From: Tateyamaria omphalii
Lineage (GTDB): Bacteria; Pseudomonadota; Alphaproteobacteria; Rhodobacterales; Rhodobacteraceae
Assembly: GCF_019802125.1 (NCBI RefSeq)
Contig: NZ_JAHVHT010000003.1
Location: 372,001 to 436,000, forward strand
Direction: 5' to 3'
DNA: 64,000 nt
How positions within the stretch are numbered: position 1 is the first letter of the stretch; each line of letters starts with the position of its first letter. Below, one piece after another: positions 1-64,000 of the stretch. The translations under genes were made by a program, and so were the position numbers. The notes beneath the pieces were generated by a model that was not told the origin of the DNA, did not search any database, and worked only from the letters and a program-made list of their open reading frames with translations.

Positions 1-1
1 G

Positions 2-148
2 GAAAGTGCGCAAGCGGCGGTCGCGGCGGGCATTCGTACCTTGGCCTATCCGGGTGAGCCGGCGCGCAACCGGTCGTTTGGTGACGCGGTTGAAGTCATA
101 GACTTTCCGCATGCCTCACTTCTGCGCGGTGCCGCTGTCGCGGCCTAG
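2..148 (+). CDS. HAD-superfamily hydrolase, C-terminal end only
   Basis: Only the last 48 residues lie in the window; the frame enters from the left edge without a start. The residues ESAQAAVAAGIRTLAYPG match the end of the HAD core (motif IV neighbourhood, acidic-Ser followed by an AA..AG helix), as in phosphoglycolate phosphatase-like or beta-phosphoglucomutase-like enzymes. The substrate cannot be told from this piece. Its TAG stop shares the palindrome CTAG (145-148) with the stop of the convergent CFA-synthase-like gene. Confidence 0.6.
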   Translation, partial: ESAQAAVAAGIRTLAYPGEPARNRSFGDAVEVIDFPHASLLRGAAVAA

Positions 149-1392
149 GCATCTTCGGTTATCCGCGACCTTGCAGCAGTGGAATCTGGTGACTCCGCAC
201 CATACAGATAGTCGCGGATCAACGGCACCGCGTCGCGCCGATGCGCCAGTTGCAGATGATAGACGGCCTGCATCTGGTGCTCGAACGCTAAAATACAAAC
301 GGTCAGGTAGTAGCGGAACATGCGCACGAAGCGGTCGTCATAGGTTTGCGCGATCTCGTCTAAGTGCGCCTCGAACCGCTCACGCCAATGGCGGATGGTC
401 TTGGCATAATGCAGGCGCCACACCTCGATATCGGTCTGCCACAGGCCGGACCGTTCCATCGCAGGCGCCAACTCGGACAGCGACGGGACATAGCCACCGG
501 GGAAGATGTATTTGTTGATCCAGGATGAGTGCGCCATAGGCGGTGCGGACCGACCGATGGTGTGGATCAGCGCCACACCATCCTGGTCCAGCAACTCCGC
601 GACGCGCCCGAAATAGGTGTCGAAATTCGGCACGCCAACATGTTCAAGCATGCCCACCGACACAATCCGGTCAAAGGTACCCGTTGTGTGGCGGTAGTCT
701 TCCAGCCGGAACTCGATCTGATTTGACAGCCCGGCCGTTTCGGCGCGTCGACGGGCCGTGGCCAGTTGGTTCTCACTCAGCGTGATGCCGGTGACATGGC
801 AGCCATGGTCACCTGCCAGCGTCAATGCCATGCCGCCCCACCCGCAGCCGATGTCCAGCACCCGCATCCCGGGCTCCAAGCGCAACTTGCCTGCAATGTG
901 CGCCTTCTTGGCCACCTGGGCGTCTTCCAGCGTCATGGCGTCGTCGCGGAAATAGGCGCAGGAGTACTGCATGTCCTCGTCCAGAAACAGCCGGTAGAGA
1001 TCGTCGGAGATGTCATAATGATGCGCCACGTTCTTGCGGGCTGCGGCGGGGGCGTTGTTCTGGATGAAGCGGCGCATATGGAACCGGACGCGGTTCGCCA
1101 TCACGACCCATGAAGGAATATGACCCTTGAATCGGTTGCGCACTATAATCGTCAGCGCGTCGTCGAGCGTGCAATTCCGAGGCGTAATCGTGCCGTTCAT
1201 GTACCCTTCGCCAAGGCCCAGATCGGGGTTCACGATCAAGGCGCGCAATGTTGCTGTATCAGCGATGGCCAGATGCGCGGAACCGCCCGTATCCGGCCCA
1301 TAGTCGCGTGTCGTTCCATCCGGATAGGTCAGGCTCAAACGGTCCTCGACCATCATGCCGGTTAGAAAACGGTCAAGCAGCGTATCCCACAT
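145..1392 (-). CDS. Cyclopropane-fatty-acyl-phospholipid synthase family methyltransferase
   Basis: A 415-residue SAM-dependent enzyme of the CFA synthase family, which transfers methylene from SAM to double bonds of membrane phospholipid acyl chains (or a related C-methylation). Visible hallmarks are the family block NVAHHYDISDDLYRLFLD at about 121-138, QYSCAYF at about 142-148, and the SAM-binding loop VLDIGCGWGG at 178-187, followed by a MLEHVG segment. Length fits the family (about 380-420). It probably acts at the inner face of the cytoplasmic membrane. It stands alone, convergent with the HAD gene and 64 bases from the end of the esterase gene transcribed in the same direction. True CFA synthase and a relative such as the Ufa-type methyltransferases cannot be told apart by eye. 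Confidence 0.85.
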   Translation of the reverse strand: MWDTLLDRFLTGMMVEDRLSLTYPDGTTRDYGPDTGGSAHLAIADTATLRALIVNPDLGLGEGYMNGTITPRNCTLDDALTIIVRNRFKGHIPSWVVMANRVRFHMRRFIQNNAPAAARKNVAHHYDISDDLYRLFLDEDMQYSCAYFRDDAMTLEDAQVAKKAHIAGKLRLEPGMRVLDIGCGWGGMALTLAGDHGCHVTGITLSENQLATARRRAETAGLSNQIEFRLEDYRHTTGTFDRIVSVGMLEHVGVPNFDTYFGRVAELLDQDGVALIHTIGRSAPPMAHSSWINKYIFPGGYVPSLSELAPAMERSGLWQTDIEVWRLHYAKTIRHWRERFEAHLDEIAQTYDDRFVRMFRYYLTVCILAFEHQMQAVYHLQLAHRRDAVPLIRDYLYGAESPDSTAARSRITEDA

Positions 1393-1456
1393 GATCGCAC
1401 CCTTGCAGTCACTCCCTGCATAAAATCTGGGGCGGGCACTGGGGTTACGTCAAGGG

Positions 1457-2221
1457 TCAGGCGCCTGGGGCGTCCAGATAGGCGCGCACGGTGCCCTCGA
1501 ATGCCCGCGGATCGTCCGCATGCAACCAATGCCCTGCACCGGGGATCTTGACGAAACGGGCAGCGGGAAAGAGCGCGCGTATGGTGGGCCGACGCTCGGC
1601 TGTGACGTAGTCACTCTGCCCACCAGACAGGAACAGGGTGGGGCCGTCGAAGTGCCCCGATACCTCTGGAAAACCAAGGATCGCAGGCATGTTTGCAGCC
1701 AGCGCGTCGATGTTCAGCCGCCAGCGTTGCTCGGTCACGTCGAGCGATTGGGTCAGAAAACTGCACAACGCGGGCTCGATGCCTTGTGCAGCCAACTGCG
1801 CATTTGCGTCGGACCGGCGCGTGACCGAACTCAGATCAACGGCCCGCATTGCCTCAATATATTGCATCTGGCTGTGGCCGTAGCTGACCGGCGCAATATC
1901 GCCGACAACCAGCCTGTGCACCGTTTCCGGTCGCGACAGCGCCAGCATCATAGCGGCCTTGCCACCCATGGAATGGCCCACGACATCCATCGGGCCGCCC
2001 AGCGTGTCGATCACCTCGGCCAGATCAGCAGCCAGATCGTCATAGCCATGAGCATCGGACCAAAAGCTGTGTCCATGATTGCGCATGTCCACGGTGATAA
2101 CGCGGCGGGTGTCGGCAAGGCGCTTGGCGATCACGCCCCAGTTTCGCCCTGAACCATAAAGGCCATGGGCAATCAAAAGCGGGATCCCGTCGGCGTCCCC
2201 ATGTTCGGAATAGCTGAGCAT
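1457..2221 (-). CDS. Alpha/beta-fold hydrolase (YbfF-like esterase)
   Basis: A 254-residue alpha/beta hydrolase. The oxyanion-side HG is at 19-20, the nucleophile elbow GHSMGG carries Ser84, and the catalytic His is about 231 in the GAGHWLHADDP segment near the end. The acid residue is presumably in the FLSGGQSDYV stretch. Length and layout match small cytoplasmic esterases of the YbfF group. A longer frame extends upstream to 2488, but the start at 2221 is preferred: the protein then begins just before the first beta strand, and the extension would overlap the divergent gene at 2298. Substrate unknown; general carboxylesterase activity is the safe call. Confidence 0.85.
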   Translation of the reverse strand: MLSYSEHGDADGIPLLIAHGLYGSGRNWGVIAKRLADTRRVITVDMRNHGHSFWSDAHGYDDLAADLAEVIDTLGGPMDVVGHSMGGKAAMMLALSRPETVHRLVVGDIAPVSYGHSQMQYIEAMRAVDLSSVTRRSDANAQLAAQGIEPALCSFLTQSLDVTEQRWRLNIDALAANMPAILGFPEVSGHFDGPTLFLSGGQSDYVTAERRPTIRALFPAARFVKIPGAGHWLHADDPRAFEGTVRAYLDAPGA

Positions 2222-2297
2222 GGGCCAAGGCTTAGCGACATCGCGCCGCCCATGCCAGAGGCATTGAGCACCGGCGGGCGCCGGGATAGAAAACCGC

Positions 2298-2672
2298 ATG
2301 GAAACACAAGACAGTATCCAGGCGCGCGCCGACCGTATCCAAACCGCGCTGCATGCCGCTTTCGGTGTGCGTGGCAAATCGCTGTCCGCCGCATTGCGCA
2401 AAACGGGTCGTCGCCTGCCCAGACGCTTGCAGGCCGACGCGCGCCAGATCCTTGATGCCCAAGGGTTCGGCGGGCACCCAAAGCTCATGCGGCAGGTGGA
2501 TGGGTCTGCGCTGAAAGCGGCCGAGGATCGCGTGCTGACCTATCTCGACGGGATCGACCGGGCGGACCGACGCAAGGGGTTCTGGCTGGGTGTTGCTGGT
2601 GCCATCGCCTTTAACATCCTTTTGGTGCTGGCGGGCGTCGTCTTCTGGATGTGGTGGGCCGGTCATGTCTGA
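2298..2672 (+). CDS. Hypothetical protein with C-terminal membrane anchor
   Basis: A 124-residue protein I do not recognise. The first two thirds are rich in Arg, Lys and Ala and look helical and soluble; the last ~30 residues (about 93-124) form one strongly hydrophobic segment (FWLGVAGAIAFNILLVLAG) ending WMWWAGHV, so it is probably a tail-anchored inner-membrane protein. It is divergent from the esterase gene (76 bases between starts) and is followed 15 bases later by the bciA-like gene, so the two may be cotranscribed. Confidence 0.6.
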   Translation: METQDSIQARADRIQTALHAAFGVRGKSLSAALRKTGRRLPRRLQADARQILDAQGFGGHPKLMRQVDGSALKAAEDRVLTYLDGIDRADRRKGFWLGVAGAIAFNILLVLAGVVFWMWWAGHV

Positions 2673-2687
2673 GCGGCGGAGGACGCC

Positions 2688-3680
2688 TTGACAGGCGGCG
2701 ACGTGTCGATCCGAAGCGGCTCCAAACGGGTTCTGGTTTTCGGCGCCACGGGAACGATTGGTCGGGCCACAACAGCCGCACTGATCGCCCAGGGCCACGA
2801 AGTGACCTGCTTTCTGCGCAAACGCTCCGAAGCTCCTGCGTCGCTATCGGGTGCGCTGCTGCGATACGGTGACGTGATGGACCAGGCGTCAATCTGCGAC
2901 AATGGGTTTGGCGACGTGCCATTCGACGCCGTGATCTCCTGCCTCGCCTCCCGCACCGGGGCACCGGCCGATGCGTGGGCCATCGACCACCGCGCAACCG
3001 TCAACATCATCGAAGCTGCAAAGGCAGCAGGAACGCCCCAGATGGTGCTTCTCTCGGCCATTTGTGTCCAGAAACCGCGCCTCGCATTCCAGCACGCCAA
3101 ATTGAAGGCCGAGGCTGCGCTGGTGGAAACCGGCCTGGCCTATTCGATTGTGCGCCCCACGGCCTATTTCAAATCGCTGGCTGGACAGATCGCGCGCGTG
3201 CAGCAGGGCAAGCCCTACCTGCTGTTCGGGGATGGCGAATTGACGTCCTGCACTCCGATCAGTGATCGCGACCTGGGCACTTACATGGCCGACTGTCTTA
3301 CCAAGCCTGAACGATGGAACCGGATCCTGCCCATAGGCGGCCCCGGCCCTGCGCTGACGCCGAGGGCGATGGGGCAGCATCTGTTTGACCTGTTGGGTCA
3401 AAAGCCACAGTTCAAACATGTGCCCGTCGGCATGATGCGTACCATTGCTGGCGGGCTGGGTGCCGCGAGCCGGATTGTCCCGCCGCTAGCGGCAAAGGCT
3501 GAATTCGCGCGGATCGGCCTCTACTACGCGACCGAGTCCATGCTGGCGCTCAATCCGGACACTGGCGAATACGACAGGGATGCCACGCCCGTGACCGGGA
3601 GTGACACGCTCTTCGACTATTACGCCGCTGTCTTGCGTAGCGATGCGTCGGTCGAGCGTGGGGATCACAGCGTGTTCTGA
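2688..3680 (+). CDS. bciA: 3,8-divinyl (bacterio)chlorophyllide 8-vinyl reductase, BciA type
   Basis: A 330-residue atypical short-chain dehydrogenase with the nucleotide loop FGATGTIG at 18-25. Middle segments such as SCLASRTGAPADAWAIDH, LLSAICVQKPRLAFQHAKLK and YSIVRPTAYFKSL are the pattern of BciA/DVR enzymes, which use NADPH to reduce the C8 vinyl group of divinyl (proto)chlorophyllide to ethyl during bacteriochlorophyll synthesis. The start is TTG at 2688, supported by GGAGG at 2679-2683; an in-frame GTG at 2703 is the alternative. No other photosynthesis gene is in the window, but bciA is commonly outside the photosynthesis gene cluster. A role in another NAD(P)H-dependent reduction is possible if the strain lacks reaction-centre genes. 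Confidence 0.75.
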   Translation: MTGGDVSIRSGSKRVLVFGATGTIGRATTAALIAQGHEVTCFLRKRSEAPASLSGALLRYGDVMDQASICDNGFGDVPFDAVISCLASRTGAPADAWAIDHRATVNIIEAAKAAGTPQMVLLSAICVQKPRLAFQHAKLKAEAALVETGLAYSIVRPTAYFKSLAGQIARVQQGKPYLLFGDGELTSCTPISDRDLGTYMADCLTKPERWNRILPIGGPGPALTPRAMGQHLFDLLGQKPQFKHVPVGMMRTIAGGLGAASRIVPPLAAKAEFARIGLYYATESMLALNPDTGEYDRDATPVTGSDTLFDYYAAVLRSDASVERGDHSVF

Positions 3681-3695
3681 GACCTCCGGCCGCTT

Positions 3696-4991
3696 TTAAA
3701 GGTTAGGATACAGCGGGAAGCGGGCGCACAGCTCGCCGACTTCTGCCTTGACCTTGGCTTCGACTGCGCTGTTGCCGTCCTCGCCGTTCGCAGCTAGCCC
3801 ATCGACCACCTCGATGATCCAGTCGCCAATCTGGCGGAATTCCTGCTCACCAAAGCCGCGGGTCGTCCCGGCGGGGGAGCCAAGACGAATGCCCGACGTA
3901 ATTGTCGGCTTTTCGTCATCAAACGGCACGCCGTTCTTGTTGCAGGTGATGCGCGCGCGGCCCAGTGCCTTTTCGGTGGCATTGCCCTTCACACCCTTGG
4001 GACGCAGGTCCACCAGCATCACATGCGTGTCGGTGCCGTGGGTCACGGTATCAAGCCCGCCTTGGTGCAATTGATCGGCAAGCGCCTGAGCGTTCTTGAT
4101 CACTTGCTGCTGGTAGAGCTTGAACGACGGGTCCAGCGCTTCACCAAACGCCACAGCCTTGGCCGCGATCACGTGCATCAACGGGCCGCCCTGAATGCCG
4201 GGGAAGATGGCGGAGTTGAACTTTTTCGCCAGTGCCTCGTCATTGGTCAGGATCATGCCGCCACGCGGGCCGCGCAGCGTTTTGTGGGTCGTGGTCGTTG
4301 CCACATGCACATGCGGGAAGGGCGAGGGGTATTCACCCGCCGCGATCAGACCTGCAAAGTGTGCAACGTCGGCGAGCACATAGGCACCCACCTTGTCGGC
4401 AATCTCGCGGATGCGCGCAAAGTCGATGACGCGCGGGATGGCCGAACCACCGGCAATGATCATCTGCGGCTTGTGCTCAAGTGCCAGTTCCTCGATCTGG
4501 TCATAGTCGATGTCGAGCGTATCGCGACGCACACCGTACTGAACGGCGTTGAACCATTTGCCCGACTGGTTGGGGCGCGCACCGTGGGTCAGGTGACCAC
4601 CGGCATCCAGCGACATGCCCAGGATCGTGTCGCCCGGTTGCAGCAGCGCCTGGAACACACCTTGGTTAGCTTGGCTTCCTGAGTTCGGCTGAACGTTCGC
4701 AAACCCGCAGTTAAAAAGCTGCTTGGCCCGCTCGATCGCCAGGTTCTCGGCGACGTCGACGAAATGGCACCCACCATAATAGCGACGGCCCGGATAGCCC
4801 TCGGCATACTTGTTGGTCATCACGCTGCCTTGCGCCTCCAGCACGGCGGCAGACACGATGTTCTCCGACGCAATAAGCTCGATCTCGTCCCGCTGGCGCC
4901 CCAACTCGTCGCGGATCGAGCCGAACAGTTCGGGATCACGGTCGGCCAAGGACTGGGTGAAAAAGCCGTCGGTGCGATGGGGCGCATTCAT
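3696..4991 (-). CDS. glyA: Serine hydroxymethyltransferase
   Basis: A 431-residue PLP enzyme that interconverts serine and glycine with transfer of a one-carbon unit to tetrahydrofolate; cytoplasmic. The PLP lysine is K237 in [14 protein letters not shown], the substrate region includes [11 protein letters not shown] (37-47) and the N-terminal [14 protein letters not shown] segment is complete. Length equals the usual bacterial GlyA. A longer open frame reaches 5162, but ATG 4991 is chosen because a clear AGGAGA lies 5-10 bases upstream and the extension has no family similarity. The gene is divergent from nadK across about 180 bases that should hold both promoters. Confidence 0.97.
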
Positions 4992-5173
4992 GGGAACTCT
5001 CCTACGTGGACTGAGTCGATTTGGTTGGCCGTTTCGTATCGGAAACCGACCGTTTGAGCAAAGGATGTATCCCGACCATTCGCCCACCGCCAGCGACAAA
5101 GCACGCTGGGCGCTGGTAAGGGGTGAAAAGATATGGTTCTTTCGGCGCAGAACGCACGCCATAGGAAACTGTA

Positions 5174-5935
5174 ATGTCTATGAAGATCGCCTTTGCGGCC
5201 AGCCGCGCGCCCGTGGCCCAAACCGCGCGGGCGGCGTTGATCGGGCGTTATGGCAATGCGGAGCCCGACGAGGCCGACGTCATCGTGGCGCTGGGCGGGG
5301 ATGGGTTCATGTTGCAGACCCTGCATGGGACCCAGCACCTGAACAAACCGGTCTACGGCATGAACCGTGGCACCATCGGCTTTCTGATGAATGAATATAG
5401 CGAATCTGGCTTGGTCGCTCGGCTCGAAGCGGCAGAGGAGGCAGATCTGAACCCGCTGTCCATGACGGCGTGGACGCCAGAGGGTGAAAGCCACAAGGCA
5501 CTTGCCATCAACGAAGTGTCCCTGCTGCGCGCGGGCCCGCAAGCTGCAAAGCTGCGGATCACCGTAGACGGACGGCTGCGCATGGACGAGTTGGTGTGCG
5601 ACGGCGCGCTGGTCTCTACCCCCGCAGGCTCTACTGCTTACAATTACTCGGCCCACGGCCCGGTTTTGCCCATCGGCTCGGACGTGCTGGCGTTGACGGC
5701 TGTCGCCGCCTTTCGTCCCCGCCGCTGGCGCGGTGCGCTTTTGCCCAAGATGGCAAAGGTCCGTTTTGACGTTCTGGAAGGGGACAAACGCCCGGTGATG
5801 GCCGAGGCGGACTCGCGATCATTTTCGAATGTGTCGGCAGTCGAGATTGAATCCGAGCCCTCGATCGTGCACCGCATTCTGTTCGACCCAGGCCACGGGC
5901 TTGAGGAACGGCTGATCTCCGAACAGTTCAACTGA
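5174..5935 (+). CDS. nadK: NAD kinase
   Basis: A 253-residue NAD kinase, the only enzyme that phosphorylates NAD to NADP. The hallmark GGDG is at 41-44 ([16 protein letters not shown]), followed by [13 protein letters not shown] and the second family block [21 protein letters not shown], which binds the nicotinamide-ribose side. The N-terminus is short, as is usual for alphaproteobacterial NadK. ATG 5174 has AGGAAA upstream; an internal ATG two codons later (5180) is also possible. Divergent from glyA. Confidence 0.95.
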
Positions 5936-6063
5936 CCGCCGCCCCACCGGTCAAATCACGCCGCCTGCAAGCGGTCCTCCGTCATCGCTTGGCGCGGCAT
6001 GAGCGGTCTGTTATCGTTTCGCCCACTCAAGAGGCAGAAAACAAAGCCCGCAGACCCACAGGT

Positions 6064-7080
6064 ATGACTGCACTAAGCAAATACGACCGGCTCGAAGCAA
6101 CGGGCCTTTGGCGCGCATCTGCGGAAGCCCAGCGGCGCGAGGTGATCGTGTCCGTGGGTGATGCCACGCTCGTGATCTCCGATCTGAACGACCGTGCGAT
6201 CACGCACTGGTCGCTGGCTGCCGTTGAAAAAGGCGATCCACCGAGCAAGGGGGGCGCAACCTTTCATCCGGACGGCGATCCGGATGAGGTGCTGGAGCTT
6301 GGCCCGGACGAGGCGGCGATGATTGACGCCATTGACACGCTCCGCCGCGCGGTTGAGCGCGCCCGGCCGAAACCTGGCCGCTTGCGATGGCTCGGCGCGG
6401 CGATTTCGGTGTCTGCCGTTGCGGCGCTCGCCATTTTCTGGCTTCCGGGGGCGTTGGTAGATCATGCCATGCGCGTCGTGCCTGCCGTGAAAGAGGCCGA
6501 GATCGGCACGGCACTTCTGGCGCAGATCGAACGGGTGTCTGGTCAACCGTGCAGCAGCATCGAAGCACGGCCAGGTCTGGTCGCACTGGCCGGTCGTACG
6601 GGCGCGGCGCGCGTCGTGATCCTGCCCGGCGGCGTCCGCGAGGCACTGTTGTTGCCCGGCGGCACGGTCCTTTTGAACCGCGCGCTTGTCGAGGATTATG
6701 AAGAACCGGACGTGGCTGCGGGCTACATTCTGGCGGAACAGGCTCGCAGCGCGGCCAAGCCTCCGCTGCGGAAGCTTTTGGAACATGCAGGCTCGCGTGC
6801 GACGGCCACGTTGCTGACAACGGGGTCACTGCCTGCGCACACGCTTGAAACCTATGCAGAAGATCAGCTTTCAAACCTAGCGCGCGAGGTTCCGGCTGAA
6901 GCCCTGTTGCCGATATTTGCGGCGGCGAGCGTGCGCAGCACGCCTTACGCCCGGGCGCGGGATATTTCGGGCGAAGCAACGCTGTCACTGATCGAGGCGG
7001 ACCCAATGGGCGCACAGACACCACCCCCGATCATGGTCGACCGGGACTGGCTGCAACTTCAGGCCATCTGCGGGAACTGA
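6064..7080 (+). CDS. Membrane-anchored protein resembling an M48 metallopeptidase without its active site
   Basis: About 338 residues from the ATG at 6064; an upstream ATG at 5989 gives 363. After a soluble N-terminal part of about 100 residues there is one membrane span (RWLGAAISVSAVAALAIFWLPG, about 108-129 from 6064), then a domain whose layout recalls peptidase M48: an LLLPGGTVLLNRALVED strand-turn and a PDVAAGYILAEQARS helix. In active M48 enzymes that helix reads A-HE-x-x-H; here those positions read EQARS, so the zinc ligands are gone. A regulatory or structural pseudo-enzyme is therefore likely. Similarity is by eye only. It lies 128 bases after nadK on the same strand. Confidence 0.5.
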   Translation: MTALSKYDRLEATGLWRASAEAQRREVIVSVGDATLVISDLNDRAITHWSLAAVEKGDPPSKGGATFHPDGDPDEVLELGPDEAAMIDAIDTLRRAVERARPKPGRLRWLGAAISVSAVAALAIFWLPGALVDHAMRVVPAVKEAEIGTALLAQIERVSGQPCSSIEARPGLVALAGRTGAARVVILPGGVREALLLPGGTVLLNRALVEDYEEPDVAAGYILAEQARSAAKPPLRKLLEHAGSRATATLLTTGSLPAHTLETYAEDQLSNLAREVPAEALLPIFAAASVRSTPYARARDISGEATLSLIEADPMGAQTPPPIMVDRDWLQLQAICGN

Positions 7081-7087
7081 CCAGAGG

Positions 7088-8560
7088 CTACCGCACAAAA
7101 GCGTCCGAGAAACCCGCTGCCCGGCTGCGCTGCAATCCGCGTGACAGGTCACCGGAAGAGGTAAATGGCCCGGCCAGAACCACTTGGTAAGATTTGCCTC
7201 CCCGTGTGACCCGACCGATCCGCGCAGGCAAACCAGCGTTGGCAATGCGCCGAGCGGCTGCTTGGGCGTTCGACGGTACTCCGAAGGTGCCAACTTGAAC
7301 GTAGCGTCCCTTGGCTGACGCAGTGGGCGCCTTCGCCGCCGTTTTCGGCGCAGCTCGTACCGGCGTCTTTACAACAGGTGCAGCCGCAGATCGGGTCGAA
7401 ACAACCGGCGCGCGCGCCTTTGCGTTCGTCTTTCGCTGCACCCGCTTCATCAATTGCCCGTTCCGCCGCACCAGGGTTACCGTGCCAAGTTCACGTTGCT
7501 GGGTCGCGATGTCCGTGTAGGGATAAACCAGCGGGACCGTAGCGGTCACATCGCGTCCGGTGCTGCGATCAATGAGGCGGCGCGGTACGGTTTGCGTCCA
7601 GACCATGCGCGTTTGCGCAATGCCGTTCAGCGACTGTTCCGCCCGGCGTGGGTTTAGGCGATCATCCTTCCAGACCGGGACATATCCTTCCGGCACGCGC
7701 GCGGCACGCTGCAAGGTACGCTGTTCGTATACATGCTTGGGAAGAACCCGTGTTTCAGGGCCGACAGCGGCTGAGCGTTGCGGTCTGACGACAACTGTTC
7801 GGGCCTGCGGTACGTCGATGCGCTGTACCGTGGGGCCTTGCGTCGTCACCGCCGACCGTTGTGCCGTGCTGCGCGCGAGCGGCTGCGGTCCGCACCGTAC
7901 AGGTCCATGCTGACCGGAGTTGATGTAACGCGAACTAATGGGCGAGGCCCCTCGGCATGAGGGCGTTGCGCGCTGCGTCGTCACGGTGCGTGCCGGCGCA
8001 GGTGCAGGACGCGGCGCAGCTTGTACGACAGTCGGTTGTGCAGGCGGCGGTGCGACGCGGCGCACGACCGGAGCCGGTGCCACCGCGGCCGGTCGTCGAA
8101 CGACGACGCGTGGCGCGGGTTCAGTTGCCGGTGCAGTCGTTGCCGCAGGCCGTGCCGTTCGCACCGTCGGCCGCGGTGCCGCGGTCGGGGCTGGGGCAGG
8201 TGCGGCCTCTGCCGTTGCCGTTGGTTGTGCGGGCGGCGCCACGGTGATCTGCTCGGGAGCGCCCCGTGTTGTACGGGTCGGTGTCGTGCGCGCAACGGCG
8301 GCAGCATTCGCCGACAAGCTTGGCGTCTGCCCGCAGATCAACTGGCGTTGGCGATTGACCCGAGGCACCCAGGTCACATTGCCATCAATGCCCGCTCGGA
8401 TGAAAACGCACCCTTTGCTGTCGATATATTGGGTTCCGTTGAACGAAGCGGGCGGAAACTCCGCCGGTGTTTGCGCATTCCGCAAGGACTGCGCCTGGCC
8501 CATACCAACGGACAAAGACGCAGCAAGCACAGCCAAGGCTGCAATTCTGGTAAAACTCAT
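7088..8560 (-). CDS. SPOR-domain envelope protein with long Ala/Pro/Thr-rich linker
   Basis: About 490 residues. It starts with a signal peptide (FTRIAALAVLAASLSVGMGQAQS), followed by a compact domain with two Cys (YIDSKGCVFIRAGIDG and QRQLICGQ), a long low-complexity Ala/Pro/Thr/Arg/Val region (about 90-270), and a C-terminal SPOR domain (KGRYVQVGTFGVPSNAQAAA to the end). SPOR domains bind denuded septal peptidoglycan, so the protein is probably periplasmic and linked to division or cell-wall remodelling. Three candidate starts exist: GTG 8572, ATG 8563 and ATG 8560; the GGGGG at 8566-8570 is best spaced for 8560. The repetitive linker generates long spurious reading frames on the other strand. 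Confidence 0.8.
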   Translation of the reverse strand: MSFTRIAALAVLAASLSVGMGQAQSLRNAQTPAEFPPASFNGTQYIDSKGCVFIRAGIDGNVTWVPRVNRQRQLICGQTPSLSANAAAVARTTPTRTTRGAPEQITVAPPAQPTATAEAAPAPAPTAAPRPTVRTARPAATTAPATEPAPRVVVRRPAAVAPAPVVRRVAPPPAQPTVVQAAPRPAPAPARTVTTQRATPSCRGASPISSRYINSGQHGPVRCGPQPLARSTAQRSAVTTQGPTVQRIDVPQARTVVVRPQRSAAVGPETRVLPKHVYEQRTLQRAARVPEGYVPVWKDDRLNPRRAEQSLNGIAQTRMVWTQTVPRRLIDRSTGRDVTATVPLVYPYTDIATQQRELGTVTLVRRNGQLMKRVQRKTNAKARAPVVSTRSAAAPVVKTPVRAAPKTAAKAPTASAKGRYVQVGTFGVPSNAQAAARRIANAGLPARIGRVTRGGKSYQVVLAGPFTSSGDLSRGLQRSRAAGFSDAFVR

Positions 8561-8628
8561 CATATCCCCCACAAGATATGGGAGGCACGATGCCCGAACG
8601 CCGACGCTGAGTAAAGCAGCGATGCCCG

Positions 8629-9261
8629 CTATTTGGTGCCAAACATTCGATCACCCGCATCCCCAAGGCCGGGGACGATGTAACCGATGTCGTTCAAGCG
8701 GTCATCGACGGCGGCCGTAACGATCGGAACATCGGGGTGCGCCTCTTTCATCCGGGCGATTCCCTCAGGCGCGGCCAGCAAACACAGGAAGCGGATGTTG
8801 GTCGCGCCCGCCTCTTTCAGCTTATCGATGGCAGCAGCCGACGAATTGCCGGTGGCCAGCATCGGATCGACCGCGATGACCAGCCGATCTTCCAATGCTT
8901 CCGGCACCTTGAAGTAGTACTCGACCGGTTGCAGGGTCTCTTCGTCCCGGTACAGACCGACAAAGCCGACACGGGCCGATGGGATCAGTTCCAGAACCCC
9001 GTCCAGCAACCCGTTGCCCGCCCGCAGGATCGAGATCAGCGCCAGTTTCTTACCATCCAGCGTCGGTGCGTCCATCGCCTGCATCGGCGTTTCGATCCGC
9101 TTCGTGGTCATGGGCAAACCGCGCGTCACCTCGTAGGCAAGAAGCTGCGAAATCTCGCGCAAAAGCTGCCTAAACACCGCCGTCGGGGTGTCCTTGTCAC
9201 GCATGATGGTCAGCTTGTGCTGGACAAGTGGGTGGTCAACGACGGTCAGATGATCGGACAT
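8629..9261 (-). CDS. upp: Uracil phosphoribosyltransferase
   Basis: A 210-residue enzyme joining uracil to PRPP to give UMP, the key step of uracil salvage. The PRPP-binding loop [14 protein letters not shown], the C-terminal uracil-binding segment [16 protein letters not shown] and N-terminal [13 protein letters not shown] are all as in bacterial Upp, and the length is standard. It is the last gene of the salvage group cdd-deoA-deoB-upp, separated from deoB by 147 bases that carry an intergenic hairpin repeat, so it may have its own promoter or be modulated relative to the deo genes. Confidence 0.96.
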
Positions 9262-9322
9262 GTGGCAGCTCCTTGAAACGCATCCTCTTTCTGCAACGCG
9301 GCGTCGTCGGGAACAATCCCTG

Positions 9323-9368
9323 TTTCTTCTGGCTGCAAATACTTCGGGGTTTGGGGCAGCGCCCCAAC
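9323..9368 (-). repeat. Intergenic hairpin repeat, family B copy 1
   Basis: Read on the minus strand it is GTTGGGGCGCTGCCCC, then AAACCCCG, GTATT and a CCAGAAGAA tail. The same order of modules (G-run/C-run hairpin, CCCC(G) stretch, short AT-rich stretch, A/G-rich GAAG or GAAGAA tail) recurs at 15146, 30931, 31134, 39932 and 46089. It lies between deoB and upp. Confidence 0.6.
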
Positions 9369-9408
9369 GCGTGTCAGCGCAGGAAAAATCGTGTGCGCCG
9401 CCAGGCGC

Positions 9409-10578
9409 TCATTCTGGTGACACGTCCAGATGCCGTGCCACCAGATGTGCGACGTCCTGAAAACCGATCAGCCCCAATTCCGCACCGTCGCCACCGTGCA
9501 CAAGCACCGGCACCCGCTCGCGCGTATGATCGGTGCCAACCCAGGTCGGATCGTTCCCGTGATCCGCGGTCAGGATCAAAAGATCACCTTCGCGCAAGCG
9601 TGGCAGCAAACGGCCGATTTCGGCATCAAACCACTCCAGATGGCGGGCATATCCCGAAACATCCCGGCGATGACCGAAAAGGCTGTCGAACTCCACGAAA
9701 TTGGCAAAGGTCAGGCTTCCGTCCTCGGCGGCGTCCACAAGGTCCGAGAGGTGCCCCATCAGATCGACGTCCGTCCCTTTTCGCACCTCGTCAAAGCCTT
9801 GCATGGAAAAGATGTCGCCGACCTTGCCGACTCCGTAGACGCGCCTGCCGGCATCCCGGACCCAGTTCGTCAGGATCGGCGCGGGCGGGGCAATGGCAAA
9901 GTCGCGGCGATTTACGGTTCGCTCAAACGCACCGTTGGTTCCGACAAAGGGGCGTGCGATCACCCGCCCGACGCGCATCTCGTGCAGCACGGGGGCCACA
10001 CCGCGGCACAGGTCCAGCAAGCGCTCCAGCCCGAAATGCTCTTCATGCGCTGCGATCTGAAACACGCTGTCTGCGGAGGTGTAGCAAATCGGCTTGCCAG
10101 TCCGCACATGTTCCGCGCCAAGTTCCGCAATGATCGTGGTGCCGGAGGCATGGCAGTTGCCCAGGATTCCGTCCGTGTCGGCGGCCGCGCAAACGGCATC
10201 CACCACGCTGTCGGGAAAGGCAGGTGTTTCGTCGGGAAAATAGTGCCAGTCCCAGGGCACGGGCACACCTGCCAACTCCCAATGGCCCGATGGCGTATCC
10301 TTGCCACGTGACACTTCGGTTGCCGCCCCCCAAGTGCAGCCTGCGGAGCGCTGACCATTGGCAAGCGCCATCGCATCAAACAAACCCAACCGTTTCAGGT
10401 GCGGCACAACCAACGGTCCGCTGCGCCCATCTTCGGCCTTGCCTGCCGCGCAGGCTTCGGCAATGTGGCCAACGGTGTTGGCCCCCGTATCCGGCACGTC
10501 CCCGTTGAAATATGCACCGGCATCCGGCGCTCCGCCAATGCCGACGGAATCCATCACTACGAGAAACACGCGCGCCAT
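9409..10578 (-). CDS. deoB: Phosphopentomutase
   Basis: A 389-residue alkaline-phosphatase-superfamily enzyme that interconverts (deoxy)ribose 1-phosphate and 5-phosphate in nucleoside catabolism. The metal-binding ends are visible: FLVVMDSVGIGGAPDA at the N-terminus, and LTADHGNDPTW plus DHTRERVPVLVHG at the C-terminus, with the metal Asp and His residues intact. DTPSGHWELAG is also a family block. Length is normal. It overlaps deoA by one base, so the two are translationally coupled. Confidence 0.96.
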   Translation of the reverse strand: MARVFLVVMDSVGIGGAPDAGAYFNGDVPDTGANTVGHIAEACAAGKAEDGRSGPLVVPHLKRLGLFDAMALANGQRSAGCTWGAATEVSRGKDTPSGHWELAGVPVPWDWHYFPDETPAFPDSVVDAVCAAADTDGILGNCHASGTTIIAELGAEHVRTGKPICYTSADSVFQIAAHEEHFGLERLLDLCRGVAPVLHEMRVGRVIARPFVGTNGAFERTVNRRDFAIAPPAPILTNWVRDAGRRVYGVGKVGDIFSMQGFDEVRKGTDVDLMGHLSDLVDAAEDGSLTFANFVEFDSLFGHRRDVSGYARHLEWFDAEIGRLLPRLREGDLLILTADHGNDPTWVGTDHTRERVPVLVHGGDGAELGLIGFQDVAHLVARHLDVSPE

Positions 10579-11885
10579 CAGCCGATCCGCTCGGCAATCA
10601 GTTCGGGCAGGGTTGGAGGTTGCGCACCCACCCGGATCGCGGCCCGCACCGCCGCCTCTGCCCGGTCAGCGTCCGCAAAACGGGCCGCATGAATGACACA
10701 GAGCGGCTGGCCCTTCGACACCTTGGCTCCCAGACGCACGACATCCGACATCCCAACCGCCGGGTTAATGACATCGCTTTCCACCTTGCGACCCCCGCCC
10801 AGATCCACGACGGCCAGACCCAGCGCCTCACCGTTGATGGCAGTGATGTATCCCGACCCTTGTGCGGCAATCTCGCGAATGACGGTCGCTTCGGGTAAGA
10901 AGCGCGGCCAGTTTTCCACAAACTGCATCGGCCCGCCCTTGGCCGCGATCATGGCGCCGAAGCGCTCTGCAGCCCGCCCGTCTGCGATTGCCGACACGAT
11001 GGCGTCTGCTCCGCTTTGAACATCCTTGGCCAGACCGCCATTCGACAACAGTACGCCCCCCAAGGCAGCACAGATCTCGACCAGTGGGCCCTGTGCCACG
11101 CCCGTCAGCACCCGCATCACTTCGGCCACTTCCAGCGCATTGCCCAGTGCAGGGGCCAGTGGCTGCGACATGTCGGTGATCAGGGCTGTGGTCTTGCACC
11201 CGGCCGCATTGGCCGTCTTTACCAGGGCATCCGCCAATGCGCGCGCATCCTCGGCGTCTTTCATAAAGGCGCCTGACCCCACCTTGACGTCCAGCACCAG
11301 CCCGTCCAGTCCGGCGGCAAGCTTTTTCGACAGGATGGAGGCCGTGATCAGGTCCATGCTTTCGACCGTTGCAGTCACATCGCGGACGGCGTAGAGCCGC
11401 CTGTCAGCTGGCGCGACTGTCGCGGTCGCTCCGACAATGGCGCACCCGGCACGCGCCATCACGTCCCTGAACCGCCGTTCGCTCAGCTGTGTCGACACGC
11501 CGGGAATGGCATCGAGCTTGTCGAGCGTGCCACCGGTGTGTCCAAGACCCCGGCCGGAAATCATCGGAACATATGCACCGCAGGCGGCGAGGGCAGGGGC
11601 GAGGACAAGGCTCACGCAATCCCCGACGCCGCCGGTGGAGTGCTTGTCGAGCACGGGGCCGTCCAGATCCCAATCTAGCACCTGACCGCTATCACGCATC
11701 GCGATGGTCAGGGCCACCCGGCCCACATCACCCAAGCCGTTCAGGCACACGGCCATGGCAAAGGCGCCCGCCTGCGCATCGCTGACAGAACCATCCGCCA
11801 GCCCCTGGGCAAACCATGCCAACTCATCCCGCGACGGCGTCTGGCGCTGGCGCAGCTTTGCAATAATCGACCGTGCGTCGCTCAT
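10578..11885 (-). CDS. deoA: Thymidine phosphorylase
   Basis: A 435-residue pyrimidine-nucleoside phosphorylase releasing thymine (or uracil) and deoxyribose 1-phosphate. The class signature is seen in KHSTGGVGDCVSLVLAP (phosphate binding), SGRGLGHTGGTLDKLDAIPG and DVKVGSGAFMKD. Length matches DeoA. It receives substrate from Cdd (overlap 4 bases, 11882-11885) and passes deoxyribose 1-phosphate to DeoB (overlap 1 base), so the three form a tight catabolic module. Confidence 0.96.
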   Translation of the reverse strand: MSDARSIIAKLRQRQTPSRDELAWFAQGLADGSVSDAQAGAFAMAVCLNGLGDVGRVALTIAMRDSGQVLDWDLDGPVLDKHSTGGVGDCVSLVLAPALAACGAYVPMISGRGLGHTGGTLDKLDAIPGVSTQLSERRFRDVMARAGCAIVGATATVAPADRRLYAVRDVTATVESMDLITASILSKKLAAGLDGLVLDVKVGSGAFMKDAEDARALADALVKTANAAGCKTTALITDMSQPLAPALGNALEVAEVMRVLTGVAQGPLVEICAALGGVLLSNGGLAKDVQSGADAIVSAIADGRAAERFGAMIAAKGGPMQFVENWPRFLPEATVIREIAAQGSGYITAINGEALGLAVVDLGGGRKVESDVINPAVGMSDVVRLGAKVSKGQPLCVIHAARFADADRAEAAVRAAIRVGAQPPTLPELIAERIG

Positions 11886-12280
11886 GCGTCGCCGTCCATA
11901 TGCGCCGCGCCAAAGGCACCGGGCAGCAACTCGGCGAGGGTCATCACCTGTTCGATCCCGCCCGTGGTCGCCATGGTGACCTTGACGTCACTGTCACCGA
12001 ACTCGGCCAGTTTCTGGCGGCACCCGCCGCAGGGTGTCACGGGCATCGGGCTGCCCGCTACGACATAGGCTTCTATGATGCGGGTCTGCCCAGCGGCCAC
12101 CATTGCCGCGATCGCGCCCGCCTCGGCGCATGTGCCTTCGGGATAAGCCACGTTTTCTACATTACAGCCCGAAAATACGGCTCCGTCGCCCGCCCGCAAT
12201 GCCGCGCCAACCTTGAAATTCGAATAGGGCGCGTGCGCGTTTTCCCGCACCTTCAGCGCCGCCGCTTTCAACTCGTCCAT
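11882..12280 (-). CDS. cdd: Cytidine deaminase
   Basis: A 132-residue small, tetrameric-type cytidine deaminase that converts (deoxy)cytidine to (deoxy)uridine. The zinc/catalytic motif reads TCAEAGAI (zinc Cys and catalytic Glu) and PCGGC supplies the other two zinc Cys, with YSNFKVGAAL at the N-terminus. A GTG two codons upstream (12286) is open, but ATG 12280 is preferred because GAGGG lies five bases before it. First gene of cdd-deoA-deoB(-upp). Confidence 0.95.
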   Translation of the reverse strand: MDELKAAALKVRENAHAPYSNFKVGAALRAGDGAVFSGCNVENVAYPEGTCAEAGAIAAMVAAGQTRIIEAYVVAGSPMPVTPCGGCRQKLAEFGDSDVKVTMATTGGIEQVMTLAELLPGAFGAAHMDGDA

Positions 12281-12856
12281 GACCACCCTCGATTCCGGAC
12301 CCTGACACTAGCCAAAGGGCGTTGCCTTGACCACTGCATAAAACAGCAAGGTCAATCCCGATGAGCGACGATGACACAGCGCAAGGAAACCTCCTGAAGT
12401 TCAATGTCATCTGGCGGATCGGTATCGCACGCGCGCATCTATGGCTGCCAAGGCAAAGGGAGGCCGCCCGCCATCTCAAAGCGTCCTTGTGCTGTCCGTT
12501 GTAAAGGTGAATGGGATGTGGCTTCTGTGGCTGGCGGAGCTCGATACACTTGCACCACGCCAAGCAGCGGACACTCTTACAACTCCGTTCCATCCGTCAG
12601 AAATTCCAGTGTTCTGCGCGGCAAAGCTCTGCAGCTCGGAACGCGCCTCCACCTTGCACGCATGCCATGGAAGAACGCTAGGGAAGCATCTTCAAAGGGC
12701 ACCGTGGTCAGTGCGCATTGGGTCACGCCCTAATAAAAAGTGTCGTGCGCGCAGCGCCCTAGGGGATCACATCTGCCCATGTGACCAAACGTCAATTGGC
12801 GCGCCTGAAAAAATAGTTTAACGCTAAACCAAATTTGAAACACCTCAGGGGGAAAT
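12281..12856. other. 576-base intergenic region without a recognisable gene
   Basis: Between divergent cdd and maeB. Several overlapping frames of 40-140 codons exist on both strands, including an ATG frame at 12361-12504 with AAGG upstream, but none shows a recognisable fold or family motif. The last 60 bases before maeB are AT-rich and hold a LacI-type palindrome (12816-12829). The rest may be promoter DNA plus decayed sequence. Confidence 0.5.
12816..12829. promoter_or_regulatory. LacI-type near-palindrome upstream of maeB
   Basis: GTTTAACGCTAAAC is a 14-base inverted repeat with 12 of 14 positions symmetric and a central CG, the usual form of LacI/GalR-family operators. It ends 27 bases before the maeB ATG. 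In Rhodobacterales a LacI-family central-carbon regulator (CceR) controls gluconeogenic genes including malic enzyme; that this is its site is inference. Confidence 0.4.
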
Positions 12857-15130
12857 ATGTCCGACACACCGAACTTGCGGGACGCAGCACTCGCCTACCA
12901 CGAATTCCCCAAGCCCGGAAAACTCGAAATCCGCGCCACCAAACCCATGGCAAACGGCCGCGATCTGGCGCGCGCCTACTCCCCAGGCGTCGCCGAAGCC
13001 TGCATCGAAATCAAAGACGATCCCGCCAACGCTGCGCGATACACCGCACGCGGCAACCTCGTCGCGGTTGTCTCGAACGGCTCGGCCGTCTTGGGCCTTG
13101 GCAATATCGGCGCGCTGGCCTCCAAACCGGTGATGGAGGGCAAAGCGGTGCTCTTCAAGAAATTCGCCTCCATCGACTGTTTCGACATCGAGGTGAACGA
13201 AAGCGATCCCGAAAAACTGGCTGACATCGTCTGCGCGCTGGAGCCCACCTTCGGCGCCATCAACCTCGAAGACATCAAGGCGCCCGACTGTTTCATCGTC
13301 GAAAAGCTGTGCCGCGAGCGTATGAACATCCCCGTGTTTCATGATGATCAGCACGGCACCGCCATTGTGGTCGGCGCGGCAGCCAAGAATGCGCTGCACG
13401 TTGCAGGCAAAAGCTTCGAGGACATCAAGATCGTCAGTACCGGGGGCGGGGCCGCCGGCATCGCCTGCCTGAACATGCTGCTGAAACTTGGCGTCAAACG
13501 GGAAAACGTCTGGTTGTGCGATATTCACGGCCTTGTTTACGAGGGCCGAACAGAAGACATGAACCCGGCCAAGGCTGCCTTTGCCCAGACCACGGACAAG
13601 CGGATGCTCGATGATGTCATCGCAGACGCGGATATGTTTCTGGGTCTGTCGGGACCCGGGGTACTTAAACCTGACCATGTCGCACAAATGGCAAAGCAGC
13701 CGATCATTTTTGCACTCGCCAATCCGACACCGGAAATCCTGCCTGACGACGCCCGCAGCGTCGCCCCCGATGCCATCATCGCCACAGGCCGCAGCGACTT
13801 CCCCAATCAGGTCAACAACGTCCTGTGCTTCCCCTTTATTTTTCGCGGCGCGCTCGACGTGGGCGCAACAACCATCAACGACGAAATGCAGCTCGCCTGC
13901 ATCGACGGCATCGCCGCGCTTGCCCGCGCAACCACCAGCGCCGAGGCCGCTGCCGCCTATCAGGGTGAGCAACTCAATTTCGGTCCTGAATATCTGATCC
14001 CCAAACCGTTCGACCCCCGCCTTGTGGGCGTGGTCAGCTCGGCCGTGGCCAAGGCCGCTATGGAAACAGGCGTGGCACAACGCCCGATTGCGGATCTTGA
14101 TGCCTACAAGACCTCGCTTGATGGCTCTGTCTTCAAGTCCGCCCTGCTCATGCGGCCAGTCTTCGAAGCGGCACGGGCCAAGGCACGGCGCATCGTTTTT
14201 GCTGAGGGTGAGGATGAGCGGGTTTTGCGCGCCGCTCAGGCGATGCTGGAGGAAACAACCGAACGTCCCATCCTGATCGGACGGCCCGAGGTGATCGAGG
14301 CGAGGATCGCCCGCGCTGGTCTGACCATCAGGATCGGGGACAATGTCGATCTGGTGAACCCCGAAAACGACCCGCGCTATCGCGATTACTGGGGGACATA
14401 CCATGACCTGATGTGCCGCAGTGGCGGCACGCCCGACATCGCGCGGGCCATCATGCGGACGAACACAACAGCCATCGGCGCGGTGATGGTGCACCGGGAA
14501 GAGGCAGACAGCCTCATCTGCGGCACCTTTGGTGAGTTCAGGTGGCACTTGAATTATGTGACGCAAGTGCTTGGCCGAGATAGTTATAATCCCGTCGGTG
14601 CGCTCAGTATGATGATCCTGGAAGACGGGCCACTCTTTGTCGCGGACACCCAGGTACACTTGCACCCACACCCCGGCCAGATCGCCGAAATCGCCATTGG
14701 CGCCGCCCGCCATGTGCGTCGCTTCGGGATCGAGCCCAAGATCGCATTTTGCTCACAAAGCCAGTTCGGCAATCAGGGGAACGGATCGGGCAATCGGCTT
14801 CGTGAAGCGATCCGGATGCTCGACGCCCAAGGCCACGACTTCTGCTACGAGGGCGAGATGAATATCGATACCGCCCTCGATCCGGAGCTGCGCGACCGCC
14901 TGTTCCCGGGCAACCGGATGGCTGGGGCAGCCAATGTGCTGGTCTTCGCCCATGCAGACGCGGCATCCGGCGTGCGCAACATTCTCAAGATGAAGGGCGG
15001 CGGGCTCGAGGTCGGCCCCATCCTGATGGGCATGGGCAACCGCGCCCATATCGTGTCGCCGTCGATTACCGCGCGCGGTCTTTTGAATATGTCCGCTGTC
15101 GCGGGCACCCCAGTCGCGCATTACGGTTAA
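12857..15130 (+). CDS. maeB: NADP-dependent malic enzyme with C-terminal phosphotransacetylase-like domain
   Basis: A 757-residue MaeB: residues 1 to about 425 form the malic enzyme that decarboxylates malate to pyruvate with NADP, and about 430 to 757 form a phosphate-acetyltransferase-like domain usually thought to sense acetyl-CoA. Visible features are the N-terminal [12 protein letters not shown], the metal/malate region [12 protein letters not shown] and the NAD(P) loop [10 protein letters not shown]; the C-terminal part starts around [17 protein letters not shown] and ends with the PTA-type block [19 protein letters not shown] lies a few bases before ATG 12857. It supplies pyruvate and NADPH during growth on C4 acids or acetate-like substrates. 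Confidence 0.96.
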
Positions 15131-15145
15131 GCGCGGAGTGATAAA

Positions 15146-15202
15146 GGTTGGGGGCTCTGTCCCCAGCCCGTGGCCTCCCCCCGAGATTTTTTGAAACAGC
15201 GA
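15146..15202 (+). repeat. Intergenic hairpin repeat, family B copy 6
   Basis: Starts with GTTGGGGGCTCTGTCCCCAG (stem TGGGG/CCCCA) followed by CCCGTGGCCTCCCCCCGAGA, TTTTTTG and an AAACAGCGAAG tail. It lies 15 bases after the maeB stop, and with its T-run could act as the maeB terminator. Same module order as the repeats at 9323, 30931, 31134, 39932 and 46089. Confidence 0.5.
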
Positions 15203-15274
15203 AGGGGACTTGGGGTGAAGTGCGCCACAGGCATCCTATATCGACATAAGACTGTCACAGGAGCCCGAAGCACC

Positions 15275-15538
15275 ATGAAGTCCCTCGCCCTTTTTTCTGC
15301 TTGCTTGCTCTGCCTCGCCGCTTGCGCCGAGACTGTGAGCGAGACCGGTGGCACATTCACCTACCGCGGTGAAACCTACCCCACCACAACCCGTCAATTT
15401 CAGCGCTCCGATGGCAGTACCTATTCCCGCATGACCATCCGGGCCGGAGCCGAGCGCGTCAGCTGCATGCCGGACGATCCTAGGGACTGCGAAAGTGCCT
15501 TGCAGCAAATCGATTTTCGTCACGGTCTGGGGGTTTGA
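15275..15538 (+). CDS. Small putative lipoprotein, paralogue 1
   Basis: An 87-residue exported protein. The N-terminus MKSLALFSACLLCLAAC is a lipoprotein signal with lipobox LAAC (Cys17 lipidated). The mature part has YRGETY and a pair of Cys in VSCMPDDPRDCES. It is clearly related to the next gene: both share VSE, T/S-F-x-YRG-x-TY, and C-x5-DC spacing, so they arose by tandem duplication. Function unknown. A longer frame opens upstream, but ATG 15275 with AGGAG about 12 bases before it and a perfect signal peptide decide the start. Confidence 0.7.
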   Translation: MKSLALFSACLLCLAACAETVSETGGTFTYRGETYPTTTRQFQRSDGSTYSRMTIRAGAERVSCMPDDPRDCESALQQIDFRHGLGV

Positions 15539-15540
15539 CC

Positions 15541-15801
15541 ATGAAGTGGCGCCGTTTCTTCGTGCCGTTCCTGCTGTTACCCGCTTTGGCGGCGTGCACC
15601 GAGATCGTGTCGGAACAGGACACCAGTTTCATATACCGAGGCGACACCTACCGCGCTGTCATCCGTGAATACGATGCCAACGGTCGCAGCTTTACCAAAC
15701 GGGTTGTCTATGACGGCAATCGCGCCGTCAGCTGCTCGGCCACGGACGATCTCGACTGTGCGGCGGCCATTTCCTACGAACGTCTGGACAGCAACGACTG
15801 A
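15541..15801 (+). CDS. Small putative lipoprotein, paralogue 2
   Basis: An 86-residue exported protein; signal FFVPFLLLPALAAC ends in lipobox LAAC. The mature part repeats the scheme of the preceding gene (EIVSEQDTSFIYRGDTY, then VSCSATDDLDCAAA). ATG 15541 is chosen over a TTG two codons earlier because GGGGG lies seven bases before it. Only two bases separate it from the first paralogue, so they are cotranscribed. Unknown function, probably in the periplasm or at the outer membrane. Confidence 0.7.
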   Translation: MKWRRFFVPFLLLPALAACTEIVSEQDTSFIYRGDTYRAVIREYDANGRSFTKRVVYDGNRAVSCSATDDLDCAAAISYERLDSND

Positions 15802-15913
15802 CAAATTGACCCGCTCGACGTGATATTCTGCCACTGTTGGCGCTCACGGCCCTTGCCCCTCCTGCCTGTCGCCGCGTAACCCTGCGCAGGAAGATGACGG
15901 AGGACTATGGGCC

Positions 15914-17803
15914 ATGGGCTATCGCGCGGAATATGACAGCTGGAAAGCCGACCCCGAGGGGTGGTGGATGCAGGCGGCTCAGGCCATCGACTGGATCAAA
16001 CCTCCGACCAAGGCTCTGAGCCAGCGGGGCGAACATCTTTATGAGTGGTTCGCCGATACGGAGGTGAACACCTGCTGGAATGCCGTCGACCGGCATGTCG
16101 AGGCTGGGCGCGGCGACCAGACGGCCGTCATCTACGACAGCCCGATCACCGGCGCGAAGTCCAAGACGTCCTATGCCGAACTGCAGACGCAAGTCGCCTC
16201 GCTCGCCGGAGCGCTGACCGCGCAGGGTGTGACCATGGGCGACCGGGTCATCATCTATATGCCCATGGTGCCCGAAGCGCTGGTCGCGATGCTTGCCTGC
16301 GCGCGGATCGGTGCCATCCACTCGGTCGTGTTCGGCGGATTTGCGGCCAACGAACTGGCCGTCCGCATCGACGATTGCACGCCCAAGGCGATCATTGCCG
16401 CCTCCTGCGGGCTCGAGCCGGGTCGCACGGTCGAATACAAACCTCTGCTCGACGGCGCCATCGATCTCGCTGATCACACGCCCGACGTCTGCCTGATCCT
16501 GCAACGCGAACAATGCCCCTGCGAACTCGGCCCCCGCGACGTGGACTGGCACGCGGCACAAGAGGGCGTCACCCCCGTCGACTGTGTGCCCGTCCCAGGC
16601 AACCACCCCGCCTACATCCTCTACACTTCCGGCACGACCGGCGCGCCCAAGGGCGTCGTGCGAGCCACGGCAGGTCACCTCGTGGCGCTGAACTGGACGA
16701 TGAAGAACATCTACCAGATGAACCCGGGCGAGGTGTTCTGGGCCGCCTCCGACGTCGGTTGGGTCGTGGGCCATAGCTATATCTGCTACGCGCCGCTGAT
16801 CCACGGCAACACCACCATCGTGTTCGAGGGAAAGCCGATCGGCACCCCCGATGCAGGCACCTTCTGGCGGGTGATCGAAGAACACGACGTCAAATCCTTC
16901 TTCACCGCTCCTACGGCGATCCGCGCGGTCAAGCGCGAGGATCCCAAAGGCGAATACCGCGCCAAGTACGACCTCTCCGGCCTGCGCGCGCTGTACCTCG
17001 CCGGTGAACGCGCGGACCCTGACACCATCGAATGGGCGGGCGAGCTTTTGGGCGTGCCGGTCTATGACCACTGGTGGCAGACAGAAACCGGGTACACCAT
17101 TGCGGGCAACCCCGCGGGCCTCGAAGCGCTGCCGGTCAAGATCGGATCGCCCACCGTCGCCATGCCCGGTTACGACGTGCAGATCCTTGATGATGCGGGC
17201 CACCCGGTCGCGCCGGGCGAGTTGGGCGCCATCGCGGTCAAACTGCCACTGCCGCCCGGCACACTGCCGACGCTTTGGAACGCAGAGGATCGGTTCATCA
17301 AATCCTACCTCCACACCTTCCCCGGCTATTACGAGACAGGCGACGCCGGAATGATGGACGAAGACGGCTATCTCTACATCATGGCGCGCACGGATGACGT
17401 GATCAACGTCGCGGGCCACCGGCTGTCCACCGGCGCGATGGAAGAAGTGCTGGCCGGCCACCCCGACGTCGCTGAATGCGCCGTTGTCGGTGTCACCGAC
17501 CAGCTCAAGGGGCAGTCGCCCGTGGGCCTGCTGTGCCTGACAAGCGGCGTGGACCGCGCGCATGACGAGATCGTCAAGGAATGCGTCAAACGGGTGCGCG
17601 ACCAGATCGGCCCTGTAGCCGCCTTCAAACAGGCGGTCGTGGTGGACAGACTGCCCAAGACGCGCTCGGGCAAAATCCTGCGGGGCACCGTGGTTAAAAT
17701 TGCCGACAACGAAGAGTACAAGATGCCCGCCACCATCGACGATCCGGCCATCCTGGACGAGATCAAAGAGGCCTTGCAAACCATCGGCTACGCCAAGGGT
17801 TAG
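15914..17803 (+). CDS. prpE: Propionyl-CoA synthetase
   Basis: A 629-residue AMP-forming acyl-CoA synthetase activating propionate with ATP and CoA. The N-terminal block YRAEYDSWKADPEGWWM and AIDWIKPP are characteristic of PrpE rather than Acs. The ATP loop is YTSGTTGAPKG, the adenylate region DHWWQTETG, the hinge is ARTDDVINVAGHRLSTG, and the acetylatable lysine lies in PKTRSGKILRGT. In Ruegeria pomeroyi PrpE also converts acrylate from DMSP cleavage to acryloyl-CoA, which gives a possible link to dddL in this window. The gene ends 23 bases from the convergent cyclase gene with a hairpin between. Confidence 0.92.
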   Translation: MGYRAEYDSWKADPEGWWMQAAQAIDWIKPPTKALSQRGEHLYEWFADTEVNTCWNAVDRHVEAGRGDQTAVIYDSPITGAKSKTSYAELQTQVASLAGALTAQGVTMGDRVIIYMPMVPEALVAMLACARIGAIHSVVFGGFAANELAVRIDDCTPKAIIAASCGLEPGRTVEYKPLLDGAIDLADHTPDVCLILQREQCPCELGPRDVDWHAAQEGVTPVDCVPVPGNHPAYILYTSGTTGAPKGVVRATAGHLVALNWTMKNIYQMNPGEVFWAASDVGWVVGHSYICYAPLIHGNTTIVFEGKPIGTPDAGTFWRVIEEHDVKSFFTAPTAIRAVKREDPKGEYRAKYDLSGLRALYLAGERADPDTIEWAGELLGVPVYDHWWQTETGYTIAGNPAGLEALPVKIGSPTVAMPGYDVQILDDAGHPVAPGELGAIAVKLPLPPGTLPTLWNAEDRFIKSYLHTFPGYYETGDAGMMDEDGYLYIMARTDDVINVAGHRLSTGAMEEVLAGHPDVAECAVVGVTDQLKGQSPVGLLCLTSGVDRAHDEIVKECVKRVRDQIGPVAAFKQAVVVDRLPKTRSGKILRGTVVKIADNEEYKMPATIDDPAILDEIKEALQTIGYAKG

Positions 17804-17808
17804 ACGCA

Positions 17809-17831
17809 GGCGGATCGGGATCCGCCTTACG
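17809..17831. repeat. Palindromic unit with TTACG tail, family A copy 1
   Basis: GGCGGATC-GG-GATCCGCC followed by TTACG. The 8-bp perfect stem lies between the convergent prpE and cyclase genes and could terminate both. A near-identical copy is at 43578-43599; related hairpins with CTACG or TTACG tails are at 26039, 26711 and 43505. Confidence 0.6.
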
Positions 17832-19365
17832 AGGCGTCCCCGAACACGTGGACCGGTGCGCTCAACCCGCGCAATTCCACAGGGCCCAGATCGGCAAGCC
17901 CGGTCTGGCCCGATGCCACTTCATCCGTCACCATGATCGCGCGCTCACGGGTTTTGCCGGCATCGCACAGCCTGGCCGCAACATTGGCGGCCAACCCGAT
18001 AACGGTGAAATCCAGTCGCGTGCTCGACCCGATGTTGCCATAGGTGACGCGGCCAAAGGCGATGCCGATGGCGCAGGACGTCCGCGCCGTCACCTCATCG
18101 CCTGCGACCTGATCGACGACCGCGCGCGCTGCATCCAAAGCCGCGGCACAGGCCGCCGCTGCATCCGCGCCCGCCGGAAACACGGCCAGCACCGCATCCC
18201 CGATGAATTTCAGCACTTCGCCGCCGCGCTGATCCACGATGGTTGATGTGATCTCCAGAAACGCATTGAGCAGCGCGATATACTCGTCCCTCGGAAGCTC
18301 CTGCTCCAACCGGGTCGAACCGCGCAAATCACAGAACATGATCGCGGCATCAATCTCGTCCCCATCACCGCGCCTGATCTCGCCGCCCAGCACCCGCGCG
18401 CCCGACCGCTTTCCCACATAGGTCTCCAGCAGCGCCTGCGCATTCTCGCGCTGCATGAACACCTCGTAATATCGGCTGATGACGGTGGCACATTCAAAGA
18501 CCAGCCCAAGGTTCTCGGTCGTGAACCCGTCCGGATGGTCCGACGTCAGGGTCAGCACGTTCGTCCGCCCATCGGAAAAGGGCAGGGGCATGGCGACGTA
18601 GTCTGTCGCCCCCTCGGCCCGCAGATCATCCATGATTGGAAAGGCCGATGCTTCGTCCATATCCGCCAACCGCTGCCGCACCCCGCCCAAGCCGTTCGAC
18701 ACATGCTGCAGCGGGCTGTTCACGAAGCCCGGAAACTGGTGAATGTCATAGGAGGGGCTGAACGTCCGCACCTCGTCCGTGTCGGCCCGCCAGATGTAAT
18801 TCTTGCCCGCAATCATCGGGTGCAGCGACCAGATCAGGATCGACATGCGCGACACCGCGATCCCGTTCTCGCGCATCTTGGTGGCGACCGCTCGCGTAAA
18901 ATCTTCGGGGCTGGGCAACGTACCAGCTTCGCGCATCAACCAGTCAACAAGCGGCCCGGTGATGTTGGGATCGCGGCTCGTCTGCGTTTCGTTCCTGCCA
19001 AGATCAACGCGGGTCTCGGCATGCGGCATGAAACCGACATAGCCCTGTATCGCCTTGCTTTCCGGCAGGGCCGACACATAGCTCCACACTCCGTTGTCGA
19101 TGGTCTTGCCGTCCAGCAGCACATCGTGATAGCTCGCTGTCCCCTTGAACGGGCAAAAGGTCTGAAGCGCGGTCTTCGGGCCAAGCCGCACGCGGATATC
19201 ATCGCGCGGAACATAGACCGCCATGGGCAGCCGCGTCTCATACATCGCCTGCGCACGGGTCGTTTCGACAAGCAACGTATCATTGTGAAAAATCCGCACC
19301 GGATGCGGCAGCGGTACGACATCAATACAGTAGCCCGGTGGGGCAAGGGTGTCGTCAAGGCTCAT
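17827..19365 (-). CDS. DUF427 domain fused to a class III adenylate/guanylate cyclase
   Basis: A 512-residue two- or three-part protein. Residues about 10-130 are a DUF427 (NTP_transf_9) domain: PHPVRIFHNDTLLVET, YVPRDDIRV, TFCPFKGTASYHDV and GVWSYVSALPES. The middle (about 140-310) looks like a GAF-type sensor region. The C-terminal part (about 330-500) is a class III nucleotide cyclase: MFCDLRGSTRLEQELP with a metal Asp, and GGEVLKFIGDAVLAVFP with the second metal Asp. It should make cAMP or cGMP in the cytoplasm. AAAGGGA before ATG 19365 sets the start; a longer frame to 19419 lacks a ribosome site. Substrate choice cannot be settled by eye. Confidence 0.85.
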   Translation of the reverse strand: MSLDDTLAPPGYCIDVVPLPHPVRIFHNDTLLVETTRAQAMYETRLPMAVYVPRDDIRVRLGPKTALQTFCPFKGTASYHDVLLDGKTIDNGVWSYVSALPESKAIQGYVGFMPHAETRVDLGRNETQTSRDPNITGPLVDWLMREAGTLPSPEDFTRAVATKMRENGIAVSRMSILIWSLHPMIAGKNYIWRADTDEVRTFSPSYDIHQFPGFVNSPLQHVSNGLGGVRQRLADMDEASAFPIMDDLRAEGATDYVAMPLPFSDGRTNVLTLTSDHPDGFTTENLGLVFECATVISRYYEVFMQRENAQALLETYVGKRSGARVLGGEIRRGDGDEIDAAIMFCDLRGSTRLEQELPRDEYIALLNAFLEITSTIVDQRGGEVLKFIGDAVLAVFPAGADAAAACAAALDAARAVVDQVAGDEVTARTSCAIGIAFGRVTYGNIGSSTRLDFTVIGLAANVAARLCDAGKTRERAIMVTDEVASGQTGLADLGPVELRGLSAPVHVFGDAS

Positions 19366-19552
19366 CAGCGGTCCCTTTCTGCACCCATTTAACATGGGCG
19401 AACGCCAGTGGACCACCAAGAGCGTTCAACGCATACCAGACACCCGCAGGCCCTTGGCCGTCAGCATGTTAATTTTTCATGGAAATTTAGTAAACGCACC
19501 GCGCATTGGCGCAAGGCATTGAAAAGCGGTGTAAATCACGGAACGGTAAAGG

Positions 19553-19607
19553 TCGGGCAAACAGCCCGAACAGCTTGTCCCCGCGGGGACAAATCCCGCG
19601 GGGACAA
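19553..19607. terminator. Hairpins downstream of csbD
   Basis: TTGTCCCCGCGGGGACAA (19575-19592) is a perfect 18-base palindrome. CCCGCGGGGACAAA recurs directly at 19595-19608, and TCGGGC-AAACA-GCCCGA forms another hairpin at 19553-19569. On the minus strand a TTTTTGT run precedes the palindrome just after the csbD stop. Most simply this is a terminator for csbD; the remaining ~190 bases up to the cyclase gene show nothing else I recognise. Confidence 0.45.
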
Positions 19608-19617
19608 AAATCAAGCG

Positions 19618-19827
19618 TCAAAACTTGGCCTTGCTCTCCGCCACGAAGGCGTCAATCTGCTTCTCAGCCTCGTCCTTGGCCACGCCGTAGAGCTCCTGGA
19701 TCTTGCCCGCCAATTGCTCGCGGTTGCCCTCGGCCTCTTGCAGATCGTCATCCGTCAACTCGCCCCATTTCTCCTTCATGGAGCCTGTCATCTGTTTCCA
19801 GTTGCCCTTGATCACATCCCAGTTCAT
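19618..19827 (-). CDS. CsbD-family stress protein
   Basis: A 69-residue, highly charged helical protein. MNWDVIKGNWKQMTGSMK and KWGELTDDDL are the signature of the CsbD/YjbJ family, soluble proteins abundant under general stress and stationary phase; the molecular role is unknown. AAGGAG lies a few bases before ATG 19827, which rules out the 16-residue upstream extension. Hairpins downstream probably end its short transcript. Confidence 0.9.
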   Translation of the reverse strand: MNWDVIKGNWKQMTGSMKEKWGELTDDDLQEAEGNREQLAGKIQELYGVAKDEAEKQIDAFVAESKAKF

Positions 19828-19893
19828 GGTCGGTCTCCTTTGCGTTTGCGGTTCACTGACCCAACGCAAAGACACCGTGCCCGTTCCGAAAAA

Positions 19894-21513
19894 TCACAGA
19901 TCAGCGGCGGTCTTTCTCAGCTCGAATTTCTGGATCTTCCCGGTCGAGGTTTTTGGCAGTTCCTGAAACACCACCTTCTTCGGCGCCTTGAACCCGGCCA
20001 ATGTCTCGCGGCTGAAGGCAATCAGGTCCGCCTCGCTGGGGCTGGTCCCGGGCTTCAACTCCACAAACGCGCAGGGCACTTCGCCCCACTTCTCATCGGG
20101 TTTCGCCACCACTGCCGCCAGGTTCACATCCGGATGCGCCATCAGCACGCCCTCCACTTCGACGGAGGAGATATTCTCGCCCCCCGAAATGATGATGTCC
20201 TTGGCCCGGTCGGCAATCTGGATGTAGCCGTCAGGATGCTGGATCGCGATGTCGCCGGAATGGAAATACCCGCCTTCAAAGGCTTCCTCGGTCGCAGCAG
20301 GGTTCTTCAGATACCCTTTCATGACCGAATTCCCCCGGATCATGATTTCACCCTGCGTGGCACTGTCCATTGGCACCTGCGCCATGTCCCCATCCATGAC
20401 GGTGATATGCTCCATCATCGGAAAGGCCACACCCTGTCGCGCCTTTATCGCGGCGGTGTCCTCGGTGCCGTCCCACTCGCTTTTCCACAGGCATTCCGTG
20501 ACGTGGCCGTAAGTCTCCGTCAACCCATAGACTTGGGTGACATTGAACCCCAAAGCCTCGATCTTCGCCAACGTCGCGGGGGCAGGGGGCGCGCCCGCGG
20601 TGAACACCTCGACCCGGTGGTCAAAGGTGCGGCGGTCCTCGTCCAGCGCATTCACGATCATGTTCAGCACGATGGGCGCGCCGCCGAAGTGGGTGACGCC
20701 TTCGTAGTGGATGGCGTTGTAGATGGCCGTCGCCGTCACATCCCGGCAGCACACCAGCGTGCCGCCCACCAGCGGCATCATCCATGTATGGTTCCAGCCG
20801 TTGCAGTGAAAGAGCGGCACAATCGCCATGAATACCGGGTGCAGCACCATGCGCCACGACACGACTGTGCCCATGGTCATCAGATAGGCGCCACGGTGGT
20901 GGTAGACGACACCCTTGGGTCGCCCCGTCGTGCCCGAGGTGTAGTTGAGCGACAGGCTCTCCCACTCGTCCTCTGGCATGATCCAGTCAAAGGACGGATC
21001 GCCGCTCTCCAACAGATCATCATAGGTCTGATGCCGCCCCGAGGCCGGAAAACCCGCATGCGGGTCCGGGCATTCGATCAGCGTGGGGGCAGCACCCTCC
21101 ATCGCCTGCACCGCCGCTTCGGCCAGCTCCAGAAACTGCGGATCAACCAACACGACCTTGGCGCCGCCGTGGTCAAAGATATAGGCGACCGTGTCCACGT
21201 CGAGGCGCGTGTTGATCGTGTTCAGAACGGCGCCGCACGCAGGCACACCAAAATGCGCTTCGGCCTGTGCTGGCAGGTTCGGCAGAAGGGTCGCCACAAC
21301 GTCACCGGGCTCAACGCCCAGCCCGACCAAGGCGGACGCCAAACGCGAACACCTTGCGTGATACTCCGCATAGGTCACGCGATGCGCGCCATAGATCACC
21401 GCCGTCCGTTCGGCAAAGACCGAGGCCGCCCGCTGCAAATGCGATAGCGGCGTCAAAGGGACGTAGTTTGCAGGCGTCTTGCCGAGGCCCGTCTCATCTG
21501 CCATCCAACCCAT
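19894..21513 (-). CDS. AMP-forming acyl-CoA synthetase (fatty-acyl or methylmercaptopropionate type)
   Basis: A 539-residue ligase of the ANL superfamily. ATP loop SLNYTSGTTGRPKG, mid-domain HCNGWNHTWMMP, QVYGLTETYG, hinge IADRAKDIIISGGENISS, and catalytic lysine in LPKTSTGKIQKFELRK. Length and the N-terminal NPANYVPLTPL-like opening (here KTPANYVPLTPLSHLQRA) resemble medium-chain fatty acyl-CoA ligases including DmdB, which activates 3-methylmercaptopropionate in DMSP demethylation. Substrate cannot be fixed from sequence. Start 21513 is chosen because GGGGAGG lies 6-12 bases upstream; an ATG at 21528 overlaps that site. Confidence 0.88.
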   Translation of the reverse strand: MGWMADETGLGKTPANYVPLTPLSHLQRAASVFAERTAVIYGAHRVTYAEYHARCSRLASALVGLGVEPGDVVATLLPNLPAQAEAHFGVPACGAVLNTINTRLDVDTVAYIFDHGGAKVVLVDPQFLELAEAAVQAMEGAAPTLIECPDPHAGFPASGRHQTYDDLLESGDPSFDWIMPEDEWESLSLNYTSGTTGRPKGVVYHHRGAYLMTMGTVVSWRMVLHPVFMAIVPLFHCNGWNHTWMMPLVGGTLVCCRDVTATAIYNAIHYEGVTHFGGAPIVLNMIVNALDEDRRTFDHRVEVFTAGAPPAPATLAKIEALGFNVTQVYGLTETYGHVTECLWKSEWDGTEDTAAIKARQGVAFPMMEHITVMDGDMAQVPMDSATQGEIMIRGNSVMKGYLKNPAATEEAFEGGYFHSGDIAIQHPDGYIQIADRAKDIIISGGENISSVEVEGVLMAHPDVNLAAVVAKPDEKWGEVPCAFVELKPGTSPSEADLIAFSRETLAGFKAPKKVVFQELPKTSTGKIQKFELRKTAADL

Positions 21514-21589
21514 ATCTGTCCTCCCCATGACCCGACGCGCAGTGATGTTGCGCAGTTATGGCGAGAGCCGCAAGCAATGGAAAGACCCG

Positions 21590-22567
21590 ATGACACCCAC
21601 AGCACCCCACCGCCCCACCGCGGCTGCGCTGAACATGGTGGGCGCCATGGCCGTGATCGGTGCCATCGACATCTACGTGGCCGTCATCGCGCAGACGATC
21701 TCGCTCTGGCAGTTCCTGATCATGCGGCTTCTGCTGGCCGCCCCCATCGTGCTGGCACTGTCGGCCATGGGCTTCGGCACGGTGCGTCCCCGCAGGGTCG
21801 GGGCGGTGGCGTTCCGCTCCACCCTGATTGCCACGGGCATGTTCTGCTACTTCGGCGCGATGGCGTTCATGCCCATCGCCATGGCGTTGGCCGGGCTCTT
21901 CACCTCGCCCATCTTCGTGCTGCTGCTGACCGCGTTCATTCTGCGTCAGCGGATCGGCCCGTGGCGGATCACCGCGGTAGCAGTCGGCTTTGCAGGCATC
22001 CTCGTCGTGCTTGGCCCATCTGGCAGCAGCCTTGGCTGGGTAATCGCGCTGCCGGTGCTGGGCGGTGTGCTCTATGCCTCGGGCGTCGTTGCCACGCGGG
22101 CCATGTGCGAGGGGGAAAGCACGCTGACACTGCTTCTGGGCATCTTCATTGCACAAGGAACATTGGGCACCGCCGTCCTCGCCCTCATCACCCTGACAGG
22201 GGCAGAGGCGGCACCCGGCGGGATGGCGTTTCTCACCCGCGGATGGATCTGGCCGATGGAGGAGGCGTGGCCCTACCTCCTCTTGCAGGTTTTTGGCTCG
22301 GTGCTGGGTGTCGGCATGCTGAACCGTGCATACCAACTGGGTGAGGCCAGCCACGTGGCCGTATTCGAATACTCCGTGATGATCTTCGGCCCATTTTTCG
22401 GCTGGTGGCTGCTGGGCCAACCTGTGACATGGGTGCAGGGGGCCGGGATTGTACTGATCGTGCTGGCTGGCGTGATCATCGCGGTGCGCAGCCGGGATGC
22501 GGTTGCAGAGCCCATCCAGTCGGGGGGCCAGCGCCCACCCGACCTTCCCCCGGAGGGCGGGCGCTGA
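21590..22567 (+). CDS. EamA/DMT-family transporter
   Basis: A 325-residue inner-membrane protein with about ten hydrophobic spans arranged as two EamA repeats, for example MVGAMAVIGAIDIYVAVIA, FRSTLIATGMFCYFGAMAF, and in the second half VFEYSVMIFGPFFGWWLLGQ followed by a VQGAGIVLIVLAGVIIAV span. The drug/metabolite exporter family exports amino acids, metabolites or drugs; substrate unknown. The start ATG 21590 follows GGAAAG by six bases, and longer forms would overlap the divergent acyl-CoA ligase. Confidence 0.88.
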   Translation: MTPTAPHRPTAAALNMVGAMAVIGAIDIYVAVIAQTISLWQFLIMRLLLAAPIVLALSAMGFGTVRPRRVGAVAFRSTLIATGMFCYFGAMAFMPIAMALAGLFTSPIFVLLLTAFILRQRIGPWRITAVAVGFAGILVVLGPSGSSLGWVIALPVLGGVLYASGVVATRAMCEGESTLTLLLGIFIAQGTLGTAVLALITLTGAEAAPGGMAFLTRGWIWPMEEAWPYLLLQVFGSVLGVGMLNRAYQLGEASHVAVFEYSVMIFGPFFGWWLLGQPVTWVQGAGIVLIVLAGVIIAVRSRDAVAEPIQSGGQRPPDLPPEGGR

Positions 22568-22613
22568 CCGCGCCACAATGGACACGCGATCGCGCTCCGG
22601 GCATCTTGCCCAC

Positions 22614-23255
22614 ATGATCCTCAGCACCGGCCGTAAATACGTTTTCATCCACGCACCCAAGACCGGTGGCACGGCCATGGCGCTGGCCCTCGAAGACCGC
22701 GCGATGAAAGACGACATCATGCTCGGCGATACGCCCAAGGCGCTGAAGCGCCGCCGCCGGGTGCAGGGGATTGAGACGCGCGGGCGGCTGTGGAAACACT
22801 CCACGCTTGCCGACATCGAGGGGCTGGTGCCCAGCCTCGAGGGGCTGTTCGCCTTCACGCTCGTGCGTAACCCTTGGGACCGTATGGTGAGTTATTATCA
22901 CTGGCTGCGCGATCAGGACTTCGACCACCCTGCCGTGGCGTTGGCGCGCCAGATGGACTTTAACGACTTCGCCTGCTCTGCCCACACACAGTCTTCCATG
23001 CGAGCCAGCCCGGCGCGTCACTACATGACCGATGCCCGGGGACAGGAACGCTGCGACCTCTATATCCGGCTCGAACACCTGCAAGACGACGGGGCGCCGC
23101 TGTGGGATCACCTCGGCTTCACCCTCACATTGCCGCAGGCCAACCAATCCCGCCGCGAAGCGGACCATCGGCAATACTATACGGATGATGCACGTGCAGC
23201 CGTGGCCGAAGCCTGCGCCGAAGACATCGAAAGATTCGGCTACAGCTTCGACTGA
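22614..23255 (+). CDS. Sulfotransferase-family protein
   Basis: About 213 residues. YVFIHAPKTGGTAMALALE is the 5'-phosphosulfate-binding loop and AFTLVRNPWDRMVSYYHWLR the 3'-phosphate-binding motif of PAPS-dependent sulfotransferases (Sulfotransfer_2-like). It probably transfers sulfate from PAPS to a hydroxyl group on a carbohydrate or surface glycan; acceptor unknown. ATG 22614 places the P-loop 15-20 residues from the start as in relatives; ATG 22578 is the alternative, and neither has a strong ribosome site. It follows the EamA gene by 46 bases. Confidence 0.8.
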   Translation: MILSTGRKYVFIHAPKTGGTAMALALEDRAMKDDIMLGDTPKALKRRRRVQGIETRGRLWKHSTLADIEGLVPSLEGLFAFTLVRNPWDRMVSYYHWLRDQDFDHPAVALARQMDFNDFACSAHTQSSMRASPARHYMTDARGQERCDLYIRLEHLQDDGAPLWDHLGFTLTLPQANQSRREADHRQYYTDDARAAVAEACAEDIERFGYSFD

Positions 23256-23443
23256 TTGCTTGTCTTCTCTCGCATGTGTCGAAAATTGTCTTCAAATTCG
23301 CGGCAATTCCGGGACTTGCAGAGCATTGATGCAAGCGTGGGCCACAATGCCCAAATTCAGCCGCGTTCGCGGCCCGCATTGGCCGCGGGAATCACTTCAA
23401 TTGTGTCCATCGAATGCAAACCGGTGCCTGCCAGCGCCGCACC

Positions 23444-24094
23444 ATGGGGATGGATGATATGTTTGGATGGAAAGGGGCGCGTGCGCCGCAACGGATGCCG
23501 GAAATGTCGGCGGCATGGGACGGTGGCGTGATGACCACGCGGGGGCTGCTTGCGGGAACGCGGGTCGCGACCGCGATGGGCTGGCGTGTAGTCGAAGCGC
23601 TGGCGGTTGGCGATCTGGTCCTGACATTCGATGCGGGCCTGCAGCGGCTGGTCGAATTGCGCCGCGACACGTTCTGGGCTGCCGAAGCCACTGTGCCTGC
23701 CGCTTACCATTCGGTCTTTGTTCCAGCAGGTGCGCTGGGCAACTCTGCCGACCTTGAATTGCTGCCGGATCAGGGGGTTCTGGTTGAAAGCGACGCGGCG
23801 TGCGACGCCTATGGCGATCCGTTTGCCGTGCTGTCGGCCAAATCGCTCGAAGGGTTTCGCGGTATCCGTCGTATGGCGCCGCGCACCCGGATCGAGGTGA
23901 TGACCCTCGTCTTTGCGGAAGAGCAGGTGATCTATGCCGAAGGGGGCGCTTTGGTGCATTGCCCGCCTGCCACACGGCCCATCGACGCGCTGGGCGTTGT
24001 CGGCGCAGGCTATGATGTTCTCCCGGCGCGCGACGCGGCGTTTCTGGTCGAATGCATGAAGGTCGAGGATCAGACATACGCCTGTGCCGCCTGA
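23444..24094 (+). CDS. Hint-domain protein lacking the catalytic Cys
   Basis: About 216 residues. The core GLLAGTRVATAMGWRVVEAL-AVGDLVLTFDAG is the start of a Hedgehog/intein (Hint) fold, and AAYHSVFVPAGALGN with LLPDQGVLVESD resembles the middle of roseobacter Hint proteins, including a DQ-type replacement for the usual DHP. In self-cleaving Hint domains the segment begins with Cys (C-x-x-G-T); here the position is not Cys, so splicing or cleavage is unlikely. Candidate starts are 23414, 23444, 23450 and 23459; none is decisive. Role unknown. Confidence 0.7.
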   Translation: MGMDDMFGWKGARAPQRMPEMSAAWDGGVMTTRGLLAGTRVATAMGWRVVEALAVGDLVLTFDAGLQRLVELRRDTFWAAEATVPAAYHSVFVPAGALGNSADLELLPDQGVLVESDAACDAYGDPFAVLSAKSLEGFRGIRRMAPRTRIEVMTLVFAEEQVIYAEGGALVHCPPATRPIDALGVVGAGYDVLPARDAAFLVECMKVEDQTYACAA

Positions 24095-24109
24095 CACCTG
24101 CGTAGCCGG

Positions 24110-25156
24110 TCAAGTGCCTAGGCGTTTCCAGATTTTCATATCGCACCAATCTTGCAGGAAGTTGTACGGGTAGGGCAGAGCAGGCAAGGCTGATGCAGTG
24201 GTCAGGTTTTCTATTTGCCGATCCGTCAATGTCAGGTCTGCGGCAGCCAGATTATCCTTGAGCTGCACAAGCGTCCGCGCACCCAGCAGGATAGAGGACA
24301 CGCCCGGTCGCGCCGCGAGCCAGGCCAGTGCCACATGCGCCGCCGGCCGCCCGGTTTCCGTCGCCACGCCAGATACGGCCTTCAGCACAGCATGGGTCCG
24401 GCCGGTGTTGCGCAAGTCATAGGCTTCGACCCCGCGCGCCGGGTCCTCGCCAAGGCGGGTGGCGCCCACGGGTCGCGCGTCTGCCGAATACTTGCCTGTC
24501 AGCCAACCGCCCCCCAACGGAGACCACGGCACCAGTGCAATGCCCTCCTCGAGACAACAGGGCATCAGTTCCAGTTCGATCCCGCGCTCCAGCAGATTGT
24601 ATTGCGGCTGCACCGCGATGGGTTTGGGCAGGTTGTAGCGATCAGCCACGGCCAGCAGCTTTTGCAACTGCCACGCGCTCAGGTTCGACCAGCCCACATG
24701 GTGCAGCTTGCCCGCCGCGCGCAGATCACCCAACGCACCCAGCGTGTCGGCAATGTCGGTATCCTTGTCCCAGCCATGGACGTAGTAGAGGTCGATGGCC
24801 TCGACCTGCAGCCGCTTCAGGCTGGCGTCAATGGACCGCACAAGGCTGCGGCGCGAGGCACCGGTGCTGCCCGGGGGCGGTGCAAAGCGGCCCTTGGTCG
24901 CGATGATCAGATCGTCCATGCCGCCGCGCGCCTTGCCCCACGCGCCGATGATCTCCTCTGAAGCTCCGGCACCGTATCCGTCCGCGGTGTCGATCAGGGT
25001 GCCACCATGTTCGATGAACAGATCAAGCTGCCCGTGCGCCTCCGCCGCCTCGGTTTCGACCCCAAAGGTCATGGTGCCCAGTCCCATGCGGGACACGCGC
25101 AGCCCGCCGCGACCCAAGATCGTCTGGCCCAACGATGTCGTTTTGTCTGTGCTCAT
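24110..25156 (-). CDS. Aldo/keto reductase
   Basis: A 348-residue NADPH-dependent oxidoreductase of the aldo/keto reductase superfamily (YajO/Tas-like group). The TIM-barrel hallmarks are LIDTADGYGAGASEEIIG (catalytic Asp and Tyr), LIIATKGRF (catalytic Lys), DLYYVHGWD (catalytic His), and the cofactor region PGVSSILLGARTLVQLKDNL. Cytoplasmic; substrate unknown. It is convergent with the Hint gene (15 bases) and divergent from dddL across 221 bases containing an inverted repeat. Confidence 0.9.
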   Translation of the reverse strand: MSTDKTTSLGQTILGRGGLRVSRMGLGTMTFGVETEAAEAHGQLDLFIEHGGTLIDTADGYGAGASEEIIGAWGKARGGMDDLIIATKGRFAPPPGSTGASRRSLVRSIDASLKRLQVEAIDLYYVHGWDKDTDIADTLGALGDLRAAGKLHHVGWSNLSAWQLQKLLAVADRYNLPKPIAVQPQYNLLERGIELELMPCCLEEGIALVPWSPLGGGWLTGKYSADARPVGATRLGEDPARGVEAYDLRNTGRTHAVLKAVSGVATETGRPAAHVALAWLAARPGVSSILLGARTLVQLKDNLAAADLTLTDRQIENLTTASALPALPYPYNFLQDWCDMKIWKRLGT

Positions 25157-25230
25157 CGGTTCGCCTCCTCTTGTCGCGCGATCCTAGGGTCAATCCGCAG
25201 CCTGTGCCCGTCCCCGGCGCTGCAACCCGA

Positions 25231-25246
25231 TTTGCAGGATTGCAAA
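25231..25246. promoter_or_regulatory. Inverted repeat between the aldo/keto reductase gene and dddL
   Basis: TTTGCAGGATTGCAAA is a perfect 6-4-6 inverted repeat, 75 bases before the aldo/keto reductase start and 132 bases before the dddL start. It has the size and symmetry of a dimeric repressor site. Which regulator binds, if any, cannot be seen; no regulator gene lies next to it. Confidence 0.35.
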
Positions 25247-25377
25247 CGCGCATGATTTGAGCATCCCACACACCCGTGCAGTCTACCACAGGGATGCGAC
25301 GCAACGGGCCATTGCAGGTGCCGCGCTTTCCAGCCATGGGGCGTTTTGACAGACACCTCCAAGCCAGCAGGCCCGGC

Positions 25378-26037
25378 ATGACCACACCTTCGCGACTTTC
25401 TGACCACCCGGACTGGACCTACGTGCTGCGCGACAGTTACGACTTCTATCGCCGCCAGTCGGCGGGCGGCAGTGCAAAGATCCGGACCCACCAGCGCAGC
25501 GTGCGCGAGCGGATCAACCGCGTGATCAAGGCCAATGCCGAGGTGCGCTTTCCCGAACCGGCGGACAAGCCCGTGACCCAGCACCTGCGCCGCGCGCTCG
25601 ACAACGGGCGGATGGAGCGGCACGCGCCGTTCATCCGGTCGCTCGATGCGATCCGGCACCGGCTGACCTGGCAATACGGCTATGAGAAAGTACCGCGCGG
25701 GCTCGAACGCAAGTTCGCCTATGCCGAACTGGTGGGGCCGAGTGGGCCGGTCATCACGAACGAAGTCATTTTGGGGCTGGTTCTGTTTGCCCCCGCGTGT
25801 ACCTATCCGGCCCATGCCCATGACGGGATCACCGAAAGCTATATCTGCCTGTCGGGTGCCGTGTCCGAGAACGATCAGGGCGTTTACGGCCCCGGCTCGC
25901 TGATCTTCAACCCACCGGAACAGTTGCACCGGATCACGGTGGCCGACCATGTGCCTGCGCTGCTCTTTTATGCGTGGGAAGGCGCGCCGGAGAAGTTGGC
26001 GGAACAGAAGATGGTGTTCACTCGCAAGTCACGGTGA
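25378..26037 (+). CDS. dddL: DMSP lyase, DddL-type cupin
   Basis: A 219-residue cupin that cleaves dimethylsulfoniopropionate to dimethyl sulfide and acrylate. The metal-binding set is complete: H146 and H148 in YPAHAHDGITESY, E153, Y155, and H184 in NPPEQLHRI. The family blocks ITESYICLSGAVSENDQGVY and PGSLIFNPPEQLHRIT, and the N-terminal LSDHPDWTYVLRDSYDFYR, are those I associate with DddL of Sulfitobacter and Rhodobacter. A frame opens further upstream (GTG 25276, ATG 25336), but ATG 25378 gives the family-length protein. DddL is thought to act in or at the cytoplasmic membrane. Acrylate could then be handled by PrpE (15914-17803). Confidence 0.88.
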   Translation: MTTPSRLSDHPDWTYVLRDSYDFYRRQSAGGSAKIRTHQRSVRERINRVIKANAEVRFPEPADKPVTQHLRRALDNGRMERHAPFIRSLDAIRHRLTWQYGYEKVPRGLERKFAYAELVGPSGPVITNEVILGLVLFAPACTYPAHAHDGITESYICLSGAVSENDQGVYGPGSLIFNPPEQLHRITVADHVPALLFYAWEGAPEKLAEQKMVFTRKSR

Positions 26038-26038
26038 C

Positions 26039-26064
26039 GGTGCGCAGTGAATGCGCACCCTACG
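26039..26064. repeat. Palindromic unit with CTACG tail, family A copy 2
   Basis: GGTGCGCA-GTGAA-TGCGCACC followed by CTACG, two bases after the dddL stop. The 21-base hairpin is repeated exactly at 26711-26731. It could act as a weak terminator or mRNA 3' stabiliser for dddL. Confidence 0.6.
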
Positions 26065-26160
26065 GGCGTTCGGCTGGTCTTTGCCCGTTCTTTCGGTCGA
26101 TGTTCAAACGTCTGGTGTCGCTGGGTACACAAGGCGCAAAGCACATCGGGACCGACGGCC

Positions 26161-26655
26161 ATGTTCACATATCGCACTCTGATGGGCGCTAATGCACCCG
26201 CGTGGCTGGATTTGCGGCAGGAGGGGGCGCGGGTGGCGCCCGATGGCTTTCTCGTCACGCTGGAAGAAGTGCTTGAAATGGATACAGACCGCGCCCAACA
26301 GGTGCTGGATTTCGGCGGTCTCCGGGGTGTGTTCGAAGGGGACAGGCTTGTCGGGTTTTGCGGTTATCGTCCTCAGCGGTTGCAGCGCATTCGGCACCGG
26401 GCCGAGCTTGGCCCGTTCTATGTTACACCGTCGCGGCAGGGTTCGGGCGCTGCGCAGGTGATGATGCAGGGCGTGGTGGACGAGGCGCGGGCGGGTGGCG
26501 TCGCTCAGATCGAGCTGACAGTCGCGCCGGGCAATGCACGGGCCATTGCGTTTTATGAGAGGCAGGGGTTCCGGAAATACGGGGTCCGTCCGGATGCGAT
26601 CCGTGAGGGTGGCGTGTCGGAGGACGAGCTGTTGTACCTGCTGCGGGTGGTCTGA
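26161..26655 (+). CDS. GNAT-family N-acetyltransferase
   Basis: A 164-residue GNAT enzyme that transfers an acyl group from acyl-CoA to an amine. FYVTPSRQGSGAAQVMMQGVVDEA is the acetyl-CoA pyrophosphate loop (R/Q-x-x-G-x-G/A) and helix, followed by IELTVAPGNARAIAFYERQGFRKYG, the family's last motif. Start ATG 26161 gives a normal N-terminus; a frame from 26047 runs through the upstream repeat. Substrate unknown. Confidence 0.85.
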   Translation: MFTYRTLMGANAPAWLDLRQEGARVAPDGFLVTLEEVLEMDTDRAQQVLDFGGLRGVFEGDRLVGFCGYRPQRLQRIRHRAELGPFYVTPSRQGSGAAQVMMQGVVDEARAGGVAQIELTVAPGNARAIAFYERQGFRKYGVRPDAIREGGVSEDELLYLLRVV

Positions 26656-26667
26656 GCGCCGCGCATG

Positions 26668-26696
26668 AAAAAGGGCCGCGTGCTGCGGCCCTTTGT
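26668..26696. terminator. Bidirectional intrinsic terminator
   Basis: AAAGGGCCGC-GTGCT-GCGGCCCTTT forms a perfect 10-bp stem (26670-26694), flanked by an A-run on the left and TTT on the right, between the convergent GNAT gene and fadJ. It should stop transcripts from both sides. Confidence 0.8.
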
Positions 26697-26710
26697 GGTG
26701 TTTCGGGTGC

Positions 26711-26731
26711 GGTGCGCAGTGAATGCGCACC
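26711..26731. repeat. Palindromic unit, family A copy 3
   Basis: Exact second copy of GGTGCGCA-GTGAA-TGCGCACC, followed by CTGCA instead of CTACG. It lies seven bases downstream of the fadJ stop on the minus strand, 672 bases from the first copy. Confidence 0.6.
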
Positions 26732-26737
26732 CTGCAT

Positions 26738-28936
26738 TTAAGCGGCCTTGGCGGCGTCGGGGCCGAAGCGGCCATAGAAGCTCTGGTTCTTCTCGGCCAT
26801 CTCGCGCAGCAGGGCGGGGCATTTGAACCGCTCGCCATACTTGGCTTCCAACTGGTCGCAGCGTTCGGCAGCGTAAGGCGCGCCGATGATGTCGAGCCAG
26901 CTGAGCGGGCCACCGGACCAAGGGGCAAAGCCCCAGCCGAGGATTGCGCCCACGTCGCCTTCGCGGATGTCCATCAGCACACCTTCTTCCAGCGCGCGGA
27001 CGGCCTCAAGCACCTGGGAGAACAGCAGGCGGTGCTGGACTTCGCCCAGCTCGGGCTGGTCGTCCATCAGAGGGTACTTGTCATGCACGCCGCGCCAGAT
27101 GCCCTGACGTTTGCCCTTCTCATCGTAGTCGTAAAAGCCCGCGTTCGCCTTGCGACCCATGCGGCCCAGCTCTTCCATCCAGAAGATCAGGTCGTCGGAG
27201 GGGCTGTCAGGATAGGCGTCGCCCATGGCGGCCTTGGTCGCGCGGGCGATTTTCGCGCCCAGATCAATGGCCGTTTCATCCGTCAATTGCAACGGACCCA
27301 GCGGCATGCCGACCATCTTGGCGGCGTTCTCGATCAGCGCAGGCTCGACCCCTTCGGTGACCATCCGCGTCCCCTCGTTGATGTAGGGGATGATGCAGCG
27401 GTTGGCGTAGAAGAAGCGCGCGTCGTTGACCACGATGGGCGTCTTGCGGATCTGGCGCACATAGTCGAGTGCCTTGGCCACGGCCCGGTCGCCGGTCTCG
27501 GCACCCTTGATGATCTCGACCAGCAGCATTTTCTCGACGGGCGAGAAGAAGTGGATGCCGATGAACTGTTCCTGGTTCTTCGAGGCCTTCGCCAGTTCGG
27601 AGATCGGCAGGGTCGAGGTGTTGGAGGCAAAGATGCAGTCGTCGGGGATGATCGCCTCGACCTTCTGGGTGATCTCGGCCTTGACCTTGGGGTCTTCGAA
27701 CACGGCTTCGATGATCAGATCGCAGCCTTTGAGTTGCTCAAGATCAGGCGTGGCGGTGATGCGGGACAGGAGCGCTTCACCCTTATCCTGCGTGGTCTTG
27801 CCGCGCTTGATGCCGCCCTCGACATACTTCTCGGAGTAGTTCTTGCCCCGATCCGCCGACTCTTGGTCGCGGTCGATCAGGACCACTTCGATGCCCGCTT
27901 GGGCTGACACCAGAGCAATACCTGCGCCCATCAGGCCCGCACCCAGCACGCCGAGCTTCTTGACCCGCTGGTCTTCGATGCCTTGCGGACGCACAGCGCC
28001 TTTTTCCAGCGCTTCCTTGTTGAGGAAGAGCGAGCGGATCATGGCACCGGAGGAGGGGTTCAGCAGCACATTGGTGAACCAGCGCGCCTCGATCTTCAGC
28101 GCCGTGTCAAAGGGCACCAGCGCGCCTTCATAGACAGCGCTCAACAGCGCCTTGGCAGCTGGGTAGACGCCTTGGGTCTTGCCGTTCACCATCGCGGCAG
28201 CACCGACAAAGGTCATGAAGCCAGCGGGGTGATAGGGGGCACCGCCGGGCATCTTGTAGCCCTTCTGGTCCCAGGGTTTCACAAGGTCCGCGTCAGTCGC
28301 GTTCAGCACCCATTCGCGGGCGGCGGCAACGGGGTCTGCGACGACCTCATCGACCAGCTTGCCCTTGGCTTTGGCGGGGGGAACCATCTTGCCTTCCAGT
28401 AGGAAGGGCGACGCTTCCATCGCGCCCAGCTTGCGGGCGAGGCGGGTTGTACCACCCGCGCCGGGGAAGATGCCGACGAGGATTTCGGGCAGGCCGACCT
28501 TGGCTTTAGGGTTGTCCGCAATGAAGGTGCGGTGGGTCGCCAGCGGCAGTTCCAGACCGATGCCAGCAGCCGTGCCGGGCAGGGCAGCGGCAATCGGCTT
28601 TCCGCCCTTGTTGGTCTTGGGATCCATGCCCGCGCGTTCGATCTTGCGCAGGAGCCCGTGCATTTTCATGGTGCCTTCGAACAGGCCTTTGGCGGGGTTG
28701 TCGCCCGCCTCTTCCTTCATCTTGGCGAGCAGGTTCAGGTCCATGCCGCCGGCGAAGGTGTCCTTGCCGGAGGTGATCACGACACCTTTGACGGCATCGT
28801 CAGCCAGCACCTCGTCGATCATATCGTTGAGCAGTTCCAGCCCTTCGAAGGACATGACGTTCATGGTTTTGCCGGGCACGTCCCAAGTGATGGTGGCGAT
28901 GCCGTCGGCGTCTTTGGTGAGTGTAAAGTCAGCCAT
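26738..28936 (-). CDS. fadJ: Enoyl-CoA hydratase / 3-hydroxyacyl-CoA dehydrogenase (FadJ/FadB type)
   Basis: A 732-residue bifunctional beta-oxidation enzyme. The N-terminal crotonase domain (about 1-290) has the oxyanion-hole FAGGMDLNLL and both catalytic Glu (GIGLELPLAT; VGLPEILVGIFPGAGGTTRL). The dehydrogenase domain begins with the NAD loop LGVLGAGLMGAGIALVSA (about 329-346) and has the catalytic His in IGIHFFSPVEKM. The C-terminal domain ends in the W-G-F-A-P-W-S-G-G-P segment typical of these enzymes. It works with the thiolase encoded 15 bases upstream (28952-30163), so the pair form the FadA/FadJ complex. Confidence 0.95.
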   Translation of the reverse strand: MADFTLTKDADGIATITWDVPGKTMNVMSFEGLELLNDMIDEVLADDAVKGVVITSGKDTFAGGMDLNLLAKMKEEAGDNPAKGLFEGTMKMHGLLRKIERAGMDPKTNKGGKPIAAALPGTAAGIGLELPLATHRTFIADNPKAKVGLPEILVGIFPGAGGTTRLARKLGAMEASPFLLEGKMVPPAKAKGKLVDEVVADPVAAAREWVLNATDADLVKPWDQKGYKMPGGAPYHPAGFMTFVGAAAMVNGKTQGVYPAAKALLSAVYEGALVPFDTALKIEARWFTNVLLNPSSGAMIRSLFLNKEALEKGAVRPQGIEDQRVKKLGVLGAGLMGAGIALVSAQAGIEVVLIDRDQESADRGKNYSEKYVEGGIKRGKTTQDKGEALLSRITATPDLEQLKGCDLIIEAVFEDPKVKAEITQKVEAIIPDDCIFASNTSTLPISELAKASKNQEQFIGIHFFSPVEKMLLVEIIKGAETGDRAVAKALDYVRQIRKTPIVVNDARFFYANRCIIPYINEGTRMVTEGVEPALIENAAKMVGMPLGPLQLTDETAIDLGAKIARATKAAMGDAYPDSPSDDLIFWMEELGRMGRKANAGFYDYDEKGKRQGIWRGVHDKYPLMDDQPELGEVQHRLLFSQVLEAVRALEEGVLMDIREGDVGAILGWGFAPWSGGPLSWLDIIGAPYAAERCDQLEAKYGERFKCPALLREMAEKNQSFYGRFGPDAAKAA

Positions 28937-28951
28937 AGTCGTGTTCTCCCC

Positions 28952-30163
28952 TTACACGCGTTCGATGATTGTGGCGGCACCCATGCCGGAGGCGACGCAG
29001 AGGGTGGCAAGGCCGGTTTCCTTGTCGGTCCGCTCCATCTCGTCCAGCAGTGTGCCGAGGATCATGGCACCCGTGGCGCCCAGCGGGTGGCCCATGGCGA
29101 TGGCACCGCCGTTCACGTTCACCTTGCCGTGGTCGACGTCAAAGGCCTGCAGGAAGCGCAGGACAACGGCGGCGAAGGCTTCGTTGACTTCGAACAGGTC
29201 GATGTCACCGATGTTCATGCCATTGTCGCGCAGGATCTTTTCGGTGACAGGCACGGGGCCGGTCAGGTTGATGGTTGGATCGGTGCCGATCTTGGCGGTC
29301 GACTTGATGCGGGCACGGGGTTTGATGCCCAGTTTTTTGCCCAAGTCTTCGTTCCCGATCAGCAGGGCGGCGGCCCCGTCCACGATGCCGGAGGAGTTGC
29401 CCGCATGGTGCACGTGGTTGATGCGCTCAAGGTGCGGGTACTTCATCAACGCCACCTTGTCGAAACCGGGCATGACCTTGCCCATGGCTTCAAAAGCGGG
29501 GTTCAGGCTGCCCAGCGACTGCATGTCGGTCTGCGGGCGCATGTATTCGTCGTGATCGAGGATCGGCAGACCGTTCTGATCCTTGACGGTGATGACCGAC
29601 TTTTCGAACCGCTTGTCGTCCCACGCCTCTTTCGCGCGACGCTGGCTTTCGACCGAGTACTGGTCAACGTCATCGCGTGAGAAGCCATATTCCGTTGCGA
29701 TCAGGTCCGCGCCAATGCCTTGAGGGGCAAAGTAGCTTTCCATCGCGATCGAAGGATCGGCAGCAATCGCGGCGCCATCGGAGCCCATGGCGACACGGCC
29801 CATCATCTCGACCCCACCAGCGATGTAGCCGTCACCAGCCCCGCCGCGCACCTGGTTGGCAGCGATGTTCACGGCCTCAAGACCGGAGGCGCAGAAGCGG
29901 TTGATGGCGATGCCGGGGATGGCTTCATCCAGGTCCGAGGCCAGAACAGCGGTCCGTGCAAGGTTACCACCTTGTTCCATCACCTGCGTTACGTTGCCCC
30001 AGATCACATCCTCGACCACGTGGCCGTCGATGTTGTTGCGCTCTTTCAGCGCGTTCAGGGTCAGCGTGGACAGGCGCAGCGAGGTCACCTCGTGCAGCGC
30101 ACCGTCCTTGCGGCCCTTGCCGCGCGGTGTGCGGATCGCGTCATAGATATAGGCTTCGGTCAT
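28952..30163 (-). CDS. fadA: Acetyl-CoA C-acyltransferase (thiolase)
   Basis: A 403-residue degradative thiolase that cleaves 3-ketoacyl-CoA with CoA. The active-site Cys lies in NRFCASGLEAVNIAANQV, the HHAGNSSGIVDGAAA block follows, the catalytic His is in GGAIAMGHPLGATGA, and the second Cys is in LCVASGMGAA. GGAGGACC just before ATG 30163 sets the start. First gene of the fadA-fadJ pair; a TetR-type inverted repeat lies 48 bases upstream of the start. Confidence 0.94.
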   Translation of the reverse strand: MTEAYIYDAIRTPRGKGRKDGALHEVTSLRLSTLTLNALKERNNIDGHVVEDVIWGNVTQVMEQGGNLARTAVLASDLDEAIPGIAINRFCASGLEAVNIAANQVRGGAGDGYIAGGVEMMGRVAMGSDGAAIAADPSIAMESYFAPQGIGADLIATEYGFSRDDVDQYSVESQRRAKEAWDDKRFEKSVITVKDQNGLPILDHDEYMRPQTDMQSLGSLNPAFEAMGKVMPGFDKVALMKYPHLERINHVHHAGNSSGIVDGAAALLIGNEDLGKKLGIKPRARIKSTAKIGTDPTINLTGPVPVTEKILRDNGMNIGDIDLFEVNEAFAAVVLRFLQAFDVDHGKVNVNGGAIAMGHPLGATGAMILGTLLDEMERTDKETGLATLCVASGMGAATIIERV

Positions 30164-30210
30164 CGGGTTGGTCCTCCTGCCATGTGGCGTGTCTTTGTCT
30201 TCAAGTGGTG

Positions 30211-30226
30211 TAGACCGGGTGGTCTA
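30211..30226. promoter_or_regulatory. TetR-type inverted repeat upstream of fadA
   Basis: TAGACC-GGGT-GGTCTA is a perfect 6-4-6 inverted repeat 48 bases before the fadA start, in the only gap between fadA and the upstream GST gene. The AGACC...GGTCT form is common among TetR-family operators. No TetR gene is in the window, so the regulator would be encoded elsewhere. Confidence 0.45.
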
Positions 30227-30259
30227 ATCAAGGGTGACGTTGCGGCGGTTTAGGTAAAC

Positions 30260-30892
30260 TTACGCACGGTCGGCGGGAGAGCCCGGCATGAGGTCGTAAG
30301 GCGCCTTCCAGCCGGGCGTGGCCGAGATGTTGTCGAGCCAACGGTCGATATTGGGCCAGTCAGCGCGCTCAAAGCCGAAGGGTTCGGGGTAGTAGAGGTA
30401 GCCGCAGCAACTGAGGTCCGCATTAGTGATCCCGTCCCCCACGATCCAGTCGCGCCCCTCGAGATGGCTGTTGAGCACGGCATAGGCGGCCTTGAGACGT
30501 CCCTGGTTGAAGGCAATGACCTCCTGCGGGCGTTTGTCCTCGGGCAGGAAGTTCATCAGAAAGCGGGTCATGCCGCACATCGAACTGAGCTTGTGATTGT
30601 CCCACAACACCCAGCGCAGCACCTCGTATCTGTCGTCGTCCTCACCGCCGAACTTGCCGGTCTTGTCGGTGATGTATTGCTGAATGACGCCAGATTGGCT
30701 GATGCAGTGCTCGCCATCCTGCAAAAGCGGCGTTTCGCCCATCGGATTGAGCGCCCGAAACTCATCCGTACGGGCGGCCCCACCAAAGAAATCAACAAAC
30801 ACCGGCTCCCAGTCGAGGCCCGACAATTGCAGGGCCAGCGCGGCTTTGTAGGAATTCCCGCTTTCTCCAAAGCAGTGCAGTTTGAGGGTCAT
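30260..30892 (-). CDS. Glutathione S-transferase family protein
   Basis: A 210-residue GST. The thioredoxin-like N-terminal domain has the glutathione site with GESGNSYKAALAL (Ser-type), NPMGETPLLQDGEHCISQSGVIQQY (cis-Pro and the glutamyl-binding Q-S), followed by a helical C-terminal domain with the N-capping motif NADLSCCGYLYY. Cytoplasmic; electrophile detoxification or a specific catabolic step. It lies between the fadA gene (downstream) and an acyl-CoA dehydrogenase gene (upstream), all on the minus strand. Confidence 0.88.
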   Translation of the reverse strand: MTLKLHCFGESGNSYKAALALQLSGLDWEPVFVDFFGGAARTDEFRALNPMGETPLLQDGEHCISQSGVIQQYITDKTGKFGGEDDDRYEVLRWVLWDNHKLSSMCGMTRFLMNFLPEDKRPQEVIAFNQGRLKAAYAVLNSHLEGRDWIVGDGITNADLSCCGYLYYPEPFGFERADWPNIDRWLDNISATPGWKAPYDLMPGSPADRA

Positions 30893-30930
30893 GTGTGCGG
30901 GCCTTCCCGGTCTTGAGAATTGAGAGGGCA

Positions 30931-30988
30931 GGACCGGTGGGTTTCACACCCCCCGGCCCCCCCGTGGAGTTTACTTGGCAAGATGAAG
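30931..30988 (+). repeat. Intergenic hairpin repeat, family B copy 2
   Basis: GACCGGTGGGTTTCACACCC, then CCCGGCCCCCCCGTGGAG and the tail TTACTTGGCAAGATGAAG. The copy at 46089-46147 has the same TTTCACACCCCC loop and a TTTGGCGAAATGAAG tail. Confidence 0.6.
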
Positions 30989-31133
30989 TTGGATCTGTTC
31001 ACCAAGCATTAACGTTAACGCCTCATTCTGAAGGTGCATGGCAGGCTGGAGAGCTGAGCCATGTGCAAGGTGAAGCCCCAACATTCCGCTGTCACAGGCC
31101 GGATGGAGGGGTGGATCTTGAGCAGCGACACAG

Positions 31134-31170
31134 TCTTCATCTTGCCAAGAAAACTCCCCCCGGAGGGCCG
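31134..31170 (-). repeat. Intergenic hairpin repeat, family B copy 3 (half unit, inverted)
   Basis: On the minus strand it reads CGGCCCTCCGGGGGGAG, TTTTCTTGGCAAGATGAAG, matching the right half of the copy at 30931-30988. The G/C hairpin arm is shorter here, so it looks like a partial copy. Confidence 0.55.
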
Positions 31171-31199
31171 ATCAGCCACGACCCAATCGGCTAGCCGCA

Positions 31200-32357
31200 T
31201 CAAAAGGCCCTCGCAATCAGCTCTTTCATGATCTCGTTGGTGCCGCCGTAAATGCGCTGCACGCGCGCGTCCGTCCACATGCCGCCGATGTCATAGTCAT
31301 TGGTGAAGCCGTAGCCGCCATGTAGTTGCAGGCACTCGTCCAGCACCCAGGCTTGCGTGTCCGTCGTCCAGTATTTGCACATGGCGGCCTTATCAACCGA
31401 CAGCTCGCCACGGATATGTTCGGCCACGCATTCATCAAAGAACGACCGGCTGACCATGGTCTTGGTCTTGGCTTCCGCCAGTTTGAACCGGGTGTTCTGG
31501 AATTGCAGGAGGTTGCCGCCAAAAGCTTCGCGGTCTTTGCAATAGGCAATCGTGCGCTCGACCGCGCCTTCCATCGCGCCCACAGCAGAGCAGGCGATGA
31601 CCAGCCGTTCTTGCGGCAATTGCTGCATAAGCTGATAAAACCCTTGCCCCTCGGCGCCGCCAAGAATGTTTTCCGGCGCAATCTCGACATTGTCGAAGAA
31701 CAGTTCCGACGTGTCCGAGGCGTGCATGCCGATCTTGTCGAGGTTGCGGCCGCGCTGGAACCCGTCCGCCCTGTCGGTTTCCAGCACCACGAGCGAGACG
31801 CCTTTGGAGCCTTGGGAAGGGTCGGTTTTCGCGGCCACCACGATCAGGTTGGCGTGCTGGCCGTTGGTGATGAAGGTCTTGGAGCCCGTCAGCTTGTAGG
31901 CGTTGCCATCCTTGATTGCGCGGGTCTTGATCGCCTGTACGTCAGACCCGGTCGAGGGTTCGGTCATCGCCAGCGCGCCGACCAACTCACCTGTGACCAG
32001 CTTGGGCAGCCAGCGCTGTTTCTGGTCTTCCGTCCCGTAGGCCAGCACGTAGTGCGCGACGATGCCCGAATGGATGCCGTGGCCCCAGCTTGCGAGGTTG
32101 GCGCGCGCCGCTTCGATCAGGATGGCCGCCTCGTGGCCGAAATCGCCGCCGGCGCCGCCGTACTCTTCGGGGATCGAGGGGCAGAGCAGACCCAGCTGAC
32201 CCGCTTGGGCCCAGGTCTCGCGGTCCATTTCGCCCTGCTTGCGCCAGCGCTCGAAGTGAGGCGCCCATTCATTGGTGATGAATTGCGCCGTCATGTCGGC
32301 GATCATCTGGTGTTCGTCCGTCATCCATGTGGATGACCCTGTAACCATGTCCTTCAA
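31200..32357 (-). CDS. Acyl-CoA dehydrogenase
   Basis: A 385-residue FAD flavoenzyme introducing the trans-2 double bond in acyl-Co[19 protein letters not shown] and [10 protein letters not shown] are the flavin/substrate blocks; the C-terminal part has [14 protein letters not shown] and [17 protein letters not shown], with Glu of the GGTNEI motif in the catalytic-base position. The start is TTG 32357, favoured by GGAGG seven bases upstream; ATG 32348 lacks a well-spaced site. The first four bases overlap the stop of the small membrane-protein gene upstream (32354-32357), which suggests coupling. Confidence 0.92.
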
Positions 32358-32650
32358 CTCACAGACCTCCCAAATTCAGATATCAGGTAAACGATGCCGG
32401 CCACCAACACGATCGCCAGCCCTCCTGTAGCCCAGAGGGCGGAAAAGGCGGCTGCGTATCCGGCGCCGACATAAGACAATGTGTCAGGGTTGATATTCCA
32501 GATACCAAAGAGCTTTCCGCATTCTAGGGCGCTTTCGATCGTTTCACATCCAGCGCTCCATCGCACCAGCCCAATGCCCGCAATCATCGCAACCACTGCC
32601 AGCAAAGGGCCGAAAGCGAGGACGAGAAAAGTCTTGGCGCCAAGTTGCAT
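32354..32650 (-). CDS. Small two-span membrane protein, unknown
   Basis: A 98-residue protein with two hydrophobic stretches, [21 protein letters not shown] (about 7-27) and [20 protein letters not shown] (about 71-90), joined by a loop with two Cys ([15 protein letters not shown]) that could form a disulfide if periplasmic. I do not recognise the family. It overlaps the acyl-CoA dehydrogenase start by four bases and follows the ribbon-helix-helix-like gene by eight. Confidence 0.65.
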
Positions 32651-32658
32651 ATGCAGGA

Positions 32659-32871
32659 CTACCGCTTCCGCGCCTCCAACTCGGAATTGAACAACCGCAA
32701 CCGGGCTGTCAGGTTTTCCTCGTTCATCACGCTATCGAAATTCTCGAACAGGAACGACAGGGCCTCGCCTTCGTCCAGACCCGCGTCGGCGGCAAACCGC
32801 TTGAGGCGGCGATAGCCATCCTCGGTCATCGCAACGGGAAAGCGGCGGGTCAGGCGAAAGCGTTTGGGCAT
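32659..32871 (-). CDS. Small ribbon-helix-helix-like protein
   Basis: A 70-residue basic protein. RFPVAMTEDGYRRLKRFAADAGLDEGEALSFLFENF has the strand-helix-helix rhythm of MetJ/Arc-type (RHH) DNA-binding proteins: a short strand with alternating residues, an amphipathic helix, a turn and a second helix. A small regulator is plausible, though no toxin partner lies beside it. GAAGGA precedes ATG 32871. It heads the set with the small membrane protein and the acyl-CoA dehydrogenase. Confidence 0.55.
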   Translation of the reverse strand: MPKRFRLTRRFPVAMTEDGYRRLKRFAADAGLDEGEALSFLFENFDSVMNEENLTARLRLFNSELEARKR

Positions 32872-32883
32872 AAGCGGTCCTTC

Positions 32884-32914
32884 AAAAAAGTAAGGCGGGG
32901 GTGTCCCCCGCCTT
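32884..32914 (-). terminator. Intrinsic terminator after the DmdC-like gene
   Basis: On the minus strand AAGGCGGGGG-ACA-CCCCCGCCTT (10-bp stem, 32892-32914) is followed by ACTTTTTT. It lies seven bases after the stop of the 593-residue acyl-CoA dehydrogenase gene and separates it from the downstream small genes. Confidence 0.85.
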
Positions 32915-32921
32915 GACCAGT

Positions 32922-34703
32922 TTAGAAGTTTGCCGCTTCCAGGGCCATGACTGTGTCGGCCCCGGTCTCGATGCGCGCGAGATGCAGCGCAGTCGCGGGC
33001 AGTTGGCGGGCCATGTAATAGCGACCCGTTGCAAGCTTGGTCTCGTGGAACTCCGGATCGGACGTTCCACCCGCCAGCGCTTCACGCGACGCCTTGCCCA
33101 TCTTGGCCCACATCAGACCCAGACAGACATGACCGAACATGTGCATGAAGTCGTAGCTTCCGCTCAAAGCGTTGTTCGGGTTCGTCATGCCGTTCTGCAT
33201 GAAGTACATGCCTGCGGCCTGCAGATCCTTGGACGCAGCTTTCAGTGGCTCCAGATACTCCTTGTCGAACGCCTCATCCTGACCGGAGTTCTCTTTGACG
33301 AAGCTCTTCACCAGATCAAAGAACGCCATCACGTGCTTGCCGCCGTCCTGCGCCAGCTTGCGGCCCACGAGGTCGAGCGCCTGCACACCGTTCGCCCCTT
33401 CGTAGATCATCGCGATACGGGCGTCGCGGGTGTATTGCGACATGCCCCATTCTTCGATGTAGCCGTGACCACCATAAACCTGCTGCGCCTTGATCGTGTT
33501 GTCGTACCCCACGTCCGTCAGGAAGCCCTTGATGATCGGGGTCAGGAGCGACACGAGGCCGTCTGCATCCTTGTCGCCCGAGCGGTGTGCGGCGTCGATC
33601 ATGGTGGCGCCCCACAGGATGAAGGCGCGCGCACCTTCGGCAAAGGACTTCTGGTCCATCAGCGAGCGGCGGATATCGGGGTGCACGATCAGCGGGTCGG
33701 CGGGTTTCTCGGGCGCTTTGGCACCGGTCACGTCGCGGCCTTGAAGGCGGTCCTTGGCGTATTCCAGCGCGTTCTGATACGCGACTTCGGCCTGGCTCAG
33801 ACCCTGCATGCCGACACCGAGACGCGCTTCGTTCATCATGGTGAACATCGCACGCATGCCCTTGTGCTCTTCACCGATAAGATAGCCCACGGCGCCGTCA
33901 TAGTTCATCACGCAGGTGGAGTTGCCGTGAATGCCCATCTTCTCTTCGATGTTGCCGACGGCGACGCCGTTGCGGGCACCCAGCGAACCATCTTCGTTCA
34001 CCAGGAACTTGGGCACGATGAACAGCGACACGCCCTTGATCCCCTCGGGGCCACCGACGATTTTCGCCAGCACGAGGTGGATGATGTTGTCGGCCATGTC
34101 GTGCTCACCGGCGGAGATGAAAATCTTCTGGCCGGAGATTTTGTAGGTGCCGTCGTCCTGCGGTTCGGCTTTGGTACGCATCAGGCCCAGGTCGGTGCCG
34201 CAATGCGGTTCGGTCAGGTTCATGGTGCCGGTCCATTCGCAGGACACCATCTTGGGCAGATAGGTCTCTTTCTGCTGGTCCGACCCGTGTGCCAGAATGG
34301 CCGATGCCGCACCGTGGGTCAGGCCCTGGTACATGGTGAAGGCCATGTTGGCGGACGAGAACATCTCGCCCACAGCCGTGCCCATGACATAAGGCATGTT
34401 CTGGCCGCCAAACTCTTCGGGCATGTCCAGACCTGGCCAGCCACCTTCCTTGACCTGCTCGAAGGCGTCCTTGAACCCGGTGGGGGTGTAGACAACGCCG
34501 TTTTCCAATCGGCAACCTTCCTTGTCACCCACGACGTTCAGGGGCGCCAACACTTCGGATGTCAGCTTGCCCGCTTCGTCGAGGATGGCCGAGGTGAAGT
34601 CGGCTTCCAGCTCGTCATAGCCGGGAATGTCGGACCCTGTGACGTTCAGCACGTCGTGCAGGATGAATTGCATGTCCTTGGTGGGGGGCGTGTAGCTTGG
34701 CAT
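32922..34703 (-). CDS. Large acyl-CoA dehydrogenase, DmdC-like
   Basis: A 593-residue flavoprotein of the large acyl-CoA dehydrogenase class, with an extra C-terminal domain of about 120 residues. Landmarks: [36 protein letters not shown] (flavin/substrate loop), [35 protein letters not shown], and [19 protein letters not shown] with catalytic Glu. Both the N-terminal opening ([20 protein letters not shown]) and length match roseobacter DmdC proteins, which oxidise 3-methylmercaptopropionyl-CoA in DMSP demethylation; members of the same group also act on ordinary acyl-CoAs. So DmdC activity is possible, not proven. It ends in a strong terminator and is preceded by its likely MerR regulator. 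Confidence 0.88.
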
Positions 34704-34730
34704 AAGTCTCTCTCCCTAAGTCTTTGGCGC

Positions 34731-35132
34731 TTATTCAGCGGCCTTTTTCGTCATGTTCATCGAGGCGATCATCTTCTCGCCCCACTTCAACTGGTCTTTC
34801 AGCTCGTCGATGGCTTCAGTCAGCTCGTCGCGCTGGCGCTCCATGTCGGCCAGACGGTCGCGGGCAATGTCATAGGTGCGGGCCAGTTGCGTCTGCTGCT
34901 GGTCGCCCATGTCGTAGAGGTCCAGAAGCTGGCGGATTTCCTCGAGGCTGAAACCAAAGCGCTTGCCGCGCAGGATCAGCTTCAGGCGGGCCCGGTCACG
35001 CTTGGTGAACAGGCGCTTCTGGCCTTCGCGGATCGGGAACAGCAATTCCTTGGCTTCGTAAAAGCGCAGGGTCCGCGGCGTGACGTCGAAGGCGTCGCAC
35101 ATCTCGCGGATGGTCATCGTTTTCTCGGTCAT
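34731..35132 (-). CDS. MerR-family regulator, paralogue 1
   Basis: A 133-residue regulator. The winged HTH is TIREMCDAFDVTPRTLRFYEAKELLFP (about 6-32), then REGQKRLFTKRDRARLKLILRGKRFGFSLEEIRQLLDLYD, and a long C-terminal coiled coil (about 85-125) for dimerisation; no Cys metal site is present. Its neighbour is the DmdC-like gene (27 bases downstream), suggesting control of CoA-thioester oxidation, as known for LiuR/PsrA-like MerR proteins. Start ATG 35132; ATG 35117 is also possible. Inverted ACGT-containing repeats lie upstream (35200-35229). Closely similar to the MerR gene at 37178. Confidence 0.85.
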   Translation of the reverse strand: MTEKTMTIREMCDAFDVTPRTLRFYEAKELLFPIREGQKRLFTKRDRARLKLILRGKRFGFSLEEIRQLLDLYDMGDQQQTQLARTYDIARDRLADMERQRDELTEAIDELKDQLKWGEKMIASMNMTKKAAE

Positions 35133-35199
35133 AAGATCACTCGCATCTCGTGTTACGGCAAGGACATGGGACAGGGGCCAATTCAATGCAACAGCCACC

Positions 35200-35229
35200 T
35201 GACGTTGACGTAAGTTGTACGTTGCGTCA
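35200..35229. promoter_or_regulatory. ACGT-repeat region, candidate MerR operator
   Basis: TGACGTTGACGTAA (35200-35213) and TACGTTGCGTCA (35217-35228) are consecutive near-symmetric elements 70-95 bases upstream of the MerR gene. The TTACGT-x2-ACGT pattern (minus strand TTACGTCAACGTCA) resembles sites of LiuR-type MerR regulators of branched-chain and fatty acid oxidation. Autoregulation is inference. Confidence 0.35.
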
Positions 35230-35342
35230 CTTCCAAAGTTGACGTGCTCAGGGCTCACGTAAAGCATTATTTCGCGTTCAATCGGGCCCGCACTCTGGCC
35301 TCAGGCACTATACCCGCCCATGTCAGCGGCACTTACGAGCTG

Positions 35343-35356
35343 TTGATTCAGGTCAA
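35343..35356. promoter_or_regulatory. FNR/FnrL-type box upstream of uspA
   Basis: TTGATTCAGGTCAA fits the FNR-family consensus TTGAY-N4-RTCAA at every defined position. It ends 56 bases before the uspA ATG, a distance suitable for activation with sigma-70 RNA polymerase. It suggests induction of uspA under low oxygen by an FnrL or Dnr-type regulator encoded elsewhere. Confidence 0.6.
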
Positions 35357-35412
35357 GGTTGGCACCGAAACGATCTCCTAGGCTCAACATCGAAGCGAAT
35401 GGAGGACTGAGC

Positions 35413-35859
35413 ATGTTCAGTAAAATCGTGGTTGGCGTCGATGGGTCCGAAACCTCTGACAACGCGGTGCGTATCGCCTGTGACCTGGCGGACAAATATG
35501 GCAGCGAAATTCACATGGTGCATACGCCGCAGCCGCAAACCGTGGCCTTCGCACTTGGGGCGGTGGCGGGCTATCACGCGGTCACCACCATGCCCAGCCA
35601 TGACGAGGTGGTCAAAGCGGCGCAAAAGATCGTCGATGCTGCCACCGATGTGGCCAAGAACTGCGGGTGCACCGTTGTCAGCACGCAAATCGAACAGGGC
35701 GATCCGGGCACCGAAATCACCGGCTTTGCCCAGAAACTCGGTGCCGACCTGATCGTTACCGGGCGGCGCGGGCTGGGCAGCATCGGCTCGCTCGTGCAGG
35801 GCAGCACCAGCCAGCAGGTCAACCATCTGGCCAAATGCGCGACGCTGTCGGTGATCTGA
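35413..35859 (+). CDS. uspA: Universal stress protein, UspA family
   Basis: A 148-residue UspA-fold protein. SKIVVGVDGSETSDNAV (1-20 region) is the first strand and loop, and ADLIVTGRRGLGSIGSLVQGSTSQQVNHLA carries the ATP-binding G-x2-G-x9-G-S/T pattern, so it is probably of the nucleotide-binding type. Cytoplasmic stress or starvation protein. GGAGG seven bases before ATG 35413 sets the start. An FNR-type box upstream suggests oxygen control; a microprotein gene and an AI-2E-family permease follow. Confidence 0.93.
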   Translation: MFSKIVVGVDGSETSDNAVRIACDLADKYGSEIHMVHTPQPQTVAFALGAVAGYHAVTTMPSHDEVVKAAQKIVDAATDVAKNCGCTVVSTQIEQGDPGTEITGFAQKLGADLIVTGRRGLGSIGSLVQGSTSQQVNHLAKCATLSVI

Positions 35860-35965
35860 CAGTCTGCCGACAAACGCCATACGCAGTACCGCACAATAGT
35901 CGGAACTTAATCAAAGGGTGCGCCGTTACCTCAACGATGTGAAGAAAGCGAAGAGGAAGGCCGTC

Positions 35966-36034
35966 ATGCATGGCATTATCTATCTGGTTGGTCTGGTCGT
36001 GATTGTTCTGGCGATTGTGAACTTTGTCTTGTGA
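35966..36034 (+). CDS. 22-residue single-span membrane microprotein
   Basis: ATG 35966 opens a 22-codon frame: a two-residue polar start (MH) followed by one continuous hydrophobic helix, GIIYLVGLVVIVLAIVNFVL, to the TGA stop. AGAGGAAGG lies 5-13 bases before the ATG, an excellent ribosome site for such a short frame. A 10-bp hairpin starts six bases after the stop. Composition, ribosome site and length fit a real inner-membrane microprotein. It sits between uspA (106 bases) and the AI-2E-family gene (58 bases). Function unknown. Confidence 0.6.
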   Translation: MHGIIYLVGLVVIVLAIVNFVL

Positions 36035-36039
36035 TCCGG

Positions 36040-36070
36040 GTGGGCAGCGTACGCTTGGTGCGCTGCCCAC
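36040..36070. terminator. 10-bp hairpin after the microprotein gene
   Basis: GTGGGCAGCG (36040-36049) and CGCTGCCCAC (36061-36070) pair perfectly around an 11-base loop. There is no T-run afterwards, so it is either a factor-assisted terminator or an mRNA 3' stabiliser for the uspA/microprotein transcript; it ends 22 bases before the next start. Confidence 0.55.
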
Positions 36071-36092
36071 GGACACGACAGCGGATCACTCC

Positions 36093-37181
36093 ATGACCTC
36101 TTCACTTGGCGGACCGGTCGGTGCGGCCGTTGTTCTGCTGGCAGTGCTTGCCGCGCTGACGGCTTTGTCAGTGGCAAGCGTCTTCGTGGTGCCGGTCATC
36201 CTGTCGATCCTTCTGGCTCTGGTGTTCAGCCCGCCCTGTCGGTGGCTCAGACGGCGGGGCGTTCCCGAACCGCTCAGCGCTGCGGCGATTGTTCTGTCTC
36301 TGCTGGTGATCGTGGGCTTTTTTGCCGCTGCCTTGGCGATCCCCGTGGCGGGTTGGATCGAAGATGCGCCACGCATGGCACAAGAGGTGGAATGGAAGCT
36401 GCGCAACCTGTCAGGCGTGGCCGCCGCAGTGGTCGAGGCCGAGGAGCAGATCGCAAATGCCGCTGCCGTCGCGGCAGCCACCGATCAGGCAAATGCCCCG
36501 CTCGAAGTTGTGGTCGAACAGCGCGGACCCCTGACCGAAGTGGCCCTTGGCGCGCCCCTGATCGTCGCACAAACCGTATTCGTCCTGATCCTGACCTTCT
36601 TCATTCTGGCCTCGGGCAGCCTGTTCTACGAACGCCTGGTGGCGGTCATGCCCAACTTTGCCGACAAGCGCCGGGCGATCAGCATCGCCTATGACGTCGA
36701 ACGCGAAGTGTCGCGCTACCTGCTGCACATCACCCTGATCAACGCGGGTCTGGGCGTTGCGGTCGGCCTGGCGCTGGGCGCCCTCGGAATGCCGAGCCCG
36801 ATGGCCTTCGGCCTTCTGGCTTTTGCCATGAACTTCGTGCCCTTCGTCGGGGCGCTCGTGGGCGTGATCCTGTCCTTTGCCGTCGCCCTGATCAACATGC
36901 CGAGCCTCTTTGACGCGGTTGTCGTGGCGGGGGTCTACTTCCTGCTGACGTCCATCGAAGGGCAGGTGGTCACACCATGGCTCGTCGGGCGTAAGCTGCG
37001 CCTGAACACGGTCGTGATCCTGATTGCAGTGGCCTTCTGGGCCTGGCTTTGGTCGATCATGGGGATGATCATGGCGGTGCCGCTTCTGGTGACGATGTCG
37101 GTGCTGTGCAAGCACATAGACGCGCTCAAACCTGTCGGGGAATTCCTGTCGGGGCCGGGACCCGATCCGGAACAGTCCTAG
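36093..37181 (+). CDS. AI-2E-family membrane permease
   Basis: A 362-residue inner-membrane protein with about eight spans: two N-terminal (AVVLLAVLAALTALSVASVFVVPVIL), one at IVLSLLVIVGFFAAALAIPV, a soluble stretch with a polar helix (about 98-165), and a C-terminal cluster including ILTFFILASGSLFY and MAFGLLAFAMNFVPFVGALVGV. The P-x-x-G segment NFVPFVGAL and TPWLVGRKLRLN are the usual AI-2E family marks. Substrates range from AI-2 to ions and are not predictable. Its TAG stop shares CTAG with the convergent MerR gene. Confidence 0.88.
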   Translation: MTSSLGGPVGAAVVLLAVLAALTALSVASVFVVPVILSILLALVFSPPCRWLRRRGVPEPLSAAAIVLSLLVIVGFFAAALAIPVAGWIEDAPRMAQEVEWKLRNLSGVAAAVVEAEEQIANAAAVAAATDQANAPLEVVVEQRGPLTEVALGAPLIVAQTVFVLILTFFILASGSLFYERLVAVMPNFADKRRAISIAYDVEREVSRYLLHITLINAGLGVAVGLALGALGMPSPMAFGLLAFAMNFVPFVGALVGVILSFAVALINMPSLFDAVVVAGVYFLLTSIEGQVVTPWLVGRKLRLNTVVILIAVAFWAWLWSIMGMIMAVPLLVTMSVLCKHIDALKPVGEFLSGPGPDPEQS

Positions 37182-37549
37182 CCCTTCAATTCGCTGGCTA
37201 CGCTGTCGCGCAGGTCCTGCAGTTCGTCACGGGCCTCGTCCAGTTGCTTGCGCTGCTCGTCCAGCTCCTTGAGCTGCCCGTCGGCCAGTTCGATCCAGGC
37301 GCGCATCTGCGCCTCGTTGCCTTCATGCTCGTAGATCAAAAGCCACTGCCGGATGTCTTCCAGCTGGAAACCGAATTTACGGCCCCGCAGAATCAGCTTC
37401 ATCCGGGCACATTCGCGCGGGCCGTAGAAACGGGATCGCCCCTCCCGGTCCGGTTGTAAAAGCTCGATATACTCGTAGTAGCGCAGCGTGCGGGGGGTCA
37501 CATCGAACTCCGCGCACATTTCCTTAAAGCTCAAGCGGTCGTCAGCCAT
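37178..37549 (-). CDS. MerR-family regulator, paralogue 2
   Basis: A 123-residue regulator with HTH LSFKEMCAEFDVTPRTLRYYEYIELLQP, wing REGRSRFYGPRECARMKLILRGRKFGFQLEDIRQ and a C-terminal coiled coil (about 80-120). It shares the FDVTPRTLR-(F/Y)-YE and KLILRG-x2-FGF-x-LE-x-IRQ blocks with the MerR protein encoded at 34731, so the two are recent paralogues. No Cys metal-binding loop. It stands 126 bases from the divergent thioesterase gene 37675, a possible target. Confidence 0.85.
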   Translation of the reverse strand: MADDRLSFKEMCAEFDVTPRTLRYYEYIELLQPDREGRSRFYGPRECARMKLILRGRKFGFQLEDIRQWLLIYEHEGNEAQMRAWIELADGQLKELDEQRKQLDEARDELQDLRDSVASELKG

Positions 37550-37674
37550 GGCTTGCTCATGTCTCCATCCCTTGGGGTCAGCCTACGGTGCGTCGGCGGG
37601 CCGTGCAACAGGTGCCTTGCCCGCTGGCCGCGCAATGCCCATAACTTGGGTCGAAGACCGCGTGACGAGACCAC

Positions 37675-38103
37675 ATGACCGATCCCGACAAACTCAAGTT
37701 GGCCCGCCAATTCATTGAAGCCATTCCACATTCCCGCGACCTCGGGATGGAGCTGACCGAGATGGACGACGGCGTGGCCGAGATCACGATGCCCTATGAC
37801 GAAAAGCTGATCGGCGATCCGGAAACGGGCGTGATCAGCGGCGGCGCGGTGTCGGCACTGATGGACACCTGTTGCGGGGCCGCGGTGATGAGCCACCCCA
37901 AGAACCTCGCGGGCACCGCCACGCTGGATCTGCGCATCGACTACATGCGCGCGGCCACGCCGGGCCAGCAGATCACCACGCGCGCCACCTGCTACCACGT
38001 CACCCGATCGGTCGCCTTTGTCCGCGCCACGGCCTGTGACGAGGACAAGGAGAACCCCGTTGCCACCGCCACCGGTGCCTTCACGGTAGAGGGCAGCGCA
38101 TGA
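37675..38103 (+). CDS. PaaI-family hot-dog thioesterase 1
   Basis: A 142-residue hot-dog fold protein. GVISGGAVSALMDTCCGAAV is the active-site helix region (usually HGG; here SGG with D in MDT), and GTATLDLRIDYMRAATPGQQITTRA the second half of the fold. Enzymes of this family hydrolyse acyl-CoA thioesters. The next gene overlaps by four bases and encodes a related protein, so the pair may form a heteromer. Divergent from a MerR regulator. Confidence 0.85.
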   Translation: MTDPDKLKLARQFIEAIPHSRDLGMELTEMDDGVAEITMPYDEKLIGDPETGVISGGAVSALMDTCCGAAVMSHPKNLAGTATLDLRIDYMRAATPGQQITTRATCYHVTRSVAFVRATACDEDKENPVATATGAFTVEGSA

Positions 38104-38600
38104 AACGGCCCGAACCGGTGCAGGTGGTCAAGCAACGGCGCGACGCCGCCCTGCGCGCGCTCGTCGATGGCGTGCCCTACATCCAGTATCTCGGCGTCAC
38201 CTTCGACCGGCGCGGAGACGAGCTGACCGGCGTGCTGCCCTTTGACGAAAAGCTGATCGGCAACCCGCTTTTGCCGGCGCTGCACGGCGGTGTGACGGCT
38301 GCGTTCATGGAGATGACGGCGGTCATCACGCTGTCGTGGTCCTATCTGTGGGAAGACATCGAAAGCGGCAGCCTCGACTTCGATCCTAGTGGCGGCACGC
38401 GCATGCCGCGCCTGCCCAAGACGGTGGATTTCTCGGTCGATTACCTGCGCTCCGGCCTGCCGCGCGACGCCTATGCGCGGGCGCGCATCAACCGCTCCGG
38501 GCGGCGCTATGCGTCGGTGCACGTGGAGGGCTGGCAGGACAACCGCGACCGGCTCTTTGCCCAGGCGACGGGGCATTTCGTGATGCCGCAGCGGCGGTAG
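38100..38600 (+). CDS. PaaI-family hot-dog thioesterase 2
   Basis: A 166-residue hot-dog protein with the standard LHGGVTAAFMEMTAVITLSW active-site region (HGG; catalytic acid Glu in MEM) and PKTVDFSVDYLRSGLPRDAYARA. Like its partner it contains the block LPFDEKLIGNP / MPYDEKLIGDP, showing common origin. Coupled to the preceding gene by a four-base overlap. Cytoplasmic acyl-CoA thioesterase; substrate unknown. Confidence 0.85.
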   Translation: MKRPEPVQVVKQRRDAALRALVDGVPYIQYLGVTFDRRGDELTGVLPFDEKLIGNPLLPALHGGVTAAFMEMTAVITLSWSYLWEDIESGSLDFDPSGGTRMPRLPKTVDFSVDYLRSGLPRDAYARARINRSGRRYASVHVEGWQDNRDRLFAQATGHFVMPQRR

Positions 38601-38601
38601 C

Positions 38602-39933
38602 TTGGACGCCGTCGGTCCCAAGGCCGCACCCGCCCCGCTGACCCATAAGCGGGTGCTCAGGATCGCCCTGCCGATCGTGCTGTCGAATGCCACCGTGCCC
38701 ATCCTGGGGGCCGTGGACGTGGGCGTCGTTGGCCAGATGGGCGAAGCGGCCCCCATCGGCGCTGTCGCCATGGGCGCCATCATACTGACGACGATCTACT
38801 GGATCTTCGGCTTCCTGCGCATGGGCACGGTCAGCCTTGTGGGACAGGCCGCCGGGGCAGGGGATGACGATGAGGTCTCGGCCTGGCTCACCCGCGCGCT
38901 GCTCGTGGCCGCCGTGGGCGGCGCCGGCCTGATCCTGTTGCAAATCCCAATCTTCTGGGCTGCGTTCGAACTCTCCCCGGCGAGTGAAGAGGTCGAAAGC
39001 CTGACCCGCGACTACCTCTTCATCCGCATCTGGACCGCACCCGCGGCCATCGCGGTCTACGCGCTCACCGGCTGGCTGGTCGCGATGGAGCACACGGGCG
39101 GCGTGTTCTGGGTGCAGCTGGTGATGAATGGCGTGAACATCGCGCTGAACTTCGTCTTTGTTCTAGGCTTTGGCTGGGGCGTCGCGGGCGTCGCTATCGC
39201 CACCGTGATCGCCGAGGTGATCGGCGCGGCCCTCGGCCTCTGGTTCTGCCGCGCGGCCTTTGCCCGGCCCGCATGGCGCGACTGGCCGCAGGTCCTTCGG
39301 CGCGCGCAACTGATCAAGATGGCGCTGCTGAACACCGACATCCTGCTGCGCTCGCTCATGCTGATGATCATCTTTTCCAGCTTCGTCTTCCTGGGCGCGC
39401 GCTTCGGCGACGTGACGCTGGCCGCGAACGAGGTGTTGATCCAGTTCATGTACATCACCGCCTACGCCATGGACGGCTTCGCATTCGCCGCCGAGACGCT
39501 GATCGCCCGCGCCTATGGCCGTCGCGATCCGGGCCGGGTGCGCAGGTCGGCGATTATGACCGGCATGTGGGGCATGGTTGTCTGCGGCACGACCGCTGTT
39601 GCATTTTTGCTGGCAGGGCCGTGGTTGATCGACCTCATGGCCAAGGACGCGCAGGTGCAGGCTGAGGCGCGGGACTACCTGCTCTACATGGTCGCCGCCC
39701 CGCTTCTTGGCTGTGCCGCCTGGATGCTCGACGGCATCTTTATCGGCGCAGGGCGCGGGCGGGACATGCGCAACATGATGGCGATTTCGTTCGTGCTGTA
39801 TTGGCTCGCGGTGCTGATGCTGTTGCCGGTGCTCGGCAATCACGGGCTCTGGGCCGCGCTCCTCATTTCATTCGTCGCGCGGGGTGTGACGTTGGGCGTG
39901 CGGTATCCGGCCTTGGAGCGCGCGGCGGCCTGA
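38602..39933 (+). CDS. MATE-family efflux transporter (DinF-like)
   Basis: A 443-residue protein with twelve predicted spans, starting RIALPIVLSNATVPILGAVDVGVVGQ, the MATE N-terminal pattern, and later FVLGFGWGVAGVAIATVIAEVIGAALG and FAFAAETLIARAYGRRD. It should export cationic compounds in exchange for Na+ or H+ at the inner membrane. The start is TTG 38602, one base after the preceding stop, inside a thioesterase-MATE operon; no upstream ATG fits. Confidence 0.9.
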   Translation: MDAVGPKAAPAPLTHKRVLRIALPIVLSNATVPILGAVDVGVVGQMGEAAPIGAVAMGAIILTTIYWIFGFLRMGTVSLVGQAAGAGDDDEVSAWLTRALLVAAVGGAGLILLQIPIFWAAFELSPASEEVESLTRDYLFIRIWTAPAAIAVYALTGWLVAMEHTGGVFWVQLVMNGVNIALNFVFVLGFGWGVAGVAIATVIAEVIGAALGLWFCRAAFARPAWRDWPQVLRRAQLIKMALLNTDILLRSLMLMIIFSSFVFLGARFGDVTLAANEVLIQFMYITAYAMDGFAFAAETLIARAYGRRDPGRVRRSAIMTGMWGMVVCGTTAVAFLLAGPWLIDLMAKDAQVQAEARDYLLYMVAAPLLGCAAWMLDGIFIGAGRGRDMRNMMAISFVLYWLAVLMLLPVLGNHGLWAALLISFVARGVTLGVRYPALERAAA

Positions 39934-39986
39934 AGGACTGGGGCGCTGCCCCAGACCCCGTCGTATTCTTCGTCAGAAGAAGACTA
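39932..39986 (+). repeat. Intergenic hairpin repeat, family B copy 4
   Basis: CTGGGGC-GCT-GCCCCAG (39938-39954), then ACCCCGTCGTA and TTCTTC-GTCA-GAAGAA (39966-39981). It is the best match to the copy at 9323-9368, which is in opposite orientation. It lies between convergent MATE and pyrD genes and could terminate both. Confidence 0.65.
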
Positions 39987-41027
39987 GAGCCAGTCCTGCG
40001 ATCCCGTGCCGATCGCTTCGGTCACCGACTGGAAGCCGTCCTGTTGTAGCTGCACGTCGAGCCCCTTGGCGATGCGCGCGGCGAGGCTGAGGCCGCCATA
40101 GACGAGGCCAGTGTAGAGCTGCACGGCAGAGGCGCCCGCCCGGATCTTGGCATAGGCATCACGCGCGTTGGAGATGCCACCGACGCCGATAAGCGGGGTT
40201 TTCGTCAGGCTGTGCAGCTTCGCCAGCACGCGCGTCGACTTTTCAAAGAGTGGCGCGCCGGAGAGGCCCCCTTTTTCGTCTGCATGTGCACTGCGCAGAC
40301 CGTCGCGGTCCAGCGTCGTGTTCGTGGCGATGATGGCAGCGACCCGCGCATCCTCTGCCACCTTGGCGATGTCGGCGAGGTCCTGGTCCGTCAGGTCCGG
40401 CGCGATTTTCAGGAACACGGGGATGTCGCCCCGCACCTGCATCACGCCGTCCAGCAGGGCCGCCAGTGCCATGGGGCCCTGGAGGTCGCGCAGTTTTTCG
40501 GTGTTGGGGCTTGAGACGTTGACCGTCGCAAAGTCGATATGCGGCGCGCAATGTTGCAGCACCTTTGCGAAGTCCTCGGCCCGATTGGCACTGTCCTTGT
40601 TTGCGCCCAGATTCAAGCCGACGGGCACGCCCTCGGGGCGTTTGGCAAGTCGGGCCGCAATCGCTTCCATCCCGTCATTGTTGAAGCCGAAGCGGTTGAT
40701 CGCAGCCGCATCTTCCGCCAGTCGGAAGAGGCGCGGTTTGGGGTTGCCGGGTTGGGGCAGGGGGGTCGCTGCGCCCACCTCGATCCAGCCGAAACCGGCG
40801 CGGCTGAGGGGGGCAATGGCGGTGGCGTTCTTGTCAAACCCGGCGGCCAGCCCCACCGGGTTGGGCAGGTCCATACCCGCAAGCGTGGTGCGCAAGCGCG
40901 GGCTGGTCACCGGGCCGGGCAGAACGGCGAGGGGCGTGTGCAGCGCTTTCAGCGCCAGCCCATGGGCGGTTTCCGGGTCCAGCCTGCGCAGCGCCCGCGT
41001 ACCGATCTGTTCCAGCGCCTGTTTCAT
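39984..41027 (-). CDS. pyrD: Dihydroorotate dehydrogenase (quinone), class 2
   Basis: A 347-residue FMN enzyme oxidising dihydroorotate to orotate with electrons to ubiquinone, in pyrimidine synthesis, attached to the inner membrane by its N-terminal helix. [41 protein letters not shown] and [14 protein letters not shown] (catalytic Ser) are class-2 marks; [31 protein letters not shown] binds the FMN phosphate. Length is standard. Overlaps the upstream DUF1330-like gene by four bases. Confidence 0.95.
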
Positions 41028-41452
41028 CCGAAGGTCGCGCCCCGGTCGGTTGGTGCGCAGCGGATAAGGCGCGAGGTTCTGACCGCCGCCTGCCGGTGCA
41101 CCACCGCGCGTTTGTAGTCAGGGTCAGTCACCATGGCAAGAAACGCGCCCGCATCCGGGTAGCGCGCGATGAACATGGCATCCCAAGCCTCCTCCGCCGG
41201 ACCGATCAGCGTGGTTTCGAACCCGCCGCGCCACAGGATTGACCCACCAACCTTCTCCAGAACCGGACCGGAGTGCTTGCCATAGAGCGCATAGGCCTGC
41301 GCGCCCGTCAGCCCATCCCGAGCCAGCGCGTGATCACCGGGGTAGTTCGCCAGATCGCGAAAGGCCACGAGGTTCAACATCTCGATGGGCGTATCGCGGG
41401 GCAGGTCCTTGAATGCCTCGAACTGGTCGCGGCTGGGGTCCACGTGGCTCAT
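41024..41452 (-). CDS. DUF1330-like protein
   Basis: A 142-residue soluble protein resembling the DUF1330 family (ferredoxin-like alpha/beta barrel): [12 protein letters not shown] near the start, [24 protein letters not shown] in the middle and [35 protein letters not shown] in the C-terminal half. Function unknown. It overlaps pyrD and the DUF952 gene by four bases each, so the three are one coupled operon. Confidence 0.7.
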
Positions 41453-41796
41453 GTGTCAAACCCCGCGCCTGCGGGGAATTGGTGCGCGCCATCCTCAAGC
41501 GGCAGGGGTTGCGCCCAGTGCACATCGGCCAGCCGTATCTCACGATAGAGATGCGGAAACTCCGCCCCGCCGCGCGACACTTCCCATTTCAGATCGTCGC
41601 CAAGGGCATCCGCATCGACCGCGATCAGGAACAGATCGTCCTCGCCCGCGAAATGCTTGGCCGCCGTCTCTGCCGCCTGTGTGGCCGTGGAAAAGTGGAC
41701 ATACCCGTCCTGCACATCAATCGGCGCGCCTGGCGTGGTGCCGTTTTCGCGCAAGGCGGCCCATTCGGGACCGCGAAAAATCTTGTAGATCAGCAT
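41449..41796 (-). CDS. DUF952-family protein
   Basis: A 115-residue protein. IYKIFRGPEWAALRENGT and DGYVHFSTATQAAETAAKHFAGEDDLFLIAVD, with FPHLYREI later, are the signature of DUF952, a family related to ADP-ribosyltransferase-like folds; role unknown. ATG 41796 is chosen over TTG 41820 for family length, although the ribosome site is poor. First gene of the DUF952-DUF1330-pyrD group. Confidence 0.75.
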   Translation of the reverse strand: MLIYKIFRGPEWAALRENGTTPGAPIDVQDGYVHFSTATQAAETAAKHFAGEDDLFLIAVDADALGDDLKWEVSRGGAEFPHLYREIRLADVHWAQPLPLEDGAHQFPAGAGFDT

Positions 41797-41939
41797 GGGG
41801 GCGTGATGCCTATTGCCCAACGGCTGGTCAAGTGGGCACTGTCACCGTTTTGTCGCCCGCTTTCCCCTAGGAACCGCTTTGACTCGCGGCGCGCTTTGTA
41901 GTCACGATACGAACATAACCAACACGGGAGACCACCGAC

Positions 41940-43499
41940 ATGACCCGACTTCTGATGGGCACAGCCGCCCTCGCGCTCAGCGCTGGCATGGCATCCGCCG
42001 AATACACGCTGCACATCCTGCACACCAACGACATGCACAGCCGCATTGAATCGATCAACCGTTTCGATTCGACCTGCAACGCCGAGGGCGAGGCCGAAGG
42101 CAAATGCTTTGGCGGTGTGGCGCGCGTGAAATCGGCCATTGATGCCAAGAAGGCCGCACTCGACAACCAGAACGTTGTTGTGCTGGACGCGGGCGACCCG
42201 TTCCAGGGTTCGCTTTTCTACACCACGTACAAAGGTGCGGCCGAGGCCGAGTTCATGGAGAAAATCGGCTATGACGCGATGGCCGTCGGCAACCACGAAT
42301 TCGACGATGGTCCGCCCAAACTGGCCGAGTTCATCGACGCGGTGAGCTTTCCGGTGATCTCCGGCAACCTTGATCTGTCCGCCGAGGAGACGCTGAAGGG
42401 CAAGATCGAAAACCACGTTGTGCTTGAGGTCGGTGGCAAAAAGATCGGCATCATCTCGGCGCTGGCCACCGATACTGTGGAAACCTCCTCGCCCGGTCCC
42501 AATGTCGTCTTCCAGGACGAGATCGAGGCGCTGCAGGCCGACGTTGCCACGCTGCAGGGCGAAGGCGTCGATATCATCATCGCGCTCAACCACGTGGGTC
42601 TGAACAAGGACCTGGCCATTGCCGAGGCCGTCGATGGTATCGACGTGGTGATCGGTGGGCATAGCCACACGCTGATGTCCAATGACGACGCGGAAACGCC
42701 TGCCTATCCGACCATGGTGGGCGATGCGGCAGTGGCGCAAGCCTATGCCTATACCAAGTATCTGGGCCACCTGACGGTGACTTTCGATGACGATGGCAAT
42801 GTCACGGCCGCCTCGGGCGACCCGATGCTGCTGGACGCGTCGGTTGAACCGGACGCCGACTTCCTCGCCCGCATTGCAGAGATGGGTGCGCCCATCGAAG
42901 AGATGAAGACGCGTGTGGTGGCCGAAGCGGCGGAAGCCATTGAAGGCGGGCGCGACACGTGCCGCGCGATGGAATGCCCGATGGGCTCGCTGATCGCGGA
43001 TGCGATGCTCGCCCGGGTCGCCGACCAGGGGATCGAGATCGCGATCCAGAACGGCGGCGGCATCCGCGCGTCGATTGACGCGGGCGAGATCACAATGGGT
43101 GAAGTGCTGACCGTGCTGCCCTTCCAGAACACGCTGTCGACCTTCCAGGTGCCGGGATCGGCCATCGTGGAAGCGCTTGAAAACGGCGTGGGCCAGATCG
43201 AGGATGGCGCGGGCCGCTTCCCGCAAGTGGCCGGCATGAGCTACGCATTCGATGCGGCGAAGTCTGCAGGCGAGCGGGTCAGCGACGTCATGGTGGGCGG
43301 GGCGCCGATCGAGATGGACAAGCTCTATGGCGTGGTCAGCAACAACTACGTGCGCAATGGCGGTGACGGCTACGCAATGTTCGTGGACGCCGAAAACGCC
43401 TACGATTTCGGGCCTGACCTGGCGGATGTGACGGCGGAATACCTGGCCGAACAGGGGCCGTTTACGCCTTACACTGACGGTCGGATCACCGTTAAGTAA
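41940..43499 (+). CDS. Periplasmic 5'-nucleotidase / UshA-family metallophosphoesterase
   Basis: A 519-residue exported enzyme. Signal peptide RLLMGTAALALSAGMASA (about 1-20); metallophosphoesterase domain with LHTNDMHSRI, VVVLDAGDPFQGS, VGNHEFDDG, ALNHVG and GGHSHT, giving the full two-metal site; then the C-terminal nucleotide-binding domain with QNGGGIRASIDAG and NNYVRNGGDGY. It should dephosphorylate nucleotides or related phosphoesters in the periplasm, supplying phosphate and nucleosides that the deo genes could use. GGAG lies about seven bases before ATG 41940. Ends in a good intrinsic terminator. Confidence 0.92.
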   Translation: MTRLLMGTAALALSAGMASAEYTLHILHTNDMHSRIESINRFDSTCNAEGEAEGKCFGGVARVKSAIDAKKAALDNQNVVVLDAGDPFQGSLFYTTYKGAAEAEFMEKIGYDAMAVGNHEFDDGPPKLAEFIDAVSFPVISGNLDLSAEETLKGKIENHVVLEVGGKKIGIISALATDTVETSSPGPNVVFQDEIEALQADVATLQGEGVDIIIALNHVGLNKDLAIAEAVDGIDVVIGGHSHTLMSNDDAETPAYPTMVGDAAVAQAYAYTKYLGHLTVTFDDDGNVTAASGDPMLLDASVEPDADFLARIAEMGAPIEEMKTRVVAEAAEAIEGGRDTCRAMECPMGSLIADAMLARVADQGIEIAIQNGGGIRASIDAGEITMGEVLTVLPFQNTLSTFQVPGSAIVEALENGVGQIEDGAGRFPQVAGMSYAFDAAKSAGERVSDVMVGGAPIEMDKLYGVVSNNYVRNGGDGYAMFVDAENAYDFGPDLADVTAEYLAEQGPFTPYTDGRITVK

Positions 43500-43504
43500 A
43501 GCAT

Positions 43505-43528
43505 GGCGCAGGACACCTGCGCCTTACG
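43505..43528. repeat. Palindromic unit with TTACG tail, family A copy 4
   Basis: GGCGCAGG-ACA-CCTGCGCC followed by TTACG, starting six bases after the nucleotidase stop. Different stem sequence from the other family-A units but the same design and tail. Confidence 0.55.
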
Positions 43529-43534
43529 ATCCTG

Positions 43535-43567
43535 AGAAGGCGGGGCAAGCGCTCCGCCTTTTTCTCG
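43535..43567 (+). terminator. Intrinsic terminator of the nucleotidase gene
   Basis: GAGAAGGCGG ... CCGCCTTTTTCTC pairs over seven G/C-rich bases plus flanking GAGAA/TTCTC around a ten-base loop, and includes a T-run. It should end the nucleotidase transcript. Confidence 0.8.
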
Positions 43568-43577
43568 TCAATCGTCA

Positions 43578-43599
43578 GGCGGATCAGGATCTGCCTTAC
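43578..43599. repeat. Palindromic unit with TTAC tail, family A copy 5
   Basis: GGCGGATC-AG-GATCTGCC followed by TTACA; differs at only a few bases from the unit at 17809-17831, about 25.8 kb away. Confidence 0.6.
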
Positions 43600-43630
43600 A
43601 GTTCGTTTCCTAGCGATATAGCGGCACCCC

Positions 43631-44302
43631 ATGTGCGGACGTTTCTCTATCTCTCTCGCGCCCGACGACATGTCGGAACTGTTTGCTGCCGTGGCGGCGA
43701 ACGACATGCCGGACGTGCCCAACTACAATGTTTGCCCCACCGATGCAGTGCACACCGTTACCACCCAGCGCGGTCAAAGATGGCTGGCGCCCATGCGCTG
43801 GGGGTTTATCCCGCATTGGTACAAGTCACCGACGGATGGCCCGCTGCTGATCAACGCGCGGGCCGAGACGATTGCCGACAAACCCGCCTTTCGAATGGCG
43901 TGCCGCGAACGGCGGGCGGTGATCGTGGCCTCTGGCTTCTATGAATGGACGCGGGAGGGGGAAACGCGGCTGCCCTGGTACATCACGCGCGGCGACGGGG
44001 CGCCGCTGGCCTTTGCGGCGGTCTGGCAGGACTGGCATACCCCCGGTGCGCCTGAGACGCGGCAACGCACGGCCGCCATTGTCACCACAGCGGCCAACGC
44101 GCCCATGTCAGCGATCCACCACCGCATGCCGGTGATCCTGGAACCCGACGACATCGCATTGTGGTTGGGCGAACAGGGCAAAGGGGCCGCCACGCTGATG
44201 CGGGCCGCCCCGGACGACGCCTTGACCTGGCACCGTGTGTCGAAAGCGGTCAATTCGAACCGGGCATCCGGCCCGGACCTCACCAACCCGTCCGAAGACT
44301 AG
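43631..44302 (+). CDS. SOS-response-associated peptidase (SRAP, YedK/HMCES family)
   Basis: A 223-residue SRAP protein that covalently traps abasic sites in single-stranded DNA. The catalytic Cys2 (MCGRF, exposed after Met removal), N75 in LLINARAET, E105 in SGFYEW and the His in AIHHRMPVIL (H163/H164) are all present. Length normal. Convergent with the cupredoxin-like gene through a shared CTAG stop. Confidence 0.93.
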   Translation: MCGRFSISLAPDDMSELFAAVAANDMPDVPNYNVCPTDAVHTVTTQRGQRWLAPMRWGFIPHWYKSPTDGPLLINARAETIADKPAFRMACRERRAVIVASGFYEWTREGETRLPWYITRGDGAPLAFAAVWQDWHTPGAPETRQRTAAIVTTAANAPMSAIHHRMPVILEPDDIALWLGEQGKGAATLMRAAPDDALTWHRVSKAVNSNRASGPDLTNPSED

Positions 44303-44649
44303 TCGAGCGGCGCTTCGCCAAAGCTCATCCGGCCTTCGACAAGGAACGAGCCATCCTCTTCCGATACCGCGTCGGCATCGTAAAACGTGGTCTGCGTGCC
44401 TTGCTCCATCACCATTGTGAATGATGCCTGATCTGCAATCGGCCCAATCGTCCAACTGCTGTTCTTGGCAATGATATTGTGCTCGGACCCGGTCAGGTTC
44501 GTGAACTTCACCGTATCGCCATCGTCGATATAGAGGATGGACGGGAAATAGGCGTCCGGCAGGATCAGGATCTCGTGTTCGGCGGCAGACACGGCGGTGG
44601 CCGTGGTCAGCGTGGCCATGACGGCCCCAATTTGCATCATGCGCTGCAT
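44299..44649 (-). CDS. Exported cupredoxin-like protein without Cys ligand
   Basis: A 116-residue exported protein. Signal peptide about 1-22 (MMQIGAVMATLTTATAVSA), then a plastocyanin-like beta sandwich: YIDDGDTVKFTNLTGSEHNI has the first His position of type 1 copper proteins, but the C-terminal loop, normally C-x-x-H-x-x-x-M, reads FYDADAVSEEDGSFLVEGRM with no Cys or His. A blue copper site is therefore not expected; it may bind copper differently or serve as a scaffold. Adjacent to SRAP and gcdH without obvious functional link. Confidence 0.6.
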   Translation of the reverse strand: MQRMMQIGAVMATLTTATAVSAAEHEILILPDAYFPSILYIDDGDTVKFTNLTGSEHNIIAKNSSWTIGPIADQASFTMVMEQGTQTTFYDADAVSEEDGSFLVEGRMSFGEAPLD

Positions 44650-44862
44650 GCCAGCACTCCTTTTGCTTCGGCCCCACCCGGAAGACAGAATCGTATATGC
44701 TCTCTATGCGCGTTGATTGCGGCTGAAATGAGGCGGCGCCGCGCCCGTGCCGCGGCAGGTCGTCAGCATTTTGGCTGGTCGGTATCGCTATGCCGCATGG
44801 TCACGGTCGGCCATCGGCATTAGATAGGGGTGCAACACATGCGAACCGTGGTGGAGGACCAG

Positions 44863-46086
44863 ATGAACGTCGAGACGAAAATCCTGAAAGCCAAGGACGC
44901 CCCGGACCTCGGCTCCTTCGACTGGGCCGATCCTCTCCGCCTGTCGGACCAGCTGTCGGAAGACGAACGGATGATCCAGGCCTCCGCCCACGCCTATGCC
45001 CAGGAAAAACTGGCCCCGCGCGTGGTCTCCGCCTTCGCGGACGAGGCGACCGATCCAAGCATCTTCCGCGAGATGGGCGACATGGGCCTGTTGGGCGTGA
45101 CCCTGCCCGAAGAATACGGCGGTCTTGGTGGCTCCTACGTCTCCTACGGCCTCGTCGCGCGCGAGGTCGAGCGGATCGACAGCGGCTACCGGTCGATGAT
45201 GTCGGTGCAATCCTCGCTCGTCATCTACCCGATCTACGCCTACGGCTCGGAAGAGCAGCGCCAGAAATACCTGCCCAAGCTTGCGTCGGGCGAATGGATC
45301 GGCTGTTTCGGCCTGACCGAACCCGATGCAGGCTCCGACCCTGCGGGGATGAAGACCACGGCGAAGAAAACCGACAGCGGCTACGTCCTGAACGGCTCCA
45401 AGATGTGGATTTCAAACGCGCCCATCGCGGATGTCTTCGTGGTCTGGGCCAAGTCCGAGGCCCACGGCGGCAAGATCCGCGGCTTCGTTCTGGAAAAGGG
45501 GATGAAGGGCCTGTCCGCGCCCAAGATCGAAAACAAGCTGTCCCTGCGCGCCTCCATCACGGGTGAGATCGTGATGGATGGGGTTGAAGTGGGCGAAGAC
45601 GCGCTTCTGCCCGACGTGCAGGGGCTCAAGGGGCCCTTCGGCTGCCTGAACCGCGCCCGCTACGGCATTTCCTGGGGTGCGATGGGGGCCGCCGAGTTCT
45701 GCTGGCATGCCGCCCGCCAATACGGGCTCGACCGCAAGCAATTCGGCAAGCCGCTGGCCCAGACGCAGCTTTTCCAGAAAAAACTGGCCGACATGCAGAC
45801 CGAGATCACGCTGGGCCTGCAGGCGTCCTTGCAGGTGGGGCGGCTGATGGATGCGGCACAGGCCGCGCCCGAGATGATCTCCATCGTCAAACGCAACAAT
45901 TGCGGGAAGGCGCTGGATATCGCGCGCGCCGCCCGCGACATGCATGGCGGCAACGGGATCTCGGGCGAGTTCCAGGTCATGCGCCATATGGTGAACCTGG
46001 AGACGGTGAACACCTATGAGGGCACCCATGACGTGCATGCCCTGATCCTCGGGCGCGCGCAAACCGGGCTGCAGGCGTTTTTCTGA
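44863..46086 (+). CDS. gcdH: Glutaryl-CoA dehydrogenase
   Basis: A 407-residue acyl-CoA dehydrogenase of the glutaryl-CoA class, which oxidises and decarboxylates glutaryl-CoA to crotonyl-CoA in lysine, tryptophan and aromatic breakdown. [19 protein letters not shown] near the start, [74 protein letters not shown] and [18 protein letters not shown] (catalytic Glu) are the GcdH pattern. ATG 44863 is set by GGAGG five bases upstream; the 11-residue extension to 44830 is not needed. Confidence 0.92.
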
Positions 46087-46088
46087 GG

Positions 46089-46147
46089 GTAGGACTGGGG
46101 GTTTCACACCCCCAGACCCCCGTGCGGTTTATTTGGCGAAATGAAGC
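46089..46147 (+). repeat. Intergenic hairpin repeat, family B copy 5
   Basis: CTGGGGG-TTTCACA-CCCCCAG (46095-46115), then ACCCCCGTGCGG and the tail TTTATTTGGCGAAATGAAG. It lies between convergent gcdH and the first NTF2/SnoaL-like gene, and marks the left border of the accessory locus. Confidence 0.65.
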
Positions 46148-47119
46148 CTAGGTGGAATGAGCGCGCGCGATCAGGTCCACGCCCATCTGATGAAACAGGT
46201 CCATGTAATCGAGCATGACCCAGTTCTCCGCAATCTGACCTGCCTCGCACCGATAGAAATCCATCACCCGCAGCGTAAGGTTTTTGCCGGTCGGTTCCAT
46301 GCCCAGGTAAGGGCCGCGATGCGTCATCGTCATCGACGGCCAGCCCGAGATCGCGGCGTAGTTGCCTTGCCCGATCCGCGCGTAGTGATTGCCCCCCTTG
46401 CGGTCCGGAAAGGCGGCGAGGAACGGTGCGCGGTGATCTTTCACAAACCCTGCCCAGCGGTGGTTTGACCCGATGCCGCCGGGCCCGTACCACAGCATGT
46501 CATCGGCCCAGTATCCGCCCTCTCCGGTCTGTCCCTTGGAGGTGCCGGTCTCGGGGTCGTAGACATGCAGATCGCCCAGCATCGCCTCGATCAGATCAAG
46601 GCTGGCTTCGCCGTCACCCGCAGGCAGGATGCCATCATGGGTCGCTGGCCCCGGAAACAGCATCTCTGTGCCCAAGAGCCCGCCGAAAGGATCGCGCCCG
46701 GCCTGCCGCATCAGGTCCGGCAGGTCGAGGATGATCCGCGCCTCGATGATCCGGCCATTCTCGACCTGGTAGAATTCGCCCGACCGCAGAAAGGCCAGCC
46801 GATTCGACGGCACGATGTTCCACAAAGGGGCCGCAAAGGTGCCCACATAGTGCGTGAACGTCGCGATCCATGTCCCGCCAACCTCCCGCCGGTTCGCGCC
46901 CGTGATGAAAATTTCATCGCGGCGCCGGCCATGCGGCAGTGCAGCACGCAATGGTCCATAAACCTCGGTCCAGGCATCGCCTGGCACATTCGCGGGATGC
47001 GAGAAATAAAAGGCGCAATCGCGTGCAAAGCAGGTTTCAAAAGCGCGCCGCGCTGCAGCATCATCATCTGCCCAAAGCGCATGCAAGGCTGCCCTCAATG
47101 CAGGAATATCGGAGGTCAT
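46148..47119 (-). CDS. Tandem NTF2/SnoaL-like protein 1
   Basis: A 323-residue protein built of two NTF2-like (SnoaL/ester-cyclase type) alpha+beta cone domains, about 1-150 and 170-323. The second has MLWYGPGGIGSNHRWAGFV, DRKGGNHYARIGQGNYAAI, and the end IAENWVMLDYMDLFHQMG; the proteins at 53904 and 54905 share these blocks. NTF2-like folds host small-molecule cyclases, isomerases, hydrolases and binding proteins, so no reaction is assigned. It is divergent from the transporter operon and shares the palindromic operator at 47139-47158; GGAGG precedes ATG 47119. Confidence 0.75.
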   Translation of the reverse strand: MTSDIPALRAALHALWADDDAAARRAFETCFARDCAFYFSHPANVPGDAWTEVYGPLRAALPHGRRRDEIFITGANRREVGGTWIATFTHYVGTFAAPLWNIVPSNRLAFLRSGEFYQVENGRIIEARIILDLPDLMRQAGRDPFGGLLGTEMLFPGPATHDGILPAGDGEASLDLIEAMLGDLHVYDPETGTSKGQTGEGGYWADDMLWYGPGGIGSNHRWAGFVKDHRAPFLAAFPDRKGGNHYARIGQGNYAAISGWPSMTMTHRGPYLGMEPTGKNLTLRVMDFYRCEAGQIAENWVMLDYMDLFHQMGVDLIARAHST

Positions 47120-47138
47120 TCTGGCTGTCCCGAGATCG

Positions 47139-47158
47139 TTTTGCACACGTGTGCAAAA
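47139..47158. promoter_or_regulatory. Perfect 20-bp LacI-type operator of the accessory locus
   Basis: TTTTGCACACGTGTGCAAAA is a perfect palindrome with central CG. It lies 19 bases before the start of the divergent NTF2-like gene and 65 bases before the transporter ATPase gene, so one bound dimer could repress both directions. The LacI-family gene at 56709-57728 in the same locus is the natural candidate to bind it. I saw no second copy in the window. Confidence 0.7.
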
Positions 47159-47223
47159 AACAGTTGCCAAGTCAAAGCCCGGATGTCTAGCCTATTTCAT
47201 CAACCTATGGGTCGGGGGTCCGG

Positions 47224-48270
47224 ATGGCAGAGATTCAACTGCGCAACATCAACAAGCGGTGGGGTACGTTCGTTGGCGTCGACAATTTCGACCTGACCAT
47301 CGCGGATGAGGAATTCCTGGTGCTGCTTGGTCCCTCGGGCTGCGGCAAGACCACGACGATGCGCATGATCGCGGGGCTGGAGGATGCGACCGAAGGCGAC
47401 ATCATGATCGACGGCAAACGGGTCAATGATCTGGACCCCAAGGACCGCGATGTGGCCATGGTGTTCCAGTCCTACGGCCTTTACCCGCACTTGAACGTCT
47501 ACGAAAACATCCGCTTCCCGCTGAAGGTCCGCAAGGTGGACCCAGCCACCCATGACGAGCGCGTGCGTCGTGCCAGCGCCATGGTGGAACTGGACGATTT
47601 CTTGCATCGCAAGCCTGCCGAACTGTCAGGCGGTCAGCGTCAGCGTGTGGCCCTTGCCCGTGCTATTGTCCGCGAACCCAACGTGTTCCTGATGGACGAG
47701 CCGCTGTCGAACCTCGACGCCAAGCTGCGCGTCTCGACCCGTGCGCAGATCAAGAACTTGAGCCACGAGTTGAAGGTCACAACGGTTTACGTGACCCACG
47801 ACCAGATCGAGGCGATGACACTCGCCGACCGCGTCGTCGTGATGAAACAGGGCAAGGTCCAACAGGTTGGAACGCCAACAGAAATCTACGACCGGCCTGC
47901 CAATACCTTTGTCGCCAGCTTTATCGGTTCACCGGCGATGAACCTGATGGATGGCACCATGTCCGGCGGCACCTTCACCGGCGACAGCGTGTCGATCAGC
48001 GGCCTGACGGCACCCGATGGACCCGCCACGCTAGGCTTCCGGGCCGAAGACGCCGCCTTGGCCGATGCGGACGGCCAGATCACGGCGCCCATCTACACCA
48101 TCGAGCTTCTGGGCGACGCCACCATGCTCACCGTCCGCGCCGGCGGGCAACTGGTGTCGATCAAGGCACACAAGGAATTCCGGGCCGAGATCGGCGACAG
48201 CGTCTCCTTCTCGGTCCCTGCGGGCATCTGCCACGCATTCGATTCCTCTTCCGGCGAACGTCTCGCCTGA
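47224..48270 (+). CDS. ABC transporter ATP-binding protein (UgpC/MalK type)
   Basis: A 348-residue ATPase of the carbohydrate-uptake CUT1 family. Walker A GPSGCGKTT at 36-44, Q-loop VFQSYGLYPHL about 80-90, signature LSGGQ at 134-138, Walker B VFLMDEP at 154-160, switch His in YVTHDQIEAMT, then a C-terminal regulatory OB-type domain (about 235-348) as in MalK/UgpC. It powers the two permeases encoded downstream from the cytoplasmic face. First gene after the LacI-type operator. Confidence 0.93.
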   Translation: MAEIQLRNINKRWGTFVGVDNFDLTIADEEFLVLLGPSGCGKTTTMRMIAGLEDATEGDIMIDGKRVNDLDPKDRDVAMVFQSYGLYPHLNVYENIRFPLKVRKVDPATHDERVRRASAMVELDDFLHRKPAELSGGQRQRVALARAIVREPNVFLMDEPLSNLDAKLRVSTRAQIKNLSHELKVTTVYVTHDQIEAMTLADRVVVMKQGKVQQVGTPTEIYDRPANTFVASFIGSPAMNLMDGTMSGGTFTGDSVSISGLTAPDGPATLGFRAEDAALADADGQITAPIYTIELLGDATMLTVRAGGQLVSIKAHKEFRAEIGDSVSFSVPAGICHAFDSSSGERLA

Positions 48271-48310
48271 GGAAACCGGCCGCACGGGGATACCCGTGGG
48301 CCCAACACCG

Positions 48311-48339
48311 GCCAGTGCAGGCTTGCAAGATGCACTGGC
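48311..48339. promoter_or_regulatory. Intercistronic hairpin before the binding-protein gene
   Basis: GCCAGTGCA (48311-48319) pairs perfectly with TGCACTGGC (48331-48339) around an 11-base loop; a smaller stem CACGGG-GATA-CCCGTG is at 48283-48298. Such hairpins between ATPase and binding-protein genes commonly protect or process the mRNA so that the binding protein is made in excess. Confidence 0.5.
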
Positions 48340-48364
48340 GCAAAACGCAACAGGGAGTTTGCAC

Positions 48365-49585
48365 ATGTATCTGAAAAAACTGGCACTCGCGGGCGCCGTC
48401 TCGCTTTTGGGCAGCACGGCATTTGCCGCGTGTTCCTACGAAAACGAGGTGCCACTGAAGTCGCTGACCGCGGGCTTTGAAGCATGGAAGGCCGTCACCG
48501 ACGCCATGGCTGAGTGCGGTAATTTCCAGGCCGAGTTGGACCAGGAGTTCCGCACCAAGCAGCCCGCCGCGTTCGAGGCGAACCCGTCGCTCTACCAGAT
48601 CGGTGGTGTGTCGAACGGTACTATCACACCGCTGCTGAACGCAGGCACGATCCGTCCGCTGGATGATCTCGTTGAAAAATACGGCCAGAACCTGTCGCCC
48701 AACCAGCTGATCCGGGTGGATGGCAAGATCATGGCCGTCGCCATGATGGTGAACACGCAGCACCTGATGTACCGCAGCGACATTCTGGCCGATCTGGGCA
48801 TTGAGACCCCCACCACATGGGACGAAGTCTTTGCCGCCGCCGAGAAGATCGAAGAGGCTGGCGTCGTCGACCACGCCATCGGTGCGACCATGAAGTCCGG
48901 CTGGAACCTCGCCCAGGAATTCGTGAACATGTATCCCGGCTTCGGCGGCGCATTCTTTAATGCCGACAACACCACTGCCGTGAATTCCGAAGCAGGGATG
49001 AAAGCGCTCGACACCATGAAGCGGACGCTGGACTTCACCGACCCGGAAGTTCTGGTCAGCGACTCCACTTACGTGCAGCAGCAGTTCCAGCAGGGCAAGA
49101 TCGCCATGGCGAACCTGTGGGCCAGCCGCGCGGGCGCGATGAACGACGAAAGCGAGAGCACTGTCGTGGGCAAGGTTTCGATGGCCGCAGCCCCCATGGC
49201 GATGGACGGTGGTGCACCGGCCACCACGCTCTGGTGGGACGGTATCGTGATTGCGGCAAACATCACGGACGAAGAAGCGGATGCCGCCTTCCGTCTGGCG
49301 ATGGAAGGTCTGGATACCGAGATGGTGCAGGGCGCGAACGAGGCAGCGATCTGGCTGGTCAATGGCTATGCGCCAGGCCCGCTGGCCGAAGGTGCGATTG
49401 CAACCGCAACCGCCAATCCGGCACCGCCTGCATACCCGTCGACCACGCAGATGGGTCTGCTGCACACAGCCCTCGGCAATGAACTGCCCGCCTTCCTGAC
49501 AGGCGAGCGTGGTGCAGAGGCGACGCTGGTCGCGGTGACCGAAGCCTACACCACAGCCGCCAAAGAAGCTGGCGTGTTGGAATAA
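48365..49585 (+). CDS. ABC transporter substrate-binding protein (sugar/polyol type)
   Basis: A 406-residue periplasmic binding protein of the CUT1 cluster. Signal peptide YLKKLALAGAVSLLGSTAFA with cleavage near 21-22; later LYQIGGVSNGTITPLLNAGTIRPLDDLVEKYG and AVAMMVNTQHLMYRSDILADLGIETPTTWDEVFAAAEKI are typical of extracellular solute-binding family 1. Ligand not predictable; the class mostly binds sugars, polyols or glycerol-phosphate-like compounds. GGGAG lies eight bases before ATG 48365. Flanked on both sides by stable hairpins, consistent with high expression. Confidence 0.9.
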   Translation: MYLKKLALAGAVSLLGSTAFAACSYENEVPLKSLTAGFEAWKAVTDAMAECGNFQAELDQEFRTKQPAAFEANPSLYQIGGVSNGTITPLLNAGTIRPLDDLVEKYGQNLSPNQLIRVDGKIMAVAMMVNTQHLMYRSDILADLGIETPTTWDEVFAAAEKIEEAGVVDHAIGATMKSGWNLAQEFVNMYPGFGGAFFNADNTTAVNSEAGMKALDTMKRTLDFTDPEVLVSDSTYVQQQFQQGKIAMANLWASRAGAMNDESESTVVGKVSMAAAPMAMDGGAPATTLWWDGIVIAANITDEEADAAFRLAMEGLDTEMVQGANEAAIWLVNGYAPGPLAEGAIATATANPAPPAYPSTTQMGLLHTALGNELPAFLTGERGAEATLVAVTEAYTTAAKEAGVLE

Positions 49586-49592
49586 AACGACT

Positions 49593-49619
49593 GGCTGGCC
49601 GGGGACTTCTCGGCCAGCC
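49593..49619. promoter_or_regulatory. Hairpin after the binding-protein gene
   Basis: GGCTGGCCG (49593-49601) pairs with CGGCCAGCC (49611-49619) around a nine-base loop, eight bases after the binding-protein stop and 18 before the GMC remnant start. No T-run follows, so it is likelier an mRNA stabiliser or partial attenuator (as between malE and malF) than a full terminator. Confidence 0.55.
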
Positions 49620-49637
49620 GTTCACTCTGGGGGACAG

Positions 49638-49784
49638 ATGAAACGCGAGTGCGATCATATCGTTGTGGGCGGTGGCTCTGCTGGATGCGTGGTGGCTGCG
49701 CGTCTTGCCGAACGACCGGGCGCACTCTTTGACTACCTGGCTGCCATATCGCTGCGACCCTGCAATTTGAGGACCAACGCATGA
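49638..49784 (+). pseudogene. N-terminal stub of a GMC oxidoreductase
   Basis: A 48-codon frame starting ATG 49638 with GGGGGA just upstream. Its first 28 residues include HIVVGGGSAGCVVAARLAE, the FAD-binding beta-alpha-beta opening of GMC flavoenzymes (choline dehydrogenase/glucose oxidase family, normally about 530-560 residues). After the sequence RPG the similarity stops abruptly and about 20 unrelated residues follow; the TGA (49782-49784) overlaps the ATG of the permease gene. The catalytic remainder is gone, so no enzyme is made, but the stub keeps a ribosome site and could couple translation into the permease. Confidence 0.7.
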
Positions 49785-50809
49785 AGTTCAAAACCTTTTT
49801 CTGGTTCGTGGCCCCCTCGGTCTTCATGATGCTGCTCTTTATCGCGGCACCGCTCATCTCGGTCTTCATCCAGTCCTTCCAGATCACCCAGCCGGTCATG
49901 CAACAGATCGAGGTCGAGACCTGCACCCCAGGCTTCCTGACCCAGACCTGTGTCACGGAAACCAAAACGGTTCCGGTGATCAATGAAGAGACCGGGCGCA
50001 CGGAAACCACCACGGCGTGGGTGGGCTTTCGCAGCTACCAGAACGTGTTGCAGATGGATAAATTCTGGTCCGCCATCGGGTCCGGCAACTGGGGTGAGAT
50101 CCTGCAGATCGACTTCTGGAAGGCGCTGCGCTTCACGCTGATGTTCACGCTGGTGACACTGCCTTTGGTCATCGGTGTGGGTCTGATGATCGCGCTGGCC
50201 GTGAACAACGCCGCCAAGTCCTTGCGCGGCCCTGTCATCTTTGTCTCGCTTTTGCCCTTCATCATCACGCCCGTGATTGGGTCGCTATCAATCTACTGGC
50301 TCTTCGTGGGCGACGGCATCCTGACGGCCACGCTGGAACGCTGGACGGGCCAGGACATCGCCATGTTCGCGCAGGCCTGGACCATTGAGCTTCTGATGTA
50401 TTTCTACCGCGTCTGGCACGTCGCCCCCTTCGCCTTCGTCATCTTCTACGCGGGCCTCCAGACCGTGAACATGGACACGCTGGAAAGCGCGATCATCGAC
50501 GGCGCCAGCCGCTTTGAACGTTTGCGCTACGTGATCGTACCGCACCTGATGCCACTGATCATCTTCATCGCTTTGATCCACCTGATGGATTGCTACCGCG
50601 TCTTTGACGAGATCATCGGCTTCCGCAGCCAGGCGCATGTCATCTCGCTACAATGGCTGACCTTCGACTTCCTCACACCGGATGACGCGGGCAACCGGGC
50701 GATCAGTCGTGCCGCGGCGTCGGCGATGCTGACCATGGTGGGCATCGTGATCCTGCTGATCCTGCCGCTGCGCCGCACCTGGCGCGACCACAAAGGGGGG
50801 ACACATTAA
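49781..50809 (+). CDS. ABC transporter permease 1 (MalF/UgpA type)
   Basis: A 342-residue inner-membrane permease. First span FFWFVAPSVFMMLLFIAAPLI, then a long periplasmic insertion (about 35-90) with two Cys (ETCTPGFLTQTC) that may be disulfide-bonded, then five more spans. The EAA loop contacting the ATPase is SAIIDGASRFERLRYVIVPHLMPLI (conserved Gly). Overlaps the GMC stub stop by four bases and the next permease start by one. Confidence 0.9.
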   Translation: MKFKTFFWFVAPSVFMMLLFIAAPLISVFIQSFQITQPVMQQIEVETCTPGFLTQTCVTETKTVPVINEETGRTETTTAWVGFRSYQNVLQMDKFWSAIGSGNWGEILQIDFWKALRFTLMFTLVTLPLVIGVGLMIALAVNNAAKSLRGPVIFVSLLPFIITPVIGSLSIYWLFVGDGILTATLERWTGQDIAMFAQAWTIELLMYFYRVWHVAPFAFVIFYAGLQTVNMDTLESAIIDGASRFERLRYVIVPHLMPLIIFIALIHLMDCYRVFDEIIGFRSQAHVISLQWLTFDFLTPDDAGNRAISRAAASAMLTMVGIVILLILPLRRTWRDHKGGTH

Positions 50810-51960
50810 TGTCCAAAGCCACCGCACAGCCGCTGTCGCTCAAGCTTGCATCGGGCGCGTTTCTCGCCTTCTGGTGCCTGATCGCGGCCTTCCCAATCGC
50901 CTGGATCGCGGTGATGAGCGTGAAGTCCCCGCGCGACGCCTTTGATGCGAGCGCTTGGAACGTGATCACTGGTCCAGCCACGCGGGCCGCTGGCAACGGC
51001 CTCAGCTTCCTCGACATCCTGCTGGGGCTGATCGTGCTCTACTTCGCGATCCGCTGGGCCTTTACGAAGCTGCCGAGGTTGGTCGAGCAATTCTCGCCCC
51101 CCGGCTTCATCGTGTTGGGCTGGCTTGTTGGTGCCGCTGTCTACGGTCTGCTATTCGTGCTGATCTTTTTCGGCGCATTACCGGTCATCTTCGGCGCACT
51201 CAACAGCATCGCTGGGCCGCTGGGCACACCGATCCTCGGCCTGACGACGGAACATTACGTGGCGGTCTGGGGCGAAAACCAGTTCTACCGCAACTTCATC
51301 AACTCGATGATCGTGACGGCAGGCGTGGTGACTGTCTCGCTCACGGTCGGCACGCTCGCGGGCTACGGCCTTGCGCGCTCCGGCTCGAACCTCGCCTTCT
51401 GGCTCCTGATCATTGCGCTTGTCTTCCGCGCCCTGCCGCACTCGGTGCTGGTGGCAGGCTACCTGCCTTGGTTCATTAACTCGGCCGAAATCCTGCGCCC
51501 GATCCTCGGGGACCTCAGCCCCACGCTCTACGGCCAGCCCTGGGCGATCATCGCGGTGCTTGTGGCGATCAACCAACCCTTTACCATCTGGATGCTGCGG
51601 TCATTCTTTCAGAACATCCCTAGCGAACTCGACGAAGCTGCACGGGTCGACGGCTGCAGTCACTTTCAGGCCTTCCGCCGCGTGATCATGCCGGTCATGT
51701 GGCCCGGGGTAATCACCACGGGGCTCTTCAGCTTCCTTCTGGGATATAACGACTTCCTGGTCACGGCTCTGCTGCTCGACGCGCAAAACCAGACCATGGT
51801 CCCGGCCATCGCGGGCTACTTCAACCGCGAAACCACCACCACGGATCAGGTCGAGGCGGTGGCAGCCGCGGTCTCCATCACGGCGCCTCTGTTCCTGCTC
51901 GTCATGGTCTTCCAACGCCAGATCGTGTCGGGCCTGACTGCGGGTGCGGTGAAGGGATGA
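50809..51960 (+). CDS. ABC transporter permease 2 (MalG/UgpE type)
   Basis: A 383-residue permease, longer than typical MalG (about 280) because of an insertion of about 90 residues after the first span that adds two more hydrophobic stretches (LDILLGLIVLYFAIRWAF and VLGWLVGAAVYGLLFVLIFF). The core begins around YRNFINSMIVTAGVVTVSLTVG, and the EAA loop is ELDEAARVDGCSHFQAFRRVIMPVMWPG. It should pair with permease 1 to form the membrane channel. Confidence 0.9.
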   Translation: MSKATAQPLSLKLASGAFLAFWCLIAAFPIAWIAVMSVKSPRDAFDASAWNVITGPATRAAGNGLSFLDILLGLIVLYFAIRWAFTKLPRLVEQFSPPGFIVLGWLVGAAVYGLLFVLIFFGALPVIFGALNSIAGPLGTPILGLTTEHYVAVWGENQFYRNFINSMIVTAGVVTVSLTVGTLAGYGLARSGSNLAFWLLIIALVFRALPHSVLVAGYLPWFINSAEILRPILGDLSPTLYGQPWAIIAVLVAINQPFTIWMLRSFFQNIPSELDEAARVDGCSHFQAFRRVIMPVMWPGVITTGLFSFLLGYNDFLVTALLLDAQNQTMVPAIAGYFNRETTTTDQVEAVAAAVSITAPLFLLVMVFQRQIVSGLTAGAVKG

Positions 51961-51970
51961 GACGCTCTTC

Positions 51971-51986
51971 AAGCCCATCTGGGCTT
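51971..51986. promoter_or_regulatory. Small hairpin between permease 2 and the next gene
   Basis: AAGCCCA-TC-TGGGCTT (7-bp stem, 2-base loop) lies 11 bases after the permease stop. It has no proper T-run; it may be a weak attenuator between transport and catabolic genes, or an mRNA 3' protective element. Confidence 0.4.
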
Positions 51987-52031
51987 TCATCGCTGGCCCA
52001 AACGAAGACAGCCCAAAGGGGTGGATGAGAG

Positions 52032-52562
52032 ATGAAAGGTTCCCGACCGGAACAGGCGGTTCTGACCCGCGATACGGACATGTCCAAAACGGATGACACC
52101 CGCGCTGTGATCGAAGGGATGGTGGATGGTCTGAACGACCACCGCATTGACGACATCGGCCAGTTCTTTGCCGAAAGTTTCCGCTGGATGGGCAACACCG
52201 GCTGCGGTGCCAAGACTGGGCTGCAGGAGTTTCAGGACAACTGGCAGCGCCCGTTTCAGGCCGCTTTTGCCGACAAGGTCTGTGTCGACGAGGCACGGCT
52301 TTATATGGGGGAATGGGCCGCCGCCTTTGGCCGGCAGGAGGCCACACATGCCGGTGAGTTCATGGGGATTGCCCCCACCGGCAAGCGGATCGAGATCCGG
52401 TACATGGATTTCTGGAAAGTCGAAGATGGCCGCATCACCGACAACTACGTGATGGTCGATTTTCCCCACGTCCTCGCCCAGCTGGGGCGGGACGTTTTTG
52501 ATGGTGAGGGCTGGGAAGCCTTCGATCGCGGCGACAAGACCCCGCCGCGCCCCGATGTATGA
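52032..52562 (+). CDS. Single-domain NTF2/SnoaL-like protein 2
   Basis: A 176-residue (or 160 from ATG 52080) NTF2-like domain of the SnoaL/ester-cyclase group: IEGMVDGLNDHRIDDIGQFF, then SFRWMGNTGCGAKTGLQEFQ, HAGEFMGIAPTGKRIEIRYMDFWKVEDGRITDNYVMVD. The G-I-x-P-T-G-K-R/x-I-E-I-x-x-x-D-F-W segment is shared with the two-domain paralogues in this locus. Such domains include lactone- or ring-forming and hydrolytic enzymes; no reaction is assigned. It lies ten bases before the HisD-family gene. Confidence 0.8.
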   Translation: MKGSRPEQAVLTRDTDMSKTDDTRAVIEGMVDGLNDHRIDDIGQFFAESFRWMGNTGCGAKTGLQEFQDNWQRPFQAAFADKVCVDEARLYMGEWAAAFGRQEATHAGEFMGIAPTGKRIEIRYMDFWKVEDGRITDNYVMVDFPHVLAQLGRDVFDGEGWEAFDRGDKTPPRPDV

Positions 52563-52571
52563 GGTGAGGAC

Positions 52572-53900
52572 ATGACAATCGAATACTTGAAGAGCGGTAA
52601 ACCCGAGGCTGAACGGGCCGAGGACGACGCCAAGACCCGCGCTATTGTCGAGGCGACTTTGGCCGATATCGAAGCGCGCGGGGATGCTGCGGTGCGCGAG
52701 CTCTCGGAGAAGTTCGATGGCTACAGCCCCGACAGCTTCCGCCTGACGCAAGCCGAGATCGACGCTCTGATCGCCGAGCTGACCCCGCGCGAGCTGGCCG
52801 ACATCCAGTTTGCGCAACAGCAGGTGCGCGACTTTGCCCAAGCGCAGCGGGACTCGATGCTGGACATTGAGGTCGAGACGATGCCGGGCGTGATCCTGGG
52901 CCACAAAAACATCCCCGTGCAGTCCGTGGGCTGCTACGTGCCGGGTGGCAAGTTCCCCATGGTGGCCTCGGCCCACATGTCCGTCGCCACCGCCAGCGTC
53001 GCCGGTGTGCCCCGCATCATCGCCTGCACTCCGCCGTGGCAGGGCAAGCCGAACCCCGCCGTGATCGCGGCGATGCATCTGGGTGGCGCGCATGAGATCT
53101 ACGTCATGGGCGGCATTCAGGCCGTGGGCGCCATGGCCATCGGGACGGAGACGATTGATCCCGTCCACATGCTCGTCGGCCCAGGCAATGCCTTCGTTGC
53201 CGAAGCCAAGCGCCAGCTCTTTGGCCGCGTGGGCATCGACCTTTTCGCAGGCCCCACCGAAACAATGGTCATTGCGGACGAGACAGTGGATGCGGAGATG
53301 TGCGCCACCGACCTCTTGGGGCAGGCGGAACATGGCTACAACTCGCCTGCCGTTCTGCTGACGAACTCGCGCAAGCTGGCGGATGAAACGGCGGCAGAGA
53401 TCGAGCGTATTCTTGGCATCCTACCCACCGCCGACACAGCCCGGAAAAGCTGGGAGGATTATGGTGAGATCATCCTCTGCGATACTTATGATGAGATGTT
53501 GCAGGTGGCTGATGATGTGGCCAGTGAGCACGTGCAGGTGATGACGGACCGCGATGACTGGTTCCTTGAGCACATGACCTGCTACGGCGCGCTGTTCCTT
53601 GGGCCGCGCACCAACGTCGCCAACGGGGATAAGGTGATCGGGACCAACCACACGCTGCCGACCAAGAAAGCGGGGCGGTATACGGGTGGTCTTTGGGTCG
53701 GCAAGTATCTCAAGACCCACAGCTACCAGAAGGTCACCACGGACGAGGCGGCGGCAGAGATCGGGGCCTATGGTTCGCGTCTGTGCATGCTCGAAGGGTT
53801 CGTGGGCCATGCCGAGCAGTGCAACCTGCGCGTCCGCCGCTATGGCGGGATCAACGTGCCTTATGGTGAGGGGGCCCCTGCGCGCGACGCAGCGGAGTAG
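52572..53900 (+). CDS. HisD-family dehydrogenase, probably not histidinol-specific
   Basis: A 442-residue NAD-dependent enzyme of the histidinol dehydrogenase family, which performs a four-electron alcohol-to-acid oxidation. The catalytic set is intact: zinc ligands Q251 and H254 (GQAEHG), D353 ([10 protein letters not shown]), H413 (VGHAEQ), and the catalytic pair E319-H320 (ASEHV). Context is catabolic, not histidine biosynthesis, so an alternative substrate is likely, as for HpsN (sulfopropanediol). The opening TIEYLKSGK also resembles HpsN-type proteins, but no sulfonate genes are nearby. It should oxidise a hydroxyl of the imported compound to carboxylate. Confidence 0.85.
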
Positions 53901-53903
53901 GCC

Positions 53904-54908
53904 GTGACCGACCAGAACCAACGCAACAAGGCCACGGCGCTGACGCTGTGGGCGGCCTTGGATCGCGACCCGGAGAGTGCGGCGGCATTGCTGCCTGCGT
54001 TGGAAGGGTGGCACGGCCCTGCGCCCATAGGGATGCAAGGGAGTACGGATGGGATTATCGGCGAGCTCTTTTCGCCTTTGCGCGCAGCGATCCCGGATTT
54101 GCGGCGGCAGACGCATATCTTCCTGGGCGGTGCATCCTCCGCGCATGAAAGCGATGAGGGCGATGGTGCGTATTGGGTGGCGGGAACCGGGTACTATACC
54201 GGGCGCGCCACGCGAGAGGTGTTCGGCATCCCGGCGACGGGGCATGAGCTGCGTATTCGTTGGGGCGAATTTCTGCGGTTCGATGAGGCCGGGAACATCA
54301 CCTATGCCCAGACAATCTGGGACTTTGTGGATTGGTTCGACCAGATCGGTTTGCCCGCCCTGCCGCGCCCGCGCGGGGCGGCGCATGTATACCCCGCACC
54401 CACCGCATATGACGGTGTTTTGACAGCCGTGCAACTGGAAGTTGAGTCTGTAAAATCAATGACTTTGGGGCGCGCGTTAATATTTGGCGGCCTCAACAGT
54501 TTTGACGAAAGTGACCTGTCCAGCATGGGCATGGCGCGGTTCTTTCATCCCAATATCAAGTGGTACGGACCGGGCGGCATTGGCGCCTGCCTGTCGCTGG
54601 CGGAGTTCGAAAGGCTGCATCAGCAGCCGTGGCTCACGGCGTTTCCTGACCGCAAGGTGATGCACCTTGAAAGCCTGTTCGCCGAAGACCGGATGGTCGC
54701 GGCCTCTGGTCCCAAAGGGGTGGTTGGCACCCATGGCGGCACCTATCTGGGCCATGCTGCCACGGGCGCACCGATCGAGGTGTCGGGCCTTGATTTCTGG
54801 CTGCGCACCGACGGGCAGTTCACCGAGAACTGGGTGTTCGTGGACATGGTCCACCTGTTTCAGCAGATGGGCGTGGACCTGTTTGCCCGGATGCAGGCGC
54901 GGGCATGA
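53904..54908 (+). CDS. Tandem NTF2/SnoaL-like protein 3
   Basis: A 334-residue two-domain protein. First domain about 1-165 (GYYTGRATREVFGIPATGHELRIRWGEFLRF), second about 185-334 (IKWYGPGGIGACLSLAEFE, then DRKVMHLESLF, and FTENWVFVDMVHLFQQMG near the end). It shares the WYGPGGIG block and the C-terminal ENWV-x-x-D/Y motif with the proteins at 46148 and 54905. The start is GTG 53904, four bases after the HisD stop; the end overlaps the next gene by four bases. Confidence 0.75.
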   Translation: MTDQNQRNKATALTLWAALDRDPESAAALLPALEGWHGPAPIGMQGSTDGIIGELFSPLRAAIPDLRRQTHIFLGGASSAHESDEGDGAYWVAGTGYYTGRATREVFGIPATGHELRIRWGEFLRFDEAGNITYAQTIWDFVDWFDQIGLPALPRPRGAAHVYPAPTAYDGVLTAVQLEVESVKSMTLGRALIFGGLNSFDESDLSSMGMARFFHPNIKWYGPGGIGACLSLAEFERLHQQPWLTAFPDRKVMHLESLFAEDRMVAASGPKGVVGTHGGTYLGHAATGAPIEVSGLDFWLRTDGQFTENWVFVDMVHLFQQMGVDLFARMQARA

Positions 54909-55954
54909 CCGACCGGCACACACATCACAAGGCGCTGATCGCGCCGCTGCGCGCGGCACTTTATGACTATGATGAATCTGCGGTCCGGGCGGTTTTGCAC
55001 CATCTGTGTGCCCCGGACGTGATCTTTCGCCTCGCCTTTCCCTTCGAAAGCATTGCGGGCGTGGATGCGTTTGTGGATGCGGCCTTTGTCCCTTTGGTGG
55101 CTGCGATCCCGGATCTGGAGCGACGGGATTACATTGTGATGGCTGGCCCGACGCCCGAAGGGGCCGACTGGGTCGGCTGTGGCGGGTATTACACCGGAAC
55201 CTTCACGGCCCCGTGGCTCGACATCCCGCCGACCGGGCACATCGTGCATATGCGGTTTCACGAGTTCTACCGTTTCGAGAATGGCAAGATCGTCGAGATG
55301 CAGGCGCTTTGGGACATCCCCGAGGTGATGATGCAGGCGGGTGCCTGGCCGATGGTGCCGTCGCTGGGCCGCGAGTGGCATGTACCGGGGCCTGCGTTCT
55401 GCGATGGGCTGGTGCCGGGGCCTTATGATGCCGAGATGTCCGCCAGGTCCTGCCAGCACATCATCGAGATGCTCGATTACCTCAAGAAACACCCGAGCCA
55501 GGGTGGGCCCGAGGTGATGGAGATGGAGCGGTTCTGGCATCCGAAGATGATGTGGTACGGGCCCAGCGGCATCGGGTCGGGGCGTGGCATCGCGGGCTTT
55601 CGCAACTGGCACCAGATCCCTTTTCTGAACGGGATGCCGGACCGGGGGCAATATGTGGACGAGATTGTCTATCACTTCTTTGGTGACGGGCCTTATGCTG
55701 CGGTCACGGGCTGGCCGGATATGTACCAAACGATAACGCATGGAGGCTGGCTCGGCCTGCCGCCCACGAACAAGCGGATCGAGATGCGATCGCTTGATTT
55801 CTGGCGGTTGGAGAACGGGTTGATACGGGAGAATTGGGTGATGGTGGATATGTTGCAGATGTACGACCAGATCGGGGTCGATGTGCTGGCGCGGATGCGC
55901 GAATTCAACAAGGCGCGTGTCGGTTTTGATCCGGAGACGGGGAGGGCGCCATGA
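54905..55954 (+). CDS. Tandem NTF2/SnoaL-like protein 4
   Basis: A 349-residue two-domain protein. First domain: RLAFPFESIAGVDAFVDAAF, GGYYTGTFTAPWLDIPPTG, MRFHEFYRFENGKIVEM; second: MMWYGPSGIGSGRGIAGF, GGWLGLPPTNKRIEMRSLDF, RENWVMVDMLQMYDQIGVDV. It overlaps neighbours on both sides by four bases. The repeated use of one fold with conserved aromatic and Asp positions suggests related steps on one substrate series, or non-enzymatic binding, rather than redundancy. Confidence 0.75.
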   Translation: MTDRHTHHKALIAPLRAALYDYDESAVRAVLHHLCAPDVIFRLAFPFESIAGVDAFVDAAFVPLVAAIPDLERRDYIVMAGPTPEGADWVGCGGYYTGTFTAPWLDIPPTGHIVHMRFHEFYRFENGKIVEMQALWDIPEVMMQAGAWPMVPSLGREWHVPGPAFCDGLVPGPYDAEMSARSCQHIIEMLDYLKKHPSQGGPEVMEMERFWHPKMMWYGPSGIGSGRGIAGFRNWHQIPFLNGMPDRGQYVDEIVYHFFGDGPYAAVTGWPDMYQTITHGGWLGLPPTNKRIEMRSLDFWRLENGLIRENWVMVDMLQMYDQIGVDVLARMREFNKARVGFDPETGRAP

Positions 55955-56709
55955 GCCTTCCTCGGACCCCCTCTTTTGATCTGTCGGGCAAGCGGGCGCT
56001 GGTGACCGGGGCGTCCTCGGGCATTGGCCTTGGTTGCGCGGTGGCACTGGCCGAGGCAGGCGCGCATGTGGTCTGTGCCGCGCGGCGGGCGGATGCTTTG
56101 GCGGAAGTTGTTGGCGCCATGACTGAGCAGGGATGGAGCGCGGAGGCGCTGCAGTTCGATCAGTCGGATATGGGCGCCATCGACGCGGCTTTCGATGAGC
56201 CATACGACATCGTACTGAACTCGGCCGGTCTGGCCCGTCACGGTCCGTCGATGGAGACGCAGCCAGAGGATTTCGACGCAGTTGTCGGGATCAACTTGAA
56301 GGGGGCCTATTTCCTGTCGACGGCGGCGGCGCGGGCGCTGATTGAAGCGGGCAAGCCGGGGTCGATCATCCATATTTCATCCCAGATGGGCCATGTGGGC
56401 GGCATCGACCGCGCGGTCTATTGCGCGACGAAACATGGCGTCGAGGGGATGGTAAAGGCCATGGCCATCGAGTGGGGCAAGGCGAATATCCGCATCAACA
56501 CCGTCTGTCCGACCTTTGTGCGTACGGCCTTTACCGAGAAGTCGTTTCAGGACCCAGAGCGCTATGCCTGGATCATGGACAAGATCAAGCTGCCCCGTGT
56601 GGCGGAGGTTGAGGACATCATGGGGGCGGTGTTGTTTCTGGCCTCGGATGCGTCGGCCATGGTCACGGGCACGTCGATGCTGATCGACGGCGGGTGGACG
56701 GCGGACTGA
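55951..56709 (+). CDS. Short-chain dehydrogenase/reductase
   Basis: A 252-residue classical SDR. Nucleotide loop TGASSGIG at 19-26, NSAG at 90-93, catalytic Ser143/144, Tyr157 and Lys161 (YCATK), and the C-terminal GTSMLIDGGWTAD typical of the family. Arg residues after the second strand (AARR) favour NADP(H) or mixed use, but this is not certain. Likely oxidises a secondary alcohol of the substrate. Overlaps the preceding NTF2-like gene by four bases and the LacI gene by one. Confidence 0.93.
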   Translation: MSLPRTPSFDLSGKRALVTGASSGIGLGCAVALAEAGAHVVCAARRADALAEVVGAMTEQGWSAEALQFDQSDMGAIDAAFDEPYDIVLNSAGLARHGPSMETQPEDFDAVVGINLKGAYFLSTAAARALIEAGKPGSIIHISSQMGHVGGIDRAVYCATKHGVEGMVKAMAIEWGKANIRINTVCPTFVRTAFTEKSFQDPERYAWIMDKIKLPRVAEVEDIMGAVLFLASDASAMVTGTSMLIDGGWTAD

Positions 56710-57728
56710 TGCCGGACAAGGTGACAGCACTCGATGTGGCGGAGCGGGCAGGCGTGTCCCGCTCGGCTGTCAGTCGTGTCTTCACCCCCGGTGCGTCGGT
56801 GTCGAAGCGCACCGCTGACAAGGTGCGGCAGGCGGCGGATGATCTGGGGTATCGGCCCAACGTGCTTGCGCGCAGCCTGATTACCGGACGGAGCCGTATT
56901 GTCGGGTTGCTGGTCGCCTATCTGGAGAACCATTTCTACCCCGAGGCCATTGAACGGCTGAGCCGCAAGTTGCAGGAACAGGGCTATCACGTTCTGGTTT
57001 TTATCTCGTCGAACTCGGACGACGATGCGGATGAGGTGATGCGGGAATTACTGGATTACCAAGTGGATGGCATCATTGCGGCGAGCGTGGGGATGTCCAA
57101 TGATCTGACGCAACGCTGTGAGGCGGCGGGGATTCCCATTGTCCTGTTCAACCGGGCACAGGATGATGACAGGCTGTCGTCTGTGACATCGGATAATTAT
57201 CACGGTGGGCGCAAGCTGGCGGAATTTTTGATCGCGGGTGGGCACCAACGCATTGCCCATGTCGCGGGGTGGGAAGGTGCCTCGACCCAGCGGGACCGTG
57301 AGGCGGGCTTTGTCGCGGGGCTTGAGGCGGCGGGTCATCGCCTGTTTGCGCGTGGCGTCAGTGACTTCAACTTTGAAACCGCCAAGGATGTGGCGCGTGA
57401 GATGTTTGCGGGGCCGGAGCGGCCCGATGCCGTGTTCTGTGCCAATGATCACATGGCCTTTGCCGTGATGGATGTGCTGCGATTCGAGCTTGGCCTGGAC
57501 GTGCCGGGCGATGTGTCTGTCGTGGGCTATGACGATGTGACCCTGGCTGCCTGGCCCAGCTATGACCTGACCACCGTGCGCCAGCCTGCCGGGCAGATGG
57601 CCGATGCCACGGTTGATATTCTGATGGATCGGCTTGCCGATCCCGACACCAAACCCCGCCGCGTCGCGCTGGATGGACCACTCATCTTGCGCGGCTCGGC
57701 TCGTATACCCAAAGGATGGACCGCATGA
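56709..57728 (+). CDS. LacI-family transcriptional regulator
   Basis: A 339-residue regulator. HTH TALDVAERAGVSRSAVSRVF (about 6-25) with hinge helix YRPNVLARSLITGRS, then a periplasmic-binding-protein-like effector domain (FYPEAIERLSRKLQEQGYHV, VDGIIAASVG, FCANDHMAFAVMD, GYDDVTLAAWPSYDLTTVRQP). It probably binds the palindrome at 47139-47158 and releases it with the imported compound or a metabolite. Encoded in the middle of the operon, overlapping genes on both sides, so it would be autoregulated. Confidence 0.93.
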   Translation: MPDKVTALDVAERAGVSRSAVSRVFTPGASVSKRTADKVRQAADDLGYRPNVLARSLITGRSRIVGLLVAYLENHFYPEAIERLSRKLQEQGYHVLVFISSNSDDDADEVMRELLDYQVDGIIAASVGMSNDLTQRCEAAGIPIVLFNRAQDDDRLSSVTSDNYHGGRKLAEFLIAGGHQRIAHVAGWEGASTQRDREAGFVAGLEAAGHRLFARGVSDFNFETAKDVAREMFAGPERPDAVFCANDHMAFAVMDVLRFELGLDVPGDVSVVGYDDVTLAAWPSYDLTTVRQPAGQMADATVDILMDRLADPDTKPRRVALDGPLILRGSARIPKGWTA

Positions 57729-58693
57729 AGGGTTTTTCGAACCGGTGGAAGGATTTCCCCGACTATATCATCGGCATCACCAAGGAGATCTGGGAAGACC
57801 GCGGCATCGCGACCCTGCATCACTATTACAGCCCGGACATCGTGGTGCGCTCGCCCGGTTCGGTGGTGATTGGGAGTGAGAAGGTCATTGGCGCGACCAT
57901 GGCGACGCTCGCCGAGTTTCCGGACCGGACGCTGCTGGGCGAGGATGTGATCTGGTCGGGGACGCCGGAGGAGGGGATGCTGTCGTCGCACCGCATCCTG
58001 TCGACGGCGACGCATATGGCGGATGGGGTCTATGGCAAGGCATCTGGCAAGACGCTGCAATACCGCATCATTGCGGACTGTCATGCGATTAACGATCAGA
58101 TCAACGACGAGTGGTTGATCCGCGACCAGACGGCCATCGTGAATCAGATCGGGTGGGAGGCGAAGGCTTACGCTGCGGACCTGATCGAGCGTGAGGGTGG
58201 GATGGAGAAGGCGGTGCGTCCGTTGTCTCCAGCGACCGACCAGCCGGGACCCTACAAGGGGCGGGGCAATGATAGTGAGTGGGGTGCGAAGTACGCCGAC
58301 ATCCTGACTCGGATCATGGGTGCCGATATGGCCGTGATCCCGGGCGAATATGACCGGGCGGTACAGTCGGAGTATCCCGGCGGGCTGACCGGGCATGGCA
58401 CGGGGCCGGTGGACCGGTTCTGGATGGGGCTGCGGGCGTCGTTCCCCGATGCAGAGTTCACCATCGACCACCAGATCGGGCGTGACGATGAGATGATGCC
58501 GCCCCGGGCTGCGATCCGCTGGAGCCTGCATGGCAAGCACGACGGCTGGGGGTATTTTGGCGCGCCGACGGGGGCGGAAGTTTATGTGCTGGGGATTTCC
58601 CATGCCGAGTTCGGGCCATGGGGGCTGCGCCGGGAATATGCTCTGTTTGACGAGACGGCGATCTGGAAGCAGATCCTGTTGCAGACGGGCTGA
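57725..58693 (+). CDS. Tandem NTF2/SnoaL-like protein 5 (divergent)
   Basis: A 322-residue protein with two NTF2-like halves: about 1-135 (TKEIWEDRGIATLHHYYSPDIVVRSPGSVVIGSEKV) and 160-322 (YDRAVQSEYPGGLTGHGTGP, VDRFWMGLRASFPDAEFTIDHQ, GAEVYVLGISHAEFGPWGLRREYALFDE). It lacks the WYGPGGIG block of the other copies and is the most distant paralogue. Its ATG overlaps the LacI stop (ATGA). Confidence 0.7.
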   Translation: MKGFSNRWKDFPDYIIGITKEIWEDRGIATLHHYYSPDIVVRSPGSVVIGSEKVIGATMATLAEFPDRTLLGEDVIWSGTPEEGMLSSHRILSTATHMADGVYGKASGKTLQYRIIADCHAINDQINDEWLIRDQTAIVNQIGWEAKAYAADLIEREGGMEKAVRPLSPATDQPGPYKGRGNDSEWGAKYADILTRIMGADMAVIPGEYDRAVQSEYPGGLTGHGTGPVDRFWMGLRASFPDAEFTIDHQIGRDDEMMPPRAAIRWSLHGKHDGWGYFGAPTGAEVYVLGISHAEFGPWGLRREYALFDETAIWKQILLQTG

Positions 58694-58735
58694 AGTCGCA
58701 TTTGCATATTTAGAGAACAATGAAAGGTCAGGGCT

Positions 58736-59350
58736 GTGCGCCGCTATGACGAGGTGATGTTCACGGAGGCCGTGAAGGCGCTGCAGGAGGCGGATGGGTC
58801 TGCCGAGATGTACGCCCGCGGCTATGGTGCGCGGATCCATGCGCTGAACGCGGATGAGGTCGCTTTTATTGCCTCACGCACATCGTTTTACATGGCGACC
58901 GTTTCCGAGACGGGCTGGCCCTATATCCAGCATCGCGGCGGGCCGGCGGGCTTTCTGAAGGTGCTGGATGATCACACGCTGGGTTTTGCGGACTATCGTG
59001 GCAACAAGCAGCACATTTCCGAAGGCAATCTGGCGGGCGATGACCGGGTGTCGCTGTTCCTGATGGACTACCCGCGCAAAGCGCGGATGAAGCTGCAGGG
59101 GCGTGCCACCTTTGCCAAGGCCGAGGATGCGCCAGAGCTTGCAGAGCGGCTGGCTGTCGAGGGGCAGGGCCGGGTCGAGCGAGTGGTGACCATCAACGTG
59201 GAAGCCTTTGACTGGAACTGTCCGCAGTTCATCACGCCGCGCTTTGATGCCTCTGAGATCGCGCAATTGGTGGCGCCGGAAATGGACAAGCTGCAGGCGC
59301 GGATTGCCGAGTTGGAAGCGGAGAATGCAGTGCTGAAGGGGCAGGGATGA
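58736..59350 (+). CDS. Pyridoxamine 5'-phosphate oxidase-like (split-barrel flavin) protein
   Basis: A 204-residue protein with a split-barrel FMN-binding fold: VAFIASRTSFYMATVSETGWPYIQHRGGP and TLGFADYRGNKQHISEGNLAGDDRVSLFLMDYPRKARMKLQG are the usual blocks of PNPOx-like proteins, and the last 35 residues form a coiled coil (MDKLQARIAELEAENAVLKG). It probably binds FMN, F420 or heme, and may act as a reductase. Start is GTG 58736; ATG 58757, preceded by GAGG, is the alternative. Confidence 0.8.
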   Translation: MRRYDEVMFTEAVKALQEADGSAEMYARGYGARIHALNADEVAFIASRTSFYMATVSETGWPYIQHRGGPAGFLKVLDDHTLGFADYRGNKQHISEGNLAGDDRVSLFLMDYPRKARMKLQGRATFAKAEDAPELAERLAVEGQGRVERVVTINVEAFDWNCPQFITPRFDASEIAQLVAPEMDKLQARIAELEAENAVLKGQG

Positions 59351-59883
59351 TTGACATTTACCGTGCTGCCGAACGTCTGATGGGTATGCAGGACGCTGAT
59401 TGGCGGCGGCACGCAAGCCCGTGGAGCTTTTGGACGAGGTTTTCTTGCCTGCCGTTGATCGCGCTGGCGATCTATGCGCGGCAGTGGATCGGTTGGTGGG
59501 CGTTGCCGTTGTTCCTGCTGGCCGCAGTGTGGACGTGGGTGAACCCCCGAGCCTTTCCGCCGCCGCGCGACTTTGGCAGCTGGGCGTCGCGCGGTACGTT
59601 GGGCGAGCGCATCTTTCTGTCGCGGGATCGCTATGACATTGCCCCACATCACATCCGGGTCGGGCACGTGCTGACGACCCTCTCCGCCCTTGTCGTGTTG
59701 CCACTGTTCTATGGCCTGATTGTGCTGAACCCTTGGGCGACGCTCCTCGGGCTGGTCGCAACCATCCTGCCGAAGGTTTGGTTCGTGGACCGCATGGTCT
59801 GGATCCACGCCGACATCACCAATACCACACCGGGCGATCCGTTGCCCGATCCAACCCTCCCACATGAAAGGACCCCCACATGA
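59347..59883 (+). CDS. DUF6653-like small membrane protein
   Basis: A 178-residue protein with two to four hydrophobic segments: FSCLPLIALAIYARQWIGWWALPLFLLAAVWTW (about 31-64) and VLTTLSALVVLPLFYGLIVL (about 106-125) with LLGLVATILPKVWFVDRM. The opening IYRAAERLMGMQDADWRRHASPWSFWTRF matches a conserved family of unknown function (as I recall, DUF6653). Overlaps both neighbours by four bases. Possible inner-membrane partner of the neighbouring enzymes. Confidence 0.7.
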   Translation: MIDIYRAAERLMGMQDADWRRHASPWSFWTRFSCLPLIALAIYARQWIGWWALPLFLLAAVWTWVNPRAFPPPRDFGSWASRGTLGERIFLSRDRYDIAPHHIRVGHVLTTLSALVVLPLFYGLIVLNPWATLLGLVATILPKVWFVDRMVWIHADITNTTPGDPLPDPTLPHERTPT

Positions 59884-60845
59884 CCCCCGCCGAGATGGAG
59901 CCGCGCATTGTGCGTTATGGCGATCTGATGCCTTGCAAGACCGCGTTTATCGACGCGCATACGCCGGGTTCGGACCAGAAGGAGAACTTTACCATCATCG
60001 GTGGCGGGGTGTCGGAAAGCCCGGATCAGCATGTGCATATCTCGATCCCGCATGGCTTCAATATCGGGGCCGCCGGGCAGCCGCCGAAGTGCCGGAACTC
60101 GCTGCATTCGCACCGCACGGCTGAGGTGTTCTTTGTCCTGTCGGGGCGTTGGCGGTTTTTCTGGGGGCGCTGGGGGAAGGCGGGTGAGGTCGTGCTGGAA
60201 GAGGGCGACATCATTAACATTCCGACCGGTATCTTTCGGGGGTTCGAGAATATCGGCACCGATTACGGGATGATCATGGCGATCCTTGGCGGTGACGATG
60301 CGGGCGGTGGCGTCATCTGGGCCCCGCAAGTGATCGAGGAGGCGGGCGCGCATGGCCTGGTGCTTGGCGAGAATGGCAGCCTTTATGACAGCAAGAAGGG
60401 GCAGAGCCTGCCCGATGGTGTGGGGCCGATGCCGTTGCTGAGCGCGGAGGAGTTGACGGAGTTCCCCGAGATGTCGCCGATGCAGGTCGTTGGCATGGGC
60501 GTGCGCCGGTATTGGGACATGGTGTGTCTGGCCAAGGACGCGCCCTGCAAGGTGATCGGCGAGAGCGGGATTATTCGCGACAAGCCGGGCTTTGAAGTGG
60601 ATCTGGTGACGCGCAGCAGCGCGTCGGATGACATGCACACGCATGACAAGCCGTCGGTTCTTATGCCTGTGAAAGGGCACTGGAAGGTGACGTGGGACGG
60701 CGGCAGCACCACGCTGGCACCGGGCGACACGATGAGCGTGCCGGAGAACATGCCGCACAGTGCCGTGCCGTCGATGACGGGGGAGGCTGCGCTCTATCAC
60801 GTGGTGGGCACGGATGATCCGGCGGGGCCGACGTGGACAGGGTGA
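59880..60845 (+). CDS. Bicupin protein
   Basis: A 321-residue protein with two cupin barrels. Cupin 1 has NSLHSHRTAEVFFVLSGRW and EGDIINIPTGIFRGFENIG (His, His, Glu and a late aromatic in place of the second-motif His). Cupin 2 has SDDMHTHDKPSVLMPVKGHW and PGDTMSVPENMPHSAVPS with a His in the second motif. Bicupins of this general design include gentisate 1,2-dioxygenase and sugar isomerases, but neither is clearly indicated. A metal-dependent ring-opening, isomerase or lyase step is conceivable. Confidence 0.8.
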   Translation: MTPAEMEPRIVRYGDLMPCKTAFIDAHTPGSDQKENFTIIGGGVSESPDQHVHISIPHGFNIGAAGQPPKCRNSLHSHRTAEVFFVLSGRWRFFWGRWGKAGEVVLEEGDIINIPTGIFRGFENIGTDYGMIMAILGGDDAGGGVIWAPQVIEEAGAHGLVLGENGSLYDSKKGQSLPDGVGPMPLLSAEELTEFPEMSPMQVVGMGVRRYWDMVCLAKDAPCKVIGESGIIRDKPGFEVDLVTRSSASDDMHTHDKPSVLMPVKGHWKVTWDGGSTTLAPGDTMSVPENMPHSAVPSMTGEAALYHVVGTDDPAGPTWTG

Positions 60846-61444
60846 GCGCTGATCCGGAGGACATTCAGGGCGTCTATGACCGGCAGGCGGCGGTCTATGA
60901 TGCCCGCCGGTCGCGTGCCTTGTTCGAGGCGCGATGGTTGGCACGGTTTGCTGCCGCCTTGCCCCAAGGCGCGCGCGTGCTGGATCTGGGCTGCGGTACG
61001 GGCGATCCGATTGCGCGATGGTTCATGGCCGAAGGGTTCGGCGTGACCGGTGTCGATTTTTCGGAACCGATGCTCGCGATTGCGCGGGAGCGGTGGCCAG
61101 ATGGGGACTGGCGGCGGGCCGACATGCGGGTGCTGGATTTGGGCGAGACCTTTGACGGCATCGTCGCCTGGAACAGCTTTTTCCACCTGACTGCAGAGGC
61201 GCAGCGGGACTGTATCGGGCGTATGTCTGCACATCTGGAACCGAGTGGCAGCTTGATGCTGACCGTCGGGCCGAGCGCTGGCGAGGGGGAAGGCACGGTT
61301 GGCGATGAGCAGGTCTATCACGCCTCGCTCTCACCTGCGGAATATGCCAAATGTCTTGAGGACAACGGCCTGCGCCTGACCGGCTTTCTCGCCGAAGACC
61401 CGGACGCCAATCAGCATACCGTGCTGATGGCGCGCAAAGACTGA
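60842..61444 (+). CDS. Class I SAM-dependent methyltransferase
   Basis: A 200-residue Rossmann methyltransferase. GVYDRQAAVYDARRS precedes the SAM loop ARVLDLGCGTGDPIARWF, followed by FGVTGVDFSEPMLAIARERW and the catalytic-region WNSFFHLTAEAQR. GTG 60842 overlaps the bicupin stop as GTGA, like the other couplings in this locus; GTG 60833 is possible. Acceptor unknown; next to the MetE-like gene it may be part of methyl-group handling. Confidence 0.82.
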   Translation: MSADPEDIQGVYDRQAAVYDARRSRALFEARWLARFAAALPQGARVLDLGCGTGDPIARWFMAEGFGVTGVDFSEPMLAIARERWPDGDWRRADMRVLDLGETFDGIVAWNSFFHLTAEAQRDCIGRMSAHLEPSGSLMLTVGPSAGEGEGTVGDEQVYHASLSPAEYAKCLEDNGLRLTGFLAEDPDANQHTVLMARKD

Positions 61445-61455
61445 AGGAGATTGCC

Positions 61456-62580
61456 ATGTCTGTCACAACCACCCATGTGGGGTCCTTGCCCCGGACGCAG
61501 AAGGTTGTCGATTTCATCTTTGCCCGCGAGCGGGAGGAGCCGTTTGAGCAGGCTGATTTCGATGCAGCGATGGCGGAGGCGGTGGACGAGACGGTTGCGA
61601 AGCAGGTGGCCGCCGGGGTGGACATTGTAAGCGATGGCGAGACGTCGAAGATCAGCTATGCGACTTATGTGAAGGATCGCTATACCGGCTTTTCCGGCGA
61701 CAGCCCGCGGAATGCACCTGCGGATTTGAAGCAGTTTCCAAGTTTTCTCAAGCGGTTGGCCGAGGGTGGTGGCACGCCGCAATATGCGCGCCCTATGTGC
61801 ACCGGTGAGGTGAAGAGCAAGGGGCAGGGCGAGTTGGAGAAGGACATCGCGAACCTCAAGGCGGCGATGAAGAAGCATGGGGTTGAGCGTGGGTTTATGA
61901 ATGCGGCCTCGCCCGGCGTGATTTCTCTGTTCCTGCAGAACGATTTCTATCCGACGCGCGATGCGTATCTGGCGGCCCTCGCCGATGCGATGAAGGCGGA
62001 GTATGAGACCATCGTGGGCGCGGGGTTGGATTTGCAGCTGGACTGCCCGGACTTGGCCCTGTCGCGGCATATGCTGTTCAATGATCTGAGCGATGCGGAA
62101 TTTCTGAAGATTGCGGATGCGCATGTGGAGGCGTTGAACCATGCGCTGGCGGATGTCCCTGCAGAGAAGGTGCGCGTGCATATTTGCTGGGGCAACTACG
62201 AGGGGCCGCATGTCTGTGATGTACCCATGGACACGGTCTTTCCAACGTTGATGGCGACCAAGGCGCGCTATGTGTTATTCGAGACGTCGAACCCGCGCCA
62301 TGCCCATGAGTGGACGGTGTTTCGGGACAGAAAGTCGGAGATCCCGGAGGACAAGGTGCTGGTGCCGGGTGTGGTCGATACAACGACCAACTTTGTCGAG
62401 CATCCGGAGGTGGTGCGGCAGCGGATCGAGCGGTTTACGGATATTGTCGGGGCGGATCGAGTGATTGCGGGGAGCGATTGCGGGTTTGGCACCTTTGCAG
62501 GTTTTGGCTCGGTTGATCCGGAGATCGCCTATGCCAAGTTGAATGCCTTGTCCGAAGGGGCGGCGATGGTGAAGGGCTGA
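61456..62580 (+). CDS. MetE-like, single-domain cobalamin-independent methyltransferase
   Basis: A 374-residue TIM-barrel protein matching only the C-terminal catalytic half of methionine synthase MetE (full enzyme about 750). Opening TTHVGSLPRTQ. The zinc site is complete: H242 and C244 (VHICWGNYEG), E276 (LFETSNPRH) and C342 (GSDCGFGTFAG). Such short proteins transfer methyl or alkyl groups from small donors to thiols (core MetE, epoxyalkane:CoM transferase-like, demethylases). Without the N-terminal domain it need not make methionine. AAGGAG precedes ATG 61456. In this catabolic locus a role in removing a methyl group from the substrate is plausible. Confidence 0.88.
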   Translation: MSVTTTHVGSLPRTQKVVDFIFAREREEPFEQADFDAAMAEAVDETVAKQVAAGVDIVSDGETSKISYATYVKDRYTGFSGDSPRNAPADLKQFPSFLKRLAEGGGTPQYARPMCTGEVKSKGQGELEKDIANLKAAMKKHGVERGFMNAASPGVISLFLQNDFYPTRDAYLAALADAMKAEYETIVGAGLDLQLDCPDLALSRHMLFNDLSDAEFLKIADAHVEALNHALADVPAEKVRVHICWGNYEGPHVCDVPMDTVFPTLMATKARYVLFETSNPRHAHEWTVFRDRKSEIPEDKVLVPGVVDTTTNFVEHPEVVRQRIERFTDIVGADRVIAGSDCGFGTFAGFGSVDPEIAYAKLNALSEGAAMVKG

Positions 62581-62583
62581 GCG

Positions 62584-63276
62584 ATGGATGACGCGCTTCA
62601 TGATCTGCTGAAGTCGGTCGATACGCCCACGGTCTGCAACGCCATCGAGGTGGCGCAGGGCAAGCGTGGGTTCAATGCCTTCACCCGTGGCACGATGCTG
62701 GCGTCGGACCCGGACGGTGTGATGGTGGGCTACGCTCGCACTGCGCGCATTCGAGCGCTCGCGCCGCCGACGGAAGCGCCAGGTGTGATCAAGGCGCGGC
62801 GCATGGCGTACTACAAATACATGTCCGAGGGCGCGAGACCGTCGGTCTGTGTGGTTCAGGATCTGGATGTGCCGAACGCTATTGGGGCGTATTGGGGCGA
62901 GGTGAACACCAATATTCACAAGGCTTTTGGTCTGGCTGGAACGCTCACCGACGGTGTGATGCGCGACCTTGGTGATCTGGCCGACGGCTATCCGGTTGTC
63001 GCAGGCTCCATCGGGCCGAGCCATGGGTTTGTGCATGTGGTGGATTATGACCAGCCGGTGCGTATCCACGGGCTGGACATTCGGCCCGGTGATCTGGTGC
63101 ATGCCGACCGGCATGGGGCGGTGGTCATCCCGGAGGATGTGGTGACCGGGCTGGCACATGCCATCGCAACGCTGATGCGGTCGGAGAAGATCGTGTTCGA
63201 TGCGGTGAAGGGCAAGCGGATCGGCTTTAAGGAGTTCGAAGCGGTCTGGGCCGCGTTCGAGGCGGCGCGGACGTGA
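62584..63276 (+). CDS. RraA / HMG aldolase-family protein
   Basis: A 230-residue protein of the RraA-like superfamily (4-hydroxy-4-methyl-2-oxoglutarate aldolase, oxaloacetate decarboxylase, regulator of RNase E). VDTPTVCNAIEVAQG at the start, and AYWGEVNTNIHKAFGLAGTLTDGVMRDLGDL with the metal-binding G-x(n)-R-D segment, then VHADRHGAVVIPEDV. In a catabolic locus an aldolase or decarboxylase yielding a 2-oxoacid is the likely role. It overlaps the CIA30-domain gene by four bases. Confidence 0.88.
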   Translation: MDDALHDLLKSVDTPTVCNAIEVAQGKRGFNAFTRGTMLASDPDGVMVGYARTARIRALAPPTEAPGVIKARRMAYYKYMSEGARPSVCVVQDLDVPNAIGAYWGEVNTNIHKAFGLAGTLTDGVMRDLGDLADGYPVVAGSIGPSHGFVHVVDYDQPVRIHGLDIRPGDLVHADRHGAVVIPEDVVTGLAHAIATLMRSEKIVFDAVKGKRIGFKEFEAVWAAFEAART

Positions 63277-63797
63277 TCCGCTGGGCAATCGCCTTTGCCC
63301 TGCTATGTTCGCCGGTTATGGCAGATGATCTGGTTCTGACCCCCGACTGGGAATACGTGGCCGACACCGTGATGGGGGGCGTGTCGTCTGGGCAGGCGGT
63401 TATCGAAGTCGTCGAGGGGCGCGAGGCTGTTCGGCTGACCGGGGCCGTTTCGCTGGAGAACAATGGCGGCTTTGTTCAGATCGCCTTTGATCTGGCGGGC
63501 GGTGGTGCGTTCGACGCGAGTGGCTATGCGGGTGTCGCGCTGGATGTGCTGGGCAATGGTGAGAGCTATGACCTGCGTTTGCGCACCGATGCGCTGACGC
63601 GGCCATGGCAATCCTTCAGGTCCGAGTTTGTTGCAAACGAGGCGTGGACGACGATCCGAATCCCCTTCACCGCATTTGAGGCGCATCGCACCGACGCGTC
63701 GTTCGACCCGAGCAGGCTGCGCCGCATCGGCATCCTTGCCATCGGGCGCGAGATGCAGGCGGATATTGCCGTGTCAGGCGTACGGTTCTACCGCTAG
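63273..63797 (+). CDS. CIA30 (NDUFAF1-like) domain protein, exported
   Basis: A 174-residue protein with an N-terminal signal (IRWAIAFALLCSPVMADD) and a CIA30 beta-sandwich: WEYVADTVMGGVSSGQAVIE is the hallmark opening, followed by FVQIAFDLAGGGAFDASGYAGVALDVLGNGESY and IGILAIGREMQADIAVSGVRFY at the end. The fold resembles carbohydrate-binding modules and occurs in bacterial proteins of unknown role. Start is GTG 63273. Its stop shares CTAG with the convergent enolase-superfamily gene. Confidence 0.82.
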   Translation: MIRWAIAFALLCSPVMADDLVLTPDWEYVADTVMGGVSSGQAVIEVVEGREAVRLTGAVSLENNGGFVQIAFDLAGGGAFDASGYAGVALDVLGNGESYDLRLRTDALTRPWQSFRSEFVANEAWTTIRIPFTAFEAHRTDASFDPSRLRRIGILAIGREMQADIAVSGVRFYR

Positions 63798-64000
63798 TCG
63801 CGCGGGGCGGGGGCGCCACCTTCGAAGTTGTTGCCGCGTTCGTAGTCGCACGGGGCTTCCTGCATCTGCAGATGGAGTCCGTCGCCCGTATAGGGGTGCG
63901 CGCGGGCCAGATCTTCGTCTACGTCGATGCCGAGACCGGGGGCTTCGGGCGGTGTGATGAAGCCGCGCTCGACCCGGATGCTGCCCTTGATCAGCTGGTC
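63794..64000 (-). CDS. Enolase-superfamily dehydratase, C-terminal end only
   Basis: The last 68 residues of a protein whose body lies beyond the right edge. The tail PPEAPGLGIDVDEDLARAHP is the usual end of mandelate racemase/muconate lactonising enzyme-type dehydratases (sugar-acid dehydratases), where a GPGLGV-(E/D) segment closes the capping domain. The active site is not in view, so the substrate is unknown. Sugar-acid dehydration would fit the neighbouring RraA-like and dehydrogenase genes. Confidence 0.6.
   Translation of the reverse strand, partial: DQLIKGSIRVERGFITPPEAPGLGIDVDEDLARAHPYTGDGLHLQMQEAPCDYERGNNFEGGAPAPRD

What the first reader, a model, noticed from the sequence alone, without database searches (positions are those of the whole stretch)
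46148..64000. Uncharacterised catabolic locus with five NTF2/SnoaL-like proteins and a stand-alone MetE-like methyltransferase
One LacI-controlled, tightly overlapping gene set joins a CUT1 ABC importer to a HisD-family dehydrogenase, an SDR, a bicupin, an RraA-family protein, an enolase-superfamily enzyme, two methyltransferases and five NTF2-like proteins (46148, 52032, 53904, 54905, 57725). I know of no named pathway with this combination. Families suggest uptake of a hydroxylated, perhaps methylated, small molecule, demethylation, oxidation to acids, and dehydration/aldol cleavage to central metabolites; that order is inference. The five paralogues of one fold in one locus are the oddest part.
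Basis: partly seen in the sequence, partly recalled or inferred. Interest (0 to 1): 0.78.

Follow-up and report, generated by a model that had tools for sequence, protein, structure and literature searches.

The report
Conserved marine catabolic regulon, substrate unknown
A block of about 18 genes, common in ocean bacteria and switched by one repressor, very probably imports and breaks down an unidentified small molecule and may hand the molecule's methyl group to homocysteine; no paper found here explains it, so it points to a nutrient route nobody has named.

Summary
In detail: five SnoaL/NTF2-like proteins (four of tandem size), a CUT1 importer, HisD-like and SDR dehydrogenases, bicupin, RraA, LacI, a SAM methyltransferase and a MetE-like protein without folate domain lie together in a Tateyamaria-like genome. 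It is a conserved divergon: in the 80 best related loci 60 hold all 13 core genes in the same order. I found the probable LacI operator (TTGCAnnCGnnTGCAA, 47141-47156). In five genomes with a split locus, separate pieces (cupin; MetE+hydrolase; HisD; transporter) each carry it, so they look like one regulon. In 149 family genomes the MetE-like gene occurs in 51, 50 of them with this HisD type; it keeps the zinc and homocysteine residues of E. coli MetE. The HisD resembles the sulfonate enzyme HpsN but lacks its sulfonate-binding histidine (Met in 113 of 113), and the genome has a separate probable HpsN. The Phaeobacter 'mes-like' gene, deleted in a published study, is placed here by the study's primers. 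Best reading: uptake, homocysteine-dependent demethylation, two oxidations and aldol cleavage of a hydroxylated, methylated compound. Its identity and what the SnoaL proteins do remain unknown.

The parts
46148..47119 (-). SnoaL_A, tandem SnoaL/NTF2-like protein, divergent from the operon (longer ORF to 47170)
   Evidence: Pfam SnoaL 79.7 bits; a SnoaL_A-type hit in 60 of 80 related loci, 30 of them at 50% identity or more
47141..47156 (.). Probable LacI operator TTGCACACGTGTGCAA in the divergent promoter region
   Evidence: pattern in 74 of 80 related loci L089-L168; one other site in the genome, with a different core, beside genes that look inositol-related by eye
47224..48270 (+). CUT1 importer ATPase (UgpC/MalK type)
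   Evidence: NCBIfam PRK11650 450 bits, over its cut-off 432
48365..49585 (+). CUT1 solute-binding protein
   Evidence: Pfam SBP_bac_1 82.7 bits; distant to solved sugar and sulfoquinovosyl-glycerol binders
49592..49620 (+). hairpin after the binding-protein gene
   Evidence: RNA fold -30.8 kcal/mol for 49580-49650, z -4.35, 0 of 200 shuffles as good
49638..49730 (+). remnant (about 31 codons) of a GMC oxidoreductase that is intact-sized at this place in some relatives
   Evidence: 84% identity over 31 residues to the L089 protein
49781..50809 (+). CUT1 permease F
   Evidence: Pfam BPD_transp_1
50809..51960 (+). CUT1 permease G
   Evidence: Pfam BPD_transp_1
52032..52562 (+). SnoaL_B, single-domain SnoaL-like protein
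   Evidence: Pfam SnoaL 66.8 bits; position of SnoaL Asp121 is Val
52572..53900 (+). HisD-family (HpsN-like) dehydrogenase
   Evidence: Closest solved structure DHPS-3-dehydrogenase, 400 bits; catalytic motifs kept, His126 of HpsN is Met
53904..54908 (+). SnoaL_C, tandem SnoaL-like protein (lineage-specific)
   Evidence: Pfam; in 10 of 80 loci
54905..55954 (+). SnoaL_D, tandem SnoaL-like protein
   Evidence: Pfam SnoaL 93.7 bits; AlphaFold model pLDDT 87.6, two NTF2-like domains
55951..56709 (+). SDR dehydrogenase
   Evidence: Pfam adh_short_C2 182.9 bits; 75 of 80 loci
56694..57728 (+). LacI-family regulator, probable repressor of the regulon
   Evidence: Pfam LacI + Peripla_BP_3; 77 of 80 loci
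57716..58693 (+). SnoaL_E, divergent tandem SnoaL-like protein; the SnoaL type also found with the HisD core outside the class
58736..59350 (+). PNPOx-type flavoprotein (accessory)
   Evidence: Pfam PNPOx_N; 20 of 80 loci
59347..59883 (+). DUF6653 protein (accessory)
   Evidence: Pfam; 13 of 80 loci
59880..60845 (+). bicupin, conserved metal-ligand residues in the N-terminal barrel
   Evidence: Pfam Cupin_2; H76, H78, E82 invariant in 27 sequences; fold neighbours quercetinase, salicylate dioxygenase, oxalate decarboxylase
60833..61444 (+). SAM-dependent methyltransferase (accessory)
   Evidence: Pfam Methyltransf_25; 35 of 80 loci
61456..62580 (+). MetE-like protein without folate domain; predicted homocysteine methyltransferase
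   Evidence: Pfam Meth_synt_2 58.2 bits; Zn and homocysteine residues conserved; 73 of 80 loci
62584..63276 (+). RraA-family protein, predicted 4-hydroxy-2-oxoacid aldolase or oxaloacetate-type decarboxylase
   Evidence: Pfam RraA-like 66.3 bits; 65 of 80 loci; an HpcH/HpaI aldolase stands in this role in Klebsiella and Pantoea
63273..63797 (+). CIA30-domain protein (accessory, possibly unrelated)
   Evidence: Pfam; 17 of 80 loci
63794..64000 (-). end of an enolase-superfamily sugar-acid-dehydratase-like gene that runs beyond the window
   Evidence: L010:3794-5026; 25 of 80 loci

Best explanation
A single-substrate catabolic regulon. Shown by sequence: one LacI-type operator sits before the importer and, in split genomes, before separate enzyme genes of the same set. 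Inferred: the CUT1 importer brings in a hydroxylated, methyl-bearing small molecule, which relieves LacI. The MetE-like enzyme moves a methyl group from it (or from an intermediate) to homocysteine, making methionine without folate. The HisD-like enzyme oxidises a CH(OH)-CH2OH end by four electrons to a hydroxy acid and the SDR makes the keto acid. The hydrolase (in many relatives, not in the window), bicupin and SnoaL-like proteins rearrange, open or eliminate. The RraA-type enzyme (HpcH/HpaI type in Klebsiella and Pantoea) then cleaves a 2-oxo acid to pyruvate plus a fragment. The locus looks modular: the HisD-SDR-hydrolase-aldolase-cupin core occurs alone (Klebsiella), importer plus SnoaL genes occur without it (Vibrio pelagius plasmid), and SnoaL plus MetE occur without it (Halobellus).
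For: Content and order conserved: 60 of the 80 best loci hold all 13 core genes in the same order, and in all 80 the core genes found on the locus strand are in that order. Operator at the divergent promoter, and in five genomes with a split locus at two or more separate places: cupin alone plus the main locus (G001), MetE+hydrolase plus the main locus (G126), SnoaL_A/B pair, HisD and transporter (G140), HisD and transporter (G105, G098). In 149 family genomes SnoaL_D 50, MetE 51, HisD type 66; MetE with HisD 50 (Fisher 3e-24); both within 12 kb in 42 of 50. MetE-like: H242, C244, E276, C342 and S10, E62, D196 match Zn and homocysteine residues of E. coli MetE and are invariant in 20 sequences including an archaeal one. 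P. inhibens mutants in other methionine genes do not grow well without methionine although the genome has a core-MetE homologue: bmt mutant only residual growth (PMC12366255), mtgCDE mutant an auxotroph (PMC12478193) (passages). HisD with catalytic motifs, closest to a diol oxidase. A class II pyruvate aldolase candidate (RraA or HpcH/HpaI type) in 65 of 80 loci (RraA) and in five more HisD loci read.
Against: No substrate, enzyme activity or expression was tested. The MetE-like gene was not seen in the Klebsiella and Pantoea-type loci read and is missing in 7 of 80 loci, four of which are cut short by a contig end, so demethylation is not needed by every version. The SnoaL proteins have no assigned reaction, and the position of SnoaL's catalytic Asp121 is Val. 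The bicupin lacks the fourth usual metal ligand (Arg at position 120). HisD of this broad type also sits in many other contexts, several without aldolase or SDR, so it alone says little about the substrate. Several operator-like sites in relatives lie away from the locus and were not explained (one before a TRAP transporter in G099; others not examined).
Confidence: 0.5

Rival explanations
1. It is a DHPS (dihydroxypropanesulfonate) or other sulfonate pathway with an HpsN-type dehydrogenase.
For: Closest solved relatives of the HisD protein are DHPS-3-dehydrogenases, 400 bits.
Against: The sulfonate-contacting His126 (PMC11382572, passages) is Met in 113 of 113 locus homologues. The genome has another protein with that His, 55% identical to CpHpsN, beside ORFs that look by eye like a Zn-alcohol dehydrogenase and a TPP-decarboxylase subunit. 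No sulfonate lyase among the window genes.
Confidence: 0.03
2. The MetE-like protein is an ordinary core methionine synthase that happens to sit here; the rest degrades an unmethylated compound.
For: All zinc and homocysteine residues kept. Residual growth of the P. inhibens bmt mutant without methionine was suggested to come from a second synthase (PMC12366255, passage).
Against: 50 of 51 genomes with it also have this HisD type, and 42 of 50 within 12 kb. In G126 it is unlinked yet carries the same operator. P. inhibens, which has a core-MetE homologue, is reported to be an auxotroph when mtgCDE is mutated (PMC12478193, passage).
Confidence: 0.15
3. Independent pathways were joined by chance or share only an inducer.
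For: Parts occur without each other: Halobellus has five SnoaL and MetE near an ABC importer of another type, without HisD; the Vibrio pelagius plasmid has the importer and SnoaL genes without HisD; Klebsiella has HisD, SDR, hydrolase, aldolase and cupin without them.
Against: Shared operator and fixed order in Alphaproteobacteria, including Roseibium; all 50 family genomes with SnoaL_D have HisD.
Confidence: 0.15
4. The SnoaL proteins are not enzymes but binding, carrier or buffering proteins; or the locus makes a polyketide-like product.
For: SnoaL's catalytic Asp position is Val; no reaction assigned; NTF2 folds often bind ligands (general knowledge).
Against: Invariant residues in A, C and D types such as W217, H236, R247, E309, W311, D315 suggest a working pocket. 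No polyketide synthase or other biosynthetic enzyme among the window genes; importer and aldolase-type protein point to catabolism.
Confidence: 0.12

Closest known systems
DHPS catabolism (HpsN/HpsO/HpsP) of Roseobacteraceae and Cupriavidus
   Same: HisD-family four-electron oxidation next to an SDR and a transporter; acid product
   Different: No His126 equivalent, no sulfonate lyase; adds MetE-like, cupin, aldolase-type and several SnoaL proteins
Core methionine synthases MesA-MesD (PMC7857596, passages read)
   Same: MetE catalytic domain without folate domain; zinc and homocysteine residues kept here
   Different: Tied to a LacI catabolic regulon; no MesX (DUF1852) among the window genes; methyl donor unknown; which Mes family is nearest was not tested beyond one MesD
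SnoaL / AclR / polyether epoxide hydrolase NTF2-like proteins
   Same: Fold and Pfam family; closest solved folds are tandem epoxide hydrolases (poor whole-chain superposition) and single SnoaL-like proteins
   Different: Position of SnoaL's Asp121 is Val; in a catabolic regulon rather than polyketide biosynthesis
LacI-CUT1 sugar or polyol oxidation operons ending in a pyruvate aldolase (rhamnose or fucose oxidation type; recalled)
   Same: LacI, CUT1 importer, SDR, lactonase-like hydrolases in many members, class II aldolase type
   Different: HisD instead of aldehyde dehydrogenase; sugar-acid dehydratase not core; MetE-like and SnoaL proteins extra

Membership tests
HpsN (DHPS 3-dehydrogenase) | HisD fold with catalytic Glu-His and zinc ligands | tested here: met
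   GQAEHG, SEH, GDK and C-terminal His motifs aligned with CpHpsN
HpsN (DHPS 3-dehydrogenase) | His126 that binds the sulfonate | tested here: not met
   Met in the window and in 113 of 113 locus homologues
Cobalamin-independent methionine synthase catalytic domain | Zinc ligands His, Cys, Glu, Cys | tested here: met
   H242, C244, E276, C342, invariant in 20 sequences; aligned to E. coli H641, C643, E665, C726 (the E. coli roles are recalled)
Cobalamin-independent methionine synthase catalytic domain | Homocysteine-binding Ser, Glu, Asp | tested here: met
   S10, E62, D196 aligned to E. coli S433, E484, D599 (roles recalled)
Full MetE (methyl-folate dependent) | N-terminal folate-binding domain | tested here: not met
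   374 aa; only Meth_synt_2 found
MesD | Adjacent MesX (DUF1852) | tested here: not met
   No DUF1852 among the window genes; the Vibrio pelagius protein next to DUF1852 aligns at 28% identity. Other loci not checked for DUF1852
SnoaL polyketide cyclase | SnoaL/NTF2 domain | tested here: met
   Pfam cut-offs passed; AlphaFold model of SnoaL_D
SnoaL polyketide cyclase | Catalytic Asp121 (recalled) | tested here: not met
   Val140 in SnoaL_B by alignment to 1sjw; Val312 in SnoaL_D by reading the same motif, not aligned by a tool
LacI-controlled regulon | Palindromic operator with central CG at the regulated promoters | tested here: met
   binding itself not testable here

The most novel reading that the evidence does not exclude
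About a third of the sampled genomes of this family carry an unrecognised demethylation pathway for a marine hydroxylated onium compound (for example the glycerol-betaine head group of betaine lipids, or a sulfonium or ammonium polyol). A folate- and cobalamin-free MetE-like enzyme passes its methyl group straight to homocysteine, and tandem NTF2 proteins form a new catabolic enzyme family that opens or isomerises the oxidised intermediate.
Probability: 0.25. Interest if true: 0.8.

Novelty: new variant of a known kind. Interest (0 to 1): 0.55.

Why it matters
The regulon is common in bacteria that recycle algal carbon, sulfur and nitrogen, and its substrate is unknown, so it marks a flux through a metabolite that marine budgets do not name. 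If the MetE-like step is a demethylation, it would be another direct link between osmolyte or lipid breakdown and methionine, beside DmdA and the betaine route, and it might use a methyl donor outside folate and B12. The operator, the importer's binding protein and an existing Phaeobacter deletion strain make the question testable now.

Tried and rejected
DHPS pathway: rejected on the missing His126 and the separate HpsN-like paralogue. Vibrio pelagius 'methionine synthase' near its SnoaL genes as support for a C1 link: rejected, it stands next to DUF1852 (MesD-type), beyond a transposase gene. DMSP link from neighbouring dmdA and SBP56 genes in Marinovum: noted, but among the 50 loci only one other has a DmdA-like neighbour (L065) and among the 80 none, and the P. 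inhibens mes-like mutant keeps the DMSP effect, so not used. Sarcosine-oxidase-type neighbours (Vibrio, Thalassospira, Roseomonas): too few and in differing contexts. Further operons in the own genome: none found with the exact pattern except one site of a different core. Operator-like sites away from the locus in relatives: one before a TAXI-type TRAP transporter in G099 (L172) is unexplained; single sites in G001, G075, G081, G082, G086, G089, G102 and G145 were seen in the (cut) listing and not examined. Substrate from the binding protein or LacI: uninformative. E. coli genomes: only short matches, hisD in the ten rows shown. Sigma-70 scan: at chance. Literature: ten searches found no paper that describes the locus; led to the mes-like paper. 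The library holds open-licence papers only. Betaine-lipid head group as substrate: no support found (listing only).

Some loci come from the same genome by two routes (for example L150 and L051). Fisher values ignore phylogeny. 
Full report
The window belongs to contig C3 (372001-436000) of a 4.49 Mb genome. Its SnoaL_D protein is 92% identical to that of Tateyamaria sp. ANG-S1, so the organism is a Tateyamaria-like roseobacter (inference).

Check of the observation. The five SnoaL proteins pass Pfam cut-offs; four are of tandem size. Four (A-D) are clear paralogues and E is very divergent. The gene at 46148 is divergent, not part of the same transcript. The enolase gene is mostly outside the window.

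Conservation. In these 80 loci I found by tblastn: SnoaL_D 80, importer genes 78, SnoaL_B 78, SnoaL_E 78, LacI 77, cupin 76, SDR 75, HisD 75, MetE 73, RraA 65, SnoaL_A type 60 (30 at 50% identity or more), an alpha/beta hydrolase (absent from the window) 46, SAM methyltransferase 35, enolase 25, PNPOx 20, amidohydrolase_2 18, CIA30 17, DUF6653 13, Zn-ADH 11, SnoaL_C 10. MetE and HisD hits are all at about 76% identity or more. Counting 13 core genes (importer four, SnoaL B/D/E, HisD, SDR, LacI, cupin, MetE, RraA), 60 of 80 loci hold all in the same order; in the rest the genes found on the locus strand keep the order (hits of 38% identity or less left out, and in L123 HisD and cupin lie on the other strand). 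Roseibium loci, outside Rhodobacterales (one search gives its taxonomy), hold the full set too. In some lineages the binding protein and permeases are of a second type, about 42% identical for the binding protein, while the enzymes stay.

Regulation. The region before the importer holds a palindrome, TTGCAnnCGnnTGCAA, with variable inner bases. It is present in 74 of the 80 loci, and in the own genome only here and once with a different core beside genes that look inositol-related by eye. In genomes where the locus is broken up the separate pieces carry it too: a lone cupin in G001, MetE plus hydrolase in G126, a SnoaL_A/SnoaL_B pair, HisD and the transporter in G140, and HisD and transporter pieces in G105 and G098. 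This is good comparative evidence that these genes form one LacI regulon. Against it: 33 of 34 genomes matched the pattern, but some (for example G035, G045 and G079) show only the other core in the listing, G020 none, and several sites away from the locus were not examined; one before a TRAP transporter in G099 is unexplained. The reversed control pattern gave no site in 33 of 34 genomes and one in G079.

Co-occurrence. In 149 genomes of the family, SnoaL_D relatives (E <= 1e-40) occur in 50, the MetE-like protein (E <= 1e-60) in 51 and this HisD type (E <= 1e-180) in 66; 50 of 51 MetE genomes have HisD, 45 have SnoaL_D, and all 50 SnoaL_D genomes have HisD; MetE and HisD lie within 12 kb in 42 of 50. 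Fisher values (3e-24 or smaller) ignore phylogeny.

MetE-like protein. It lacks the folate domain. Its profile aligns with the C-terminal part of E. coli MetE (hhalign probability 96, 22% identity). The four zinc ligands and the three homocysteine residues of E. coli (positions recalled, letters checked) are all kept and invariant in 20 homologues, including one from the archaeon Halobellus. So homocysteine is the likely acceptor; the donor is unknown. I infer that it is the pathway's substrate or an intermediate.

A link to published work. The 2025 paper on Phaeobacter inhibens (PMC12366255; abstract and passages read) deleted PGA1_c27430, 'mes-like', and found that DMSP still shortened the lag phase. 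The upstream knockout primer translates to AFIDAH, a motif of this bicupin, and its best place lies in the first part of the cupin gene in all 12 sequences I tested (1-5 mismatches). The outer downstream primer translates to IGAYWG of this RraA and falls at the same spot in 11 of 12 (1-4 mismatches there). The reverse verification primer (IAGSIG) falls at one spot of RraA in 7 of 12, and the forward verification primer fits no consistent place. Shuffled primers reach 4-5 mismatches somewhere, so the shared position, not the mismatch count, carries the argument. I conclude that mes-like is the orthologue inside this locus. PMC12478193 (passages) notes that P. inhibens is a methionine auxotroph when mtgCDE is mutated although it has a core-MetE homologue, presumably this one, which speaks against a housekeeping role.

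HisD-like protein. Best solved matches are DHPS-3-dehydrogenases (400 bits), then histidinol dehydrogenases. Catalytic motifs are kept, but the sulfonate-binding His126 (PMC11382572, passages) is Met in 113 of 113 locus homologues; in ten other relatives read it is Leu in seven, Met in two and Ile in one. The own genome has a different protein with the His. So it probably oxidises a CH(OH)-CH2OH group that is not a sulfonate. With a Pantoea-type query this broad type is found in 173 plasmid records at E <= 1e-100, 124 of them at 60% identity or more, in many settings.

Outside the Roseobacter-type locus. In Pantoea the HisD core comes with SDR, hydrolase, HpcH/HpaI aldolase, bicupin, LacI, a second HisD and two SnoaL proteins; in Klebsiella it has no SnoaL. 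The Vibrio pelagius plasmid has the CUT1 importer (56-64%) and SnoaL genes without HisD. Halobellus has five SnoaL genes and the MetE-like gene near an ABC importer whose binding protein and permeases did not match. HisD loci of Rhizobium, Caballeronia, Thalassospira and Roseomonas read here show no RraA or HpcH/HpaI gene. The stand-in of HpcH/HpaI for RraA suggests a class II pyruvate aldolase step (inference). The hydrolase resembles 3-oxoadipate enol-lactonase, far below its cut-off.

Cupin and SnoaL folds. The bicupin keeps H76, H78 and E82 but has an invariant Arg at the usual fourth ligand; fold neighbours are quercetinase, salicylate dioxygenase and oxalate decarboxylase (model pLDDT 79.7, residues 17-53 poor). 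SnoaL_D is modelled as two NTF2-like domains (pLDDT 87.6); by E-value the closest are tandem polyether epoxide hydrolases, with poor whole-chain superposition, then single SnoaL-like proteins with target TM-scores of about 0.6-0.8 over one domain. SnoaL_B has Val where SnoaL has its catalytic Asp121 (role recalled).

A lost gene. Between binding protein and permease, 8 of 115 loci carry an intact-sized GMC oxidoreductase, choline-dehydrogenase-like but below the model's cut-off; the window has only its first 31 codons.

Verdict. A conserved, probably coregulated and unnamed catabolic regulon: well supported. Homocysteine-dependent demethylation, diol oxidation and aldol cleavage: reasoned but untested. 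Substrate and SnoaL reactions: unknown.

Noticed in passing
window 49638-49730; intact-sized in L089, L091, L092, L094, L096, L097, L103, L050: Remnant of a GMC (choline-dehydrogenase-like) oxidoreductase between binding protein and permease; the gap is gene-sized in 8 of 115 loci, and stub-like translations are seen in L090, L093, L095, L101 and L104.
   Followed up: partly
G000:C1:1266779-1268041 (L206): A second HisD-family gene with the HpsN-type His, beside ORFs that look by eye like a Zn-alcohol dehydrogenase and a TPP-decarboxylase subunit: probably the true DHPS locus of this genome.
   Followed up: partly
L090:11047-11682 and nine other loci: A glutathione S-transferase-like gene inside the locus: between SnoaL_D and SDR in 7 loci (L090, L091, L093, L101, L104, L105, L145) and between HisD and SnoaL_D in 3 (L116, L147, L149); role unknown.
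   Followed up: partly
L043 (Halobellus limi plasmid, archaeon): Five SnoaL-like genes in a row plus the MetE-like gene near an ABC importer of another type, without HisD, SDR or cupin hits.
   Followed up: partly
L048 (Marinovum algicola pMaD9) and L046 (Phaeobacter piscinae): SBP56 (selenium-binding protein, methanethiol-oxidase family by recall) genes close to SnoaL/CUT1 loci; in Marinovum also dmdA and an acyl-CoA ligase.
   Followed up: no
L172:8191 (G099:C3:250190): An exact match to the operator pattern just before a TAXI-type TRAP transporter (named by eye); not explained.
   Followed up: no
L202 (Salmonella Milwaukee plasmid) and L196 (Klebsiella michiganensis plasmid): LacI plus HisD, and in Klebsiella the whole HisD core, lie on plasmids that PLSDB types as conjugative.
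   Followed up: no
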